A model generated the notes under the pieces. The model was not told the origin of the DNA. It saw only the letters and a program-made list of their open reading frames with translations, and did no database searches. From contig NZ_BLYC01000004.1 of the NCBI RefSeq assembly GCF_019721995.1, positions 124,001-188,000 on the forward strand: DNA of 64,000 nt. The letters run 5' to 3'. This document shows, in pieces, positions 1 through 64,000 of this stretch. Every line of letters begins with the position of its first letter. The first letter of the stretch is position 1. Made by a program: the position numbers and the translations under genes. The DNA comes from Bathymodiolus japonicus methanotrophic gill symbiont (GTDB lineage Bacteria; Pseudomonadota; Gammaproteobacteria; Methylococcales; Methylomonadaceae).

Positions 1-1
1 G

Positions 2-82
2 CGTTGCACTAAGGCATTAGGCAAAGATATTGCTGAATGGCTTAATAATCCAGTCGGTGGAGCTTCTTTAGGCGATATGTGA
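2..82 (+). CDS. C-terminal end of an unidentified upstream protein (partial)
   Basis: An open frame runs in from the window edge to a TGA at 80-82 and encodes 26 residues ending GGASLGDM. It ends 22 bases before the flavoprotein gene on the same strand, so the two are probably co-transcribed. Too little is visible to name the product. The frame is supported only by its openness and its spacing to the next gene. Confidence 0.4.
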   Translation, partial: RCTKALGKDIAEWLNNPVGGASLGDM

Positions 83-104
83 TGATCGAGAGATAAATAT
101 AATA

Positions 105-1427
105 ATGGCAGATTTACTACCTGAAAAATGTACCGTACTAGTTATCGGCGGTGGCCCTGCCGGAAGTAGTGCTGCAACACAGTTGGCAAAAAGAGGTATT
201 GATGTCGTGTTGCTGGAGCGCGCAAAATTCCCACGTAACCAGGTCGGTGAAAGCCTGATTCCGCATTTCTGGAAATTCACCGATCAACTGGGTGTTACTG
301 AAAAAATTCAGCAACAAGGGTTTCTTAGTAAAGCAGGTGGTATTACCGTCTGGAATAATAAAATTCATCAGATTCTGTTTTCAGATTATGGCTATACCCG
401 GCCAGGTTTGCATATCGAGCGGGATGTTTTTGACCAGCTCTTGCTTGAGCATTCTGAGCAGCAAGGTGCGCAGGTTTTTAACCAGGTGGTGGTTAAAAAA
501 GTTGATCTATCCCAATCTCAACCTATTGTTGCCTATACCGATACCCGTGGCACTTCAAATCAACAAGGCACGATACAATGTCAATATCTAATTGATGCTA
601 GTGGACATAGTTCTTTATTAGCACATCAGTTAGAAACTCGGCAAACCATTAGTTCGGAAATGAACTTCTTGTCTCTTTGGGGCTATTTCAAAAGTTCGCG
701 CTTTGTCGGTGTCGATCGTCAAAGTCACTCTCATGCAGAATTAAAGACGATGGCTCCCGTGACTTTTGTGATGACACATGATGATGGCTGGTTATGGCAT
801 ATTATTTTGCGTGAGAAAACCAGCGTTGGTCTGATCGTACATACCGATAAATTAACCGGTATGAATAAGATCCAGCGTGAAGCATATTTTATACACAGTT
901 GCGCGCGGATACCTTACTTAAAGGATTTATTAAGAGATGCCGAGTTTATTGCGGGTTCTTTGCAGTATCGTCCTGATTATTCCTATTATGCCAGCCAGGC
1001 CTGTAGGGAAAATTATTATTGCATCGGTGATGCGGCGGGCTTTGTAGATCCTATATTTTCGCACGGGGTACAGAATGCTTTTTATAATGCGGCAGTGGCT
1101 TCTCTGGCTATTAGCGAATCGTTAAAAAATACGAAAAAAGCGGCGCGTTTTGCAGCTTTATGTGAAAACCGTATGCAGCAGTTTTATAGCTTTTCCAGGG
1201 CGCTTTCTCTGGGAGATTTTGGTTGTAATGGAGTGCATAGGGATCTGGTTAAATCATTGATGAAATCAATGCCACCGCTGGAATTAGAGTTGATGCTGGT
1301 GGCTTCTGAAATGACCAATCGTTCGGAAAATTTCAAGCAGCTTGCTCGTGAAGCAGGTGTCTGGGAGCAATTTTCAGAACAGTTTGAACAGCAAAAAAAG
1401 GGCGTGATAGCAGAGCTTAATTTTTAA
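105..1427 (+). CDS. FAD-dependent oxidoreductase of the tryptophan-halogenase-like family
   Basis: A 440-aa flavoprotein. The N-terminus has the Rossmann FAD motif GGGPAGSSAATQLAKRG (about residues 15-31), then a GESLIP segment typical of flavin-dependent halogenases and related monooxygenases. Near residue 227 is GWLWHIIL, which resembles the halogenase WxWxIP signature but has Ile in place of Pro. GDAAGFVDPIFSHGVQ (about residue 307) is the second FAD-binding motif. Such enzymes act in the cytosol on aromatic or carrier-bound substrates in secondary metabolism. The fragment just upstream on the same strand suggests it ends an operon; a 204-bp MITE begins three bases after the stop. Whether it halogenates or only oxidises cannot be told from sequence; the altered motif argues for caution. 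The ATG at 105 is preceded by GAGAG, a modest ribosome site. Confidence 0.8.
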   Translation: MADLLPEKCTVLVIGGGPAGSSAATQLAKRGIDVVLLERAKFPRNQVGESLIPHFWKFTDQLGVTEKIQQQGFLSKAGGITVWNNKIHQILFSDYGYTRPGLHIERDVFDQLLLEHSEQQGAQVFNQVVVKKVDLSQSQPIVAYTDTRGTSNQQGTIQCQYLIDASGHSSLLAHQLETRQTISSEMNFLSLWGYFKSSRFVGVDRQSHSHAELKTMAPVTFVMTHDDGWLWHIILREKTSVGLIVHTDKLTGMNKIQREAYFIHSCARIPYLKDLLRDAEFIAGSLQYRPDYSYYASQACRENYYCIGDAAGFVDPIFSHGVQNAFYNAAVASLAISESLKNTKKAARFAALCENRMQQFYSFSRALSLGDFGCNGVHRDLVKSLMKSMPPLELELMLVASEMTNRSENFKQLAREAGVWEQFSEQFEQQKKGVIAELNF

Positions 1428-1430
1428 TTA

Positions 1431-1635
1431 CTGAAGTTTCCCAATTATTGAGTAGCTGAAATACACAATGCTGGTGTATCGAGGTTTATTTTAGGTGGTT
1501 TTGCCATGTTTATAGCAAACCCCTACTTAATTCCCCTTAGGCAATAGCATTTGAAACGAATGAAAAGACTATTTTTTTTCATATAGTTGTAGCATAGTTT
1601 CAATTTTACCATAAATAATTATTGGGAAACTTCAG
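1431..1635 (+). repeat. MITE copy 1 (~204-bp element, terminal repeat CTGAAGTTTCCCAAT)
   Basis: A non-coding element with 15-bp perfect inverted ends. It is nearly identical to copies at 3703, 17313, 50842, 57758 and 62507. Unlike those five, no direct duplication can be reconstructed here: a B element starts one base after the right end, and the joined flanks do not match. This suggests a later deletion or rearrangement. Confidence 0.92.
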
Positions 1636-1636
1636 T

Positions 1637-1896
1637 CGCTGTCAGCCCCGGACGGGCTGATAGTCTCCAGAAGGCGCAGGGAAATTTGCCAATCCGAAGT
1701 GCGCGATAGCGCGCGAGGGAGGCTAAAATTTTATCCCGAATAGCCGTAGAGCCATTTGTGGTAGCCATGACTGAGCTGCTTTGTGCTCAGTCTGTGGCGG
1801 ACGCAGGGCGGCTGGAGCATCTCCTATTCGCTGCGTAGGTGAACGAATTACGGCGACAGGAGTCCCGGAATTTCGTGAGGTAGCATGGCGCGCCTG
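1637..1896 (+). repeat. Structured mobile element B, copy 1 (260 bp)
   Basis: Begins CGCTGTCAGCCCC and ends GGCGCGCCTG. It is almost identical to 19082-19341, and its second half is homologous to the 280-bp A elements. Visible hairpins: TCAGCCC/GGGCTGA at the left end, GCGCG/CGCGC near the middle, GACTGAGC/GCTCAGTC, and ACGCAG/CTGCGT enclosing GGAG/CTCC. There is no credible ORF. It sits exactly at the stop codon of the disrupted vapC. Confidence 0.85.
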
Positions 1897-1998
1897 TTAA
1901 AAAACACTTACGACTAAAAGACGGTCAACTATAATGATCCCCAAAAACTAGACCAGCATTTAAGATAGAATCTTGCCCTCAAAACTGAGGATTAAGAA

Positions 1999-3436
1999 AT
2001 GACCATAAATCGGAAGAAGCATAGTATGCAAACCAAAGTAAAAGTGGTATTAGACGTACTAAAAGGGGAAAAGACAAGAGCTGAAATTACCGCGAAATAT
2101 GGTATTCATGCAACACAAATCAACAATTGGAAAAAAGCTGTATTAGAGGTTATTCCTGAAGCATTCTCGACTAAAAGGAAACAACAGGATAATGACCAGC
2201 AGGCTTTAGTTGACGATCTGTACAAGCAGATAGGGCAACTGGAAGTAGAGAATGATTTTCTAAAAAAAATCTATGACTCTTCCACTTGCGACTCGAAAAA
2301 TGTGGATAGAGCCAGGTCATTCAGAGTTAAGTATCAGAAAGCAGTGTTGCTTGTTGAGCATCAACAGGTCAAGTTTATATTACCGACCCGTTGGCATAGA
2401 TGACTATACCCTGATGCTGATGCATGAATTGGATAAACAATATACCGAAACACCCTTTTACGGTGTCTTGAAAATGACGGAGCATTTGAGATCTCAAGGG
2501 CACCAGGTCAATCCGAAGCGAGTGAGACGGTTACTAAGGCAGATGGGGCTGGAAGCGGTATATCCAAAGCCAAGACTAAGTCATGGCAACTCAGAGCATA
2601 AGATCTATCCTTATTTACTGAGGAACCTGCAGATCGAGCGATGCAATCAGGTCTGGAGTACGGATATTACCTACATCCGCATGAAGCATGCGCTGAAAAT
2701 CATGGAAACGGAGCTTAGCGAAGTGGTGATTTTTAGTCCCTGAAAGGCGACAGGGCAATTCGCTGATTCGACGTGTGCTAGCAGCACGCGAGAGGAGCAA
2801 GAATTGCATTCCGAATAGCCGTCCAGCCAGTGAGGTAGTAATGACGAAGCGGCTTTTGTGCGTAGTCGTTGCGGACGCAGGGCGTTCAGGGCATCTCCCA
2901 TCCGCTGCGTAGGTGAACGAATTATGGCGACAGGAGTCCCGGAATTTCGTGAGGTAGCATGGCGCGCCTGGTTTTGTCTATCTGATGGCCATTATTGACT
3001 GGCATAGCCAATATGTACTTAATTGGGCGTTAAGTACGACAATGGACGCAGACTTTGCATAGCAGCCCTTAATGAAACACTAAGTTCATCACAGTGTGAA
3101 ATCTTTAATACGGACCAGGGAAGTCAATTCACAACGAATCGATTTACAGGGTCCTTATTGGAGAAAGGAATCCGTGTTAGCATGAATGGCAGAGGCCGCG
3201 CATTGGATAATATTTTTGTTGAACGATTGTGGCGATCAGTCAAGTATGAAAAGGTCTATCTGAATGACTTTCAGGCAGTGAATGAAGCATATTTAGGGCT
3301 GAAAGACTATTTTGAATTTTACAATCACAGGCGAATTCATCAGTCCTTGGACTATCGAACGCCAGCGGAGGTTTATTATAAAAAAAACGGTCTATACGTG
3401 AGAGTCCCTGCAGGCGGACTCCATGTGGACAAAGCG
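1999..3436 (+). pseudogene. IS3-family transposase OrfA-OrfB, disrupted
   Basis: OrfA (from the ATG at 1999) carries a helix-turn-helix (GEKTRAEITAKYGIHATQINNW) and a leucine-zipper-like tail. OrfB follows in another frame from about 2273, as usual for programmed -1 frameshifting in this family. The catalytic core has WSTDITYI (first Asp), NTDQGSQF (second Asp) and VERLWRSVKYE (Glu). Two lesions inactivate it. An A element is inserted between codons ATGAAGCAT and GGTTTTGTC. A one-base deletion near 3055 shifts the frame just before the CIAALNE segment. It cannot make a full transposase. Confidence 0.88.
2691..2970 (+). repeat. Structured mobile element A, copy 1 (280 bp)
   Basis: Starts CGCTGAAAATCATGG and ends CATGGCGCGCCTG. 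It lies inside IS3 orfB. The host reading MKHGFVYLMAII is restored exactly when 280 bases are removed, so insertion made no target duplication. Identical-length copies are at 5852, 17419, 52425 and 56185. Confidence 0.9.
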
Positions 3437-3702
3437 TGAATTTCCTACGGAACGTGTGGATAAGCTGATGGAAAACGATAAAGCCGTTTCCCACGAACTT
3501 ACCCGCACTAATTCACCCTTTGACCACATTTCACCGCAGTCGGCAAAGAGTAGTATCAAAACGCCTGCGGCGCAATAATAACAAATTATTAATATAAAAA
3601 GGGAAGGGCTATCTTAACTATTTAATAAATTGGTCTGGACAATGGGGAGTATTATAATATTCTGTAATTTTGTATCAGCAGATATTAAAGGCACTTTATT
3701 AA

Positions 3703-3906
3703 CTGAAGTTTCCCAATAATTATTTATGGTAAAATTGAAACTATGCTACAACTATATGAAAAAAACAGTCTTTTCATTCGTTTCAAATGCTATTGCCTAA
3801 GGGGAATTAAGTAGGGGTTTGCTATAAACATGGCAAAACCACCTAAAATAAACCTCGATACACCAGCATTGTGTGTTTCAGCTACTCAATAATTGGGAAA
3901 CTTCAG
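3703..3906 (-). repeat. MITE copy 2, inside vapC
   Basis: The same 204-bp element as copy 1 but in the opposite orientation. It is flanked on both sides by TTTATTAA, an 8-bp target duplication. It interrupts the PIN toxin frame after residues AIVNK. The segment 3437-3702 before it holds the IS3 right end and the vapC 3' piece. Confidence 0.92.
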
Positions 3907-4222
3907 TTTATTAACTATTGCAGTTGATGCGATTAATCGATTAGAGGGGGCTTTATGGATAAATATATTTTCCTGTGACATAGTCGCAATTTTGGGTGTC
4001 ACTGGCAGCACATTGAGTGACATAGCTTGGGTGATATCATCCATATACTGCCCGGCAGGAACGTCATCTCTTAAGCGCCCCGCTTTGAATAACATCGCTA
4101 TTTCCCAAAAAGAAATATCAGAACATGCCAGAGACTTTGTTGCTAATGAGTTTTCTACTGCTTGCGCTGCTTTTGAAGATAAGCGATTGGGTGCGTCCTG
4201 CCAAAAAATCAAAATATGGGTA

Positions 4223-4461
4223 TCACAAATTGTCAGCATCGGCACTCCACTCGTTGTCTAGTGGCTGCAGAATATCGCCAACTATCATGGTGCCGCGCAG
4301 TGCATTCAGCCTTTTTTTTGCTGCATCCACTTGATTAATTTCTGGAATAATTCTGGCAATGGTTTTTCCGTGGCTGGTAATTTGAATTTGTTCGCCATTG
4401 CTAACTTTCTTCAAAAATCAGGCAGATGAGCTCTTAAGTCAGTAATTTTAACTTGTAGCAT
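4223..4461 (-). pseudogene. Phd/YefM-type antitoxin of the vapC locus, frameshifted
   Basis: From the ATG at 4461-4459 the minus strand reads MLQVKITDLRAHLPDF, then hits TGA in a run of five T. With one more T it would read on as LKKVSNGEQIQITSHGKTIA, the classic Phd/YefM antitoxin N-terminus. The C-terminus (DNEWSADADNL) overlaps the toxin start by 23 bases, as usual for such pairs. A one-base loss has therefore killed the antitoxin. A TTG-initiated shorter form from codon LKK is possible but would lack the DNA-binding start. Confidence 0.75.
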
Positions 4462-4528
4462 AATGGAGCGTCTTTCTGTACATAAATTATGTACAATTAT
4501 AAGCAGTGGGTAAGCAATAGCAAATAGT

Positions 4529-5623
4529 TTAATTTTTTATTTGGCCCTTAAACCCCGTCCCAGTGCCAATTAATGCCGCAATGATATTCTTCTGTATTTC
4601 CGAAGAACCAGAAAATAATCTGCTGGCCATGGCATCCTGAACCAGTGTCGTCATTTTACTTTCCGCGATCAAGCCCTCAGCTCCCATGATGTGAGCGGCA
4701 TCCAGGCTGGATTGTAAAAATGCTTCACTGGCAAATAATTTGGTCTGCGCACTGGCTAGGCTAATACGCTTGCCTGAGTCTTTTAATCTGGCGCATTCAT
4801 TAACCCAGAGTAAGCAGCTTTCCTGGCGGCACTTCATATCGGCAATTTTATGGCTGATAGCCTGATTAGCACCTAAATGAGCACCATTTACATAACGATG
4901 CCTAGAGTGTTGAATTACTTGCTCTAGTTGCCATTGCATAATGCCAATAATCCCAGCGAATATAAACGCTCTTTCTAGCTCGAGAGCATTTTGGATCATC
5001 ATGCCACCTACACCGGTTTTGCCTAGCTGACGACCGATTGGAATCTGACAGCTGCTTAGGATAATATCGCCCATCGTAGCAGTAGTACAGCCTGCTACAT
5101 TAGGCTTGTCGGTAAAGTCTGCGCCTGAATCTGTTTGTTTAACCAGGAATGCAGAAAGTTTACCCTCTAGTTTTGCATAGATCAGCAATACATCGGCAAT
5201 CGGAGTGTTGGTGATAAAGCGCTTATGCCCATTGAGCACAAAGCCTGAGTCTGTTTGTAATGCTATAGTTTCTATAGCATTAACGTCTGAGCCAGCCTGA
5301 GGTTCAGTAATGGCATGACCGCCGATCATATCACCCGAGAGTAGTGCAGGGAGCCAGTTTTGTTGCTGCTCTTCTGTGCCATACAATATTAATGGGAAGA
5401 TTGAGCCCCAGAGATGTGCATTAATGGACAGGATTAAGCCAGTATCCTGGCACTGCTTGCCTAATTGTAAGTGCGCGTTAACCAGTTCCTGAAATCCATC
5501 TCCTTGTCCGCCTAGCTGAGCGCTAATGGCATGTTTTAGAAGGTTTTGTTGTGCGCAGAATTGTAAGCGCTGTTTCGATGCGAGAATATTGCTGCTAGGC
5601 GGGAGTTGCTGGTATTGGGTCAT
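4529..5623 (-). CDS. Acyl-CoA dehydrogenase family protein
   Basis: A 364-aa flavoenzyme of the ACAD fold. GGHAITEPQAGSDVNAI (about residue 97) is the conserved substrate/FAD motif, and FITNTPIADVLLIYAK fits the middle beta domain. The C-terminal motif is RLFSGSSEIQKNIIA, where the canonical medium-chain form is YEGTSEIQR. The Glu that serves as catalytic base in that position is absent here; other ACAD branches use a Glu elsewhere. These enzymes introduce a trans-2 double bond into acyl-CoA or carrier-bound acyl chains, passing electrons to ETF. Its partners are unknown: both sides are repeats. It may be part of a secondary-metabolism locus with the flavoprotein at 105, but that is speculation. 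Confidence 0.82.
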   Translation of the reverse strand: MTQYQQLPPSSNILASKQRLQFCAQQNLLKHAISAQLGGQGDGFQELVNAHLQLGKQCQDTGLILSINAHLWGSIFPLILYGTEEQQQNWLPALLSGDMIGGHAITEPQAGSDVNAIETIALQTDSGFVLNGHKRFITNTPIADVLLIYAKLEGKLSAFLVKQTDSGADFTDKPNVAGCTTATMGDIILSSCQIPIGRQLGKTGVGGMMIQNALELERAFIFAGIIGIMQWQLEQVIQHSRHRYVNGAHLGANQAISHKIADMKCRQESCLLWVNECARLKDSGKRISLASAQTKLFASEAFLQSSLDAAHIMGAEGLIAESKMTTLVQDAMASRLFSGSSEIQKNIIAALIGTGTGFKGQIKN

Positions 5624-5638
5624 AAGGGAGTAAGTAGT

Positions 5639-5654
5639 GCGGACTTTAGTCCGC
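5639..5654. repeat. REP-like palindrome GCGGACTTTAGTCCGC
   Basis: A perfect 16-bp palindrome followed by TAG. The same CGGACTTTAGTCCGCTAG string occurs at 51071 beside a RAYT fragment, which suggests both are REP sequences mobilised by that transposase type. The rest of 5655-5851 has a second inverted repeat (GCTACGT/ACGTAGC near 5710-5735) and no gene. Confidence 0.6.
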
Positions 5655-5851
5655 TAGAGCCTTTAATATAGTCGAGAGCAAAGCACTGAAACTATCGCAT
5701 AGCTGGCTACGTAACGGTTTCAGCAACGTAGCTATTAGCAAAAACTCAGCCGCTAGAAAGCCACAGTCGTGACCGTGCGAAGTATAACTACCCAGATAAT
5801 TGTACTTATTATGTCATGTTAACAAGGATATTAAGATTTTCTTAATCCTCT

Positions 5852-6131
5852 CGCTGGAAATCATGGAAACGGAGCTTAGCGAAGTGGTGATTTTTAGTCC
5901 CTGATAGGCGACAGGGCAATTCGCTGATTCGACGTGTGCTAGCAGCGCACGAGAGGAGCAAGAATTGCATTCCGAATAGCCGTTCAGCCAGTGAGGTAGC
6001 AATGACGAAGCGGCTTTTGTGCGTAGTCGTTGCGGACGCAGGGCGTTCAGGGCATCTCCCATCCGCTGCGTAGGTGAACGAATTATGGCGACAGGAGTCC
6101 CGGAATTTCGTGAGGTAGCATGGCGCGCCTG
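5852..6131 (+). repeat. Structured mobile element A, copy 2 (280 bp)
   Basis: A full-length A element with two early differences (CGCTGGAAATC). The right flank is CTATTG. The host sequence is not recognisable. The stretch 6132-6254 after it contains no gene. Confidence 0.88.
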
Positions 6132-6254
6132 CTATTGGTGTTTGTAAAAGGGAATAACTTGCTTAATGAAACAATACGAAATTCAACCTCATTTCTTAAC
6201 CTATCTTCGTGACATATACAGTCAATTTCCCATTATTTCAATGAGTTAAATTTT

Positions 6255-6578
6255 TCAATCGGCCCCAGTTGGCACTACAGGTTTCATATCAACGATCGTT
6301 TTAACTTTTCCAATCGGGTCGGGGTTAATATTCAACGCAGTGTATATTTGTTTTTGTCTGGTTTCTGCTTTGCTTGTGGTTCGCAGGTGAATGATTGTAT
6401 CGTTATCCGTGGGTAAAGTAATGGTCATGCGTTGCTGGGTCGACATCCTGTTGCGAATGCTTTCCCAGCTTAGATGGGTGTCCTGCAATCTAAGTTGATA
6501 ACGCAGTACATGTACCAGGTGGTAAGCTAATAATGTGATGAATAGGTGTCCGGTAACCCGCTCTTCTTTTTTGTGATA
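6255..6578 (-). pseudogene. C-terminal remnant of an IS1634/IS4-type transposase
   Basis: About 105 residues (KKEERVTGHLFITLLAYHLVHVLRYQLR, then SWESIRNRMSTQQRMTITL) match the C-terminal domain of IS1634-like transposases by pattern. The 5' side is cut at 6579 by an IS4 element end, so the catalytic core is gone. Its 3' end contains GTAGTGCCAACTGG, which is also found in the MITE-C elements at 19001 and 54734. Confidence 0.7.
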
Positions 6579-7015
6579 CTCGATGTTCAAGTTTTTGATA
6601 TTGAGAAGGTAAAACCAGGTATTCTGAGGTTGTTGTAATTTTATCGGTGTAAGCCCATGTTAATGAATGCCCCAGCCACCTTTATCCAGAGCTATATTGA
6701 CGATTTAAATGATGCGCTCAATCAGCTAAAACCCGGAGCCGCTTTGACACGGATTCAAGCCGTTTGGTTGGGCACTTGTTTAACGGGCATACTGCTAATG
6801 AACTCTGTTTGCTGGGCTAAGTTTGAGCGAGCAAGCCTTGGAGATTGCAAAGTAGCCGCATTATCCTGGGTGTTTCGTAAAGCAAGTATACCCTGGGACT
6901 GGTTGCTACGGGTGAGTGTGGTCTTAATTTTAAAACGTTATGGCATTACTGAAGGTGTGTTGGCCTTTGATGAATCAGACCGAGCACGATCTAAGTCTAC
7001 AAAACGTATTTATAA
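6579..7015 (+). mobile_element. IS4-a element, left fragment with transposase N-terminus
   Basis: Starts with the terminal repeat CTCGATGTTCAAGTTTTT and carries the first ~119 codons of the IS4-a transposase (ATG at 6660). The frame stops where another IS4-a copy is inserted in opposite orientation at 7016. The rest of this copy is not found on the far side, so insertion was followed by deletion or recombination. Confidence 0.85.
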
Positions 7016-8546
7016 CTCGATGTTCAAGTTTTTCCATCCCATTGCCATCAAACTCTTACCTTCACCCAGTAGAACAATACTTTAATGATGCTGTTGGCCC
7101 TAAGCGCCCTAAATCTCTGCCAATCATATGTTTTCCTGATGGCAGCAGTTGAAACACATCCTTTATTAATTCACCTAACTCTTTCAGCTTATCACCAGGA
7201 TCTGGAAACTCTAGCAATGACGTGATGAACTCAAGCAGTACATCCATTTGAGACTTGCGCTGTAAGCTTCCTACGGTATACGCAGGTAGTTTGCTTTCAA
7301 TGCGGGCTATTTGCTCTGGGTGAAGGAGGAGGCAATGGTCAAACAAAAGACTCAGAATCAGGCCACGGCTTGATCCCTCTTCATCTAATTGTTTGGCCTC
7401 ACGCCCCCATCCTTCATAAAGCTTCCAGTCCTCAAAGAAAACCTCAATCAGCCATCTCAACGTATAGGCTTGAATAATATCTTGTGTGCGCCAAGTCAGG
7501 TCTGTCGCCACTAAATAGCGATAGTCGTTTTCACCGTCATATTTTAAGGCAATGACAAAGCGTTTTTTACTGTGTGAACTCACCTTTAATCGTGCACTGC
7601 TGACAGTCACTTTAATCTCTTTTCCGCCACGTACACGTATTATCTGATCAATGCCTTTGTTAATCGAATTAAAGTAGCTCTCGACTGACCTTATTCTACC
7701 TCTATATTCAATATTTTGGTTTTTACGTAATTGGCTAATCACCTGCGAGCCTCCAGATTCTTTAGCGGCTTCGTCCATAAAGGCTTTTTCACCATACAGC
7801 GCATCAGCCAGTACGCCTTTAATTTTAATCAGGCTATGCGCAACTTTAAACTCTTTTAATAAGCCTAATGCAATCTCTGTTTTGGTCGGGTAGGCACTGT
7901 CACGTTCAGGCTTAATAGGCCGATCTTTTTTTGCTATACCGCTCTTTTTCAACCGTTTATCTTCTTTATCCCACTGCTTTAAGGCTGGATCCGGCATATA
8001 AAAGAAAAAACCGACAGGCACTGTAATGGATGAGGTAACTAGCAGCAATAATACTATCGTTTGTCCATTAACATACCCGCCGGAGCCTTTGTGTTTCTGC
8101 TTGTAAACCTTATAAATACGTTTTGTAGACTTAGATCGTGCTCGGTCTGATTCATCAAAGGCCAACACACCTTCAGTAATGCCATAACGTTTTAAAATTA
8201 AGACCACACTCACCCGTAGCAACCAGTCCCAGGGTATACTTGCTTTACGAAACACCCAGGATAATGCGGCTACTTTGCAATCTCCAAGGCTTGCTCGCTC
8301 AAACTTAGCCCAGCAAACAGAGTTCATTAGCAGTATGCACGTTAAACAAGTGCCCAACCAAGCGGCTTGAATCCGTGTCAAAGCGGCTCCGGGTTTTAGC
8401 TGATTGAGCGCATCATTTAAATCGTCAATATAGCTTTGGATAAAGGTGGCTGGGGCATTCATTAACATGGGCTTACACCGATAAAATTACAACAACCTCA
8501 GAATACCTGATTTTACCTTCTCAATATCAAAAACTTGAACATCGAG
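7016..8546 (-). mobile_element. IS4-a, complete copy (1531 bp)
   Basis: Bounded by inverted repeats CTCGATGTTCAAGTTTTT / AAAAACTTGAACATCGAG. The length equals that of the copies at 19613 and 55923 once their indels are removed. The flanks differ (IS4-a sequence on the left, IS630 on the right), so the expected 5-bp duplication is lost here. Confidence 0.93.
7062..8468 (-). CDS. IS4-family transposase, intact
   Basis: A 468-aa DDE transposase and the only full-length transposase in the window. The first catalytic Asp lies in VLAFDESDRARSK, the second in GVLADALYGE. The Glu is in YTLRWLIEVFFEDWK, which fits the Y-x2-R-x3-E-x6-K signature of IS4. It cuts and pastes its own element and could serve the defective copies at 19613, 55923 and 63886 in trans. 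Those copies generated 5-bp target duplications (TGATA, TTTCA). The ATG at 8468 follows the conserved leader that starts each copy. Confidence 0.92.
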   Translation of the reverse strand: MLMNAPATFIQSYIDDLNDALNQLKPGAALTRIQAAWLGTCLTCILLMNSVCWAKFERASLGDCKVAALSWVFRKASIPWDWLLRVSVVLILKRYGITEGVLAFDESDRARSKSTKRIYKVYKQKHKGSGGYVNGQTIVLLLLVTSSITVPVGFFFYMPDPALKQWDKEDKRLKKSGIAKKDRPIKPERDSAYPTKTEIALGLLKEFKVAHSLIKIKGVLADALYGEKAFMDEAAKESGGSQVISQLRKNQNIEYRGRIRSVESYFNSINKGIDQIIRVRGGKEIKVTVSSARLKVSSHSKKRFVIALKYDGENDYRYLVATDLTWRTQDIIQAYTLRWLIEVFFEDWKLYEGWGREAKQLDEEGSSRGLILSLLFDHCLLLHPEQIARIESKLPAYTVGSLQRKSQMDVLLEFITSLLEFPDPGDKLKELGELIKDVFQLLPSGKHMIGRDLGRLGPTASLKYCSTG

Positions 8547-9267
8547 TTTTAAGAATAGCTAAAAATTCTTGAGGCAGCCCAGCTTCTTTTAAAAGTCTAA
8601 GTGACTTTGGTTTTATCTCATAAGCCAATGATTCTCGGTATTGAAAACTCCCTCCTTCGAGTTCGATCGTACCAAACATTTTCAACCCTTTTCGAATCCC
8701 TGATGTTTTCACTGTGGGTTGCTCTCCTATTGGAGCCCAGGTTCGTGCCAATGAACCCCACATAGCAAATGACACCTCATCACCGAATAAAACGACACTC
8801 TTTTCTTCCAGCCACGTTTTTCTTTCAAGCTCGTACTTTTCTTCTTCTTGGCGATCAGTCACAAAACGAGCTTTTTGATAACTGAAGCCCAGTTTTTTCA
8901 TTAGGCTTGATAAATAGTTCAAGTTATAACGAACTTCAAATTTTAACCAAATAAGCTCGGCAATCATCGCAGTATTCCATATTCCACAATGAAATCCATT
9001 GTCTTCTGGGCCTTTCTTTATCAACTCAACCAATCTATTTTTCTGGTCTTTAGTTAACTTTGACTTCCGACCACGTCCTTGATAGTGTTGCCCTATTAAC
9101 CAACCGACACCTTTATGCATGAATGTTTTCAGCCAATTTATAATGGTTTTTTCACAGACTCCCATTAGGCGTGCTATTTCTTTGATTCCCATGCATTCAC
9201 TGAACCAGAGTAGAGCTTGAGTTAATCGATATAAACGAATATTACTTAGCTTGAGAGCTGTCGCCAT
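8547..9267 (-). pseudogene. IS630-family transposase, N-terminal part
   Basis: About 240 residues. There is an N-terminal helix-turn-helix (CMGIKEIARLMGVCEKTIINWL), a linker with RGRKSKLT, and the first catalytic Asp in VVLFGDEVSFAMWG followed by the RTWAPIG segment. The second Asp and the Glu are missing because the frame is cut at 8547 by IS4-a. The ATG is at 9267. It is a different relative from the IS630 fragment at 62054, which retains the other half of the catalytic domain. Confidence 0.88.
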
Positions 9268-9540
9268 ATTTTTTTTAGTCGGTCTACAATTGACTTTGAA
9301 AAAGTGAGGGATACCATTTTTGACTGTTTCCGTTAGTGTTGGGACGAAAATTATAAGCCAGTTTCCCCTCTGTCGTTTTTGTTTGTTCGGAAATTAATTT
9401 TCTGAAAGTCTATATGTATACAAACACATTAAATAACGAGTATAATTAATAGATTAATATTCTTTCGGCTGTAGGTGGCGGAAAGAGATAAGCATTGCAT
9501 AGGCAGTGCTTTTTATTTTATATCTCCGAGAAAAGATTGT
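9268..9540 (+). promoter_or_regulatory. thrS upstream region with likely promoter and leader
   Basis: No gene is seen. TATAAT at 9441-9446 is a good -10 box; the -35 position holds only a weak ATACAA. The RNA would have a leader of about 85-90 bases to the thrS ATG. Part of 9475-9530 can pair (GCATTGCATAGGCAGTGC). In E. coli, ThrRS represses its own mRNA by binding a tRNA-like leader; a similar role here is possible but not shown. Confidence 0.4.
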
Positions 9541-11448
9541 ATGCCTGTAATTACCTTGCCTGATGGCTCTAAACGTGAATTTGATAACGCTGTGACTGTA
9601 ATGGACGTCGCGCAGTCTATCGGTTCCGGTTTAGCAAAAGCGACTTTGGCAGGGCGCGTTAATGGCGTTTTAGTTGATGCGAGCACTGTTATTGATAATG
9701 ATGCCGGACTACAAATTATTACCGCTAAAGATGATGAAGGTGTTCAGGTTATTCGTCATTCCACAGCGCATTTACTTGCTCAGGCAGTAAAAAGAATATT
9801 TCCGGAAGCGCAGGTAACGATTGGCCCGGTTATAGAAAATGGCTTTTATTATGACTTTTCTTATGCGCGTCCTTTTACACCTGAAGACATCAAGAAAATA
9901 GAAAAGGAAATGCAGCGTCTAGTAGCTAGTAACCTGGAAATTACCAGGTCTGTAGTTTCGCGAGATGAAGCAGTTAAGTTTTTTCGTGATTTAGGCGAAA
10001 ATTATAAGGCTGAAATTATCGAGTCTATTCCTAGTAATGAAGATTTGTCGTTGTATACGCAGGGTGATTTCACTGATCTTTGTCGCGGGCCGCATGTGCC
10101 TAACACCAGTAAGTTAAAAGCCTTTAAACTAATGAAAATTGCCGGTGCCTATTGGCGTGGTAATTCAGATAATGAAATGTTGCAGCGTATCTATGGGACA
10201 GCATGGAGTGACAAGAAGGAACTAAAAGATTATTTATACCGACTTGAAGAAGCGGAAAAGCGGGATCACCGCAAGCTGGCTAAAACTTTAAACCTATTCC
10301 ATACCCAGGAAGAAGCGCCAGGCATGGTATTCTGGCATGAAAAAGGCTGGACTATTTACCAGCAGGTAGAGCATTATATTCGCGAGAAATTGCGCACTCA
10401 TGGCTATGGAGAAGTAAGGACACCGCAACTTGTAGATCGTAGCTTATGGGAAAAATCAGGGCACTGGGATAAGTTCGGTGACATGATTTTTACTACGCAT
10501 TCTGAACATCGAGATTATGCGATTAAGCCGATGAACTGCCCATGCCATGTGCAGATTTATAACCAGGGCTTAAAGAGCTATAAAGATTTACCACTACGAA
10601 TGGCAGAATTTGGTTCATGTCATCGTAATGAGCCTTCTGGTACTTTGCATGGCTTAATGCGTGTGCGCAACTTTGTACAAGATGACGCACATATATTCTG
10701 TGCTGAAAATCAGATACAGGAAGAAGTGTCGACTTTTATAGGCTTATTATTTGAAGTCTATAAAGATTTTGGCTTTGAAGATGTGTTGATTAAATTATCT
10801 ACGCGCCCTGACAAGCGCGTGGGTGCAGATGAAGTCTGGGATAAAGCTGAAAATTCTTTAGAATTAGCTCTGAATAATAAAGGCCTGGACTGGGAGTTGC
10901 AGCCGGGTGAAGGAGCATTCTATGGGCCAAAGATCGAATTTTCATTGAAAGACTGCCTGGAACGTGTTTGGCAGTGCGGCACGATTCAGGTTGATTTCTC
11001 TATGCCGGGGCGCCTGGATGCTAGTTTTATTGCCGAAGATGGTTCTAAACAAGTACCCGTGATGTTGCACCGGGCTATATTAGGTTCACTGGAGCGCTTT
11101 ATCGGTATTTTGATAGAGCAACATGCGGGTACCATGCCTTTGTGGCTATCTCCAGATCAAGTTGTAGTATTAAATATTGCCAGCCGCCACGATAAATATG
11201 CGCAAAAAGTTTATGCTGAATTGGAAAAACAAGGCTTTAGAGCAAAAATTGACTTGAGAAATGAGAAGATAGGCTTTAAAATTCGCGAGCATTCTATGCA
11301 ACGAGTCACTTATCTTGTCATTATTGGTGATAAAGAGTTGGACGAGCAAACTGTGACGGTAAGATCGCAGAAAGGCGATGACTTGGGTAGTGTTTCAGTG
11401 GCTGATTTTATCCAGCGACTGCAGCAAGAGATAGAACTGAAAAAGTAA
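9541..11448 (+). CDS. thrS: Threonine--tRNA ligase
   Basis: Charges tRNA-Thr in the cytosol and edits Ser-tRNA-Thr. 635 aa, full length for the family. An N-terminal TGS domain ([15 protein letters not shown]) comes first. The editing domain has HSTAHLLAQ (HxxxH) and DLCRGPH. The class II core has MNCPCH (zinc Cys), motif 2 [18 protein letters not shown] and motif 3 [17 protein letters not shown]; the anticodon-binding domain is C-terminal. The frame is open upstream to 9475, but [10 protein letters not shown] at 9541 matches the usual family start and has GAGAAAAG in front. It is followed 23 bases later by infC, the classic thrS-infC-rpmI-rplT order. Confidence 0.97.
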
Positions 11449-11456
11449 TTTAGTAA

Positions 11457-11474
11457 CTGGAGGAATAGGGTATC
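11457..11474 (+). promoter_or_regulatory. infC ribosome binding site and AUC start codon
   Basis: CTGGAGG ends at 11463, eight bases before ATC at 11472. An in-frame TAG at 11466-11468 excludes any earlier start, and the next ATG (11565) or TTG would remove the conserved N-terminus. infC is known for non-canonical AUU/AUC/AUA starts that let IF3 repress its own translation. Confidence 0.85.
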
Positions 11475-11996
11475 GCTTCTAAAAAAGATGCAACACGTTT
11501 AAATGATGCAATTACTGCAAGACGTGTTAGATTGTCAGGTTTACCTGAAGGGGAAGGTGGCATTATGTCACTGGCGGATGCAAAGCGTTTAGCTTCTGAT
11601 GCTAATATGGATTTAGTTGAAGTTTCACCTAACGCAGATCCTCCAGTTTGTAAAATTATGGACTACGGAAAATTTTTATTCGACCAGAATAAAAAGATTA
11701 CCATGGCCAAGAAAAAGCAAAAGCAGATTCAGGTTAAGGAAATTAAGTTCAGGCCAGGTACAGACATTGGTGATTACAATGTCAAACTGCGTAATTTGAT
11801 CAAATTTTTAGGCGAAGGAAATAAGACCAAGATTACCGTGCGTTTTCGAGGTAGAGAAATGGCGCATAGGGAAATAGGCATGAACTTGCTAAAGCGGGTG
11901 GAAAAAGACCTTGAAGAATTAGCGACTGTAGAGCAATTTCCTAAAATGGAAGGCCGCCAGATGGTGATGGTGTTAGGGCCTAAAAAGAAAAAATAG
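11472..11996 (+). CDS. infC: Translation initiation factor IF-3
   Basis: Binds the 30S subunit, blocks 50S joining and proofreads initiator tRNA and start codon. 174 aa when read from the AUC at 11472, the normal family length. The N-domain reads [15 protein letters not shown] and [22 protein letters not shown]; the C-domain has [20 protein letters not shown] and [16 protein letters not shown]. The product begins 23 bases after thrS with no terminator, so it is co-transcribed. Its use of a rare start codon on a strong Shine-Dalgarno sequence is the hallmark of IF3 autoregulation. Confidence 0.95.
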
Positions 11997-12009
11997 ACTA
12001 TCTATCAAC

Positions 12010-12142
12010 GTAGGTTGGGTTAGGTTTTTGAGCCTAGCGAAAAAATGTAACTCGACAATATGCTTCGCGTGGAGATGCAAAGTCTATTTTAAAATGCTGA
12101 GTTACGTTATCGCGCTACGTTTGATAAGCTAACCCAGCCTAC
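12010..12142. repeat. Imperfect inverted-repeat element between infC and rpmI
   Basis: GTAGGTTGGGTTAG at 12010 pairs with CTAACCCAGCCTAC at 12129. Inside, GTAACTC (about 12047) pairs with GAGTTAC (about 12109). This 133-bp foldable repeat separates infC from rpmI in the operon. The following 12143-12276 is AT-rich leader to rpmI, including CCAG...CTGGGTTTTTAT (about 12205-12235), a weak possible attenuator where L20-type control could act; that last point is inference. Confidence 0.6.
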
Positions 12143-12276
12143 AAGATATTCAATAAAACAAAATTTTGCTACTGTAGGAATGGTAGTGTTATCAATTCAG
12201 TCGGGCCAGTGCATTTTGCCTTGCTGGGTTTTTATATCAGGGACGTGTTATTTTTATATTATATCGGAGAAAATAA

Positions 12277-12474
12277 ATGCCAAAAATGAAAAGCCATAGT
12301 GGTGCTGCAAAACGCTTTAAGCGTAACGCAAGCGGCGGTTTTAAATGTGGGGCGTCACATCGTCGTCACATATTGACTAAAAAATCGACTAAAAGAAAAA
12401 GACAGTTGCGCAAAGCGGCTACTCTTCATCAATCAGATGTGCGCATGACTGCGCGTATGTTACCGTACAGCTAA
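12277..12474 (+). CDS. rpmI: 50S ribosomal protein bL35
   Basis: 65 aa, very basic, starting [15 protein letters not shown] and containing [18 protein letters not shown], the family core. It is a late-assembly large-subunit protein. A GGAG ribosome site lies 8 bases upstream. It lies 14 bases before rplT, the standard pair. Confidence 0.97.
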
Positions 12475-12488
12475 TCTAGGAGAAGAGA

Positions 12489-12851
12489 ATGGCCAGAGTA
12501 AAACGCGGCGTAACTGCCAGAGCACGACATAAGAAAATTTTAAAGCAGGCAAAAGGATATTACGGCGCTCGTAGTCGTGTATATCGCGTTGCCAAACAAG
12601 CGGTAATTAAGGCAGGTCAATATGCCTACCGTGACCGTAAAGCAAAAAAACGTACTTTTCGTGCCTTATGGATTGTACGTATCAATGCGGCAGCAAGATT
12701 GTGTGATATATCTTACAGTCGTTTGATTAATGGTTTAACCAAAGCAAATGTTGCAATCGACCGTAAAGTACTAGCTGATATCGCAGTACGCGATATGGAT
12801 GCTTTTGCTGAAATTGCAAAAATTGCAAAAGCAAACCAGAGCCCACTATAA
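12489..12851 (+). CDS. rplT: 50S ribosomal protein bL20
   Basis: 120 aa, standard length. It begins [19 protein letters not shown] and contains [18 protein letters not shown] and [21 protein letters not shown], all signature segments. It binds 23S rRNA early in 50S assembly and in enterics represses the rpmI-rplT mRNA. AGGAG sits just before the ATG. A strong terminator follows. Confidence 0.97.
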
Positions 12852-12886
12852 AGAATAACTTTTGTTATTCCTTTAGGGAAGGTTAG

Positions 12887-12913
12887 AAAAAGGGCTGAAA
12901 AGCCCTTTTTTTT
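12887..12913 (+). terminator. Rho-independent terminator after rplT
   Basis: AAAAAGGGCT-GAAA-AGCCCTTTTTTTT forms a 10-bp stem with a tetraloop and a U-run. It closes the thrS-infC-rpmI-rplT unit. Confidence 0.92.
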
Positions 12914-12949
12914 GCTAAGGAATGTGCATGAAATAAAGGGGATATAGGT

Positions 12950-14090
<1,141 letters not shown>

Positions 14091-14104
14091 GGGAGAGGGC
14101 GATA

Positions 14105-16477
14105 ATGCAATTTAGTGAAGCTTGGTTAAGAGAATTAGTAAATCCTGCACTAGACACACAAGCACTGGTTGAGCAAATTACCATGGCAGGTCTGGAGGTA
14201 GACTCGGTTAATCCTGCGGCAGCTGATTTTAGTGGTGTTGTCGTTGGACAGGTCGTATCAGTTGTTGCGCATCCAGATGCGGATAAATTACGAATTTGCA
14301 AAGTAGAAGTGGGTGAAAGTGAACCTCTGCAAATCGTCTGTGGCGCAAGCAATGTGGGTGAAGGTTTAAAAATACCAGCGGCATTAATTGGTGCAGTCTT
14401 GCCGGGTGATTTTAAAGTTAAAAAATCAAAATTACGCGGCGAGTTGTCCTTTGGCATGCTTTGTTCAGAAAAAGAACTAGGTCTTGCAGCAGATGCTGAT
14501 GGTTTGATGGAATTAGCTGAAGATGCGCCAGTAGGTACTGATATCCGTGACTACTTAGCGCTGAATGATCAGATAATTGAGGTTGATCTAACACCGAATA
14601 GAGCAGACTGCTTAAGTGTTGAAGGTGTGGCCAGGGAAGTGGCGCTATTGAATGATATGCAGTTTATCGTGCCTGCAGTGGAAGCTGTTGCGGTTGAGCA
14701 TCAAGAGACACTCAGTGTTAAAGTCAGTGCGCCGGAAGCATGTCCACGTTATTTAGGCCGCTTGATTAAAGGTGTTAACCCTACGGCTGAACCCCCCGTA
14801 TGGATGCAGGAGCGCTTGCGCCGTTCTGGCTTGAGAAGTCTAGGACCTGTAGTGGATGTCACTAATTATGTGCTGCTGGAAATGGGGCAGCCTTTGCATG
14901 CTTTTGATGCAGCGAAATTATCTGGTGGTATTGAAGTGCGCATGGCGCATGCTGATGAAACCTTGAATTTATTAAATGATCAGGAAATTAAAGCGAATAC
15001 TGCAACGCTGGTGATTGCCGATGCTGATAAAGCACTGGCTTTGGCGGGCGTTATGGGTGGTAGCGAATCGGCTGTTTCCGATAGCACTAAAGATATATTC
15101 CTGGGGTGTGCATTTTTTAACCCCAGCTTTATGATGGGTAAAGCACGTTATTACGGCCTGCATACGGATTCTTCGCATCGCTTTGAGCGTGGTGTCGATG
15201 CCGAGTTGCAAATCAGGGCAATCGAACGTGCTACCCGGTTAGTCATCGAAATAGCTGGTGGAAGTGCAGGCGTAATAACAGCAGCCGTAGCTGAAGAGTA
15301 TCTGCCGCAGCGTCCAGCGGTGACCTTGCGAGAGCAAAGAATCAAACGTATTTTAGGTGTAGCTCTGGCTGCAGCGGAAGTTGAAGGTATATTGCAGCGC
15401 CTGGGAATGGCTGTTGTAAAAGATGCCGAAGGCTGGCAGGTAACGCCACCTGGCTTTCGCTTTGATATCGGCATAGAAGCTGACTTAATCGAAGAGTTAG
15501 GTCGAGTGTTTGGTTATAATAATTTACCGCAAAGCAGCTTGTTAATGCGCTCAGCTTTAAGTCAGGCTCCTGAAGCCGTTCTGGAAATAGACCAGATAAA
15601 AGACTTACTGGTAGGCCGTGATTATCAGGAAGCCATTACCTACAGCTTTGTGGATGAAGAACTGCAAAAAATGCTGGTACCGGATGATACCTATATAAAA
15701 TTACAGAATCCGATTTCATCGGAACTGGCTGTAATGCGCACCACACTATGGTGCGGTCTGTTACAAGCTGCGGCTTATAATACCAAGCGGCAACATACTC
15801 GAGTGCGTTTATTTGAAGCAGGTCAGCGGTTTTTAGGTACCGATGTAGCACAACAAGAAAAAATGCTGGCTGGTATTGCGCAGGGCACAGCAATCCCTGA
15901 ACAATGGGGAGAAAAAGCGCGTAAAGTTGATTTCTACGATGTTAAAGCAGATGTAGAAGCAATCTGCGCATTAACCGGAAAAGAAGTGCAATTTATCGCA
16001 GCTAAACATAGTGCTTTGCATCCCGGGCAAAGTGCAGAAATTAAGACTAAAGACGGACAGTCTTTAGGCTCGGTAGGCATGTTGCACCCGACACTGGAAA
16101 AACAGCTAGGCTTTGATAATAATGTTTTTTTATTCGAGCTATCTCAGGCAGTATTATTAGAAAAAAATGTACCTGCTTTTAATAGCTTATCTAAATTCCC
16201 ATCAGTGCGTCGTGATTTAGCACTATTATTAGAAGAGCAAGTGTCTTTTCAGCAAGTTAAAAGCTGCATCGATGACTGCCAGGAAAAATTAATTCAGGAG
16301 GTCAAGGTATTTGATATATACCGTGGACAGGGCGTAGAGCAAGGGTATAAAAGTATTGCGCTAGCATTAATTATGCAAGATGCAACACAAACTCTTACAG
16401 ATTCTGAAATTGATGCTATAGTTAACAGGGTGTTAGACGCTTTATCTAACAAATTAAGTGCAAAATTGAGAGATTAG
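14105..16477 (+). CDS. pheT: Phenylalanine--tRNA ligase beta subunit
   Basis: 790 aa, typical. It has an N-terminal tRNA-binding OB fold (VVVGQVVSVVAHPDADKLRI), the B3/B4 editing domain around TNYVLLEMGQPLHAFDA, a B5 domain, a degenerate class II core, and a C-terminal FDX-ACB anticodon domain (FPSVRRDLALLLEE onwards). It binds tRNA-Phe and hydrolyses mischarged Tyr. The ribosome site GGGAGAGGG precedes the ATG. ihfA follows five bases after the stop, the conserved pheST-ihfA arrangement. Confidence 0.97.
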   Translation: MQFSEAWLRELVNPALDTQALVEQITMAGLEVDSVNPAAADFSGVVVGQVVSVVAHPDADKLRICKVEVGESEPLQIVCGASNVGEGLKIPAALIGAVLPGDFKVKKSKLRGELSFGMLCSEKELGLAADADGLMELAEDAPVGTDIRDYLALNDQIIEVDLTPNRADCLSVEGVAREVALLNDMQFIVPAVEAVAVEHQETLSVKVSAPEACPRYLGRLIKGVNPTAEPPVWMQERLRRSGLRSLGPVVDVTNYVLLEMGQPLHAFDAAKLSGGIEVRMAHADETLNLLNDQEIKANTATLVIADADKALALAGVMGGSESAVSDSTKDIFLGCAFFNPSFMMGKARYYGLHTDSSHRFERGVDAELQIRAIERATRLVIEIAGGSAGVITAAVAEEYLPQRPAVTLREQRIKRILGVALAAAEVEGILQRLGMAVVKDAEGWQVTPPGFRFDIGIEADLIEELGRVFGYNNLPQSSLLMRSALSQAPEAVLEIDQIKDLLVGRDYQEAITYSFVDEELQKMLVPDDTYIKLQNPISSELAVMRTTLWCGLLQAAAYNTKRQHTRVRLFEAGQRFLGTDVAQQEKMLAGIAQGTAIPEQWGEKARKVDFYDVKADVEAICALTGKEVQFIAAKHSALHPGQSAEIKTKDGQSLGSVGMLHPTLEKQLGFDNNVFLFELSQAVLLEKNVPAFNSLSKFPSVRRDLALLLEEQVSFQQVKSCIDDCQEKLIQEVKVFDIYRGQGVEQGYKSIALALIMQDATQTLTDSEIDAIVNRVLDALSNKLSAKLRD

Positions 16478-16482
16478 AATAA

Positions 16483-16779
16483 ATGGCAGTAACTAAAGCA
16501 GATTTCGCTGAAAAATTATTTGATGAAATTGGTCTAAATAAGCGCGAAGCGAAAGAAATGGTTGAGCTTTTTTTTGAAGAAATTAAGAATTCATTAGAGC
16601 ATGGAGAGCAGGTAAAAATCTCAGGCTTTGGAAAGTTTGAATTAAGAGATAAAAATAGTCGCCCAGGAAGAAACCCCAAGACAGGTGAAGAGATCCCTAT
16701 ATCAGCACGCAGGGTCGTCACCTTTAGAACCGGACAGAAGTTAAAAACGCGAGTAGAAGCCTATGTTGGAGCCAAGTAA
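16483..16779 (+). CDS. ihfA: Integration host factor alpha subunit
   Basis: 98 aa DNA-bending protein of the HU/IHF fold. It begins [28 protein letters not shown]. The DNA-intercalating arm is visible as [21 protein letters not shown], including the conserved Pro of the beta-ribbon. It works as a heterodimer with IhfB in recombination, replication and sigma-54 transcription, which matters here because a sigma-54-like promoter and rpoN are nearby. The 3' end overlaps the next gene by 17 bases. Confidence 0.97.
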
Positions 16780-17116
16780 TAATAACGAATTACCCGCCAT
16801 CCCTGCAAAACGCTATTTTGCAATTGGAGAAGTCAGTGACTTATGTGGGGTCAAGCCTCATGTCTTAAGATACTGGGAACAGGAATTTGAGCAGCTAGAA
16901 CCTGTAAAACGACGCGGTAACAGGCGTTACTATCAACGTAATGATGTCATGTTAATTCGCCAGATCAGAGCACTGCTATATGAGCAAGGTTATACAATAG
17001 GTGGCGCCAGAGCTCATCTGCAGAGCGATAATGCAAAAGATGATTCGGGTCGCACCAAGCAGGTGATTCACCAAATGATTGGTGAGCTAGAAGATATTCT
17101 GGAAATCCTGAAATAA
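16763..17116 (+). CDS. MerR-family transcriptional regulator
   Basis: 117 aa. The N-terminal winged helix reads [27 protein letters not shown], followed by [13 protein letters not shown] and a short dimerisation helix, with no metal-binding or large effector domain. Proteins of this type follow ihfA in many gammaproteobacteria and their target is unknown. The start (ATG 16763) lies inside the end of ihfA, so translation is probably coupled. The tRNA-Pro gene follows 96 bases later. Confidence 0.92.
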
Positions 17117-17212
17117 ACATTGCTAAGCCGAGTAGTTGCTATATACTACACCGGCTTATCTATATGGCTAGCACTCGTTAGTCATTCTAAAATAGTTAAA
17201 AGTTCAATATGT

Positions 17213-17289
17213 CGGGGCGTAGCGCAGTTTGGTAGCGCACCATACTGGGGGTGTGGGGGTCGTGGGTTCGAATCCCGCCGTCCCGACCA
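17213..17289 (+). tRNA. tRNA-Pro (anticodon GGG)
   Basis: 77 bases folding as a full cloverleaf: acceptor CGGGGCG/CGTCCCG, D stem GCGC/GCGC, anticodon stem CCATA/TGTGG with loop CTGGGGG (anticodon GGG, reading CCC), T arm GTGGG-TTCGAAT-CCCGC, and encoded ACCA. MITE copy 3 begins 24 bases downstream. Confidence 0.96.
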
Positions 17290-17312
17290 ATTGAATCAAA
17301 GATTCATATAAA

Positions 17313-17796
17313 CTGAAGTTTCCCAATTATTGAGTAGCTGAAATACACAATGCTGGTGTATCGAGGTTTATTTTAGGTGGTTTTGCCATGTTTATAGCAA
17401 ACCCCTACTTAATTCCCCCGCTGAAAATCATGGAAACGGAGCTTAGCTAAGTGGTGATTTTTAGTCCCTGATAGGCGACAGGGCAATTCGCTGATTCGAC
17501 GTGTGCTAGCAGCACGCGAGAGGAGCAAGAATTGCATTCCGAATAGCCGTCCAGCCAGTGAGGTAGTAATAACGAAGCGGCTTTTGTGCGTAGTCGTTGC
17601 GGACGCAGGGCGTTCAGGGTATCTCCCATCCGCTGCGTAGGTGAACGAATTATGGCGACAGGAGTCCCGGAATTTCGTGAGGCAGAATGGCGCGCCTGTT
17701 AGGCAATAGCATTTGAAACGAATGAAAAGACTATTTTTTTCATATAGTTGTAGCATAGTTTCAATTTTACCATAAATAATTATTGGGAAACTTCAG
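17313..17796 (+). repeat. MITE copy 3, interrupted by an A element
   Basis: Left part 17313-17418 and right part 17699-17796 join to the usual 204-bp sequence (CTTAATTCCCC/TTAGGCAATAGC) when the A element is removed. CATATAAA flanks both ends, an 8-bp target duplication. The MITE was therefore here before the A element. Confidence 0.93.
17419..17698 (+). repeat. Structured mobile element A, copy 3 (280 bp)
   Basis: A full-length copy inside MITE copy 3. The five uninterrupted MITE copies serve as empty-site references, and the host sequence is restored without gain or loss of a base. Confidence 0.93.
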
Positions 17797-17904
17797 CATA
17801 TAAAAATTGCAAGTTGTTTATACCTTAAAATAGTATTAGCTGAAAAAACCAATTGGATAGGGTGCTTAAAAACCACTTTCTAATCTATCGATAATCCCTG
17901 CATT

Positions 17905-18315
17905 ATGAAAATCCTGCTCTTGTTTTTTATCACCTTTACTGTCAGTGCAACTGAATATGGTAATGCTACCGTTAGTGAAGTCAGGACTATTTATGATGGC
18001 GATTCGTTTCGTGCTGATATTAATGACTGGGCTGATATTATCGGTAAGAGCGTGCCTATTCGTATTTTAGGAGTTGATACGCCTGAAATGCGCGGTAAAT
18101 GTGAGCAAGAGAAGTTTATTGCCCGCCAGGCCAAACAGCATGCCGTTGCATTATTACGCGCAGGCAGAGTGATTGAATTAACTAATATCCAGCGTGGTAA
18201 ATACTTTAGAATTCTGGCCAATGTAATTATTGATGGTGAAAGCTTAGGAGATAGCCTGCTTTCTAATGGACTAGCCAGGGCTTATGACGGCGGAAAGCGT
18301 GCCGGATGGTGTTGA
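17905..18315 (+). CDS. Secreted thermonuclease-like (SNase) protein
   Basis: 136 aa. The N-terminus (MKILLLFFITFTVSATEYG) is a likely signal peptide, so the enzyme acts in the periplasm or outside. The staphylococcal-nuclease fold is shown by TIYDGDSFRADI, VPIRILGVDTPEMRGKCEQE (active-site Arg, calcium Asp, catalytic Glu) and KYFRILANVIIDGESLGDSLLSNGLARAYDG (second catalytic Arg and the conserved GLA segment). It would cut DNA or RNA. It stands alone between repeats with no operon partner. Two Cys (residues 62 and 136) could form a disulfide. Confidence 0.9.
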   Translation: MKILLLFFITFTVSATEYGNATVSEVRTIYDGDSFRADINDWADIIGKSVPIRILGVDTPEMRGKCEQEKFIARQAKQHAVALLRAGRVIELTNIQRGKYFRILANVIIDGESLGDSLLSNGLARAYDGGKRAGWC

Positions 18316-18560
18316 ATTGTATTGATCCTGCTAATTTGACTGTTGCAACACAGTTTTGATAGTGTGGCAAACGATTAAACACTAGCTCGAAGGTGGTTCG
18401 ATCTCGCCTAGTGAGCCAAATATAACAGGGGCTGTAGAGAAATCTAAGGCCTTTTTGTATGCCCATCGCGCTCGTAAAAATGGCATAATCATTGCACCTG
18501 AACCAGTATTCCAAAGGAGCTTCTGTAGGCTACTGTTCATAGCCCGACCTTGCCCCATAT
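18316..18560. other. Gene-poor interval with a nested palindrome
   Basis: No gene is seen. At about 18379-18412 CACTAG pairs with CTAGTG and encloses TCGAA/TTCGA. The right arm GGTGGTTCGATCTCGCC...GAGCCA looks like the T arm and CCA end of a tRNA, but no matching 5' acceptor is present. Confidence 0.4.
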
Positions 18561-18792
18561 CATCAGTGTTCCCATTGAAAGAAGAAGTACCTAAACAAAG
18601 CAGCCTATAACCTACCTGAAGGTAGCACCACTCGAATATTTCCATCTTTTTGATTTTAATCACTTATAACAGCAAATAGACACTCTGTAGGCACCGTAAA
18701 AAACAACAAATAATTTCAAATAAAGCTTGCATTTGCCGAAAAAATTTTTCTAAAAATTTCCGTTTTAATCACCTCATAAACGGATATCACCC

Positions 18793-18878
18793 ATGCTTAA
18801 AGATCTACCACTCTCTGAACATATTCACCAACACTGCAATGAAAGTATGGAACGTGCCCTGTTAGCAGAGCGTCATCC
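18793..18878 (+). pseudogene. IS4-b transposase N-terminal fragment
   Basis: 29 codons from ATG 18793, identical in protein to the start of the copy at 63562. It ends at the A element junction, GCGTCATC followed by CGCTGAAAATC. Confidence 0.85.
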
Positions 18879-18931
18879 GCTGAAAATCATGGAAACGGAG
18901 CTTAGCGAAGTGGTGATTTTTAGTCCCTGAT
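18879..18931 (+). repeat. A element 5' fragment
   Basis: The first ~53 bases of an A element, ending at TCCCTGATA where IS4-a sequence begins. A shorter duplicate of the same A/IS4-a junction is at 19584-19612. Confidence 0.85.
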
Positions 18932-19000
18932 ACTCGATGTTCAAGTTTTTCCATCCCATTGCCATCAAACTCTCACCTTCACCCAGCAGAACAATACGTT
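18932..19000 (-). mobile_element. IS4-a end fragment
   Basis: About 69 bases of the IS4-a transposase-3' end, from CTCGATGTTCAAG to ACAATACGTT, then replaced by MITE-C. It diverges by a few bases from the complete copies. Confidence 0.8.
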
Positions 19001-19583
19001 AACCCATCTTCGTCACTATTGATGATGTAGTTGTTATAAATCAATTGGTTGAAATTTTAAAAAGTAGCCAGTTGGCACTACCGCTGTCAGCCCCGGACCG
19101 GCTGATAGTCTCCAGAAGGCGCAGGGAAATTTGCCAATCCGAAGTGCGCGATAGCGCGCGAGGGAGGCTAAAATTTTATCCCGAATAGCCGTAGAGCCAT
19201 TTGTGGTAGCCATGACTGAGCTGCTTTGTGCTCAGTCTGTGGCGGACGCAGGGCGGCTGGAGCATCTCCTATTCGCTGCGTAGGTGAACGAATTACGGCG
19301 ACAGGAGTCCCGGAATTTCGTGAGGTAGCATGGCGCGCCTGAGATTTTGTGTTTTTGTATAAAACGTTGGATTTTTTAGAGTATTTTTGTCGCATGTAAA
19401 TTACACTCAAATAATGATGATTTTTTTGACAAAAGTCAATGAATTTATCGACAAAAATAATATAAATGGCACTACAAAACTTTCAAAAAAAACACCATTG
19501 ATTTTAAAGAGAATTTTTCGACAAAAAATCGCTTAAACCGATGAATCAATGGCTTAGAAAGATGAAAGTGACGAAGATGGGTT
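19001..19583 (+). repeat. MITE-C copy 1 (323 bp plus inserted B element)
   Basis: The ends are AACCCATCTTCGTCACT and its inverse AGTGACGAAGATGGGTT, a 17-bp perfect terminal repeat. The interior is AT-rich with repeated CGACAAAAA/TTTTTGACAAAA motifs. A B element occupies 19082-19341; a related copy at 54734 lacks that insertion and gives the empty site. The motif GTAGTGCCAACTGG is shared with the IS1634-type remnant at 6255, so it may derive from that IS. Confidence 0.75.
19082..19341 (+). repeat. Structured mobile element B, copy 2 (260 bp)
   Basis: Inserted between TTGGCACTAC and AGATTTTGTG, which are directly joined at 54811-54820. No target duplication is present. Sequence is nearly identical to 1637-1896. 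Confidence 0.93.
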
Positions 19584-19612
19584 AGCGAAGTGGTGATTTT
19601 TAGTCCCTGATA

Positions 19613-21142
19613 CTCGATGTTCAAGTTTTTCCATCCCATTGCCATCAAACTCTTACCTTCACCCAGTAGAACAATACTTTAATGATGCTGTTGGCCCTAA
19701 GCGCCCTAAATCTCTGCCAATCATATTTTTTCCTGATGGCATCAGTTGAAACACATCCTTTATTAATTCACCTAACTCTTTCAGCTTATCACCAGGATCT
19801 GGAAACTCTAGCAATGACGTGATGAACTCAAGCAGTACATCTATTTGAGACTTGCGCTGTAAGCTTCCTACGGTATACGCAGGTAGTTTGCTTTCAATGC
19901 GGGCTATTTGCTCTGGGTGAAGGAGAAGGCAATGGTCAAACAAAAGACTCAGAATCAGGCCACGGCTTGATCCCTCTTCATCTAATTGTTTGGCCTCACG
20001 CCCCCATCCTTCATAAAGCTTCCAGTCCTCAAAGAAAACCTCAATCAGCCATCTCAACGTATAGGCTTGAATAATATCTTGTGTGCGCCAAGTCAGGTCT
20101 GTCGCCACTAAATAGCGATAGTCGTTTTCACCGTCATATTTTAAGGCAATGACAAAGCGTTTTTTACTGTGAGAACTCACCTTTAATCGTGCACTGCTGA
20201 CAGTCACTTTAATCTCTTTGCCGCCACGTACACGTATTATCTGATCAATGCCTTTGTTAATCGAATTAAAGTAGCTCTCGACTGACCTTATTCTACCTCT
20301 ATATTCAATATTTTGGTTTTTACGTAATTGGCTAATCACCTGCGAGCCTCCAGATTCTTTAGCGGCTTCGTCCATAAAGGCTTTTCACCATACAGCGCAT
20401 CAGCCAGTACGCCTTTAATTTTAATCAGGCTATGCGCAACTTTAAACTCTTTTAATAAGCCTAATGCAATCTCTGTTTTGGTCGGGTAGGCACTGTCACG
20501 TTCAGGCTTAATAGGCCGATCTTTTTTTGCTATACCGCTCTTTTTCAACCGTTTATCTTCTTTATCCCACTGCTTTAAGGCTGGATCCGGCATATAAAAG
20601 AAAAAACCGACAGGCACTGTAATGGATGAGGTAACTAGCAGCAATAATACTATCGTTTGTCCATTAACATACCCGCCGGAGCCTTTGTGTTTCTGCTTGT
20701 AAACCTTATAAATACGTTTTGTAGACTTAGATCGTGCTCGGTCTGATTCATCAAAGGCCAACACACCTTCAGTAATGCCATAACGTTTTAAAATTAAGAC
20801 CACACTCACCCGTAGCAACCAGTCCCAGGGTATACTTGCTTTACGAAACACCCAGGATAATGCGGCTACTTTGCAATCTCCAAGGCTTGCTCGCTCAAAC
20901 TTAGCCCAGCAAACAGAGTTCATTAGCAGTATGCACGTTAAACAAGTGCCCAACCAAGCGGCTTGAATCCGTGTCAAAGCGGCTCCGGGTTTTAGCTGAT
21001 TGAGCGCATCATTTAAATCGTCAATATAGCTTTGGATAAAGGTGGCTGGGGCATTCATTAACATGGGCTTACACCGATAAAATTACAACAACCTCAGAAT
21101 ACCTGATTTTACCTTCTCAATATCAAAAACTTGAACATCGAG
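19613..21142 (-). mobile_element. IS4-a copy 2 (1530 bp), frameshifted
   Basis: Full length with both terminal repeats. It interrupts an A element and is flanked by TGATA on both sides, a 5-bp target duplication. The transposase (21064 down to 19659) is broken by one lost T in a T-run near 20384 (four instead of five). Otherwise it is nearly identical to the intact copy, so the lesion is recent. Confidence 0.92.
19659..21064 (-). pseudogene. IS4-a transposase, single frameshift
   Basis: The frame encodes residues 1 to about 228, then shifts at about 20384 and continues from MDEAAKESGG to the end. Both Asp motifs and the Y-x2-R-x3-E-x6-K segment are present but in two frames. Confidence 0.9.
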
Positions 21143-21372
21143 TGATAGGCGACAGGGCAATTCGCTGATTCGACGTGTGCTAGCAGCACGCGAGAGGAGC
21201 AAGAATTGCATTCCGAATAGCCGTCCAGCCAGTGAGGTAGTAATGACGAAGCGGCTTTTGTGCGTAGTCGTTGCGGACGCAGGGCGTTCAGGGCATCTCC
21301 CATCCGCTGCGTAGGTGAACGAATTATGGCGACAGGAGTCCCGGAATTTCGTGAGGTAGCATGGCGCGCCTG
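21143..21372 (+). repeat. A element 3' part (230 bp)
   Basis: Continues the A element after the IS4-a insertion, beginning TGATAGGCGACAGGG and ending GCGCGCCTG. The right flank is IS4-b transposase sequence (ATTTCAATGC). Confidence 0.9.
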
Positions 21373-22002
21373 ATTTCAATGCTAAAAGAAAATTCAATTG
21401 CGACTCTGGTTGAGTCTATCCCTTTTGACTCCCGCCATGAGATCAATACAGGGGATGAAGCATACAGTGCGTACGAAAACAAGGGCATCAAATTTAACGT
21501 GGTGGATTACCGTGATCCAGAAACCGGAAAACTTCACCGGTTTGTGACAACCTTGCCAATGACTATTAACCCTGGAGCCATTGCCATGCTATATTTCAAA
21601 CGATGGACGATTGAAAAGACATTCAATAACACTAAAAGTAATTTCAAGGAAACTAAAGCTTGGCCTTCCAATACCCGCTCACTTGAAAATCAAATGCGCC
21701 TGACTGCAATGAGCTATAATTTAATGCGCGTGTTTGAAGAGATTTCAAAAACACAACAGCCAGAATTGATTCATCCATCGGATAAAAAATATAGCGAGGC
21801 TCTGGAGATTAGGTAGCAACAGGCCCAAAAACGAGATCGTTTTGTGAATCCATTATTTTTCCAGGCAAGAATATCTCGTATCAGCTCGTATACCATTCGA
21901 GCAGTTCAAAACGCAATAATAACAGGAATGTCTTTACAGTGCTTTATGAGCTCTCTTGTGGCGAGGTTAGTTTCACGGCCTCAATTGATAGGGGAACACT
22001 GA
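21373..22002 (+). pseudogene. IS4-b transposase C-terminal fragment
   Basis: Reads ISMLKENSIATLVESIPF and then YFKRWTIEKTFNNTKSNFKE (IS4 Y-x2-R-x3-E-x6-K signature). An in-frame TAG at about 21814 replaces the CAG of the copy at 51696, after ALEIR. The natural stop is TGA 22000-22002. Confidence 0.88.
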
Positions 22003-22020
22003 TGTTTCTTTTAGAACTTT

Positions 22021-22206
22021 TTAATTTGATATTACCTTTGTTTTTTTAATCGTTTTCTCAGCAATTCCTTTTACTTTAGTGAGATCATTAACGTGTTTAA
22101 AAGGGCCGTTTTCTCTCGATAATCCACAATATTTAGGGTCATATCTGCCTCTATGATGTCCGTAGTATTGAATTACTGGTAGACTTTCCTTATGTAGCAA
22201 AAAGAA
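22021..22206 (-). pseudogene. Small helix-hairpin-helix protein remnant
   Basis: On the minus strand the frame encodes about 60 residues including YYGHHRGRYDPKYCG and then VNDLTKVKGIAEKTIKK, a helix-hairpin-helix DNA-binding motif of the ComEA type, and stops at 22021. A stop lies just upstream and no ATG or ribosome site is seen, so this is probably the 3' end of a broken gene. The rest of 22207-22378 has no recognisable gene. Confidence 0.45.
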
Positions 22207-22378
22207 TGGCTAAGTATAACTGCCATAAAGCCCATGTTTTAATCCGGAGGGTATAGGGCAATAGTAAATTCAAAGTGGTTAAGGAGCTTTTGAACGAGCC
22301 TGAAAATTAGTTTTGTTATGTCATGTAATGATGAATAAATTGCCATTTCCGTTAATGCTAATGTTTTCTAATTTTTAG

Positions 22379-22394
22379 TGGCACGAATTATGCT
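22379..22394 (+). promoter_or_regulatory. Sigma-54-type promoter ahead of the yrbG-kdsD-kdsC-lpt-rpoN genes
   Basis: TGGCACGAATTATGCT matches the -24/-12 consensus TGGCACG-N4-TTGC at all but one base, with the exact 10-base gap between GG and GC. Transcription would begin near 22405, giving a leader of about 33 bases to the ATG at 22438. No enhancer-binding protein gene is in the window. Confidence 0.6.
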
Positions 22395-22437
22395 TTTTTT
22401 GTGGCACAATAGCCTATTTATGAGCTAAAATAAAAAT

Positions 22438-23400
22438 ATGCTGATTGATTTTCTTGCTTTGTCGCTGGGCTTGGTTGTGCTGGTGTATGCGGCAGACTGG
22501 TTTGTGGATGGTGCATCGGCCATAGCCCGAAATTTTGGTGTTTCACCTTTGTTGATTGGGTTGACTATCGTTGGACTAGGTACGTCTGCCCCTGAAATCA
22601 TGGTTTCATTTCTGGCTTCTTTTCAAGGGAATGCGGGGCTGGCAGTAGGTAATGCCATTGGTTCTAATATAGCCAATATGGGTTTGATTCTTGGTGCGAC
22701 AGCATTGATTTCTCCGCTGGCATTTCACTCGGGATTACTGAAGCGCGAGTTACCAGTTTTAATGTTAATCAGCACCGCCTGTTATGTTTTAGCTATTGAT
22801 GGCTTGAGTGTGGTTGATGGCGTATTAATGTTACTGGGGCTAGTGGCTTTTTTATATTGGCTGATACGCACAGCTATGACGGAACGAAAAAATGACATTT
22901 TGGCTCAAGAAGTTGAAGCAGAGGTGCCGGAAACTATGTCTAATAATAAGGCGTGGTTATTTTTTTGGCTGGGTTTAATTGGCTTGCTAATCAGTTCTAA
23001 GGTTTTGGTTTGGGCAGCTGTGAATATCGCGCAAGCTATGGGTGTCAGTGATTTGGTAATAGGCCTGACCATTGTCGCTTTAGGCACCAGTCTACCAGAG
23101 TTGGCGGCATCGATTGGCAGTGTACTCAAAGGTGAGGATGACCTGGCGGTAGGTAATGTGATTGGTTCAAATGTGTATAATCTGCTGGCGGTTTTTTCCT
23201 TGCCCGCATTGATAGCACCGGGGCCGATAGATGCAATGGTTATCAGTCGTGATTTTTCGGTATTGCTGGCTTTTACCGCAGTGTTATTTATTTTTGGAGT
23301 AGGGCTTTCCAAAGCGGGTAATATTAATCGCTGGGAAGGCGGGGGCTTGCTGGCCGCATATTTATTTTATCAGTGGACGATTTATCAGAGTGTAGTTTAA
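22438..23400 (+). CDS. yrbG: CaCA-family sodium/calcium exchanger (YrbG-like)
   Basis: 320-aa inner-membrane protein with about ten hydrophobic segments. The two alpha repeats are GLGTSAPEIMVSFLA...AVGNAIGSNIANMG near residue 45 and ALGTSLPELAASIGS...AVGNVIGSNVYNL near residue 220, the ion-binding signatures of cation/calcium antiporters. It is the usual first gene before kdsD in gammaproteobacteria, though not needed for LPS synthesis. The kdsD ATG lies 9 bases after the stop. The ATG at 22438 follows the sigma-54-like promoter directly. Confidence 0.92.
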   Translation: MLIDFLALSLGLVVLVYAADWFVDGASAIARNFGVSPLLIGLTIVGLGTSAPEIMVSFLASFQGNAGLAVGNAIGSNIANMGLILGATALISPLAFHSGLLKRELPVLMLISTACYVLAIDGLSVVDGVLMLLGLVAFLYWLIRTAMTERKNDILAQEVEAEVPETMSNNKAWLFFWLGLIGLLISSKVLVWAAVNIAQAMGVSDLVIGLTIVALGTSLPELAASIGSVLKGEDDLAVGNVIGSNVYNLLAVFSLPALIAPGPIDAMVISRDFSVLLAFTAVLFIFGVGLSKAGNINRWEGGGLLAAYLFYQWTIYQSVV

Positions 23401-23408
23401 ATAACGCT

Positions 23409-24380
23409 ATGAATGACACCCAGTTGATTCAAACCGCACAAGAAGTCATTACCCTGGAAGCGCAGGCTGTGAATGGCCTGTTGGCAAAGCTTGATGATAA
23501 TTTTGTGCAAGCCTGTCATATTGTTGCTGCCTGTAAAGGGCGGGTTGTGGTTACGGGGATGGGTAAGTCCGGACATATTGCCGGCAAAATTGCGGCTACG
23601 CTTGCAAGTACGGGAACCCCCGCTTTTTTTGTACATCCAGGTGAAGCGAGTCATGGTGATCTTGGCATGATCACGCGGCAAGATGTGGTGCTGGCTTTAT
23701 CCAATTCTGGTGAGACAGCGGAGATTTTAACTCTGCTGCCTATTATAAAGCGCTTGGCTGTGCCGATGATTGCGATGACTGGCAGAGCAGGGTCTACGCT
23801 GGGGAAATTTGCTTCTGCGCATTTAAGTAATGCGGTAGAGCAGGAGGCATGTTCTTTAGGTTTAGCTCCAACTGCAAGCACAACAGCGGCATTAGTGATG
23901 GGCGATGCGCTGGCAGTAACTATGATGATCTTACGTGGTTTTACGCGTGATGATTTTGCGTTGTCGCACCCTGGGGGAAGCCTGGGTAGGCGTTTGCTAG
24001 TAATGGTTCGGGACATTATGCATACCGGCGAGCAGTTGCCAGTAGTGCAGCAAGAAGCCAGTATTATGGGGGCCTTAGCGGAAATGACTGCTAAGAAACT
24101 GGGTATGACAGCAGTTGTTGATCAAAATGGACAATTGACGGGTATTTTTACAGATGGTGATGTGCGCCGCCTACTGGAAAAAGCCATCGATATTAAGCAG
24201 ACATCTCTACTGGAAGTTATGACGCTTAATTGTCAGGTAATCGATCAGGATGTGCTGGCGGCAGAAGCAATGCAGGTTATGGAGCAAAAGAAAATTAACG
24301 CTTTGATCGTTGTCGATGCAGATAAGCAGGTGACAGGTGCGTTGAATATGCACGATTTAATTCATGCGGGAATAGTCTAA
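23409..24380 (+). CDS. kdsD: Arabinose-5-phosphate isomerase
   Basis: Converts ribulose-5-phosphate to arabinose-5-phosphate, the first step to Kdo for LPS. 323 aa: a SIS domain (VVVTGMGKSGHIAGKIAATLASTGTPAFFVHPGEASHGDLG; LSNSGETAEI; SHPGGSLGRRLL) followed by two CBS domains (from about residue 205). The frame is open upstream to 23373, but the ATG at 23409 gives the family N-terminus and avoids overlap with yrbG. It ends one base before kdsC. Confidence 0.95.
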   Translation: MNDTQLIQTAQEVITLEAQAVNGLLAKLDDNFVQACHIVAACKGRVVVTGMGKSGHIAGKIAATLASTGTPAFFVHPGEASHGDLGMITRQDVVLALSNSGETAEILTLLPIIKRLAVPMIAMTGRAGSTLGKFASAHLSNAVEQEACSLGLAPTASTTAALVMGDALAVTMMILRGFTRDDFALSHPGGSLGRRLLVMVRDIMHTGEQLPVVQQEASIMGALAEMTAKKLGMTAVVDQNGQLTGIFTDGDVRRLLEKAIDIKQTSLLEVMTLNCQVIDQDVLAAEAMQVMEQKKINALIVVDADKQVTGALNMHDLIHAGIV

Positions 24381-24381
24381 A

Positions 24382-24909
24382 ATGCAAGACAGGGTTGAAA
24401 AAGCAAAAAATATTAGACTGTTAATTTTAGATGTAGATGGCGTTTTAACTGATGCTAAGCTGTTTTTTGATGAGCAGGGCAGAGAATATAAAGCCTTTAA
24501 TGCGCGTGATGGCCTGGGGATCAAATTATTGCAAAAATCCGGGATACAGGTTGCAGTTATTTCAGGCAGGGCTTCTAAGCCAGTTGCTTTACGTATGCAA
24601 ATGCTGGGGATTGATTTAGTCTATCTGGGGCAAACAGATAAAGGTGAGGCTTTTAAGGAAATAATCGCTAAAGCAGGGTGTACGCCTGATCAGGTCGCGC
24701 ATGTGGGGGATGATTTGATAGACCTGCCGGTGTTAATCCAGGTGGGGCTGGCCATTGCCGTGCAGGATGCGAGTGAACTTATTTTACCTTATGTAGACTG
24801 GCAAACATGCTTGCCAGGTGGGCAGGGTGCGGTGCGCGAAGTCTGTGATTTTATCCTGCAGGCACAGGGCAAAATGGATGCTATAGTTGAGTCTTTTAAA
24901 AAAATATAA
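24382..24909 (+). CDS. kdsC: 3-deoxy-manno-octulosonate-8-phosphatase
   Basis: Releases Kdo from Kdo-8-phosphate. 175 aa, C-type HAD phosphatase without a cap domain: LILDVDGVLTDAKLFFDEQGRE (nucleophile and acid Asp), VISGRAS (motif II), Lys in the QTDKGEAFKE segment, and HVGDDLIDLPVL (motif III). It works as a tetramer in the cytosol. The stop overlaps the lptC start (TAATG). Confidence 0.95.
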   Translation: MQDRVEKAKNIRLLILDVDGVLTDAKLFFDEQGREYKAFNARDGLGIKLLQKSGIQVAVISGRASKPVALRMQMLGIDLVYLGQTDKGEAFKEIIAKAGCTPDQVAHVGDDLIDLPVLIQVGLAIAVQDASELILPYVDWQTCLPGGQGAVREVCDFILQAQGKMDAIVESFKKI

Positions 24910-25478
24910 TGTTTGCTGAACAATATAAAAACTTTTTTTTCCTGTTATTGATTTTCCTGATTTCCATGTGGGCGGTAAATTACTCGCCCGAGCACAAAGT
25001 AGCTCCGCAGCCGATAGCAATGGAACACAATGCCGAGCATTTTGCTGTAGGCTATAGTAAAACCCAAATGAATCAATTCGGATTAGCGGATAGTACACTG
25101 ACTGCTGATTTTACAGCTAATTACAGTGATAATATAGGCACTGAGCTGATTAATCCCAGGATGACGGTTTTTAAACAAAATGCGCCCCCCTGGATAGTGC
25201 GTTCTAAAACAGGGCATATATCTCCGGGCGGTAATCAGATATTTATGAATGGCCCGGTTTTTATCGATCGGGATGCAGCAGAAAATGTGCGTGAGGTGAA
25301 TATAAAAACCTCTAACTTGCGGGTTTTTCCCAGCCGGAATTATGCTGAGACGGATGACTGGGCGGAATTAGTGAGTGGTCTGGACAGGATCTCTGGTGTG
25401 GGGATGACGTTATTTTATGAGGACCCTCTGTATATAAAATTATTGAACGATGTTAAGGGCTTGCATGAGTATTATTAA
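24909..25478 (+). CDS. lptC: LPS export protein LptC
   Basis: 189 aa. One N-terminal membrane helix (FFFLLLIFLISMWAVNYS) anchors a periplasmic beta-jellyroll that receives LPS from LptB2FG and passes it to LptA. The soluble part includes ADFTANYSDN and SPGGNQIFMNGPVFIDRD, matching the LptC/OstA-like fold. Start and stop overlap kdsC and lptA, so expression is coupled. Confidence 0.9.
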   Translation: MFAEQYKNFFFLLLIFLISMWAVNYSPEHKVAPQPIAMEHNAEHFAVGYSKTQMNQFGLADSTLTADFTANYSDNIGTELINPRMTVFKQNAPPWIVRSKTGHISPGGNQIFMNGPVFIDRDAAENVREVNIKTSNLRVFPSRNYAETDDWAELVSGLDRISGVGMTLFYEDPLYIKLLNDVKGLHEYY

Positions 25479-25980
25479 ATGGCTATTGCCAGCGATTATG
25501 TCGGTAGGTATTGTCTATAGTCCCTGGGCTATTGCTTTGGAGGACGATGCGCGGCAACCTGTGAGCATAGAATCAAATTCTGGTTTTTACGATGATAAAA
25601 AAGGGCTTAGTATCTATACCGGAGAAGTAGTGGTTATTCAGGGTAGTATGCGTATGGATGCTGATAAGGTCGTGGTGTATATGCAGAACGGGGAAATACA
25701 GAAGTTGGTTGCCACAGGTAAGCCAGTTAAATTTAAGCAAACACCCGAAGAGGGCGAAGAAGATGTGCACGGGAATTCCTTAATGGCTGAGTATTACCCT
25801 GAGACGCAATTATTGGTCATGATCAAAGAAGCGGTGGTCTGGCAGGGAAAGAACAGTACGGCTAGTGAAAGAATAGAATATGATCGAATCAGTAAAGTAG
25901 TTAAGGCAGGTGATACGGCTTCGGATAATAAGCGGGTACATGTGATATTGCAGCCGAAGAGTGACGATGGTAAGCAGTAA
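25465..25980 (+). CDS. lptA: LPS transport periplasmic protein LptA
   Basis: 171 aa. The signal peptide is [24 protein letters not shown]. The OstA domain follows: [37 protein letters not shown], then GKPVKFKQ and [12 protein letters not shown]. It forms the periplasmic bridge between LptC and LptD. The open frame extends to 25450, but the ATG at 25465 gives a clean signal peptide and overlaps lptC by 14 bases. Confidence 0.92.
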
Positions 25981-26705
25981 TGGCAATTTTGGCAGCAAAA
26001 AATATTGGTAAAGTATATGCTAATCGCTCTGTGGTAAATGATGTTTCTCTGCATGTAGAGAGTAATGAAATTGTTGGTTTGCTCGGGCCAAATGGTGCTG
26101 GGAAAACCACTAGTTTTTATATGCTGGTAGGCCTGGTGCACGCTGATAGCGGGCATATTTATTATGATCAGCAGGAGATTACTAGTTACCCCATGCATAT
26201 ACGTGCAAAACTGGGTATCGGTTATTTACCACAGGAAGCGTCGGTATTTAGAAAGCTGAGTGTTAGTGATAATTTACGTGCAGTACTGGAATTAAGAAAG
26301 GGACTAAGTAAGGGACAGATTGAGCTGATTATTGATGAGTTACTGGATGAGTTTAGTATTTCGCATATTCGTAATAATATAGGCATGGGGCTATCTGGTG
26401 GTGAGCGGCGTAGAGTCGAAATTGCAAGGGCACTTGCTACCGATCCTGAATTTATTTTGCTGGATGAGCCCTTTGCCGGGGTGGATCCAATTTCTGTGAT
26501 TGAGATCCAGAAAATTATTGCTCATTTAAAAGACAGAAATATTGGCGTGTTAATTACCGAACATAATGTGCGTGAAACTTTAGGTATTTGTGATCGCGCC
26601 TATATATTAAATGCAGGTCAGGTGATTGCCGAAGGAGCATCTGATGAAATCGTTGCGAATGAAGAGGTCAGGCGTGTTTATCTAGGTGAGAATTTTAGCC
26701 TGTGA
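25980..26705 (+). CDS. lptB: LPS export ABC transporter ATPase LptB
   Basis: 241 aa. Walker A is [14 protein letters not shown], the Q-loop YLPQEASVF, the signature [15 protein letters not shown], Walker [14 protein letters not shown], and the H-loop [10 protein letters not shown]. It drives LPS extraction from the inner membrane with LptF and LptG, whose genes are not in this window. Its ATG overlaps the lptA stop (TAATG). Confidence 0.96.
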
Positions 26706-26999
26706 TTATCCTGAAAACCGCAGTTGACCGTTAATAAGAACCTGTTAGTCACTGAGTATTAAACATAATGAGCGTAAATGCATGTTATCTGATGGGCGAA
26801 TATACCCCACTTTACGGTTTTGTGAAGAATTCTGCGCACGAAAAACAATGGAGCAGCTCTTGTCAAGGGCTACGAGCATTGCCTGCGAGCTGTACCTTGT
26901 CTTTCGCACTCAGGTTTCCTACAAAATCAGTGCTCAACTGCAGTTTCTAGGGGAATGTTAAGGTTCTTTTATTGTCGCCTGTTTGCTAAGAGGGGTTAA
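26706..26999. other. lptB-rpoN intergenic region bounded by an inverted repeat
   Basis: TGAAAACCGCAGTTGA (26711) and TCAACTGCAGTTTCTA (about 26935) are imperfect inverted repeats around 240 bp. A 60-codon frame (26768-26950) lies inside but has no ribosome site or recognisable domain. This looks like a small palindromic repeat element. AGAGGGG before 27000 is the rpoN ribosome site. Confidence 0.5.
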
Positions 27000-28451
27000 A
27001 TGAAACAGTCATTGCAGCTCCGTATGGGGCAACAATTATCGATGACGCCTCAATTGCAGCAGGCAATCAAGTTGTTGCAGTTGTCTACCCTGGATTTACA
27101 GCAGGAAATCCAGCAAGCGCTGGATTCAAATATGATGCTGGAAGTAGTGGAAGATGAAAGCACATCTTTAAATGAGCAGATGGTGGTTGAAAATAAAGTA
27201 GATATCACCGATCGTATGAGTAGCGAAGGATCGCAAACGGATATGCCCGATGAACTGCCTACGGACAGCTCCTGGGGAGATGTTTTTGATTCTGTGCAAA
27301 TGAGTGCAACATCGGCCCCCGCTGGTGATATGCCTGACTTTGAAGCACAGCGTAGTAAGGCTGTCAGTTTGCAGGATCATTTAGACTGGCAGATGGAAAT
27401 GGTTTCGTTTGCTGACAGGGATCGAGCCATGGTGATGGCGGTTATTGATGCAGTGAATGATGAAGGTTATTTAAGTATTACTTATGCGGATATTTATCAG
27501 GGTTTAAGCGAGCAAATTGAAGACCTGGAAGAGGATGAATTTTATGCAGTATTGCATCGGGTACAGCAATTTGACCCTCCGGGAGTCGCGGCGGAAAGTT
27601 TACAGGACTGTTTAAGTATTCAGTTAGGGCAATTGCCTGAGGATACTCCCTTTAGATCGGAAGCTATAGACTTAGTTAAGCATTATCTGGATTTATTAGC
27701 CGCCCAGGATATTGCTAAGCTAATAAAGCGGCTGCTTATTTCCGAGCATAAACTGACCGAAACCATTGCCCTGATTCGCTCGCTGGAGCCTATGCCAGGG
27801 CGAGCTATTGCAACGGGTGAAACGGAGTATGTTGTTCCGGATTTATTTGTCACTAAGGTAAATGGTCATTGGCAGGTTGAATTGAACCCGAATATTGCGC
27901 CGAGGCTTAGAGTCAATCCTTTTTATTCCAGCATGATAAAGCGGGCGGACAATAGCAAGGATAATGTGAGTATGAAAGAGCACTTGCAGGAAGCGCGCTG
28001 GTTTATAAAAAGCTTACATGGTCGTAATGATACTTTGTTGCGCGTGGGGCGAAGTATTATTGCCCGGCAGACAGAATTCCTTGAACATGGTGCAATTGCG
28101 ATGAAGCCGATGGTATTAAGAGATATTGCCGAGGAACTGGAGTTACATGAGTCCACTATCTCCCGTGTGACGACGCAGAAATATATGCACTTACCGAATG
28201 GTGTTATCGAGTTTAAGTATTTCTTTTCCAGTCATGTTTCAACGGCAGGGGGCGGTGAGTGCTCAGCTACGGCAATTCGGGCTTTTATCAAGGAATTAGT
28301 CAATAATGAAAATCCGGTAAAACCGCTTAGTGATAGTAAAATGGCGGAATTACTCAAAGAAAAGGGGATAAATGTTGCGCGGCGTACCATTGCAAAATAT
28401 CGTGAAGCAATATCTATTCCATCATCAAGTCAAAGAAAGCGACTTTTGTAA
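27000..28451 (+). CDS. rpoN: RNA polymerase sigma-54 factor
   Basis: 483 aa. The Gln-rich region I reads MKQSLQLRMGQQLSMTPQLQQAIKLLQLSTLDLQQEI. An acidic region II follows (about residues 50-120). The core-binding domain includes QFDPPGVAAESLQDCL, and the helix-turn-helix region LRDIAEELELHESTISRVTTQKYM. The RpoN box is ARRTIAKYRE near the C-terminus. It directs transcription from -24/-12 promoters with AAA+ activators. It sits between lptB and hpf, the standard position. Confidence 0.97.
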   Translation: MKQSLQLRMGQQLSMTPQLQQAIKLLQLSTLDLQQEIQQALDSNMMLEVVEDESTSLNEQMVVENKVDITDRMSSEGSQTDMPDELPTDSSWGDVFDSVQMSATSAPAGDMPDFEAQRSKAVSLQDHLDWQMEMVSFADRDRAMVMAVIDAVNDEGYLSITYADIYQGLSEQIEDLEEDEFYAVLHRVQQFDPPGVAAESLQDCLSIQLGQLPEDTPFRSEAIDLVKHYLDLLAAQDIAKLIKRLLISEHKLTETIALIRSLEPMPGRAIATGETEYVVPDLFVTKVNGHWQVELNPNIAPRLRVNPFYSSMIKRADNSKDNVSMKEHLQEARWFIKSLHGRNDTLLRVGRSIIARQTEFLEHGAIAMKPMVLRDIAEELELHESTISRVTTQKYMHLPNGVIEFKYFFSSHVSTAGGGECSATAIRAFIKELVNNENPVKPLSDSKMAELLKEKGINVARRTIAKYREAISIPSSSQRKRLL

Positions 28452-28503
28452 GAAAGTTGTATAATGGCTATCATTTTTTTTAATGTTAACAGGAGTTAAA
28501 TTT

Positions 28504-28794
28504 ATGCAAGTTAGCGTAACAGGTCGTCACGTAGAAGTAACCACAGCTATGAAGCAGCATGTGGAAGAGAAAATTAGTAAAATCATGCGTCACTTTGACC
28601 ATGTAACTGACATACATGTGATTTTGACAGTAGAAAAACTAGAGCAAAAAGCAGAAGCCACAGTGCAGATTAGCGGTGCTAAATTATTCGCTGAAGATAC
28701 TCAGGAAGATATGTATGCCGCTATTGACAATATGGTTGATAAGCTAGACCGCCAAATTATCAAGCATAAAGAAAAAGTCCAGTCGCATCGCTAA
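28504..28794 (+). CDS. hpf: Ribosome hibernation promoting factor (short HPF type)
   Basis: 96 aa, beginning MQVSVTGRHVEVTTAMKQHVEEKISKI, with the beta-alpha fold core and a C-terminal KLDRQIIKHKEKVQSH. It binds the 30S decoding region of idle ribosomes and promotes 100S dimers. The ATG at 28504 follows AGGAG; a frame from 28483 would lack any ribosome site. It is followed by a long hairpin rather than by ptsN. Confidence 0.94.
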   Translation: MQVSVTGRHVEVTTAMKQHVEEKISKIMRHFDHVTDIHVILTVEKLEQKAEATVQISGAKLFAEDTQEDMYAAIDNMVDKLDRQIIKHKEKVQSHR

Positions 28795-28806
28795 TGACTA
28801 GTGGCA

Positions 28807-28843
28807 AGACAACGAAGAAATGGGTTTTATTTCTTCGTTGTCT
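28807..28843. terminator. Perfect 14-bp hairpin between hpf and rapZ
   Basis: AGACAACGAAGAAA pairs with TTTCTTCGTTGTCT around a 9-base loop. No U-run follows, so it is more likely an mRNA-stabilising or processing stem than a strong terminator. It occupies the place where ptsN lies in enterics. Confidence 0.6.
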
Positions 28844-28874
28844 GACGCCATTACGAGTGTATAAATACTAACTC

Positions 28875-29732
28875 ATGAAGCTACTGATACTAACCGGACT
28901 ATCTGGTTCGGGCAAGAGTATTGCATTGGATACCCTGGAGGACTGTGGTTTTTATTGCGTCGATAATATGCCCATTAAATTACTCGATGACTTTGTCAGT
29001 CAGGTTATGCTACAGGATCAGGCGACATACAGTAAAATCGCGATTGGGATTGATGCCCGAAATCAGAGTGAGAGCTTGTATGCCTTTGTCGATAAAATCG
29101 CGATGATCCGTGAGCAAAATATTGATTGTGATGTTATTTTTATGCAGGCCGAGGAGAGTGTTTTATTAAAACGCTATAGCGAAACCAGGCGCCGTCACCC
29201 TTTAACTAATGTGCATTTGTCTTTAAAAGAGGCAATTAAGATTGAGAAGGATATTTTAAAGGAAGTTGCAAAAGATGCAGATCTGGTGGTGGATACCAGT
29301 CGCACGCATTATCACCAGTTAAGGCAATTAATCAGGGATTATGTACAGGAAGGCGAAGCGCAAAAGATTGTCATACAGACTCAGTCATTTGGCTTCAAGC
29401 ATGGTATCCCTCTGGATGCAGATTTTGTGTTTGATGCGCGCTGTCTGCCTAATCCATACTGGAATCCGGAGCTAAGAGGCTATACCGGTAAAGACCAGGT
29501 CGTGATTGATTTCTTAAAGTCAGAAACATTGGTGATAGAGTTTTTTGATGATATTTCGTCTTTGCTCGAAAACTGGATTCCCCGCTTTGAACAGGAAAAC
29601 CGCAGTTATTTAACGGCTGCTATTGGCTGTACAGGCGGGCAGCACCGCTCAGTATTTTTAGTCGATTGTCTTGCACGATATTTCCGGGGCAAGGCATTTA
29701 ATGTTATTGTCAGACATCGGGAGTTGCAATAA
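28875..29732 (+). CDS. rapZ: RNase adapter RapZ
   Basis: 285 aa P-loop protein. Walker A is LTGLSGSGKSIALDTLEDCGF; then YCVDNMPIKLL, the RRRHPL segment after YSETR, FGFKHGIPLDADFVFDARCLPNPYW, and the C-terminal GCTGGQHRSVFLVDCLA. In E. coli RapZ guides RNase E to the sRNA GlmZ and so sets glucosamine-6-phosphate, feeding peptidoglycan and LPS synthesis. The glmZ/glmY RNAs are not visible here, and ptsN and npr are absent, so its regulation may differ. Confidence 0.95.
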   Translation: MKLLILTGLSGSGKSIALDTLEDCGFYCVDNMPIKLLDDFVSQVMLQDQATYSKIAIGIDARNQSESLYAFVDKIAMIREQNIDCDVIFMQAEESVLLKRYSETRRRHPLTNVHLSLKEAIKIEKDILKEVAKDADLVVDTSRTHYHQLRQLIRDYVQEGEAQKIVIQTQSFGFKHGIPLDADFVFDARCLPNPYWNPELRGYTGKDQVVIDFLKSETLVIEFFDDISSLLENWIPRFEQENRSYLTAAIGCTGGQHRSVFLVDCLARYFRGKAFNVIVRHRELQ

Positions 29733-29786
29733 CCCACAAATTCTCATATGCTTTCGCTAGCCACAACTTAAACGAGATAAAGATAT

Positions 29787-31136
29787 ATGTCAGCAACTAG
29801 ACCACAAGATCATTCGGATTTAAACTTACAGCAAATTATTACTGACCTGGATAATGGCGCACTCTATGATGCTCGTGGACATTTACATAGTTTATACCCT
29901 ACTGAAATAGCCTTGCTGCTTAGATCTTTGCCGATAGATTATCGCTATAAGCTTTGGAGTATTATGGCGCCTGAGGCAATGGGCGAGACGCTTGCAGCAC
30001 TGCATGGAGAGGTGCGGACTGGGCTTATTGAGCGGACCTCTGTTGCAGACCTAGTAGCGGCGGCAAATCAGTTAGAACCTCGGGAAATGGCTGATCTAGT
30101 TGCTGATTTTTCTGCCGAAGTCAGAGAAAAGGTGCTCAAAAAAGCAGGCGACAGCCGCCTGGAAGCGGCTTTATCTTATGAGGGGGATACGGCAGGTAGG
30201 TTAATGAGTCCGTATTTTGTGCCTATACACGGCGATGTAACGGTAGATGAAACGCTAGACTATTTACGCGAGCAGAAAAATATGCCGGCTAATCTGGATA
30301 GCCTGGTTGTTGTTGCCAAGAATAATCGTTATCTAGGGAAGTTATCAGTACCAACAATTTTAACCAGTGATCCCAACGCTAAGGTTTCAACGTTGATGAC
30401 GCGTACTGAAGCTATTCCAATCAATATGCATGTTGCGGAAGTTGCAACTATTTTTGAGCAAAGAAATATATTATCTGCTTCAGTCGTTGATGAGCATGAA
30501 GTGGTTGTTGGTCGAATTACTATTGAAGATGTACTCGAGGTTGTTAGAGAAGAGGTTGATCATGCCATGCTAACTTCTGCTGGCCTGGATGAAGAGCATG
30601 ATTTATTTGCCCCGGTGATGGTGAGTGCCAAGCGCCGTGCGGTATGGTTAGGCGTGAATCTATTTACCGCATTTTTAGCCTCCTGGGTGATTGGTTTATT
30701 TGAAGCTACTATTGATCAAATTGTTGCCCTGGCAGTATTGATGCCAGTGGTTGCAAGTATGGGCGGAATCGCAGGTAGCCAGACATTAACACTGGTGATC
30801 CGTGGTCTGGCACTGCACCAGATTAGCTCCTCCAACGCGATGGCTTTCTTGTTTAAGGAATTGTCCATCGGTGCTGTGAATGGAATTGTCTGGTCTATTG
30901 TTGTCGCGATGATCGCAGCTGCTTGGTTCTCTAATGTGCCTCTAGGAATGATGCTAGGTGGTGCAATGATTATTAATTTAAGCTGTGCTGCCATAGCTGG
31001 TGTTATGATTCCCTTGTTTTTACACAAAAGGGGAATCGATCCAGCGCTGGCCGGCGGGGTTTTTCTAACGACGGTTACCGATGTGATCGGTTTTATGTCA
31101 TTTTTAGGCCTGGCGACAATTTTTCTATTGGCGTAA
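29787..31136 (+). CDS. mgtE: Magnesium transporter MgtE
   Basis: 449 aa. It has an N-terminal helical MgtE_N domain, two CBS domains (PYFVPIHGDVTVDETLDYLR; LMTRTEAIPINMHVAEVA), a plug helix, and five membrane helices from about residue 285, with PVVASMGGIAGSQTL as the pore motif. It imports magnesium and is gated by CBS-bound magnesium. The ribosome site is weak (GAGATAAAG). The HvfA-like gene follows 26 bases after the stop. Confidence 0.95.
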   Translation: MSATRPQDHSDLNLQQIITDLDNGALYDARGHLHSLYPTEIALLLRSLPIDYRYKLWSIMAPEAMGETLAALHGEVRTGLIERTSVADLVAAANQLEPREMADLVADFSAEVREKVLKKAGDSRLEAALSYEGDTAGRLMSPYFVPIHGDVTVDETLDYLREQKNMPANLDSLVVVAKNNRYLGKLSVPTILTSDPNAKVSTLMTRTEAIPINMHVAEVATIFEQRNILSASVVDEHEVVVGRITIEDVLEVVREEVDHAMLTSAGLDEEHDLFAPVMVSAKRRAVWLGVNLFTAFLASWVIGLFEATIDQIVALAVLMPVVASMGGIAGSQTLTLVIRGLALHQISSSNAMAFLFKELSIGAVNGIVWSIVVAMIAAAWFSNVPLGMMLGGAMIINLSCAAIAGVMIPLFLHKRGIDPALAGGVFLTTVTDVIGFMSFLGLATIFLLA

Positions 31137-31162
31137 TTTAATTTAACTATGAGGAAAGAGTA

Positions 31163-31525
31163 ATGAGTATTAAAAAATCACCTTTGGCAATTGCAGTAGG
31201 AACAACCTTGTTTTCGGGGTTAGCGACAACAAGTGTTCAAGCAGAAGGATTTGAAAATGCAGGCAATAATCCTTTCGCGATGACCGAGCTAGCGAGTGGC
31301 TATATGCTGGTTGCAAAAGCGGATAAAGATGGCGACGTAGCCAAGAAAATGAAAGATGGTAATTGTGGTGAAGGTAAGTGTGGTGCGGGAATGATGGAGA
31401 AAGCTGATTTGGAAAAAACAGCAGAAGGTAAATGTGCTGGTAATATGCCTAAAGCAAAAAAGCCCGATATGAAAGATATGGAAGGTAAATGCGGGGAAGG
31501 GAAATGTGGTGATAGCATGAAGTAA
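31163..31525 (+). CDS. HvfA-like Cys-rich RiPP metallophore precursor, orphan
   Basis: 120 aa. A signal peptide (about residues 1-27, ending SVQA) is followed by NPFAMTELASGYML, a leader segment typical of HvfA-type precursors. Then comes a Lys/Gly/Cys-rich tail with four EGKC motifs (residues 70-73, 88-91, 107-110, 112-115) and one further Cys (68). In Haemophilus, EGKCG cysteines of HvfA are converted to oxazolone/thioamide groups by the DUF692 (MNIO) enzyme HvfB with HvfC, giving a copper-binding peptide. No hvfB, hvfC or DoxX gene is within the window: mgtE is upstream and mraZ downstream. GAGGAAAGAG precedes the ATG. A repeat and terminator follow. Identification rests on the motif pattern. 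Confidence 0.82.
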   Translation: MSIKKSPLAIAVGTTLFSGLATTSVQAEGFENAGNNPFAMTELASGYMLVAKADKDGDVAKKMKDGNCGEGKCGAGMMEKADLEKTAEGKCAGNMPKAKKPDMKDMEGKCGEGKCGDSMK

Positions 31526-31681
31526 GGTAACTCGCAACAAATAACCCACCACCTTGCTTGTCTTTTTGTTCGTCTTCTGCGTTGTAGAAATAGTTACGTA
31601 GTCTGCTATGCGCCGTGTCTACGCCTTGAAGGCGAACAAAAATCCTGCGCAATATTGGTAGGTTATTTATTGCGTGTTACC
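31526..31681. repeat. Large imperfect palindromic repeat
   Basis: GGTAACTCGCAACAAATAACC at the left mirrors GGTTATTTATTGCGTGTTACC at the right, and CGCCTTGAAGGCG is a small inner palindrome. It is a ~156-bp foldable element with no gene, placed directly after the HvfA-like stop. Confidence 0.7.
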
Positions 31682-31729
31682 TAAAATCATATTTAGCTAG
31701 GATTAGCCTGGTAAATAAGGTTATTTCAG

Positions 31730-31764
31730 ACCCATAAAGTGCTTGCCGCTTTATGGGTTTTTTA
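31730..31764 (+). terminator. Rho-independent terminator
   Basis: ACCCATAAAG-TGCTTGCCG-CTTTATGGGT then TTTTTT: a 10-bp stem, a 9-base loop and a U-run. It separates mgtE-hvfA from the dcw cluster. 31765-31984 is AT-rich with no gene. Confidence 0.9.
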
Positions 31765-31984
31765 TTGCCTGATGGTTTACCCTGAAAATGGCAAGTATGA
31801 GGGAAGACTTCAAAAGCAATATTAGCAAAAAATGATTTATCAACTACCTAGAAATTACATTAAGAAAAAAAACCAAACAATTGAAAAATATTATTCTTTT
31901 CTTATATGAAATATTTTCTATCAGTTTGATCGGTGGATTTTATCTAAGCCATTGTCAAAAAAGGGAATTTATTTAAAATCATGC

Positions 31985-32013
31985 TTGACTCAGCGATGCT
32001 AGAAAACTATAGT
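31985..32013 (+). promoter_or_regulatory. Sigma-70 promoter of the mraZ (dcw) operon
   Basis: TTGACT (31985-31990) and TATAGT (32008-32013) are separated by 17 bases, close to consensus. Transcription would start near 32020, immediately at the MraZ boxes. Confidence 0.85.
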
Positions 32014-32020
32014 CTATTTA

Positions 32021-32048
32021 AAAGTGGTGAAAAGTGGTGAAAAGTGGT
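32021..32048 (+). promoter_or_regulatory. MraZ operator: three direct repeats of AAAGTGGTGA
   Basis: AAAGTGGTGA, AAAGTGGTGA and AAAGTGGT repeat with 10-base spacing just downstream of the -10 box. MraZ binds tandem GTGG-type repeats spaced by one helical turn and represses its own operon. The 10-base period and position fit this precisely. Confidence 0.85.
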
Positions 32049-32082
32049 TTTTTTAGAAAAAAAGGGCTAGGTAAGGAAAATA

Positions 32083-32550
32083 ATGTTTCGTGGTGTCACA
32101 GCAATCAATTTAGATGCAAAAGGACGTTTTGCAATTCCTACCCGATTTCGGGAAGAATTGCAGGAATGTTGTGAGCGTCAGTTAGTTGTGACCGTTGCCG
32201 TAAACGAAAAATGTATCGGCGAAGCAGGTTGTTTATGGCTTTACCCTCTGCCTGAATGGGAAAAACTGGAGTTAACTGTGAGTAAATTACCGACCCTAAA
32301 TAAAATGGCTGGAAAATTACGCCGCTTCCTTATAGGTAATTCCACTGAAACTGAAATGGATGCACAGGGGCGATTGTTACTTTCTGAAAAGCTAAGAAAA
32401 TTTGCTGGCATGGGAAAAAAAATAATCCTGGTCGGGCAGTTAAACAAATTTGAAATATGGAATGAAGATGCCTGGAATGCTAAAGAGAATGAGTGGCTAC
32501 AAGGCGATGACGATGACGGTCCGGATGAACTGGAAGGCCTGTCTTTTTAA
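32083..32550 (+). CDS. mraZ: Transcriptional regulator MraZ
   Basis: 155 aa with two AbrB-like SpoVT domains, each with the family DxxGR signature: NLDAKGRFAIPTRFRE and EMDAQGRLLLSEKLRK. It forms a ring oligomer that binds the repeats at 32021-32048 and represses the dcw operon. rsmH follows 13 bases later. An acidic tail (DDDDGPDELEG) ends the protein. Confidence 0.97.
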   Translation: MFRGVTAINLDAKGRFAIPTRFREELQECCERQLVVTVAVNEKCIGEAGCLWLYPLPEWEKLELTVSKLPTLNKMAGKLRRFLIGNSTETEMDAQGRLLLSEKLRKFAGMGKKIILVGQLNKFEIWNEDAWNAKENEWLQGDDDDGPDELEGLSF

Positions 32551-32563
32551 TAAGAAATAGATC

Positions 32564-33487
32564 ATGCATTTACCAGTATTATTTAATGAAGCCCTGCATG
32601 AGATAGCAATAAAACCAGCTGGAATCTACATAGACTGCACTTTTGGGCGTGGTGGACATAGCAGAGGAATACTTGAGAAGTTAGGGACAAAGGGGCAGTT
32701 GCTGGCATTAGACAGGGATCTGGATGCAATACAGTCCGAAGTTGGACAGGAATTAATAAAGGATCCGCGCTTTCAATTAGAGCATTGTTGTTTTTCACAA
32801 TTGCAGCAAGTTGTCGAAAAACGTGACTGGCAAGGTAAAGTGGATGGCATACTTATGGATTTTGGCGTTTCATCACCGCAATTAGATAATGCTCAGCGCG
32901 GCTTTAGCTTTATGCGCGATGGACCATTGGATATGCGTATGGATTGTAGCTCCGGTCTGTCTGCAGCAGAGTGGCTGGCTAGCGTATCTGAAGAGGATTT
33001 AGTCAGAGTGTTATTTGATTATGGTGAAGAGCGGTTTGCACGGCGCATTGCGCGAGCAGTGGTCACGCAGCGCGTAGAAAAGCCATTAGTAACAACGCAG
33101 CAATTTGTTGACTTACTGATTGAGGCCATACCGTTTAAGGAAAAGCACAAGCATCCTGCGACTCGTAGTTTCCAAGCAGTCAGGATTGCTGTAAACCGTG
33201 AGCTGGAGGAAATTACAACAGTACTGGATCAGGCAGTTAATGTCCTATCTAGTGGAGGCTTAATGGCTGTAATATCATTTCATTCGCTGGAAGACAGGAT
33301 TGTAAAGCGCTTTATTAGAGATGAATCCAGAGGCAAGTATACATCTAGTAAATTACCGCAGCAGCCCGAAGAATTGGCAGCGATAAGGTTAATCAAGCGG
33401 GGTAAGGCAATTAAAGCCAGTCAGCAAGAATTAGCAGAAAACCCCAGGGCACGTAGTGCAGTGCTGCGCATCGCACAACGTAGATAA
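32564..33487 (+). CDS. rsmH: 16S rRNA m4C1402 methyltransferase
   Basis: 307 aa SAM-dependent enzyme that methylates C1402 of 16S rRNA in the decoding centre. Motifs: DCTFGRGGHSRGIL (SAM binding), ALDRDLDAI, MDFGVSSPQLDNAQRGFSF, HPATRSFQAVRIAVNREL and VISFHSLEDRIVKRF. Located between mraZ and ftsL as usual; the ftsL ATG follows the stop by one base. Confidence 0.97.
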   Translation: MHLPVLFNEALHEIAIKPAGIYIDCTFGRGGHSRGILEKLGTKGQLLALDRDLDAIQSEVGQELIKDPRFQLEHCCFSQLQQVVEKRDWQGKVDGILMDFGVSSPQLDNAQRGFSFMRDGPLDMRMDCSSGLSAAEWLASVSEEDLVRVLFDYGEERFARRIARAVVTQRVEKPLVTTQQFVDLLIEAIPFKEKHKHPATRSFQAVRIAVNRELEEITTVLDQAVNVLSSGGLMAVISFHSLEDRIVKRFIRDESRGKYTSSKLPQQPEELAAIRLIKRGKAIKASQQELAENPRARSAVLRIAQRR

Positions 33488-33488
33488 T

Positions 33489-33755
33489 ATGCTACAGAAA
33501 CTTATCATCGTGGGTTTGCTGTTTGTCTTAGTAGGATCCGGTTTGGGGGTTATTTTTAGTAAACATAAGTCACGCCTGGTTTTTATCGACATACAAAAGA
33601 CAGAGCAGGAGTTAGACCGCTTACAGATTCGCTGGGAGCGACTGACACTGGAAGAACGTATGTTGGCCGAGCATAATCGCGTGGAAAAGATAGCGAGAAA
33701 GAAAATGGATTTAATTGAGTTGGATCGAAAAGCTATTGTCTATATACGCCTTTAA
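33489..33755 (+). CDS. ftsL: Cell division protein FtsL
   Basis: 88 aa bitopic protein. One membrane helix (LIIVGLLFVLVGSGLGVIF) is followed by a periplasmic coiled coil (DIQKTEQELDRLQIRWERLTLEERMLAEHNRVEKIARKKMDL). It bridges FtsB/FtsQ and FtsWI at the divisome. The frame stays open upstream into rsmH, but the ATG at 33489 gives the right length. Confidence 0.92.
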   Translation: MLQKLIIVGLLFVLVGSGLGVIFSKHKSRLVFIDIQKTEQELDRLQIRWERLTLEERMLAEHNRVEKIARKKMDLIELDRKAIVYIRL

Positions 33756-33827
33756 CCATGTTGTTAGTACAGCAGCTATTATGACGGATCAATAGATAAC
33801 TATAATTTATATTTAATTCAGCAGCCT

Positions 33828-35615
33828 ATGAAACACCTTAGCCATCAAACCAAAATAGGTGCTGTACGGGCTGAAAAGAAAATAAATATTAAACCAGTAG
33901 ATGAATTTTCAGGCAGAAGGAAACTGGTTATTGGACTGATGCTGGTTGCCATGATTGGGCTGGTATATAAAGCAGTGGAACTGCAGATTCTGGACACTCA
34001 GTTTTTGCAGAAACAGGCTCGTATTCGCCATGTCAGTACAGTGAAAATTGCAGCTTATAGAGGGCAGATTAAAGATCGAAATGGTGAGAGGCTTGCAGTG
34101 AGCGCGCCGGTTGGCTCGATCTGGGTAAATCCACAATATTGCCGAGTGAAAACTGGCAGAAGAGCTAAGCAGGCTTGTGCAGAATTAAATAATTCAGCCA
34201 AACTAAAGCAATTGGCCGACTTGTTAGACATCAGCCTGGATAGGGTTAACAGGGCATTTAATCCTGCGTCCAAAAAGCAGTTTGTGTATTTAAAAAGGCG
34301 CATTGAACCGTATCTAGCAGAGCAGGTTAAAGCATTAGGCCAGCCAGGCGTCGCGGTAGTAAAGGAGTTTAAGCGATTTTATCCGGCCGGTGAAGTAACT
34401 GCGCATTTATTGGGGTTTACCGATATTGATGATCAAGGGCAGGAAGGGCTGGAGTTAATGCATAACTCGACTCTGGAAGGCGTGGCAGGAAGCAAACGAG
34501 TCATTCGCGACGGCGCTAGGCGAGTGATTGCAGAATATGATGTAGAAAGTATTAAAGAGCCTGAAGCTGGGCAGGATCTAGTGTTAAGTATCGATGAGCG
34601 TCTACAGTATCTGGCTTATAGAGAATTAAAAGCGGGCGTAGTTAAGCATAATGCGGAAGCCGGGGCATTAGTTATTTTAGAGGCGGAAACAGGGAATGTA
34701 CTGGCAATTGTTAATCAGCCAGCCTTTAATCCGAACTCGCGTAAAGGGCTGAAGATATCGCATTATCGCAACCGCGCAATCACCGATGTGTTTGAACCCG
34801 GTTCCACTATGAAACCTTTGGTTGTTGCAGCGGCTTTAGACGGCGGTTTTATAAAAGAAGACCAGTTGTTTACTACTGAAAAATTAAGAATCCAGCGGAA
34901 GTGGGTTAAAGATGGCCGCGACTACGGTACCTTAAATTTAACTGGTGTACTAAAAAAATCGAGTAATGTAGCTGCCAGCAAAATTGCTTTATCCATGCCA
35001 CCTGAATATTTCTGGCGATTTTATCATTCATTAGGTTTTGGTATGGCGCCAGGAATTGGGTTTCCGGGGGAAGCGAGTGGGAGTTTGCCAGAATACTTTG
35101 GCTGGAGTGCATTTGAGCAGGCGACACTGTCGTTTGGTTATCGGCTATCGATGTCGGCATTGCAGTTAGCTCGAGCTTATACCGCACTGGCCGATGACGG
35201 CTTATTGCATTCGGTGAGTTTACTGCAGCGGGATCAGGATGAATATGCTGAACGAGTAATTTCTGCCGAAACTGCAGTAAAAGTGAGGGCCATGATTGAG
35301 CAGGTGGTGAAAAAAGATGGTACGGCTTATAAAGCACGGGTAGAAGGTTACCGGGTTGCGGGTAAGACGGGAACCGTTAGAAAGGTGAAGAATGGAGCAT
35401 ACAGTAATGATTACCTATCGGTATTTGTGGGCATGGCTCCCGCCAGTGATCCGAAATTAATTATTGCGGTGATGGTTGACTCCCCTCATGGCGGACAGTA
35501 TTACGGTGGATTAGTTGCAGCGCCCATCTTTTCTAAAGTCATGGGTGGTGCATTAAGAGTGTTGGGGGTTGCGCCTGATGAAGAGCAAAGTATGTCAGTA
35601 TTATTAACTCAATAA
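33828..35615 (+). CDS. ftsI: Peptidoglycan D,D-transpeptidase FtsI (PBP3)
   Basis: 595 aa. A short cytoplasmic tail and a membrane helix (VIGLMLVAMIGLVYKAVEL) are followed by a pedestal domain and the transpeptidase: SxxK in FEPGSTMKPLV (active-site Ser), SSN in KKSSNVAAS, and KTGT in VAGKTGTVRKV. It crosslinks septal peptidoglycan with FtsW. It begins 72 bases after ftsL and ends 4 bases before murE. Confidence 0.97.
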   Translation: MKHLSHQTKIGAVRAEKKINIKPVDEFSGRRKLVIGLMLVAMIGLVYKAVELQILDTQFLQKQARIRHVSTVKIAAYRGQIKDRNGERLAVSAPVGSIWVNPQYCRVKTGRRAKQACAELNNSAKLKQLADLLDISLDRVNRAFNPASKKQFVYLKRRIEPYLAEQVKALGQPGVAVVKEFKRFYPAGEVTAHLLGFTDIDDQGQEGLELMHNSTLEGVAGSKRVIRDGARRVIAEYDVESIKEPEAGQDLVLSIDERLQYLAYRELKAGVVKHNAEAGALVILEAETGNVLAIVNQPAFNPNSRKGLKISHYRNRAITDVFEPGSTMKPLVVAAALDGGFIKEDQLFTTEKLRIQRKWVKDGRDYGTLNLTGVLKKSSNVAASKIALSMPPEYFWRFYHSLGFGMAPGIGFPGEASGSLPEYFGWSAFEQATLSFGYRLSMSALQLARAYTALADDGLLHSVSLLQRDQDEYAERVISAETAVKVRAMIEQVVKKDGTAYKARVEGYRVAGKTGTVRKVKNGAYSNDYLSVFVGMAPASDPKLIIAVMVDSPHGGQYYGGLVAAPIFSKVMGGALRVLGVAPDEEQSMSVLLTQ

Positions 35616-35619
35616 CGAT

Positions 35620-37080
35620 ATGAAATTATCGGAATTATTAACCGGCCTAACATCATGCGTTAAGCATGATGCAGAAGTATGCCATATTGCACTGGATAGT
35701 CGTGAGATTAGTGTGGGCGGTGTATTCTTTGCTGTTGCAGGTGCTGCACAACATGGTCTGTTATATGCGGATCAGGTGCGGCGGCAAGGCGCAGTGGCTA
35801 TTGTGTATGATCCTGCGCAACAAGGTAGTTCGCTAGCAAAAAATATAACCGGATTGCCACTTATTGCAATTGACAACTTAAACGAGAAACTGGGTAGTAT
35901 AGCTGCCCGTTTTTATGCCTGGCCTGCACAACATTTGCATATTATTGGCATTACCGGAACGAATGGTAAAACATCTTGCAGCCAGTTTTTAGCCCAGGCT
36001 ATGGATGACTGTGGGGTTATCGGAACGCTAGGTTGGGGGCGTTATACTGATTTAAATAGTACGCTTAATACCACGCCTGATGCATTTGCAATACAGAAAA
36101 TACTCGCTTATTTCTATCAGCATGGCATGCAGAATGTTGCTATGGAAGTCTCTTCTCACGGTTTGGAGCAGGGGCGTGTGAATGCGCTGGCATTTCGTGG
36201 CGCAATTTTTAATAATCTAAGCCGAGATCATCTGGACTATCATGGCAATATGGAAAATTACTTCCAGAGTAAATTACGCTTGCTCAAATGGCCAGGCTTA
36301 AGCTTTGTCGTGGTTAATCTCGATGATGCTTATGCAGAACGTGTTATCGCAGCAGTGGCTGATGGTGTCCGAATTATAAGTTACAGTCTGCAGGGCAGGG
36401 TGCATGAGCAGAATTCAAGTATAACGGGGACTAATATCAGCTATACGCTTGCAGGAATAGCCTGTGATATAGACTGGCAGGGACAGCAAGCAAGACTGGA
36501 AGCAGGATTATTAGGTGATTTTAATTTACAGAATATATTAGCTGTTTTAGCGGTACTACTGGAGATGGACACTTCCTTAAGTGATAGTTTAGCTGCAATA
36601 CAGTCAATCAAACCGGTTATAGGTCGTATGGAATGCTTTACGGGCACTGGAAAGCCGTTGGTAGTGGTGGACTATGCACATACCCCTGATGCACTGGATA
36701 AAGTTTTAAGCACTTTAAGGCAGCATTGTGGGGCGCAGTTAAGTGTTGTTTTTGGTTGTGGTGGTGATCGTGATAAAGGCAAGCGCAAAGAGATGGGTGT
36801 TATAGCTGAGCGCCTGGCTGATCGCTTGATAGTGACTGATGATAATCCACGCTTTGAAGACGGTCAGGCTATTATCAAGCAGATTATCGGTGGTCTGAAT
36901 ATGGATAAAGTGAGCGTAATTAAGAATAGAAAAGCCGCGATAGAACAAGGCATTTCGATGAGTTCAAAGCGCGATATCCTTTTAGTTGCGGGTAAAGGTC
37001 ATGAAGATTACCAGGAGATCAAAGGAGTTAAATACCCCTTTAGTGACCGCGAAATCGTACAGGAGTTAATGGCCGCATGA
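35620..37080 (+). CDS. murE: UDP-MurNAc-L-Ala-D-Glu:meso-DAP ligase
   Basis: 486 aa. The ATP-binding loop is GITGTNGKTSCSQFL; MEVSSHGLEQGRV and FNNLSRDHLDYHG are central motifs. DDNPRFED carries the DNPR motif that selects meso-diaminopimelate, so the wall is of the Gram-negative type. The murF ATG overlaps the stop (ATGA). Confidence 0.97.
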   Translation: MKLSELLTGLTSCVKHDAEVCHIALDSREISVGGVFFAVAGAAQHGLLYADQVRRQGAVAIVYDPAQQGSSLAKNITGLPLIAIDNLNEKLGSIAARFYAWPAQHLHIIGITGTNGKTSCSQFLAQAMDDCGVIGTLGWGRYTDLNSTLNTTPDAFAIQKILAYFYQHGMQNVAMEVSSHGLEQGRVNALAFRGAIFNNLSRDHLDYHGNMENYFQSKLRLLKWPGLSFVVVNLDDAYAERVIAAVADGVRIISYSLQGRVHEQNSSITGTNISYTLAGIACDIDWQGQQARLEAGLLGDFNLQNILAVLAVLLEMDTSLSDSLAAIQSIKPVIGRMECFTGTGKPLVVVDYAHTPDALDKVLSTLRQHCGAQLSVVFGCGGDRDKGKRKEMGVIAERLADRLIVTDDNPRFEDGQAIIKQIIGGLNMDKVSVIKNRKAAIEQGISMSSKRDILLVAGKGHEDYQEIKGVKYPFSDREIVQELMAA

Positions 37081-38441
37081 TCAGCATGACTCTAAATGAA
37101 ATAAGCGCAATCCTGCACGGGCAGCTATTAGGTATGGCTGTAACGGTTACGGGCGTCAGTATTGATACACGAACTCTATCTCCGAGTGATGTCTACCTGG
37201 CAATTAGTGGTGAGCAATTTGATGGGCATGATTTTATCGATCAGGCGCAACAAAATGGCGCTATTGCAGTCATAGTAGCCAGAAAAATGCAGACCGATCT
37301 GCCACAGATTATAGTCAAAGATACCCGAATCGCCCTGGCGGAATTAGCAGGTGCATTAAGAGCAAAGCTGCCACTAAAAGTCTGTGCCATTACCGGTAGT
37401 AACGGTAAGACCACGGTAAAGGAAATGATTGCTGCAATTCTGGCGGTAAATTCCCAGGTATTGTTTACTCAGGGCAATTTTAATAATGATATAGGCGTGC
37501 CATTAACGCTATTGCGCTTAGCTGAAAAACACCAGTATGCGGTAATAGAAATGGGCGCCAATCATCCTGGTGAAATCACCTACACTAGCCGCTACGCAAA
37601 ACCAGATGTAGTGGTGATTAATAATGTGGGGGCGGCGCATATAGAAGGCTTTGGCAGCATAAATGGTGTGGCAAAGGCAAAGGCCGAAATCATTCAGTCA
37701 TTATCGGCAGATGGCGTTGCGATATTAAATGCCGATGATAAGTTTTATTCTATGTGGTACGACCTTGCCGGCGACAGAAAGGTTGTATCCTTTGGCCTGG
37801 CAGGCACGGCAGATGTTTGTGCGCAACAGATCAGTACAGCAGTGCAGGGGCAGCAATTTAGTACCCATTTTGATTTAGTGACGGCAGATGGACAAGTCGC
37901 TATTAGTCTGGCATTGGCGGGGGCACATAATGTGAAAAATGCGCTGGCAGCAAGTGCCGCGTGTATCGCATTAGGCATCAGACTGGAGCAAATTCAAGCG
38001 GGGCTAGCCCGTGTTAAAGCGGTCAACGACCGCTTGCAACTATTTACATCCGGCTCAGGAATAAAGCTTATTAATGATACCTATAATGCTAACCCGTCTT
38101 CTTTAACCGTTGCACTGGAAGTTCTAACGCAATGCCCGGGAGAGTCATGGCTAGCACTGGGTGCATTTGGCGAATTAGGCGCACAAAGCGCACAAATACA
38201 CAGTGAAATGGGCAGGCAGATTAAGCAGGCAGGCATACAGCGATTGTTTGCTACTGGGGAGATGGCAGAGAATACGGTGCAGGAATTTGGTGCTGGCGCT
38301 GAATATTTCCATGCGCAAGGCGAGCTGATTAAAGCACTAAAACAACAAATAAGCCCAGAGCAAACACTTTTGGTTAAAGGTTCCAGAGCCCAGAAAATGG
38401 AAGTTGTGGTTGATGCATTATTAGGCATTACGGGAAGGTAG
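37077..38441 (+). CDS. murF: UDP-MurNAc-tripeptide:D-Ala-D-Ala ligase
   Basis: 454 aa Mur ligase. Walker-type loop [29 protein letters not shown] and [10 protein letters not shown] are family motifs. It completes the UDP-MurNAc-pentapeptide. ATG at 37077 overlaps murE; an internal ATG at 37086 is a possible alternative start. Confidence 0.97.
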
Positions 38442-38443
38442 CC

Positions 38444-39526
38444 ATGTTGCTGTATTTTTTTAATTATTTAACTGAATTTGAATCAGGCTTTAGAGTATTC
38501 CAGTACTTAACCTTGCGGGCAATACTCAGTGCATTGACCGCCCTAATGATTTCGTTTGTTGTGGGGCCGACCATGATCCGGCGCTTAAGCAATAAAAATA
38601 TTGGTCAGAGTGTGCGCGATGATGGGCCGGAGAGTCACTTTGAGAAAGCAGGTACGCCGACCATGGGCGGTACTTTAATATTGGTAGGGATTACAGTGAG
38701 TACGCTGCTCTGGGCTAATCTGGAAAATAGTTATGTCTGGGTGGCGTTATTAGTCACTATGAGCTATGGCATTGTCGGTTTTATTGATGATTATAAAAAA
38801 GTAAAGCGAGGCAATAGTGATGGCTTATCTGCCCGGACTAAATATTTCTGGCAGTCGGTGATCGCGCTAACGGCTGCAATTTATCTGTTTAAAACAGCAC
38901 AGCTAGCGACAGAAACACAGTTTATTGTGCCCTTTTTTAAAGAGGTGGTTATCGATATGGGTTGGGCGTATGTAGTGTTGACCTACTTTGTTATTGTTGG
39001 TACCAGCAATGCGGTAAATCTAACTGATGGTCTGGATGGTCTGGCCATTCTACCTACGGTGATGGTTGCCGGGGCACTAGCTATTTTTGCCTACCTGACC
39101 GGGAACTCAATTTTTGCAGAATATCTAGCCATACCCTATGTGCCAAAAGCCGGTGAGTTAATCGTATTTTGTGCTGCGCTGGTCGGTGCGGGACTGGGTT
39201 TTCTGTGGTTTAACGCTTACCCTGCAATGGTGTTTATGGGGGATGTCGGCGCACTGGCATTAGGCGCAGCACTGGGTGTTGTTGCCGTACTGGTCAGACA
39301 GGAGATAGTGCTGCTGATTATGGGCGGCGTGTTTGTGATGGAAACAGTCTCGGTGATTATGCAGGTTGCCTCATTTAAGTTAACCGGTAAGCGAATTTTT
39401 AGAATGGCACCGATTCATCATCACTTTGAATTAAAAGGCTGGCCTGAGCCGCGAGTTATCGTCAGGTTCTGGATTATTACCTTTATCCTGGTTTTAATCG
39501 GTTTGGCAACATTGAAGTTGAGATAA
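38444..39526 (+). CDS. mraY: Phospho-MurNAc-pentapeptide transferase
   Basis: 360 aa with ten membrane helices. Motifs: GTPTMGG, the [10 protein letters not shown] Asp pair, [23 protein letters not shown] and [13 protein letters not shown]. It makes lipid I from UDP-MurNAc-pentapeptide and undecaprenyl phosphate. It lies 2 bases after murF and 3 before murD. Confidence 0.98.
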
Positions 39527-39529
39527 CAG

Positions 39530-40912
39530 ATGAAAAATGACGATATTTTGACAGCACTGGATAAGCAATTCTCCTTAAATAAGGAGAATTCCAAAATTGT
39601 GATTGTGGGACTAGGTATCACGGGTTTGTCTGTCGCTTATTATTTGCGTCGCCTCGGTCTGAATTTTGCGATTGTGGATAGTAGAAACAAGCCGCCGTTT
39701 AATGATGAGTTGCTGGCCGAGATGTCCGAGGTTGCAGTTTTTACTGGCGGATTTGATCCGGCGGTGTTTGATGTTGCAACACATATCATTGTTAGCCCGG
39801 GTATTTCCATGCAAGAGCCCGTGATTGAGGAAGCACTTGCAAAAGGTGTACGTACTATAAGTGATATCGATTTATTCGCCTGTTCAGTCAGCGAGCCTGT
39901 GGTTGCAATTACTGGCTCTAATGGCAAAAGCACTGTCACAACCATGCTGGGCGATATGGCAAGAAAGGCAGGTAGGCATGTTGCTGTAGGTGGCAACCTA
40001 GGCACGCCCGCTTTGGATTTACTGAGCGATGATGCAGAGTTATATATCCTGGAATTATCCAGTTTTCAACTAGAGCGCACCAGCCAGTTAGATGCAGTGG
40101 CTGCAACTGTACTCAATATTTCCGCGGATCACCAGGACCGTTATGAAAATATAGCTGCTTATGTAACGCAAAAATTAAAAGTCTACGCTGGTAGTGGGGT
40201 TATGGTAATCAATATAGGTTACCCATACTCCGCCGAGATGAAGCAAAGCAATAGAGAAGTGCTGACCTTCGGAGTTCATGAAAACCAGGAAAATGCGGAT
40301 TATCATTTGCTAGAAACAACGTCAGGAATGAGCCTTGCAGTTCGCGGGCGAGCTATTTTACCGGTAAGTGAGTTACTGGTGACGGGGGGGCATAATCAGG
40401 AAAATGCCCTGGCCGCTCTGGCTTTAGGTTCAGTAATAGGCTTGCCAGAAACTGCTATGTGCAAGGCATTACGTCAATATAAGGGCTTAAAGCATCGAGT
40501 CGAATTTGTGGCTAAAATTGCGGGTGTGAACTGGATCAATGATTCCAAGGCGACTAATGTAGGTGCATGTGTTGCTGCATTACAGAGCTTTAAAAATTCT
40601 AGTGTGTTACTAATTGCCGGCGGTGATGCAAAAGCAGCGGATATGAGTGACCTGATTCCATTATTAAAGGCAAAGGTTAAGGCGTTGCTGCTAATAGGTA
40701 AAGATAGCCAATTAATTAAGCAGGCCGTCAATGGCTGTATTCCAGTGCTGGAAGTAGGTACTTTGAAAAAAGCAGTAAAAAAAGCTCACGGAATTGCAGA
40801 GGCTGGCGATACCGTGCTGTTGTCACCCGCCTGTGCCAGTATGGATCAGTTTACTAATTATAAGGACAGGGGTGCGCAGTTTGTGACCCAGGTAAAGGCA
40901 TTGCAACAATGA
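39530..40912 (+). CDS. murD: UDP-MurNAc-L-Ala:D-Glu ligase
   Basis: 460 aa. An N-terminal Rossmann-like domain (IVIVGLGITGLSVAYYLRR) binds UDP; ATP loop [33 protein letters not shown] and NDSKATN are family motifs. It adds D-Glu to UDP-MurNAc-L-Ala. ftsW overlaps the stop by ATGA. Confidence 0.97.
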   Translation: MKNDDILTALDKQFSLNKENSKIVIVGLGITGLSVAYYLRRLGLNFAIVDSRNKPPFNDELLAEMSEVAVFTGGFDPAVFDVATHIIVSPGISMQEPVIEEALAKGVRTISDIDLFACSVSEPVVAITGSNGKSTVTTMLGDMARKAGRHVAVGGNLGTPALDLLSDDAELYILELSSFQLERTSQLDAVAATVLNISADHQDRYENIAAYVTQKLKVYAGSGVMVINIGYPYSAEMKQSNREVLTFGVHENQENADYHLLETTSGMSLAVRGRAILPVSELLVTGGHNQENALAALALGSVIGLPETAMCKALRQYKGLKHRVEFVAKIAGVNWINDSKATNVGACVAALQSFKNSSVLLIAGGDAKAADMSDLIPLLKAKVKALLLIGKDSQLIKQAVNGCIPVLEVGTLKKAVKKAHGIAEAGDTVLLSPACASMDQFTNYKDRGAQFVTQVKALQQ

Positions 40913-42099
40913 ATATAACTGCACAGCTAAGCAAACTGATCAGTACCGATATCTATTATGATAAGGCGCTGGTTTTTGCAGGTGTGGCGCTGATTGTGAT
41001 CGGGTATTTAATGGTCTCTTCTGCCTCATTGCACCTGGGGGTAAGGCTGACTGGTAATGTATTTCATTATCCCATCAGGCAGATAATACATATCGGCCTG
41101 GGCTTAGGGCTTGGCTTTCTGGTCTATCAGGTGCCGATGGATGTCTGGGAAAAGGCGGGGCCAGCCCTGTTTGTTGTAGGCTTGTTTTTTCTGCTGATCG
41201 TTTTGATTCCGGGGCTGGGAATTAAGGTCAATGGCAGTATGCGCTGGCTATCTGTAGCAGGTATGAGAATACAAGTCTCGGAACTGGTTAAATTAATCGT
41301 GGTAATTTATATGGCGAGCTTTGTTACCCGACATCACGATTTTGTGAAAGAGTCAGCGTATGGTTTGTTGCGTCCATTATTACTCTTGTCCAGTGCTTGC
41401 GGCTTATTATTACTAGAGCCTGATATGGGCTCAGCTGTGATTATTCTGACTATCGCCATGGGTGTTATGTTTCTCAGTGGCGCAAGACTAAAGCAATTCT
41501 TTTTATTGATTTTTGCCATGCTAGGTGCTGGTATTTTAGCGGTTGTTTATTCTGATTATCGATCCGCTCGTGTGACCAGCTTTTTACATCCCTGGGAAGA
41601 TCCGTTTGGAAAAAGCTTTCAATTGGTGCAGGCATTAATTTCGTTTGGGCGTGGCGAATGGACCGGGGTTGGTTTAGGTAGCGGCGTGCAAAAGCTGTTT
41701 TATCTGCCGGAAGCTCATACCGACTTTTTATTTTCGGTGCTTGCTGAAGAACTAGGCTTATTAGGTGTGTTAACTGTAATAAGCTTGTTTGCGATTATCG
41801 TCTGGCGTGCCTTTGCAATAGGCTTGATGGCTGAGCAATTAGGTAAAAGATTCTCTGCCTTTATTGCCTATGGACTGGGTATCTGGTTTGCCTTTCAGTC
41901 CTTCGTCAATATGGGGGTCAATATGGGCGCGCTGCCAACCAAGGGATTGACCTTGCCATTTATGAGTTATGGTGGGGGAAGTATGATCGTAATGTGCTCT
42001 GCCATGGCGATACTGTATCGGGTAAATAGTGAGATAACTGCGCTCAAGATAGCGAATACAGAAATCAGAGTAGCGAGCGAGGTACAGGCTTATGAGTAA
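40909..42099 (+). CDS. ftsW: Septal peptidoglycan glycosyltransferase FtsW
   Basis: 396 aa SEDS protein with about ten membrane helices. Motifs include GSMRWLSVAGMRIQVSEL, LLEPDMGSAVIIL and YSDYRSARVTSFLHPWEDP, the large periplasmic loop with the catalytic Asp region. It polymerises lipid II at the septum with FtsI. murG overlaps its 3' end by 8 bases. Confidence 0.97.
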   Translation: MNITAQLSKLISTDIYYDKALVFAGVALIVIGYLMVSSASLHLGVRLTGNVFHYPIRQIIHIGLGLGLGFLVYQVPMDVWEKAGPALFVVGLFFLLIVLIPGLGIKVNGSMRWLSVAGMRIQVSELVKLIVVIYMASFVTRHHDFVKESAYGLLRPLLLLSSACGLLLLEPDMGSAVIILTIAMGVMFLSGARLKQFFLLIFAMLGAGILAVVYSDYRSARVTSFLHPWEDPFGKSFQLVQALISFGRGEWTGVGLGSGVQKLFYLPEAHTDFLFSVLAEELGLLGVLTVISLFAIIVWRAFAIGLMAEQLGKRFSAFIAYGLGIWFAFQSFVNMGVNMGALPTKGLTLPFMSYGGGSMIVMCSAMAILYRVNSEITALKIANTEIRVASEVQAYE

Positions 42100-43147
42100 G
42101 CGCATTGTCATTATGGCGGGTGGCACAGGCGGGCATGTTTTTCCTGCATTGGCTGTGGCAAATTATTTAATGGAGCAGAACTGGCAGCTAAGCTGGATTG
42201 GAACACGCAAGGGAATGGAAAGCCGGGTGATTCCACAAAACAAGATACAGATAGATTGGCTAAGTGTGAATGGCTTACGCGGTAAAGGGACATTGGAGTT
42301 ATTTAAAATGCCCTGGATGCTGGTTAAAGCCTGCCTGGAAGCGCGGAAAATATTACAGCAAAGACAGCCAGATGTAGTGTTGGGTATGGGCGGATTTGTT
42401 GCAGGCCCTGGCGGATTAATGGCGAAACTGATGGGCATCCCGCTGGTTATTCACGAGCAAAATAGAATACCCGGCACAACTAATCGATTACTCGCGCGTA
42501 TGGCAAACAAAGTATTAGAAGCGTTTCCGGAAAGTTTTCCTGTCGTTAAAAAAGCTATTTTTACCGGCAATCCATTGCGTAAAGAGTTTATGCAAGTGAC
42601 TAATAAACTGGCGCGCAACCCCAGCGATAAGCTAAATATTTTAGTGATAGGTGGCAGTTTAGGTGCACAGCGCTTAAATGAAGTTGTACCAGCAACGCTC
42701 GCTATGCAAGAAAAAGTAACCGTGTGGCATCAGACTGGTACAGCAATGTTGGAGCAAGTCACTGAGGTTTATACAGACAAGGCGATAACAGCAAAGGTCG
42801 AACCGTTTATAGAAGATGTCGTAGCGGCATATACATGGGCAGACCTAGTGATCTGCCGCGCTGGAGCAATGACGATAAGCGAAGTCGCAGCCATGGAAGT
42901 GCCGAGCATTTTAATTCCTTATCCTTATGCGATTGATGATCATCAGACTGCAAATGCGCAATACCTCGTCGATGCCGGGGCGGGCATTTTGATACCCCAG
43001 GAGCAATTAACGGTAGATTTATTAGCGACCACGATTAAGCAGCAAATAACACGGCTAGGCGATATGGCTGTAGCAGCCCGGCAATGCGCAAAACTAGATG
43101 CAACTGAGAAAGTTGCAGAGCAGTGTATGTTGGAGGCAGCGGTATGA
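42092..43147 (+). CDS. murG: UDP-GlcNAc:lipid I GlcNAc transferase MurG
   Basis: 351 aa GT-B enzyme on the inner face of the membrane, turning lipid I into lipid [16 protein letters not shown] starts the N-domain; [13 protein letters not shown] and [17 protein letters not shown] follow; the C-domain has [23 protein letters not shown] and [13 protein letters not shown]. Overlaps ftsW upstream and ends at the murC start. Confidence 0.97.
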
Positions 43148-44580
43148 AAGATTCGATCAGCCAGATAATTCAAGAGCGCCTGACAAATATGCAGAAAATC
43201 CACTTTGTTGGCGTTGGTGGAACGGGTATGAGTGGCATAGCCGAGGTTATGTCTAACCTTGGCTGCGAGGTTTCAGGTTCAGATATAAAAGACAGTCCGG
43301 TAACCGAGCGCTTAAGAAAGGCCGGAGTCACTGTATATATAGGCCATAAGCAAAATAATGTTGCTGATGTCGATGTAGTAGTCACATCAACGGCTGTCAA
43401 TAAAAGCAATGTAGAAGTTCAGTATGCGTATGACAACCGTATTCCGGTTATTCCGCGAGCAGAAATGCTGGCAGAATTAATGCGCTTTCGCTTTGGCATT
43501 GCCGTTGCGGGTACTCACGGCAAAACCACCACAACAAGTCTGGTAGCAAGTATTCTGGCAGCAGACAAGCTGGACCCGACGTTTGTGATAGGTGGACGAT
43601 TGAATAGTGCAGGCACCAACGCGCAGCTAGGGCAAGGGCAGTATTTAGTTGCAGAGGCGGATGAAAGTGATGCTTCATTTTTGCATTTGCAGCCGATCAT
43701 AGCAGTGGTCACGAATATAGATCAGGACCATATGGAAACCTACGAAGGGAGTTTCAATCGGCTAAAAAATACCTTTATAGAATTTTTATATCATGTACCT
43801 TTTTATGGCCTGGCAGTGCTCTGTATTGATGACGCGGGTGTGCGTGAAATTTTACCGCAACTCTCCAAGCCGATAAGAACCTATGGTGCAGATGAAAATG
43901 CTGATATTCGTGCTATTAATGTCCAACAGCAAGGTATGTGTACCCGGTTTACAGTGACTCGCTGGGATGAGCATCAAGATCTTGAAGTGACTTTGAATAT
44001 GCCGGGCTGGCACAATATGCTGAATGCCCTGGCAGCCATTGCCATTGCGACAGAGTTGAATGTAGCTGATGCAGCCATTATTAAAAGTCTAGCGGAATTT
44101 AAAGGGGTAGGGCGCCGCTTTCAGTTGAATGGCGAGATTGCATTTAAGCACGGAGTACTGACGCTGGTGGACGATTATGGCCATCATCCAAGGGAAGTCG
44201 CAGCAACGCTGGAAGCTCTAAAACAAGCATGGCCAGAAAAGCGTTCTGTGGTGGTATTTCAGCCGCATCGTTATTCTCGAACGCGCGACTTATTTGAAGA
44301 TTTTGTCAACGTCTTGTCGACAGTTGATGTGCTGATTTTACTGGATGTTTATCCGGCAGGGGAAGAGCCTATACATAGCGCTGACGGGCGTGCATTAAGC
44401 AGTGCTATTCGGGCGAGAGCCCAGGTTAATCCAGTGTTTGTAGAAAATATTGAGGACCTGGCTGAAATTTTGCTCGGTATTGTGCGGCCCGATGATGTAT
44501 TGCTCACTATGGGCGCTGGAAATGTGGGTCATATTGCAGCTCAGTTGCCGCAGCAATTAGTAGAGTTGATACAGCGATGA
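43144..44580 (+). CDS. murC: UDP-MurNAc:L-Ala ligase
   Basis: 478 aa. [16 protein letters not shown] is the UDP-binding loop; [19 protein letters not shown] binds [23 protein letters not shown] and [10 protein letters not shown] are Mur ligase motifs. It commits UDP-MurNAc to stem-peptide synthesis. The ATG at 43144 overlaps the murG stop (ATGA); the frame open from 43123 has no better start. Confidence 0.97.
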
Positions 44581-45473
44581 ACGCCAACGACACAAAATTG
44601 CGTGGGCAAATGTTAGCTGATGAAAAGCTGGCTAAATATACTAGTTGGCGTGTCGGTGGTGTTGCAGAGCGTATGTATATCCCGGCAGACATGCAGGATT
44701 TACAGCAGTTTATTAGCAGCTTGTGGGCTGATGAGCAGGTGTTCTGGTTAGGTTTGGGTAGTAACTTATTAATCCGCGATGGTGGCCTACGCGGGACAGT
44801 CATTAATTTACGTGGCAAGGTTAAGAAAATGATCCAGCTTGATAATGCCCGTGTTTATGTGGAATGTGGTGTGCCATGTGCGCATGTGGCGAGGTTTTGT
44901 GCGGAACTGGGCCTGGCAGGTGCTGAGTTTTTAGCTGGCATACCCGGAACCATGGGCGGTGCATTAAAGATGAATGCTGGAGCTTTTGGCAGCGATACCT
45001 GGAGCCTGGTTGAAAGTGTAGAAACAATGGCGGTAGGAGGTGTAGCGGTTGCGCGTAGGCCGGATAGCTTTGAAGTTTCTTATCGCTCGGTAAAAGGTGT
45101 ACAGAAGGCCTGTTTTTTATCGGCCATTCTAAAGCTAGGTACGGATATAGATCAACAGGGTCAGACAAAGATCAGGAAATTATTAGCCCAGCGCGCTGCA
45201 ACCCAACCGACTAATCAACCTACGTGCGGCTCTGTATTTATAAATCCTGATCAAGATTATTCTGCGCGTTTGATTGAAGCAAGTGGTTTAAAAGGTCACC
45301 GGATAGGTGGCGCAGAAGTATCTGAAAAGCATGCCAATTTTATTATTAATACTGGCACGGCAACGGCGGCTGATATTGAAGAGTTGATTAACTATATACA
45401 AGCTGAAGTGGCCAGACAGCACGGGGTGCAGTTGCAAACTGAGGTATGCATTATTGGAGAAAAGCCGGCATGA
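44577..45473 (+). CDS. murB: UDP-N-acetylenolpyruvoylglucosamine reductase
   Basis: 298 aa FAD enzyme that makes UDP-MurNAc. [15 protein letters not shown] and [13 protein letters not shown] bind [21 protein letters not shown] and SYRSV follow; GSVFINP holds the catalytic Ser. The architecture lacks the loop of E. coli MurB and fits the shorter type II form. ATGA overlaps join it to murC and ddl. Confidence 0.95.
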
Positions 45474-46402
45474 AATTAACAAGCATACAGCATGCGGCAG
45501 ACTTTGGCCGGGTAGCCGTATTAATGGGCGGCACGGCGGCAGAGCGCGAGATCTCGCTGAGCAGTGGTAATGCCGTGTATCAGGCATTATTGAACAAGCA
45601 AGTAGATGTTAGCGCTGTGGATGTTAAGAGCACAGTTTTAGAGACATTAGCAGGCAGCTCATTTGATCGCGTAGTCAATATGATACACGGGCGCGGGGGC
45701 GAAGATGGAGTATTGCAAGCGGTGTTAGAAACCCTGGAAATACCTTATACCGGGAGCGGTGTGCTGGCTTCAGCTTTAAGCATGGATAAATTGCGTACCA
45801 AACTGTGCTGGCGGGGAGCTGGGCTGAGCAGTCCCGAATGGGTGTTGTTACAAAATGAGGCAGATATTCAGCGTTGTATCGATACGCTGGATTTTCCAGT
45901 AATTGTTAAACCTGCACTAGAAGGCTCTAGTCTGGGAATGAGCAAGGCGGAGACCAGAGAACAATTAATCAAGGCCTGGCTGGAAGCCGCGCAATATCAA
46001 TGTGATGTCTACGCAGAGGCCTGGGTGAATGGTCAGGAATATACCGTAGGTATATTAAATGGTGAGGCATTACCTGTTATCCGGTTAGAAACCCCGCATA
46101 TTTTTTATGATTATGATGCTAAATACCAGGCGAATACCACACAGTATCATTGCCCGGCCGGACTCTCTCAGGAACTGGAAACTGAGTTAGCTGAATTAGC
46201 ATTACAGGCGTGTCGCGTGCTAGGCGTAACTGGGTGGGGGCGAGTTGATGTGTTTATTGATCAGCAGGGGCAGACACAACTAATTGAGGTAAATACGGTT
46301 CCGGGTATGACAGATCATAGTCTGGTTCCTATGGCGGCAAAGCAGGCGGGTTTGAGTTTTGATGATTTAGTCTGGCACATACTGGAAACTAGCTGCAAAT
46401 GA
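45470..46402 (+). CDS. ddlB: D-alanine--D-alanine ligase
   Basis: 310 aa ATP-grasp enzyme. VAVLMGGTAAEREISLSSG starts the protein; HGRGGEDGVLQAVLETLEIPYTGSGVLASALSMDK, PVIVKPALEGSSLGMSK and IEVNTVPGMTDHSLVP carry ligand and metal residues. It makes D-Ala-D-Ala for MurF. ATG 45470 overlaps murB by ATGA. 81 non-coding bases follow before ftsQ. Confidence 0.97.
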   Translation: MKLTSIQHAADFGRVAVLMGGTAAEREISLSSGNAVYQALLNKQVDVSAVDVKSTVLETLAGSSFDRVVNMIHGRGGEDGVLQAVLETLEIPYTGSGVLASALSMDKLRTKLCWRGAGLSSPEWVLLQNEADIQRCIDTLDFPVIVKPALEGSSLGMSKAETREQLIKAWLEAAQYQCDVYAEAWVNGQEYTVGILNGEALPVIRLETPHIFYDYDAKYQANTTQYHCPAGLSQELETELAELALQACRVLGVTGWGRVDVFIDQQGQTQLIEVNTVPGMTDHSLVPMAAKQAGLSFDDLVWHILETSCK

Positions 46403-46483
46403 TAAAGACAGGCCAGCGCTTACGGTTAGCCGCATTAGTATCACGGCAGCTATTTTTATAGATGAATAAGTGGATGCACTTTA

Positions 46484-47218
46484 ATGTTAAAACAGCAACT
46501 TAAGCACATCTTTACCCATCAATGGAAAATAGGTGCTGTGTTTATGATTATGCTCGGCATAGTTTTCAGTTGGCCGATGATACAACAGGCCATAGCAGAA
46601 GCAGTGCCGATACGTTATGTACAGGTTGAAGGGGCTTTTCAGTATATAGATAAGCAGGATATTCAGATGAAAATTAACCCACTGGTTCAGGAGGGATATT
46701 TTTCAGTGGATTTACAAGCGATTCAGCAAGCGGTAATGAGCTTACCCTGGACAGAGAGCGCGCAGGTACAAAGAATCTGGCCGGATCGGATTAAGTTAAG
46801 ACTTTACGAACAGAAACCGGTGGTGCGCTGGCAGGAGCATAGCTTATTGAATGAGCGTGGCGAGGTATTTAAACCGCTGAATATTGACCGGTTTCAATCC
46901 TTGCTGGTTTTGTATGCGCCAAACACGCAACGGCAAGAATTGCTAGAGGTGATGCATGGTTTAACTGTCAGCTTGATGGATCAAGGTTTGTACCTGACAG
47001 AATTTAGAGTGAATGAACGTCAATCCTGGTTACTCAGTATGGAAAATGGCCTGGTAATACAGTTAGGCAGATTACAGCCCCTGGAAAAATTTAGCCAGCT
47101 AATGAAGGCGTTGATCGTCATGGGAGGTGAGCTGGTGAACAAAATGATTTATGTGGATATGCGCTACCCAAATGGGTATGCAGTGCGCTGGCGGGACAAT
47201 GAACAAATAAACTGGTAA
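46484..47218 (+). CDS. ftsQ: Cell division protein FtsQ
   Basis: 244 aa. A short basic cytoplasmic tail and one membrane helix (IGAVFMIMLGIVFSWPMI) precede a POTRA domain (YVQVEGAFQYIDKQDIQMKI) and the FtsQ/DivIB beta domain (SLPWTESAQVQRIWPDRIKLRLYEQKPV). It recruits FtsB/FtsL. 67 bases separate it from ftsA. Confidence 0.94.
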   Translation: MLKQQLKHIFTHQWKIGAVFMIMLGIVFSWPMIQQAIAEAVPIRYVQVEGAFQYIDKQDIQMKINPLVQEGYFSVDLQAIQQAVMSLPWTESAQVQRIWPDRIKLRLYEQKPVVRWQEHSLLNERGEVFKPLNIDRFQSLLVLYAPNTQRQELLEVMHGLTVSLMDQGLYLTEFRVNERQSWLLSMENGLVIQLGRLQPLEKFSQLMKALIVMGGELVNKMIYVDMRYPNGYAVRWRDNEQINW

Positions 47219-47285
47219 TGAATACCTTGATTGTGGATAGATAAAGAGATTAGCTAATTCTCATATAGTTTTAAAGGCAAATGTA

Positions 47286-48512
47286 ATGGCAAAACAAACA
47301 GAGCGTAGTGTGATTGTAGGGCTGGATATTGGAACATCCAAGGTAGCGGCAATCGTTGGCGAGACCAACGAAAACGGCGAAGTTGAGGTGATCGGTATAG
47401 GCTCTACACCATCGCGGGGCTTAAAAAAAGGAGTGGTGATTAATCTTGAGTCTACGGTAAATTCAATTAAGCGAGCGGTGGAAGAAGCTGAATTAATGGC
47501 TGGTTGTGAGATTACTTCGGTGTATGCAGGAATAGCAGGTAGCCATATTAAAAGTTTAAATTCACATGGCATAGTCGCAATCAGGGATAAGGAAGTCTCG
47601 CAATATGATATAGATCGGGTGATTGATTCTGCGCGTGCGGTTGCTATTCCGGCGGACCAAAAGATTATTCATATTCTGCCGCAAGAATTTATTATCGACT
47701 TGCAGGCAGGTATTAAAGAGCCGATCGGGATGTCTGGAATACGCCTGGAAGCAAAAGTACATATGGTAACCGGTAGCGTTAGTGCAGCACAAAATATAAT
47801 CAAATGTATACGCCGCTGTGATCTGGATGTCGATGACATCGTTTTGGAGCAACTAGCATCGTGTTCTTCGGTGTTAACTGAAGATGAAAAAGAGCTAGGA
47901 GTGTGCCTGATTGATATTGGTGGCGGAACCACGGATATAGCGATATTTTCGCAAGGCGCCATAAAGCATACTGCGGTGATTCCAATTGCAGGCGACCAGG
48001 TCACTAATGATGTCGCAGTGGCTTTACGCACGCCAACGCAAAATGCAGAGCAAATAAAGTGTGAGCATGCCTGTGCATTAACTCAATTGGCGGATGCTAA
48101 TGAAATGATTGAAGTGGCAAGTATAGGGGACCGGCCTTCGCGTAATATTTCCAAGCAAAATCTGGCAGAAATTATTGAGCCGCGCTATGAAGAGTTGATG
48201 TTGTTAGTGCAGGCTGAGTTACGTCGTAGTGGCTATGAAGGCTTGATTACGGCAGGCATTATATTAACGGGAGGGAGCTCGAAGGTAACCGGTTTGGTTG
48301 AGCTGGCAGAGGAAATATTTCATATGCCAGTGCGACTGGGAATACCACAGCATGTAGTGGGTTTAACGGATGTGGTGCAGAATCCAGTGCATTCAACGGG
48401 TGTCGGGTTGTTGTTGTATGGTAGAGATCATTTGGCGAGTGGAGATCATTTAGTAGAAACGGGAGAAGGGCTTTTCGCAAGAATGAAAGCCTGGGTTCAA
48501 AATAATTTTTAA
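47286..48512 (+). CDS. ftsA: Cell division protein FtsA
   Basis: 408 aa actin-like ATPase that tethers FtsZ to the membrane. IVGLDIGTSKVAAIVGE is the phosphate-1 loop; IDIGGGTTDIAIFSQGA phosphate-2; GIILTGGSSKVTGLVELAEEIF the adenosine motif. The C-terminal helix (LFARMKAWVQNNF) is the amphipathic membrane anchor. ftsZ follows 32 bases later. Confidence 0.97.
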   Translation: MAKQTERSVIVGLDIGTSKVAAIVGETNENGEVEVIGIGSTPSRGLKKGVVINLESTVNSIKRAVEEAELMAGCEITSVYAGIAGSHIKSLNSHGIVAIRDKEVSQYDIDRVIDSARAVAIPADQKIIHILPQEFIIDLQAGIKEPIGMSGIRLEAKVHMVTGSVSAAQNIIKCIRRCDLDVDDIVLEQLASCSSVLTEDEKELGVCLIDIGGGTTDIAIFSQGAIKHTAVIPIAGDQVTNDVAVALRTPTQNAEQIKCEHACALTQLADANEMIEVASIGDRPSRNISKQNLAEIIEPRYEELMLLVQAELRRSGYEGLITAGIILTGGSSKVTGLVELAEEIFHMPVRLGIPQHVVGLTDVVQNPVHSTGVGLLLYGRDHLASGDHLVETGEGLFARMKAWVQNNF

Positions 48513-48544
48513 ATAATAACAATATTAATAATGAGGCGAGGGTT

Positions 48545-49702
48545 ATGAAATACGAATTAATGGATTTAGGTCTGGAAAATGCGGTCATTAAAGTTATCGG
48601 AGTAGGAGGCGGTGGCGGGAATGCAGTTGACCATATGGTTGTTAGCGAGATAGAGGGAGTCGAATTTGTTTGTGCAAATACAGATGCACAGGCGTTACGC
48701 CGACTGGAAGTGGATACTGTAGTTCAGTTAGGCGCTGAATTGACTAAAGGACTAGGCGCAGGTACTAACCCGGAAGTGGGTAGAGAAGCTGCTGAAGAGA
48801 ACAAGGACATAATCCGCGATGTACTGGAAGGTACGAACATGCTGTTTCTAACCGCAGGAATGGGGGGTGGAACAGGCACAGGTGCGATACCGGTTATTGC
48901 TGAAATTGCCAAAGAGTTAAATATTTTGACCGTGGCCGTGGTAACCAAGCCGTTTGATTTTGAAGGAACCAAGAAAAAACTGGTGGCAGAGGCTGGAATT
49001 GCGGAGTTAGAGCGACATGTAGACTCGCTGATTATCATTCCTAACCAGAAATTACTTCCAGTTATGGGTGCCAATGTATCCATGAATAAAGCGTTTGCAG
49101 CAGCGAATGATGTATTACTCGATGCTGTGCAGGGCATTACCGAACTAATCACGAGTCCCGGATTGATCAATGTGGATTTTGCCGATGTAAAAACGGTTAT
49201 GTCCAGTATGGGTGCAGCAATTATGGGAACGGGTATAGCTAGCGGAGAAAATAGAGCGCGGGTTGCTGCTGAAAAGGCAATTGCCTGTCCATTGTTAGAA
49301 GATATCAACCTTCAGGGCGCACGTGGCATTCTAGTGAATATTTCTGCTGCAGATATGGGTATTTCAGAGTTTGATGAAGTGGGTAATATCGTGCATGCTT
49401 TTGCTTCCGATGAAGCCATTATTAAAATTGGCACAGCAATCGACGAGGACTTAGGTGATGAAATTAAAGTGACTGTGGTTGCAACAGGGGTGGGTGGTCC
49501 ACAAAAAGTAGTGAATAATACTATTCGTATCGTTCCTCCTGCAACAGCAACTGGCACAGATTATTCTGGTTTTGATGCGCCGCCACAAACACGTAAAACC
49601 CCTGAAAATAAAGAAACGCGATTTGGGGTACAGCCGAAAAATAATTCAGCTGATATGGAATATCTTGATATCCCGGCTTTTTTACGCCGCCAGGCAGATT
49701 AA
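48545..49702 (+). CDS. ftsZ: Cell division protein FtsZ
   Basis: 385 aa tubulin homologue. The GTP-binding signature GGGTGTGAIPVIAEIAKE (about residue 105), the T7 loop region NVDFADVKTVMSSMG, a variable linker and the C-terminal binding peptide LDIPAFLRRQAD for FtsA/ZipA are all present. It builds the Z-ring. AGGCGAGGG precedes the ATG. lpxC lies 211 bases downstream behind its own likely promoter. Confidence 0.98.
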   Translation: MKYELMDLGLENAVIKVIGVGGGGGNAVDHMVVSEIEGVEFVCANTDAQALRRLEVDTVVQLGAELTKGLGAGTNPEVGREAAEENKDIIRDVLEGTNMLFLTAGMGGGTGTGAIPVIAEIAKELNILTVAVVTKPFDFEGTKKKLVAEAGIAELERHVDSLIIIPNQKLLPVMGANVSMNKAFAAANDVLLDAVQGITELITSPGLINVDFADVKTVMSSMGAAIMGTGIASGENRARVAAEKAIACPLLEDINLQGARGILVNISAADMGISEFDEVGNIVHAFASDEAIIKIGTAIDEDLGDEIKVTVVATGVGGPQKVVNNTIRIVPPATATGTDYSGFDAPPQTRKTPENKETRFGVQPKNNSADMEYLDIPAFLRRQAD

Positions 49703-49864
49703 GCTTATTAAAATATGCAGCGCATTGACTTTATCTCAGGCGTATGCGCTTAATTACCAGCCTTAGTTTGGGGTAATACTACACCACTTATGGTTTTGCT
49801 AGAAGTAGAGGGGGATGACGGATACGCAGAAGAATGCGCCATGCCGCAGCTAAAGAGGGTGTGC

Positions 49865-49870
49865 TATAAT
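49865..49870 (+). promoter_or_regulatory. -10 box of a likely lpxC promoter
   Basis: TATAAT, preceded by TG two bases upstream (extended -10 character: TGCTATAAT), lies 44 bases before the lpxC ATG. The -35 region is weak. The rest of 49703-49913 shows an inverted repeat (GCGCATTG...GTATGCGC) and no gene. Confidence 0.55.
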
Positions 49871-49913
49871 GCATCAGATTTTATAGCAGACCGAATAAGC
49901 TTAGGCATAGTAA

Positions 49914-50834
49914 ATGATTAAACAACGAACATTAAAAAATACCATTAGAGCAACAGGTGTTGGTCTGCATACAGGAAATAAAATTTACCTGACCTTACAT
50001 CCGGCTGATATCAATACAGGTATTAAATTTAGACGCGTTGATTTGGACGAGCCGGTTACCATTGATGCAATTCCGCATAATGTGGGCGAAACAAACCTGT
50101 CTACAACTCTGGTAGAGGGTGATGTAAAAATATCGACTATCGAGCATCTGCTTTCTGCGATGGCTGGCCTAGGTATTGATAATGCCTTGATTGATGTGAC
50201 AGCCGCAGAAGTGCCTATTATGGATGGCAGTGCCGGGCCCTTTGTGTTTTTAATTCAATCTGCTGGTGTCCGGGAACAGGATGCGCCCAAGCAATATATT
50301 AAAATCAAGCGCGAAGTTAAAGTGACGGATGGAGATAAATGGGCAGCTTTTTTGCCAATGGATGGGTTTAAGGTCACTTTTACCATAGATTTCGAACACC
50401 CGGCCTTTGCTGAAAATGTAAAAACCGCGAGCATGGATTTTTCATCAACTACCTTTGTCAGGGAAGTCAGTCGTGCACGAACCTTTGGCTTTATGAAGAA
50501 TATTGAGTTTTTACGCGAAAATAACCTGGCGCTAGGTGGCAGTTTAGATAATGCAATCGTGATTGATGACGATAAAATTCTCAATGAAGGTGGTCTGCGT
50601 TATGCCGATGAATTTGTTAAGCACAAAATGCTAGATGCTATTGGTGATTTATATTTATTAGGCCACAGCTTGATTGGTGAGTATCAAGGCTATAAATCTG
50701 GTCATGGCCTAAATAATAAGCTATTACGAGTGCTAATGGCTGATACGGATGCATGGGAAAAAGTGAGCTTTGAAAATGATGAAGATGCCCCTATTCCTTT
50801 TATGCGCTCTGCTGAAAGTCGTGCTGGTGAATAA
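49914..50834 (+). CDS. lpxC: UDP-3-O-acyl-N-acetylglucosamine deacetylase
   Basis: 306 aa zinc enzyme and the committed step of lipid A synthesis. [22 protein letters not shown] gives the first zinc His; [21 protein letters not shown] gives the second His and the zinc Asp; [13 protein letters not shown] holds the catalytic His. Start [21 protein letters not shown] is canonical. It ends the dcw cluster; a MITE inserted seven bases after the stop, and secA, which often follows, is not here. Confidence 0.97.
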
Positions 50835-50841
50835 GGCATAG

Positions 50842-51045
50842 CTGAAGTTTCCCAATTATTGAGTAGCTGAAATACACAATGCTGGTGTATCGAGGTTTAT
50901 TTTAGGTGGTTTTGCCATGTTTATAGCAAACCCCTACTTAATTCCCCTTAGGCAATAGCATTTGAACCGAATGAAAAGACTATTTTTTTCATATAGTTGT
51001 AGCATAGTTTCAATTTTACCATAAATAATTGTTGGGAAACTTCAG
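50842..51045 (+). repeat. MITE copy 4
   Basis: A 204-bp copy flanked by TAAGGCATAG on both sides (50832-50841 and 51046-51055), a 10-bp duplication and the longest of the set. The left duplicate includes the lpxC stop codon. Confidence 0.94.
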
Positions 51046-51070
51046 TAAGGCATAGTTAACGGGCGTAGAA

Positions 51071-51087
51071 CGGACTTTAGTCCGCTA
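51071..51087. repeat. REP-like palindrome CGGACTTTAGTCCG
   Basis: A 14-bp perfect palindrome followed by CTAG, identical to 5641-5657. It lies 46 bases from a RAYT fragment on the minus strand. Confidence 0.65.
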
Positions 51088-51132
51088 GTTTGTAAGCCCT
51101 AGGAGTTCTAGAGCTGTTGATTGATGAGCTGT

Positions 51133-51378
51133 TTAATATGTCACTCTCCCTATCTCCACCATGCTTACCTCACGTGTCTTAAAGCCCGTTTCAAGCTCAA
51201 TTTTCGCATGAAAATTATCCACGCCTAAAACTTCATCTCTATTAATAGGCCGTGTTATTAACTCTAATTCATATTTCTGCAAGGGACTAGTAAATAGTTC
51301 TTTATAGGACAATCTTCGGTATGATCCAATACGGGATAATTGATTATATATTACATGCTCACGAATGAGGCCATCCAT
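51133..51378 (-). pseudogene. REP-associated tyrosine transposase (RAYT), C-terminal fragment
   Basis: 81 codons: HVIYNQLSRIGSYRRLSYKELF, then LITRPINRDEVLGVDNFHAKIELETG. This matches the C-terminal pattern of RAYT proteins (an H..Y..L......R...Y..LF block, then VLG.D.F...IE...GR). The N-terminal HUH/Tyr catalytic domain is missing, so the fragment cannot be active. Its closeness to a REP palindrome supports the call. Confidence 0.65.
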
Positions 51379-51695
51379 TTTCCCTGGTGTATTATGATTC
51401 CTTGATTTTTCCTGGATTGCCCGATGCCCTCTGAGAGAAGGTTAGTGTGAGGGAGCTTGAACAGTTAGCATTCAATATATTCTGCTCTTTTGATCCCATT
51501 AAAGATGGGGGGCAGAACACAATGCTGTATATCTGGTAGTATTATTTACACTGTAATATGTACAGATGTGAATCATTCGCCATTTCCCAAACTTCGTCTG
51601 TTTCATGTCAGCGAATATTACATTACTACATTATCTTTTTTACCAGCAATGGACGTTAGCTAGTAGTTGTTGATGCCAATTTTAACTCTAGGCAG
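51379..51695. other. Non-coding interval, no recognisable feature
   Basis: AT-rich sequence between the RAYT remnant and the IS4-b right end. No ORF, hairpin of note or shared repeat was seen. Confidence 0.5.
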
Positions 51696-52424
51696 CATCA
51701 GTGTTCCCCTATCAATTGAGGCGGTAAAACTAACCTCGCCACAAGAGAGCTCATAAAGCACTGTAAAGACATTCCTGTTATTATTGTGTTTTGAACTGCC
51801 CGAATGGTATACGAGCTGATACGAGATATTCTTGCCTGGAAAAATAATGGATTCACAAAACGATCTCGTTTTTGAGCCTGTTGCTGCCTTATCTCCAGAG
51901 CCTCGCTATATTTTTTATCCGATGGATGAATCAATTCTGGCTGTTGTGTTTTTGAAATCTCTTCAAACACGCGCATTAAATTATAGCTCATTGCAGTCAG
52001 GCGCATTTGATTTTCAAGTGAGCGGGTATTGGAAGGCCAAGCTTTAGTTTCCTTGAAATTACTTTTAGTGTTATTGAATGTCTTTTCAATCGTCCATCGC
52101 TTGAAATACAGCATGGCAATGGTTCCAGGGTTAATAGTCATTGGCAAGGTTGTCACAAACCGGTGAAGTTTTCCGGTTTCTGGATCACGGTAATCCACCA
52201 CGTTAAATTTGATGCCCCTGTTTTCGTACACACTGTATGCTTCAACCCTGTATTGATCTCATGCTGGGAGTCAAAAGGGATAGACTCAACCAGAGTCGCA
52301 ATTGAATTTTCTTTTAGCATTGAAATCATGTAATTAGCATGTCGTTTCTGCCGATCCCACCAGACAAAGTCGGTGACGGCTTTATCGTAGACATAGAGAT
52401 GTTTCTGAGAGCTGTTATTTCCCT
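51696..52424 (-). pseudogene. IS4-b copy 2: transposase C-terminal half
   Basis: The right terminal repeat CATCAGTGTTCCCC starts at 51696. The minus strand encodes AVTDFVWWDRQKRHANYMISMLKENS through YFKRWTIEKTFNNTKSNFKE to the end. A small indel near 52243 (GGGTTGAAG against GGGGATGAAG in copy 1) shifts the frame. The 5' half is replaced beyond an A element at 52425. Confidence 0.88.
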
Positions 52425-52704
52425 CGCTGAAAATCATGGAAACTGAGCTTAGCGAAGTGGTGATTTTTAGTCCCTGATAGGCGACAGGGCAATTCGCTGA
52501 TTCGACGTGTGCTAGCAGCACGCGAGAGGAGCAAGAATTGCATTCCGAATAGCCGTCCAGCCAGTGAGGTAGTAATGACGAAGCGGCTTTTGTGCGTAGT
52601 CGTTGCGGACGCAGGGCGTTCAGGGCATCTCCCATCCGCTGCGTAGGTGAACGGATTATGGCGACAGGAGCCCCGGAATTTCGTGAGGTAGCATGGCGCG
52701 CCTG
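52425..52704 (+). repeat. Structured mobile element A, copy 4 (280 bp)
   Basis: A full-length copy between IS4-b sequence (left) and unrelated sequence next to the IS66 gene (right, CTCGAA). It shows two or three point differences from other copies. Confidence 0.92.
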
Positions 52705-52811
52705 CTCGAAGGACTTTTTTATTCGCCTTACAATCGCTTAAAACAAGGAAAATTCGGGATTTAAAACCCATGAGATAATAAGCCTGTCCTTAAAGCAATA
52801 CAGGTTACCTT

Positions 52812-54220
52812 TTGAAAATAGACTTCATCGATGTTGATTCCGCAATCAGTCATGCCAAACAGTTACTTGAAACTGAGCGTGATATATCGCCTGCGCTAAA
52901 ATCAGCACTGGAAGTGATTCTATTATTAGTCACGGTATTACTCAATCGAGTGACACTGAACAGCAAAAATAGCAGTAAACCACCTGCAAGTGATCCCAAC
53001 CGTAAAAAAGGGAATCGAAAAAAATCAGATAAGCCTTCTGGCGGACAAAAATCGCATGTCGGCACGACACTTCAAAAAATAGATGACTCGGATGAAATCG
53101 AGATCATTACCATTGATCGCCGTACCTTGCCAAAAGGGCGATACACGGCAGATGGCTTTGAAACACGCCAGGTATTCGATATTGATATCTCAAGGGTAGT
53201 GACAGAATACCAGGCGCAACGGTTGATAAATGGAAAAGGTCAGTGTTTTATCGCTCCTTTTCCAGATGAGGTTACTAAGGCTGCGCAATATGGTAATGGG
53301 ATAAAAGCCCATGTGGTTTATCTTTCGCAATATCAGTTATTGCCCTACAACCGAATACAGGAGTATTTCGCTGATCAATTAGGTATGCCGATTAGTGAAG
53401 GCTCTATCTATAATTTCAATGAACTGGCCTATGAGAAGTTGGCTGGGTTTGAAACTATCAGTAAAGAACACTTAGTCGAATCAGCGTGCATTCATGCGGA
53501 TGAAACAGGCATTAATATTAATGGTAAGCGCCATTGGCTACATGGGCCTCCAATGTTCAGTGGACACACTTCTTTCCCCATGCCAAACGTGGCACAGAGG
53601 CAATGAATGACATTGGTATTTTACCCCATTTTCATGGGATTTTATGTCATGATCATTGGAAGCCCTACTATAAATATGATTGTACTCATTCGCTTTGTAA
53701 TGCACATCATTTGAGGGAATTAACGCGCGCCTGGGAGCAGGATAAACAGGAGTGGGCGCTTGAAATGAAACGACTACTTGAAAAAATGAATGATGCCGTC
53801 AATGAAGCAGGTGGCATGCTACTACATAAAGAAGCAGAAAAATGGAAGGTACAATACAGAGAATTACTTGGCAAAGCGGAGATCGAATGCCCACCACCCG
53901 ATAAGCCTAAAGAAGTAAAACGGGAGCGAATAAAACGCAGTAAAGCTAGAAACTTACTGGAAAGGCTGATTAATTATGAAGAGGATGTCTTGCGCTTCAT
54001 GACAAATACCTGGGTGCCATTTACCAATAATGCCGCAGAAAATTCGATTCGGATGACCAAGGTTCAACAGAAAATATCCGGCTGCTTTCGTAGTACCAAG
54101 GGTGCAGAGATATTTTGTCGTGTCAGAGGGTATTTATCAACGTGCCGTAAACAAGGTCTAAGTGCAACTCAGGCAATGACCTTGGTCTTTGAGGGAAAGT
54201 TACCTGAATTTGCTTTATAA
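52812..54220 (+). pseudogene. IS66-family transposase, one frameshift
   Basis: Two overlapping frames (52812-53606 and 53534-54220) together give a ~465-aa IS66 TnpC-like transposase. The N-terminus has a helical zipper and SSKPPASDPNRKK; then YFADQLGMPISEGSIYN, CIHADETGININGKRHWLH (first Asp), CHDHWKPYY and CNAHHLREL (second Asp and Cys/His), and WVPFTNNAAENSIRM (Glu). A lost T at about 53549 (CATGGGCCTCC for CATGTGGCCTCC) breaks the frame. No TnpA or TnpB genes are present. Confidence 0.9.
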
Positions 54221-54228
54221 TTTCATTG

Positions 54229-54255
54229 AACTACTCAGCTTCGCTGAGTAGTTAC
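54229..54255. repeat. Palindrome AACTACTCAGC/GCTGAGTAGTT
   Basis: A near-perfect palindrome immediately after the IS66 pseudogene, repeated at 58075-58103. It could be the IS end or a terminator-like stem. Confidence 0.6.
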
Positions 54256-54256
54256 G

Positions 54257-54772
54257 ATGGAATATCATGTTTATTCACCTAATGATTCTGGTGGAAGTTA
54301 TCTTGTTGAAGGTGACTGTAGGCAAGTCAGGCCTGATATTTTAATTTCAAAAGATGGGGTTATTATTGCAATTTTAGATGCTAAGTATAAATGGTATAAA
54401 AAAATAGGGAAGCATGCAGATAAAAATAACTCTGTAAGTCGAGATGATTTATATCAAATGATTACTTACCTTTATCGCTATGCTGAACCTGATAAAAAAG
54501 TTGTTGGACTTTTTATATCGCCAGTAAAGAATTTTTCTGAATCTCCTGATTCGGATGTAAAATCTTTGAATAACCATGAAAACCATAAAATAGGGGTTAT
54601 AAATTTAGATATTGAACAGTTTAATACAAGCGGCGATGACAATAAAACTCCATTTTCACTAAAAACAATACAGGAAGAGGAAGTCAGATTTATTGATAAT
54701 ATAAAAAAATACTTGATAATCTTAAATGAGCTTAACCCATCTTCGTCACTATTGATGATGTGGTTGTTATAA
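54257..54772 (+). pseudogene. McrC-like restriction subunit, fragment
   Basis: About 160 residues. RQVRPDILISKDGVIIAILDAKYKWY is the PD-(D/E)xK nuclease motif of McrC (5-methylcytosine-dependent McrBC restriction), with Asp and DAK visible. DLYQMITYLYRY follows as in the family. The N-terminal half is lost at the IS66 end; the true C-terminus is lost where MITE-C begins at 54734, so the last residues come from that repeat. No McrB GTPase gene is nearby. Confidence 0.72.
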
Positions 54773-54938
54773 ATCAATTGGTTGAAATTTTAAAAAGTAG
54801 CCAGTTGGCACTACAGATTTTGTGTTTTTGTATAAAACGTTGGATTTTTTAGAGTATTTTTGTCGCATGTAAATTACACTCAAATAATGATGATTTTTTT
54901 GACAAAAGTCAATGAATTTATCGACAAAAATAATATAA
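54734..54938 (+). repeat. MITE-C copy 2, truncated
   Basis: Matches 19001 onward, without a B element at the GGCACTAC/AGATTTTG site. It is cut at AATAATATAA by a B element in reverse orientation; the right end is not found. Confidence 0.8.
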
Positions 54939-55119
54939 CAGGCGCGCCATGCTACCTCACGAAATTCCGGGACTCCTGTCGCCGTAATTCGTTCACCTAC
55001 GCAGCGAATAGGAGATGCTCCAGCCGCCCTGCGTCCGCCACAGACTGAGCACAAAGCAGCTCAGTCATGGCGACCACAAATGGCTCTACGGCTATTCGGG
55101 ATAAAATTTTAGCCTCCCT
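54939..55119 (-). repeat. Structured mobile element B, copy 3 (partial, reverse)
   Basis: Begins CAGGCGCGCCATG, the inverse of the B right end, and runs to TTTTAGCCTCCCT. There a C-type element starts, so the B left end with its first hairpins is missing. The preceding MITE-C flank is again joined without duplication. Confidence 0.85.
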
Positions 55120-55345
55120 CGCTGAAAATCAGGGAAACGTAGCCTAAGCGAAGTGAAGATTTTTAGTCCGCGATAGCCGTAGGGCCGTTGTTTTGTCGGA
55201 GTCTGAGCGTTAGCGAAGGTGGAGACAAAATAAAAGGCCATCCGACACGGCGTCAAGTCATTTGGAGCCTATGTTCCGACCCCTTGTTGGGTCGGGACGA
55301 GGTGACGAGGACGAATCGGGGCCGCCGGAGGCATAAGTGGTCGCG
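55120..55345 (+). repeat. Structured element, third variant (C type)
   Basis: Starts CGCTGAAAATCAGGG with the same AAAATC/GATTTT end hairpin as A, and shares the GATAGCCGTAGGGCC core with B and A. The interior differs and contains CCGACCC/GGGTCGG. It ends near GGAGGCATAAGTGGTCGCG, equivalent to GAGGTAGCATGGCGCGCC of A and B. The exact right end is uncertain. Confidence 0.65.
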
Positions 55346-55855
55346 TTAAGTTTTTGCTGCTTGCTTGGGCTGGGATGCCCAAAACAAGCTTTCGCAAAAA
55401 TAGCGACTCCCCGCTGGGATTTACATAAATTCCCTGATGGTGTTATGCAAGCATTACAACGCCCAAGTGGCGATGGTTACTCCAAAGACGTAGAGTTTTC
55501 TCTGAAAGTACAACAAATGAAAAATCAGAATGCTCAAGCCCAAGCAGCCGCAAATGCATGGAGCGATCTTAATAAGGCAATAAAAGGTGCTACACCTAAG
55601 TCAACCTACACTAATTGTTACAATACATTTGGTGGCGTAAACTGTAATTCAACTACTTATCGAAGTAGCTATATGTGCATTTCTGTAGAAGAGTGGCGAT
55701 TTATTAATTCCTTTGCCCCATGGCTTTCAGTTATTGGAACATTGTTAGCAGTTTGTGCGTCGCTATATATTTCATACTCCACAAGAAAAATAGCACTAAG
55801 CATTTCTTCTGGGGTTGTCGTTTTTAATGAAAATGGAGTGGATGAAGAGTTTTAA
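55337..55855 (+). CDS. Unrecognised secreted or membrane-anchored protein
   Basis: 172 aa from GTG 55337, which follows GGAGG. The N-terminus (VALSFCCLLGLGCPKQAFA) could be a signal or lipoprotein-like peptide. The middle is Gln/Ala-rich (QQMKNQNAQAQAAANAW) with a Cys/Thr segment (TNCYNTFGGVNCNSTTYRSSYMC). Residues about 128-146 (WLSVIGTLLAVCASLYISY) form a membrane helix, then a short tail. I do not recognise the family. Its start lies inside the end of the C-type element, so the true N-terminus may have been replaced by the insertion. Confidence 0.5.
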   Translation: MVALSFCCLLGLGCPKQAFAKIATPRWDLHKFPDGVMQALQRPSGDGYSKDVEFSLKVQQMKNQNAQAQAAANAWSDLNKAIKGATPKSTYTNCYNTFGGVNCNSTTYRSSYMCISVEEWRFINSFAPWLSVIGTLLAVCASLYISYSTRKIALSISSGVVVFNENGVDEEF

Positions 55856-55968
55856 TAAAAGATGTCACCAACACTGGGTACAGAACAGTATTTTTAAATA
55901 GTCTTATCTGTATTTCATTTCACTCGATGTTCACGTTTTTCCATCCCATTGCCATCAAACTCTTACCT

Positions 55969-57656
55969 TCACCCAGCAGAACAATACTTTAATGATGCTG
56001 TTGGCCCTAAGCGCCCTAAATCTCTGCCAATCATATGTTTTCCTGATGGCATCAGTTGAAACACATCCTTTATTAATTCACCTAACTCTTTCAGCTTATC
56101 ACCAGGATCTGGAAACTCTAGCAATGACGTGATGAACTCAAGCAGTACATCCATTTGAGACTTGCGCTGTAAGCTTCCTACGGTCGCTGAAAATCATGGA
56201 AACGTAGCTTAGCGAAGTGGTGATTTTTAGTCCCTGATAGGCGACAGGGCAATTCGCTGATTCGACGTGTGCTAGCAGCACGCGAGAGGAGCAAGAATTG
56301 CATTCCGAATAGCCGTCCAGCCAGTGAGGTAGTAATGACGAAGCGGCTTTTGTGCGTAGTCGTTGCGGACGCAGGGCGTTCAGGGCATCTCCCATCCGCT
56401 GCGTAGGTGAACGAATTATGGCGACAGGAGTCCCGGAATTTCGTGAGGTAGCATGGCGCGCCTGATACGCAGGTAGTTTGCTTTCAATGCGGGCTATTTG
56501 CTCTGGGTGAAGGAGAAGGCAATGGTCAAACAAAAGACTCAGAATCAGGCCGCGGCTTGATCCCTCTTCATCTAATTGTTTGGCCTCACGCCCCCATCCT
56601 TCATAAAGCTTCCAGTCCTCAAAGAAAACCTCAATCAGCCATCTCAACGTATAGGCTTGAATAATATCTTGTGTGCGCCAAGTCAGGTCTGTCGCCACTA
56701 AATAGCGATAGTCGTTTTCACCGTCATATTTTAAGGCAATGACAAAGCGTTTTTTACTGTGAGAACTCACCTTTAATCGTGCACTGCTGACAGTCACTTT
56801 AATCTCTTTTCCGCCACGTACACGTATTATCTGATCAATGCCTTTGTTAATCGAATTAAAGTAGCTCTCGACTGACCTTATTCTACCTCTATATTCAATA
56901 TTTTGGTTTTTACGTAATTGGCTAATCACCTGCGAGCCTCCAGATTCTTTAGCGGCTTCGTCCATAAAGGCTTTTTCACCATACAGCGCATCAAGCCAGT
57001 ACGCCTTTAATTTTAATCAGGCTATGCGCAACTTTAAACTCTTTTAATAAGCCTAATGCAATCTCTGTTTTGGTCGGGTAGGCACTGTCACGTTCAGGCT
57101 TAATAGGCCGATCTTTTTTTGCTATACCGCTCTTTTTCAACCGTTTATCTTCTTTATCCCACTGCTTTAAGGCTGGATCCAGCATATAAAAGAAAAAACC
57201 GACAGGCACTGTAATGGATGAGGTAACTAGCAGCAATAATACTATCGTTTGTCCATTAACATACCCGCCGGAGCCTTTGTGTTTCTGCTTGTAAACCTTA
57301 TAAATACGTTTTGTAGACTTAGATCGTGCTCGGTCTGATTCATCAAAGGCCAACACACCTTCAGTAATGCCATAACGTTTTAAAATTAAGACCACACTCA
57401 CCCGTAGCAACCAGTCCCAGGGTATACTTGCTTTACGAAACACCCAGGATAATGCGGCTACTTTGCAATCTCCAAGGCTTGATCGCTCAAACTTAGCCCA
57501 GCAAACAGAGTTCATTAGCAGTATGCCCGTTAAACAAGTGCCCAACCAAGCGGCTTGAATCCGTGTCAAAGCGGCTCCGGGTTTTAGCTGATTGAGCGCA
57601 CCATTTAAATCGTCAATATAGCTTTGGATAAAGGTGGCTGGGGCATTCATTAACAT
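55969..57656 (-). pseudogene. IS4-a transposase, frameshifted and interrupted
   Basis: The N-terminal 220 residues read normally from 57656. An extra A near 56992 (ATCAAGCC for ATCAGCC) shifts the frame, and the A element at 56185-56464 splits the C-terminus after KLPAY. It is otherwise close to the intact copy at 7062. Confidence 0.92.
56185..56464 (+). repeat. Structured mobile element A, copy 5 (280 bp)
   Basis: Inserted between CCTACGGT and ATACGCAGG of IS4-a. The same site is empty at 7261-7290 and 19860-19890, so it is a direct empty-site comparison with no gained or lost base. Confidence 0.96.
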
Positions 57657-57757
57657 GGGCTTACACCGATAAAATTACAACAACCTCAGAATACCTGACT
57701 TTACCTTCTCAATATCAAAAACTTGAACATCGAGTTTCAGGTAGGTTTATTTAAAAA

Positions 57758-57960
57758 CTGAAGTTTCCCAATTATTGAGTAGCTGAAATACACAATGCTG
57801 GTGTATCGAGGTTTATTTTAGGTGGTTTTGCCATGTTTATAGCAAACCCCTACTTAATTCCCCTTAGGCAATAGCATTTGAAACGAATGAAAAGACTATT
57901 TTTTCATATAGTTGTAGCATAGTTTCAATTTTACCATAAATAATTATTGGGAAACTTCAG
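57758..57960 (+). repeat. MITE copy 5
   Basis: 203 bp, flanked by TTTAAAAA on both sides (8-bp duplication). The following 57961-58074 has no gene. Confidence 0.93.
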
Positions 57961-58074
57961 TTTAAAAAAAACTAATATTGGCATAGGCATAAATATATTG
58001 ATAGCCATAAATCATCTAGCTTTCCATGTAAGCTGGGTGAAAACGAAACCGCTAATCTATTCGTTAAAATAAAT

Positions 58075-58103
58075 GTAACTACTCAGCGAAGCTGAGTAGT
58101 TAC
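58075..58103. repeat. Palindrome GTAACTACTCAGC-GAA-GCTGAGTAGTTAC
   Basis: A perfect 13-bp inverted repeat with a 3-base loop, shared with 54229-54255. Confidence 0.7.
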
Positions 58104-58126
58104 AAATTAATATTGTTATCGCAAAC

Positions 58127-58258
58127 ATGCTGGGAGCGCGGATAAGAAAAGTGCCTGCGAGTGATTTATTGTTGATCAACCCCGCTACTGTGCTGCAAGA
58201 CGGTTACGTTATTTTTAAGACGAAGGAGACGGGGTATTTTCTGGTTGCGGATAAGTGA
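58127..58258 (+). CDS. Small hypothetical ORF, perhaps a gene remnant
   Basis: 43 codons from ATG 58127 ending GYVIFKTKETGYFLVADK. No ribosome site is evident and the sequence is not recognised. It may be the 3' end of a gene lost during the repeat insertions upstream. Confidence 0.3.
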   Translation: MLGARIRKVPASDLLLINPATVLQDGYVIFKTKETGYFLVADK

Positions 58259-58287
58259 AAATATAAGCTTCAAAAGATCTATAAGGC

Positions 58288-58347
58288 GTAGGACGTGGCT
58301 TTAGCCCGAAGGTATCGCACTATCAGCGGGCTAAAGCCACGCTCTAC
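58288..58347. repeat. Inverted repeat GTGGCTTTAGCCCG/CGGGCTAAAGCCAC
   Basis: A 14-bp perfect stem, extended outward by GTAGGAC/GCTCTAC with mismatches, and an 18-base loop. It is a REP-like palindrome of a different family from CGGACTTTAGTCCG. Confidence 0.65.
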
Positions 58348-58374
58348 AGTTTGTTGGGTGGTATCTGGCAGACA

Positions 58375-58405
58375 TAAAAAAAGCCCATCATTGATGGGCT
58401 TTTTT
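58375..58405. terminator. Bidirectional terminator downstream of ilvC
   Basis: AAAAAAGCCCAT-CATTG-ATGGGCTTTTTT has A- and T-runs on either side. On the minus strand it ends the ilvBNC operon about 24 bases after ilvC. Confidence 0.9.
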
Positions 58406-58428
58406 GTATTGCTAAAGTGAAGAAAATC

Positions 58429-59562
<1,134 letters not shown>

Positions 59563-59639
59563 CTATTAACAAGTTTTTACGCTGCTATCGAATATTTTAA
59601 ATAGTTAGATGCCAGTCATGAATTTATAGAGGTCCCCCT

Positions 59640-60131
59640 TTATAAATGTAAACCATTTTCACCGCGTGACACGGCGGTCGGGCCAGAGCGCACGGTTTCA
59701 ATAATACTGTCAGCATTGAGAGCAGCGACAAAGGCATCCAGCTTATCTGATGCGCCGGTCATCTCGATGACATAGCTATTGCAAGTGACATCAATGATTT
59801 TGCCGCGAAAAATATCCGCTAGCCGGTTAATCTCTCCACGTGTTTCGTCGCTGGTTTTAACTTTAACCAGCATTAGTTCGCGTTCTACATGTGATGCTTC
59901 GGCTAAATCAATCAGCTTGACAATATCAATCAATTTATTTAGTTGCTTGGTAATCTGCTCGATAATATCTTCACTGCCACGGGTAACCAGGGTCATGCGC
60001 GACAAACTAGCATCTTCGGTAGGCGCAACAGTGAGTGACTCGATATTATAGCCACGCGCGGAAAACAGACCTGCAACCCGCGATAAAGCACCTGCTTCGT
60101 TCTCGATAAGAATAGAAATAATATGTCTCAT
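59640..60131 (-). CDS. ilvN: Acetolactate synthase small (regulatory) subunit
   Basis: 163 aa. An N-terminal ACT domain (ISILIENEAGALSRVAGLFSARGYNIESLTVAPTED) binds valine for feedback inhibition; a C-terminal ALS_ss domain follows. The length and type match IlvH/IlvN of the ilvBN operon. Its ATG overlaps the ilvB stop. Confidence 0.96.
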   Translation of the reverse strand: MRHIISILIENEAGALSRVAGLFSARGYNIESLTVAPTEDASLSRMTLVTRGSEDIIEQITKQLNKLIDIVKLIDLAEASHVERELMLVKVKTSDETRGEINRLADIFRGKIIDVTCNSYVIEMTGASDKLDAFVAALNADSIIETVRSGPTAVSRGENGLHL

Positions 60132-61867
60132 TATGCTAGCTCTCTATCGATAGGTGTGCCTGGTGCAATCCGTAAAGTCATTTCCTGATGACCTTTTCCC
60201 GCTTCAATCATAGGGTAAACGTTTTCTGTTCTGTCAGTGATAAAATCAATAAACACGGTGCGGTCTTTCATGGCAAATGCTTTTTCCAGGGCCGGCATAA
60301 CGTCCTCTGGTTTTTCTACACGTATGCCCACATGACCATAAGCCTCAGCTAAAGCGACAAAATCAGGAATGGTATCCATGTATGAATGTGAATAGCGGCT
60401 TTCATACGAAAACTCTTGCCATTGACGCACCATACCCATATAGCGATTATTTAAGTTAATAATCTTAACTGGCGTTTTATATTGCAGGGCAGTAGCTAAC
60501 TCCTGTATGCACATCTGTATGCTGGCCTCGCCGGTAATACAGGCAACATCAGCCTCGGGATGTGCCAGTTTTACACCAATCGCTGCTGGTAGGCCAAAGC
60601 CCATGGTGCCCAGTCCACCCGAATTAATCCAGCGGCGCGGCTTATCAAAATGATAAAATTGTGCGGCGAACATCTGGTGCTGACCAACATCAGAAGTAAT
60701 ATAGGCTTCACCTTTGGTTATTTGATACAGTTGCTCCACCACTGCCTGCGGCTTGATCAAATTACTATCACGATCAAATTCTAGAGACTTGGCATCGCGC
60801 CATTGTTCAATCCGGCTCCACCATGCTGCCAGCGCTTTTTTAGATGGCTTCTTTTTATGCTCTTTTAAGATGTCTAGCATTTGCTTCAGTACTAATTTAA
60901 CATCGCCAACAATCGGCACATCGACCTTTACTGTTTTGGAAATAGACGCGGGGTCTATATCAATATGAATAATAGTCGCATGTGGACAAAATTCAGTAAG
61001 TTTACCGGTGACACGATCATCAAAGCGCACGCCGATAGCGATAATAACATCACTTTCGTGCATGCCAAGATTCGCCTCATAAGTGCCGTGCATGCCGAGC
61101 ATGCCGACAAACTGCTTATCAGTTGCCGGATAAGCGCCTAGCCCCATTAAAGTATTGGTAATGGGAAAATTAAGCAATCGTGTTAGTTCAGTGAGTTCCT
61201 TACTCGCATTGCCTAAGACCACGCCACCACCTGAATAAATCATTGGGCGCTGCGCATTTAATAATAGCTCAGCGGCTTTCTTGATTTGTCCCGGGTGCCC
61301 TTTTGTTGCGGGGCTATAAGAGCGAAGCTTGATTTTTTTAGGGTACTTATAAGGTACTTTTATGTTTGGGTCAGTGATGTCCTTAGGGATATCAATAACT
61401 ACTGGGCCTGGGCGACCTGTGGTTGCAACATAAAAAGCCTTTTTCATGGTTGCGGCAATATAGTTAACATCTTTAACTAAAAAGTTATGTTTAACGCAAG
61501 GACGGGTTATACCCACCATATCGACTTCCTGAAACGCATCACTACCAATGACTGCGGTAGAAACCTGGCCGGAAATAACCACCATCGGAATAGAATCCAT
61601 ATATGCAGTCGCAATACCGGTGACTGCATTCGTTGCGCCAGGACCAGAAGTCACCAGTACAACACCTGGTTTTCCGGTCGAACGCGCATAAGCATCAGCA
61701 GCATGAGTCGCTGCCTGTTCATGTCTGACTAAAATATGTTTTACATCTGTTTGATGAAAGATTGCATCATATAAATGTAATACTGCGCCGCCAGGATAAC
61801 CAAAAAGATATTCTACACCTTCATCTTTTAGGCACTGAACGACTATCTGTCCGCCACTGAGTTCCAC
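60131..61867 (-). CDS. ilvB: Acetolactate synthase large (catalytic) subunit
   Basis: 578 aa ThDP enzyme. GYPGGAVLHLYDA and RHEQAATHAADAYARSTG (catalytic Glu for ThDP activation), the central FAD domain (GVRFDDRVTGKL), and the C-terminal ThDP motif with GEASIQMCIQELATALQYKTPVKIINLNN are all seen. The usual GDGSF is GEASI here, as in other gammaproteobacterial forms. Start is GTG at 61867; GAGGG lies rather far upstream. It condenses pyruvate in branched-chain amino acid synthesis. Confidence 0.96.
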   Translation of the reverse strand: MELSGGQIVVQCLKDEGVEYLFGYPGGAVLHLYDAIFHQTDVKHILVRHEQAATHAADAYARSTGKPGVVLVTSGPGATNAVTGIATAYMDSIPMVVISGQVSTAVIGSDAFQEVDMVGITRPCVKHNFLVKDVNYIAATMKKAFYVATTGRPGPVVIDIPKDITDPNIKVPYKYPKKIKLRSYSPATKGHPGQIKKAAELLLNAQRPMIYSGGGVVLGNASKELTELTRLLNFPITNTLMGLGAYPATDKQFVGMLGMHGTYEANLGMHESDVIIAIGVRFDDRVTGKLTEFCPHATIIHIDIDPASISKTVKVDVPIVGDVKLVLKQMLDILKEHKKKPSKKALAAWWSRIEQWRDAKSLEFDRDSNLIKPQAVVEQLYQITKGEAYITSDVGQHQMFAAQFYHFDKPRRWINSGGLGTMGFGLPAAIGVKLAHPEADVACITGEASIQMCIQELATALQYKTPVKIINLNNRYMGMVRQWQEFSYESRYSHSYMDTIPDFVALAEAYGHVGIRVEKPEDVMPALEKAFAMKDRTVFIDFITDRTENVYPMIEAGKGHQEMTLRIAPGTPIDRELA

Positions 61868-62053
61868 TTCTTATATACCCTCTTAAAACACTTAGCTATA
61901 CTTGATAGTCAGAGCAGTAAGTCATAATAACTGACTTTTGCAACTAGCCTAGGTATAGCTGAAATTAAACCTGAATTGAAAAAGCACATTATTATGGGCT
62001 TGTTTCTGCACTTAGTTTATAAAAAATCTATCCAAAATAGCTGAAAATAAGCG
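61868..62053. other. ilvB upstream region
   Basis: No gene is seen. On the minus strand AAGTCAGTTATTATGACTT (61922-61940) is an inverted repeat that could be an operator. No Leu/Val/Ile-rich leader peptide or attenuator was found. Confidence 0.4.
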
Positions 62054-62506
62054 TTTGGTCAAGAACTAAGATTTGATCTTCCCCAAATTACACGCGACAG
62101 CACTAATGTAGAGCGTAATTTTAGCCCGAAATGCATTGTCATGGGTGCTTTTTCAGGAATGATTTGGTATTTCGAACGATTATTTCTTAAATCATCTTCA
62201 GGGCGTAAACGCTACAATGTTCTCGGTGCTTATAGCAACAGAGATACCAGTCTTATTACAATCACAAATGAAGACTATATCAATTCAGATACTATTGTTA
62301 AATTATTAATCAGGATTAATAGTGCTCATTCTGACTCAAAAGTAACTTTAGTGATGGATAATGCACGCTATCAGCGTTGCAATAAAACGATGGATAAAGC
62401 AAAAGAACGTGGCATTCATTTACTTTTTTTACCCCCTTATTCACCGAATTTAGACTTGATTGAACGCTTGTGGAAATTTACAAAAAAGAAGTGGCTCTAT
62501 AATAAA
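62054..62506 (+). pseudogene. IS630-family transposase, C-terminal half
   Basis: In frame from 62054, reading ERNFSPKCIVMGAFSG, then VTLVMDNARYQRC (second catalytic Asp) and LLFLPPYSPNLDLIERLWKFTKKKWL (Glu). The N-terminal domain with the first Asp is missing, and a MITE cuts the 3' end at 62507. It is a different relative from the N-terminal fragment at 8547. Confidence 0.87.
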
Positions 62507-62709
62507 CTGAAGTTTCCCAATTATTGAGTAGCTGAAATACACAATACTGGTGTATCGAGGTTTATTTTAGGTGGTTTTGCCATGTTTATAGCAAACCCCT
62601 ACTTAATTCCCCTTAGGCAATAGCATTTGAAACGAATGAAAAGACTATTTTTTCATATAGTTGTAGCATAGTTTCAATTTTACCATAAATAATTATTGGG
62701 AAACTTCAG
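62507..62709 (+). repeat. MITE copy 6
   Basis: 203 bp, flanked by TAATAAA (7-bp duplication), inside the IS630 remnant. Confidence 0.93.
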
Positions 62710-62748
62710 TAATAAACTTCAGTTACTTTAATTATATAGGAGGTGACG

Positions 62749-63060
62749 ATGGAAACCAGCATTATCAAACAAAATCGTATTGGAGCTCGTGTGCCTCATG
62801 AGGTGTATAAAACATTGTGCCGCGCTGCCGAGTTAACGGGGGCGACAGTTAATCAATTTCTAGTGCAGTCGGCACTGAAAGAAGCTCAGGCTGTTATAGA
62901 GCAAGAAGAAATAATTCGTTTATCCCCGCGAGACTGGGACTGGCTTCTTGATTTGATGGATAAGCCGCCTAAACCCAATGCAAAGCTAGCAACGGCCATG
63001 CAACATTATCAAAACTCCCAGCGAGACGATGCAAATAATTCCTTTGACTGGAATCCATGA
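62749..63060 (+). CDS. DUF1778-type (TacA-like) antitoxin
   Basis: 103 aa. An N-terminal ribbon-helix-helix (NRIGARVPHEVYKTLCRAAELTGATVNQFLVQSAL) binds its own promoter; the C-terminal acidic tail (LSPRDWDWLLDLMDKPPKPN) would wrap the toxin. AGGAGGTGAC precedes the ATG at 62749. The toxin start overlaps its 3' end. The gene looks intact even though the toxin is broken. Confidence 0.88.
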   Translation: METSIIKQNRIGARVPHEVYKTLCRAAELTGATVNQFLVQSALKEAQAVIEQEEIIRLSPRDWDWLLDLMDKPPKPNAKLATAMQHYQNSQRDDANNSFDWNP

Positions 63061-63320
63061 CCGACTAGAGTTTGACTCTGGTCGCGAGGATTTAAATAGC
63101 TGGTTACAACGAGTTGCACGGCAGCACCAGGAAAAGGGCTTATCAAAGACCTTCGTAGCGACCCACGAAGATATACCGAATCGTATCTACGGGCTACTAT
63201 GCATTAACACTTGCCGAGGTTGAGAACCGTCATTTACCAGAAGCTAGGCGCAAGAAGTTGCCACGCAGGATTCCGGGTGTGCGTCTGGGACGCCTGGCCG
63301 TTCATAAACAACATCATGGT
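63029..63320 (+). pseudogene. GNAT acetyltransferase toxin, frameshifted and truncated
   Basis: The frame starts MQIIPLTGIHDRLEFDSGREDLNSWLQRVARQHQEKGLSKTFV, typical of TacT/AtaT-type toxins that acetylate charged tRNA. An extra G at about 63192 (TACGGGCTAC for TACGGCTAC) shifts the frame; after it, YYALTLAEVENRHLPEARRKKLPRRIPGVRLGRLAVHKQHHG continues, reaching the acetyl-CoA region. An IS4-b element at 63321 removes the rest. Not functional. Confidence 0.87.
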
Positions 63321-63885
63321 CATCAGTCTTCCCATTGAAAGAAGAAGTACCTAAACAAAGCAGCCTATAACCTACCTGAAGGTAGCACCACTCGAATATT
63401 TCCATTATTTCCATCTTTTTGATTTTAATCACTTATAACAGCAAATAGACACTCTGTAGGCACCGTAAAAAAACAACAAATAATTTCAAATAAAGCTTGC
63501 AATTGCCGAAGAAATTTTCTAAAAATTTCCGTTTTAATCACCTCATAAACGGATATCACCCATGCTTAAAGACCTACCACTCTCTGAACATATTCACCAA
63601 CACTGCAATGAAAGTATGGAACGTGCCCTGTTAGCAGAGCGTCATCCTTTGTGGGCTCGTTCATGCCCAGAGTTGAAGGATATCGACTTTATTCGCCTTG
63701 GGTTATTACGCTGTATCAGTGTAGTCGATAGTGGTCGCCATTTCCCCCAAACCAATGAACAGATTTATGGCCAGCTGCTTCCCCACTCAACGTATTTTAA
63801 ATCACTGAAGTCGCATAGACGAACAAGTATGCTTGAGGCATTTGAACAGCAGAGCTATCATCTTCACGCTGAAACACTTCTATCA
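63321..63885 (+). pseudogene. IS4-b copy 3: left end and transposase N-terminus
   Basis: Starts CATCAGTCTTCCC. The transposase begins at 63562 (MLKDLPLSEHIHQHCNESMERA) and runs about 108 codons to TLLS, where IS4-a enters at 63886. It shows the leader of IS4-b in uninterrupted form. Confidence 0.88.
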
Positions 63886-64000
63886 CTCGATGTTCAAGTT
63901 TTTGATATTGAGAAGGTAAAATCAGGTATTCTGAGGTTGTTGTAATTTTATCGGTGTAATCCCATGTTAATGAATGCCCCAGCCACCTTTATCCAAAGCT
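63886..64000 (+). mobile_element. IS4-a copy 4, start only (window edge)
   Basis: CTCGATGTTCAAGTTTTTGATATTG, the leader and the transposase start (ATG 63964) are present; the copy continues beyond the window. The left flank is TATCA, the expected target duplication. Confidence 0.88.

Follow-up and report, generated by a model that had tools for sequence, protein, structure and literature searches.

How short repeats without genes of their own come to be scattered over a bacterial genome is the question raised by the 64,000-nt stretch of DNA analysed here (the window), which carries copies of three related elements, A, B and C. The home genome, from which the window comes, is that of a Methyloprofundus-like methanotroph that probably lives as a symbiont of an animal. 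The five full A, two full B, one partial B, fragments and variant C reported by the first-pass annotation were all found again (Table 1). The ends were said to be shared by all three, if less clearly by C, which holds on the left, where C has CGCTGAAAATC like A and B, but not on the right, where C ends in GCGACTCCCC and A and B in GGCGCGCCTG. Likewise, no shared ORF was seen, as had been stated, but several A copies of the window lie within putative antisense ORFs of about 104-118 codons. Between 21.4 and 52.4 kb, where the reading of the ORFs suggests cell-division genes, the window is free of any copy.

Table 1. Elements A, B and C in the window, with the four-base flank of each full copy.
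Element	Position	Strand	Flank	Context
B, full, 260 bp	1637..1896	+	CAGT	
A, full, 280 bp	2691..2970	+	CATG	host frame called IS3 orfB in the first-pass annotation; empty relative in locus L068
A, full	5852..6131	+	CTCT	
A, full	17419..17698	+	CCCC	in a repeated MITE-like sequence; empty site exact over 20+20 bases at 1517, 57844, 62593 and once on the minus strand
A, left end (positions 1-53)	18878..18930	+		followed by an insert starting CTCGATGTTCAAG
B, full	19082..19341	+	CTAC	empty site exact over 20+20 bases at 54795
A, left-end piece	19582-19610			
A without its first 50 nt (5'-truncated)	21143..21372	+		
A, full	52425..52704	+	CCCT	
B, partial (positions 77-260)	54939..55122	-		abuts the C insertion
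C, full, 293 bp	55120..55412	+	CCCT	right end GCGACTCCCC; adjoins the partial B
A, full	56185..56464	+	CGGT	antisense within a frame called IS4-a in the first-pass annotation; empty sites exact over 20+20 bases at 7258 and 19855

Comparison with uninserted sequences revealed how the elements join their targets. Three of the four empty sites reconstructed earlier are exact within the window, and the fourth, that of the copy at 2691, has an uninserted relative in L068. On a larger scale, an uninserted relative was found for 62 of the 124 A/B sites sampled from the home genome. In 61 of these 62 the junction is gapless within 10 nt, with no base lost, gained or duplicated, which extends to the genome sample the clean insertion proposed from the window; at the sole exception the gap lies a few nucleotides left of the junction. 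At single sites, excision and insertion look alike in this type of comparison. The target obeys an unusually simple rule, namely insertion three bases after a C: this base occupies position -4 in 122 of 124 A/B sites and in 39 of 40 C sites, G is avoided at -1 (H), and the element's own right end likewise has C at -4 (C-N-N-R).

In the home genome, insertions also tend to be oriented with respect to replication. As judged by local GC skew, 112 of its 130 full copies point the way that insertion into the lagging-strand template would predict (A 45/48, B 35/42, C 32/40), with two stretches (L065 and L071) running against the bias. The bias is absent from 20-kb stretches of four other genomes, where 11 of 20 are concordant, and in short flanks from other genomes 36 of 50 copies lean the expected way, after 4 of 54 were dropped for too little flanking sequence.

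The elements are far more numerous than the window suggests. The 22-nt right end of A and B occurs 777 times in the home genome and its reversed control not once, which excludes chance; C is abundant as well, with 40 full copies in about 0.46 Mb sampled. The family is present in 57 of 301 genomes spread across Methylococcales, its members ranging from 260 to about 330 nt, and the tetranucleotide GTAG occurs inside many copies, not all. With A as query, no match was obtained among phages, and the four plasmid records matched all belong to Methylococcales. A pattern scan returned at least 50 stretches, 22 of the 50 listed bearing elements; when the other 28 were searched again with R1, a model of the A/B core which may miss C copies, a single match appeared (E 0.42). 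Unusual distances between left and right ends were registered in 25 cases (100 to 2354 bp), and a longer autonomous version was sought among them. What emerged were nested, split or broken copies, with no ORF shared among those at two of the 25 odd spacings and in further contexts.

The compensatory changes suspected from the window copies were examined on 19 diverse copies, which share a covarying top-strand fold with a core of about 140 nt. Summed over the fold alignments, 131 of 1015 pair cells are G-U and 8 are A-C; since each G-U would become a C-A mismatch in the complement, the folded strand is the top one. Compensation was confirmed both in the left hairpin (AAAATCA/TGATTTT in A, TCAGCCC/GGGCTGA in B) and in the inner one (GCGCG/CGCGC in B, GTGTGC/GCACGC in A), supporting the proposed selection on a folded single strand. 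The ACGCAG/CTGCGT stem, presented as conserved, did not fare as well: its covariation does not rise above shuffles, and two of its six pairs are each broken in 5 of the 19 sequences. At gathering score, Rfam found one tRNA in the window and nothing else, and no match at E up to 10 within positions 1600-3000, which hold one B and one A. Weak sub-threshold matches of two distant relatives (L245 and L255) to unrelated families (neisseria_FSE, sR16, let-7) were taken as chance.

A folded single strand inserted without duplication directs attention to Y1 enzymes of the HUH group. Alone among the enzymes searched for, Y1 transposases gave a match (Y1_Tnp) in all 18 element-bearing genomes tested, that of G075 being only a remnant, in a setting where Y1 genes are common in general (88 of 101 genomes); none was found in the incomplete genome G010, whose own element match is weak. 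In the loci searched, no Y1 transposase shares the element ends or consistently adjoins the elements. Linkage to Y1 or RAYT genes was limited to isolated cases and was rejected as inconsistent: elements near IS200-type fragments in the home genome, an open Y1 frame with a B element about 155 bp downstream (G006), an element inside a split Y1 gene (G063) and, as a weak case, one about 1 kb from a RAYT (G222). The RAYT of the home genome (L293) is accompanied by palindromes of its own, of the GGGGACG/ACCC type, and its 10 kb gave no match to R1, although C copies may escape this A/B model. A search for a RAYT clade in the 301 genomes revealed close relatives in several element-bearing genomes and, for the home genome, no more than a distant match, and the candidate was not supported.

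Taken together, we give about an even chance to the reading in which A, B and C form a single old family of non-autonomous mobile elements in Methylococcales and are moved as a folded single strand by a trans-acting single-stranded DNA endonuclease/ligase, most likely of the HUH-Y1 type (TnpA_IS200 or TnpA_REP). The top strand, presumably exposed in the lagging-strand template, would fold, its two ends being brought into proximity by the left hairpin and the closing helices. The enzyme would then make its left cut on the 3' side of CNNH and its right cut on the 3' side of the C-N-N-R that closes the element, recognising mainly the C at -4. Ligation of the excised strand behind another C-N-N-H would follow, without loss or duplication of a base. 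As for the long conserved core, its role is probably in end assembly or enzyme binding. According to a passage of PMC6006769, IS608 and ISDra2 move through the lagging-strand template with the help of end hairpins, their cuts being set by the tetranucleotide flanking the left end and the last tetranucleotide of the right end, a route which follows the same logic. The covarying core of about 140 nt speaks against a Y1 route and is left unexplained by it, as the hairpins of Y1 elements are short. The HUH/IS200-IS605 option named by the first-pass annotation is still the best fit, though no linked enzyme was found; our best reading is an IS200/IS605-like transposition of a single strand mobilised in trans.

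A possible, if unlikely, alternative is a single-strand recombinase outside the tested families, for example a tyrosine recombinase that, like the integrases of integrons, acts on folded strands. Such an enzyme would suit a folded single strand, insertion without duplication and the lack of linkage to any tested family. Integron cores (G^TT) have their conserved bases at the junction itself, unlike the element target, whose conserved base is three bases off it. On the favourable side, integrons are mentioned for two Methylococcus strains (4.0 and 3.4 Mb) in a passage of PMC8527097.

We also consider unlikely a mobile, ribozyme-like folded RNA that would insert by reverse splicing into the single-stranded DNA of replication forks, a reverse transcriptase provided in trans, e.g. 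that of a group II intron, then making the copy. The covarying top-strand fold is rich in G-U pairs, and the clean junctions and the fork-side orientation in the home genome are both expected of endonuclease-free group II intron insertion. Furthermore, a group II-like intron lies within the left hairpin in all six copies examined, from two genomes, and RVT_1 was matched in 14 of 18 element-bearing genomes, but not in the other four (G003, G171, G036 and G075, all drafts). Against this reading, Rfam gave no ribozyme or intron match, and there is no excess of 5' truncation: among 165 matches in 21 loci, 15 are truncated at the 5' end and 15 at the 3' end, copies split by nested insertions included. 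In addition, the copy-free interval over the putative cell-division genes suggests that forward splicing does not protect genes. The bolder version, in which the elements would be mobile ribozymes of a previously unknown folded-RNA class spanning the methanotroph order, self-splicing three bases past a C into the single-stranded DNA of forks and relying on a borrowed reverse transcriptase for their copying, appears quite improbable.

Descent from IS110 with its bridge RNA, or from IscB/TnpB with omega-RNA, is very improbable, even if a structured RNA-like element without duplication would suit it and one Methylobacter plasmid has a TnpB-type gene whose start lies about 70 bp from an element. 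Both options had been put forward from the window, and neither is borne out: the TnpB domain was found in 1 of 23 genomes, as one degraded match, the IS110 DEDD domain was not found in 6 of 18 element-bearing genomes, no relevant match to HEARO or omega-RNA models emerged from Rfam, and the targets share one base, with no guide-length match. Ordinary miniature DDE elements (MITEs) whose target duplication was lost or never shown retain scarcely any probability despite the short length, high copy number and lack of a conserved ORF, a reading already contradicted, in line with the first-pass annotation, by the 61 clean junctions, by the absence of direct repeats of at least 4 nt at all 124 sites (3-nt repeats: 6 sites vs 2.3 expected) and by ends which, by eye, do not form inverted repeats.

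Several points go beyond what had been noted before: the rule of a C at -4 in the target, the bias in strand, the recognition of C as a full-length element, the high number of copies and the distribution over the order. They describe a gene-less mobile family which is very abundant within one bacterial genome and whose fold reaches across an order. In symbiont genomes described as rich in insertion sequences, tools based on transposase genes can overlook elements of this kind.

Among known systems, DDE MITEs differ from the elements, which have neither terminal inverted repeats (by eye) nor target duplication, and integron cassettes differ in their G^TT-type core, the conserved base of the element target being 3 nt from the junction. 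HEARO/omega-RNA elements and IS110 with its bridge RNA are alike as structured RNA-like mobile elements without duplication; they are unlike in that the present family has no Rfam match and no guide-length target, and many of its hosts lack TnpB and IS110. Group II introns share the folded RNA-like nature, the clean insertion and possibly the link to forks, but have the ends GUGYG...AY, whereas the elements, of 260 to about 330 nt and with no Rfam intron match, have CG...CNNR. REP/REPIN/BIME sequences with their RAYT (TnpA_REP) are likewise gene-less folded copies present by the hundreds per genome, and are presumed to owe their mobility to a chromosomal Y1 enzyme acting in trans. However, REPs are palindromes of 20-40 nt, defined in a passage of PMC3733652 by a tag (GTAG or CGTC) at the hairpin foot, and the alignment of the much longer elements shows, by eye, no such tag common to all copies; nor do R1-matching copies flank the home RAYT in its 10 kb, C possibly escaping detection.

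The IS200/IS605 family (IS608, ISDra2 and non-autonomous derivatives), to which our preferred reading refers, differs in three respects: A, B and C have neither tnpA nor tnpB and no consistently linked Y1 gene was found, they fix one target base (C at -4, with H at -1) instead of a tetra- or pentanucleotide, and they have a long conserved core fold where known Y1 hairpins are short. The elements bear on the debated role of chromosomal Y1 enzymes in moving repeats in trans, and open to experiment the recognition and movement of a large folded strand. Their orientation agrees with the lagging-strand template in the home genome and varies among the other genomes sampled. In turn, they share with this family the clean insertion without target duplication, the terminal hairpins, and recognition both immediately 5' of the left end and within the final four bases on the right.

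The 22-nt right end common to the gene-less, folded mobile elements A and B occurs 777 times (428 forward, 349 reverse) in the home genome, the assembly to which the window belongs (4.97 Mb, 109 contigs), against 0 occurrences of its reversed control. In 21 home stretches (~0.46 Mb including the window), picked around A and B copies and hence not a random sample, the full copies number 48 for A, 42 for B and 40 for C, besides 35 partial matches; the window itself also carries element pieces. C is a separate family, sharing its left end with A and having GCGACTCCCC as its right end. Putative coding frames lie open antisense to several A copies, while a search for a frame common to A, B and C found none. 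A mosaic copy (L100), with an A-type left part and a B-type inner hairpin, suggests that families may recombine.

Elements and associated features, with coordinates within the window or the named locus
Feature	Copies in window	Length	Location
Full A	5	280 bp each	
Full B	2	260 bp each	
Full C	1	293 bp	
Other insert, ends CTCGATGTTCAAG / CTTGAACATCGAG, in A near position 53			window 18918-18939, 21136-21153; L070 16582-16759
Mosaic A/B copy			L100 619-897
Home RAYT (TnpA_REP) gene			L293 4390-5058
TnpB-type gene, Methylobacter plasmid			L317 1825-2931

A covariance model of the A/B core (R1) matches at least 57 of 301 Methylococcales genomes, in 21 of 50 genera, with at most ten candidates per genome scored. 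Bearers include, as relatives, Bathymodiolus methanotrophic gill symbionts and a Methyloprofundus plasmid, which makes Methyloprofundus the probable genus of the home genome. With A as query no phage matched; four plasmids did, from Methyloprofundus, Methylobacter and Methylomonas, three of them aligning over the left 59 nt only, and none of the 28 loci of other organisms among the short-pattern matches listed was confirmed. An A-type element 88% identical (L084) lies in a genome from another family of the same order (G083), a possible case of transfer between lineages. A search of the open-licence PMC literature found no description of the family, including in passages of PMC6006769, PMC3733652, PMC10652631, PMC7895826 and PMC3116915. 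The same applies to the consulted sections of PMC8788690, which reports for two Methyloprofundus endosymbionts insertion sequences over 20% of the genome, and of PMC8527097, which counts IS elements of Methylococcus.

Insertion without target duplication, proposed in the first-pass annotation from a few sites, holds on a larger set. For 124 distinct full sites with exact ends (59 A, 65 B), the flanks were joined and an uninserted relative was sought in the fetched home DNA. Such relatives exist for 62 sites, not all independent because many sites sit in repeated sequences, and 61 of them align without gaps within 10 nt of the junction. Direct repeats of at least 4 nt across the insertion are absent from all 124 sites, and 3-nt repeats occur at six against 2.3 expected, a small excess.

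The target follows a one-base rule. Counting leftwards from the element start, C stands at -4 in 122 of the 124 sites and at -3 in the other two; G at -1 (2/124) and C at -5 (6/124) are rare, and the right flank shows a weak T preference only. This C belongs to the target, since it is present in the uninserted relatives, and C elements obey the rule as well (39/40). Counted from its last base, the right end of the element itself also has C at -4, the last four bases being CCTG, CCTA, CCAG, CTAG, CCAA or CCCA in A/B relatives, CCCC in C elements, and CCAG and CTTG in Methylococcus-like and Methylomonas-like forms. By eye, the left rule is kept in all of the 21 aligned relatives (out of 22) whose start was correctly set, 9/9 Methylococcus-like copies, 7/8 Methylomonas-like and G037 copies that start clearly, 6/6 intron-bearing copies and 2/3 plasmid copies examined. 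Locus L093 obeys it once its start is placed correctly, L091 is a further exception, and L263 and L095, with unclear starts, were left out.

Compensatory change had been read as a sign of a selected fold, and an alignment of 19 diverse full copies (A1) bears this out. Its consensus comprises 54 pairs, of which 19 vary in both partners, and although derivation from A1 itself biases the structure towards its own score, paired cells (96.7% vs 88.9), double-change cells (88 vs 26.2) and covariation score (0.301 vs 0.154) were matched by 0 of 500 shuffles, and sliding the partners destroys all three. Further pair types (43) did not exceed shuffles (44.2). Of the 1015 cells, 131 hold G-U pairs and 8 hold A-C, identifying the top strand, read from left end to right end, as the one that folds. 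In RNA folding, B is better than its shuffles (z -4.46) and A alone is not (z -0.43). The left hairpin, outside the A1 pair count, exists as AAAATCA/TGATTTT, TCAGCCC/GGGCTGA and, in a fourth form at L068 and L078, CCAGCC/GGCTGG. In the predicted closing helices, GGCG near this hairpin pairs with the extreme right end (C at -4 included) and GCCGU with AUGGC; both helices barely vary, so covariation gives no test of them.

Orientation is also biased in the home genome, where 112 of the 130 full copies (45/48 for A, 35/42 for B and 32/40 for C) have their top strand on the G-rich strand, by the sign of GC skew per stretch with A, B and C masked. Two stretches oppose the trend (L065, 2/5; L071, 2/8), and in two with mostly reverse frames (L064, L066) orientation still tracks skew. 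The leading strand of bacteria is usually G-rich; the top strand would thus sit in the lagging-strand template. In other genomes, 36 of 50 copies lean the same way over short locus flanks (54 given, 4 dropped), and 20-kb stretches from G027, G161, G185 and G008 give only 11/20 with unmasked skew, so that the bias is established for the home genome and not for the family.

Other sequences insert into the elements. In G027 and G161 (L304-L309), a group II-like intron, in which a reverse transcriptase frame of 444 aa is open, lies inside the left hairpin, at an identical site (GGA^AACGG) in 6/6 copies examined, five with the surrounding core confirmed by R1; either the element would be the intron's homing site, or the two would travel together. 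The CTCGATGTTCAAG / CTTGAACATCGAG insert is flanked on both sides by TGATA in L070, which would look like a 5-bp duplication by a DDE-type element.

Candidate enzymes were searched by domain in 18 element-bearing and 5 element-free genomes. IS110 was found in 12/18 (G017 below the curated cut-off) and 4/5, and TnpB in 1/18 and 0/5. On the Methylobacter plasmid, a TnpB-type gene with a Cas12f1-like domain starts ~70 bp from a C-like element. The reverse transcriptase domain RVT_1 is present in 14/18 and 2/5. The boldest reading to survive, though an unlikely one, is an RNA route in which the element reverse-splices and a borrowed reverse transcriptase copies it. Among 165 matches, 15 are truncated at the 5' end and 15 at the 3' end, a balance that speaks against target-primed copying with loss of 5' ends. 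The HUH domain Y1_Tnp occurs in 18/18 bearers (a remnant only in G075), was not found in the incomplete genome G010, whose element match is weak, and is common regardless (88/101 genomes). Consistent element-gene linkage was looked for and not found; one B copy in G006 lies ~155 bp from a Y1 frame, and palindromes of a separate kind, GGGGACGCTACCC / GGGTAACGTCCCC, lie on either side of the home RAYT gene.

Single-strand transposition of the IS608/ISDra2 kind, to which we give an even chance, is favoured since it predicts (on the basis of PMC6006769) clean joins, folding of the top strand, the fork-side orientation observed in the home genome and an end rule in which the bases preceding the left end are matched by those that close the right end. 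The same paper regards REP repeats as probably mobilised by TnpA_REP enzymes and also describes high-copy structures in one genome. At odds with this route are the single-base target, the long conserved core and the missing gene link.
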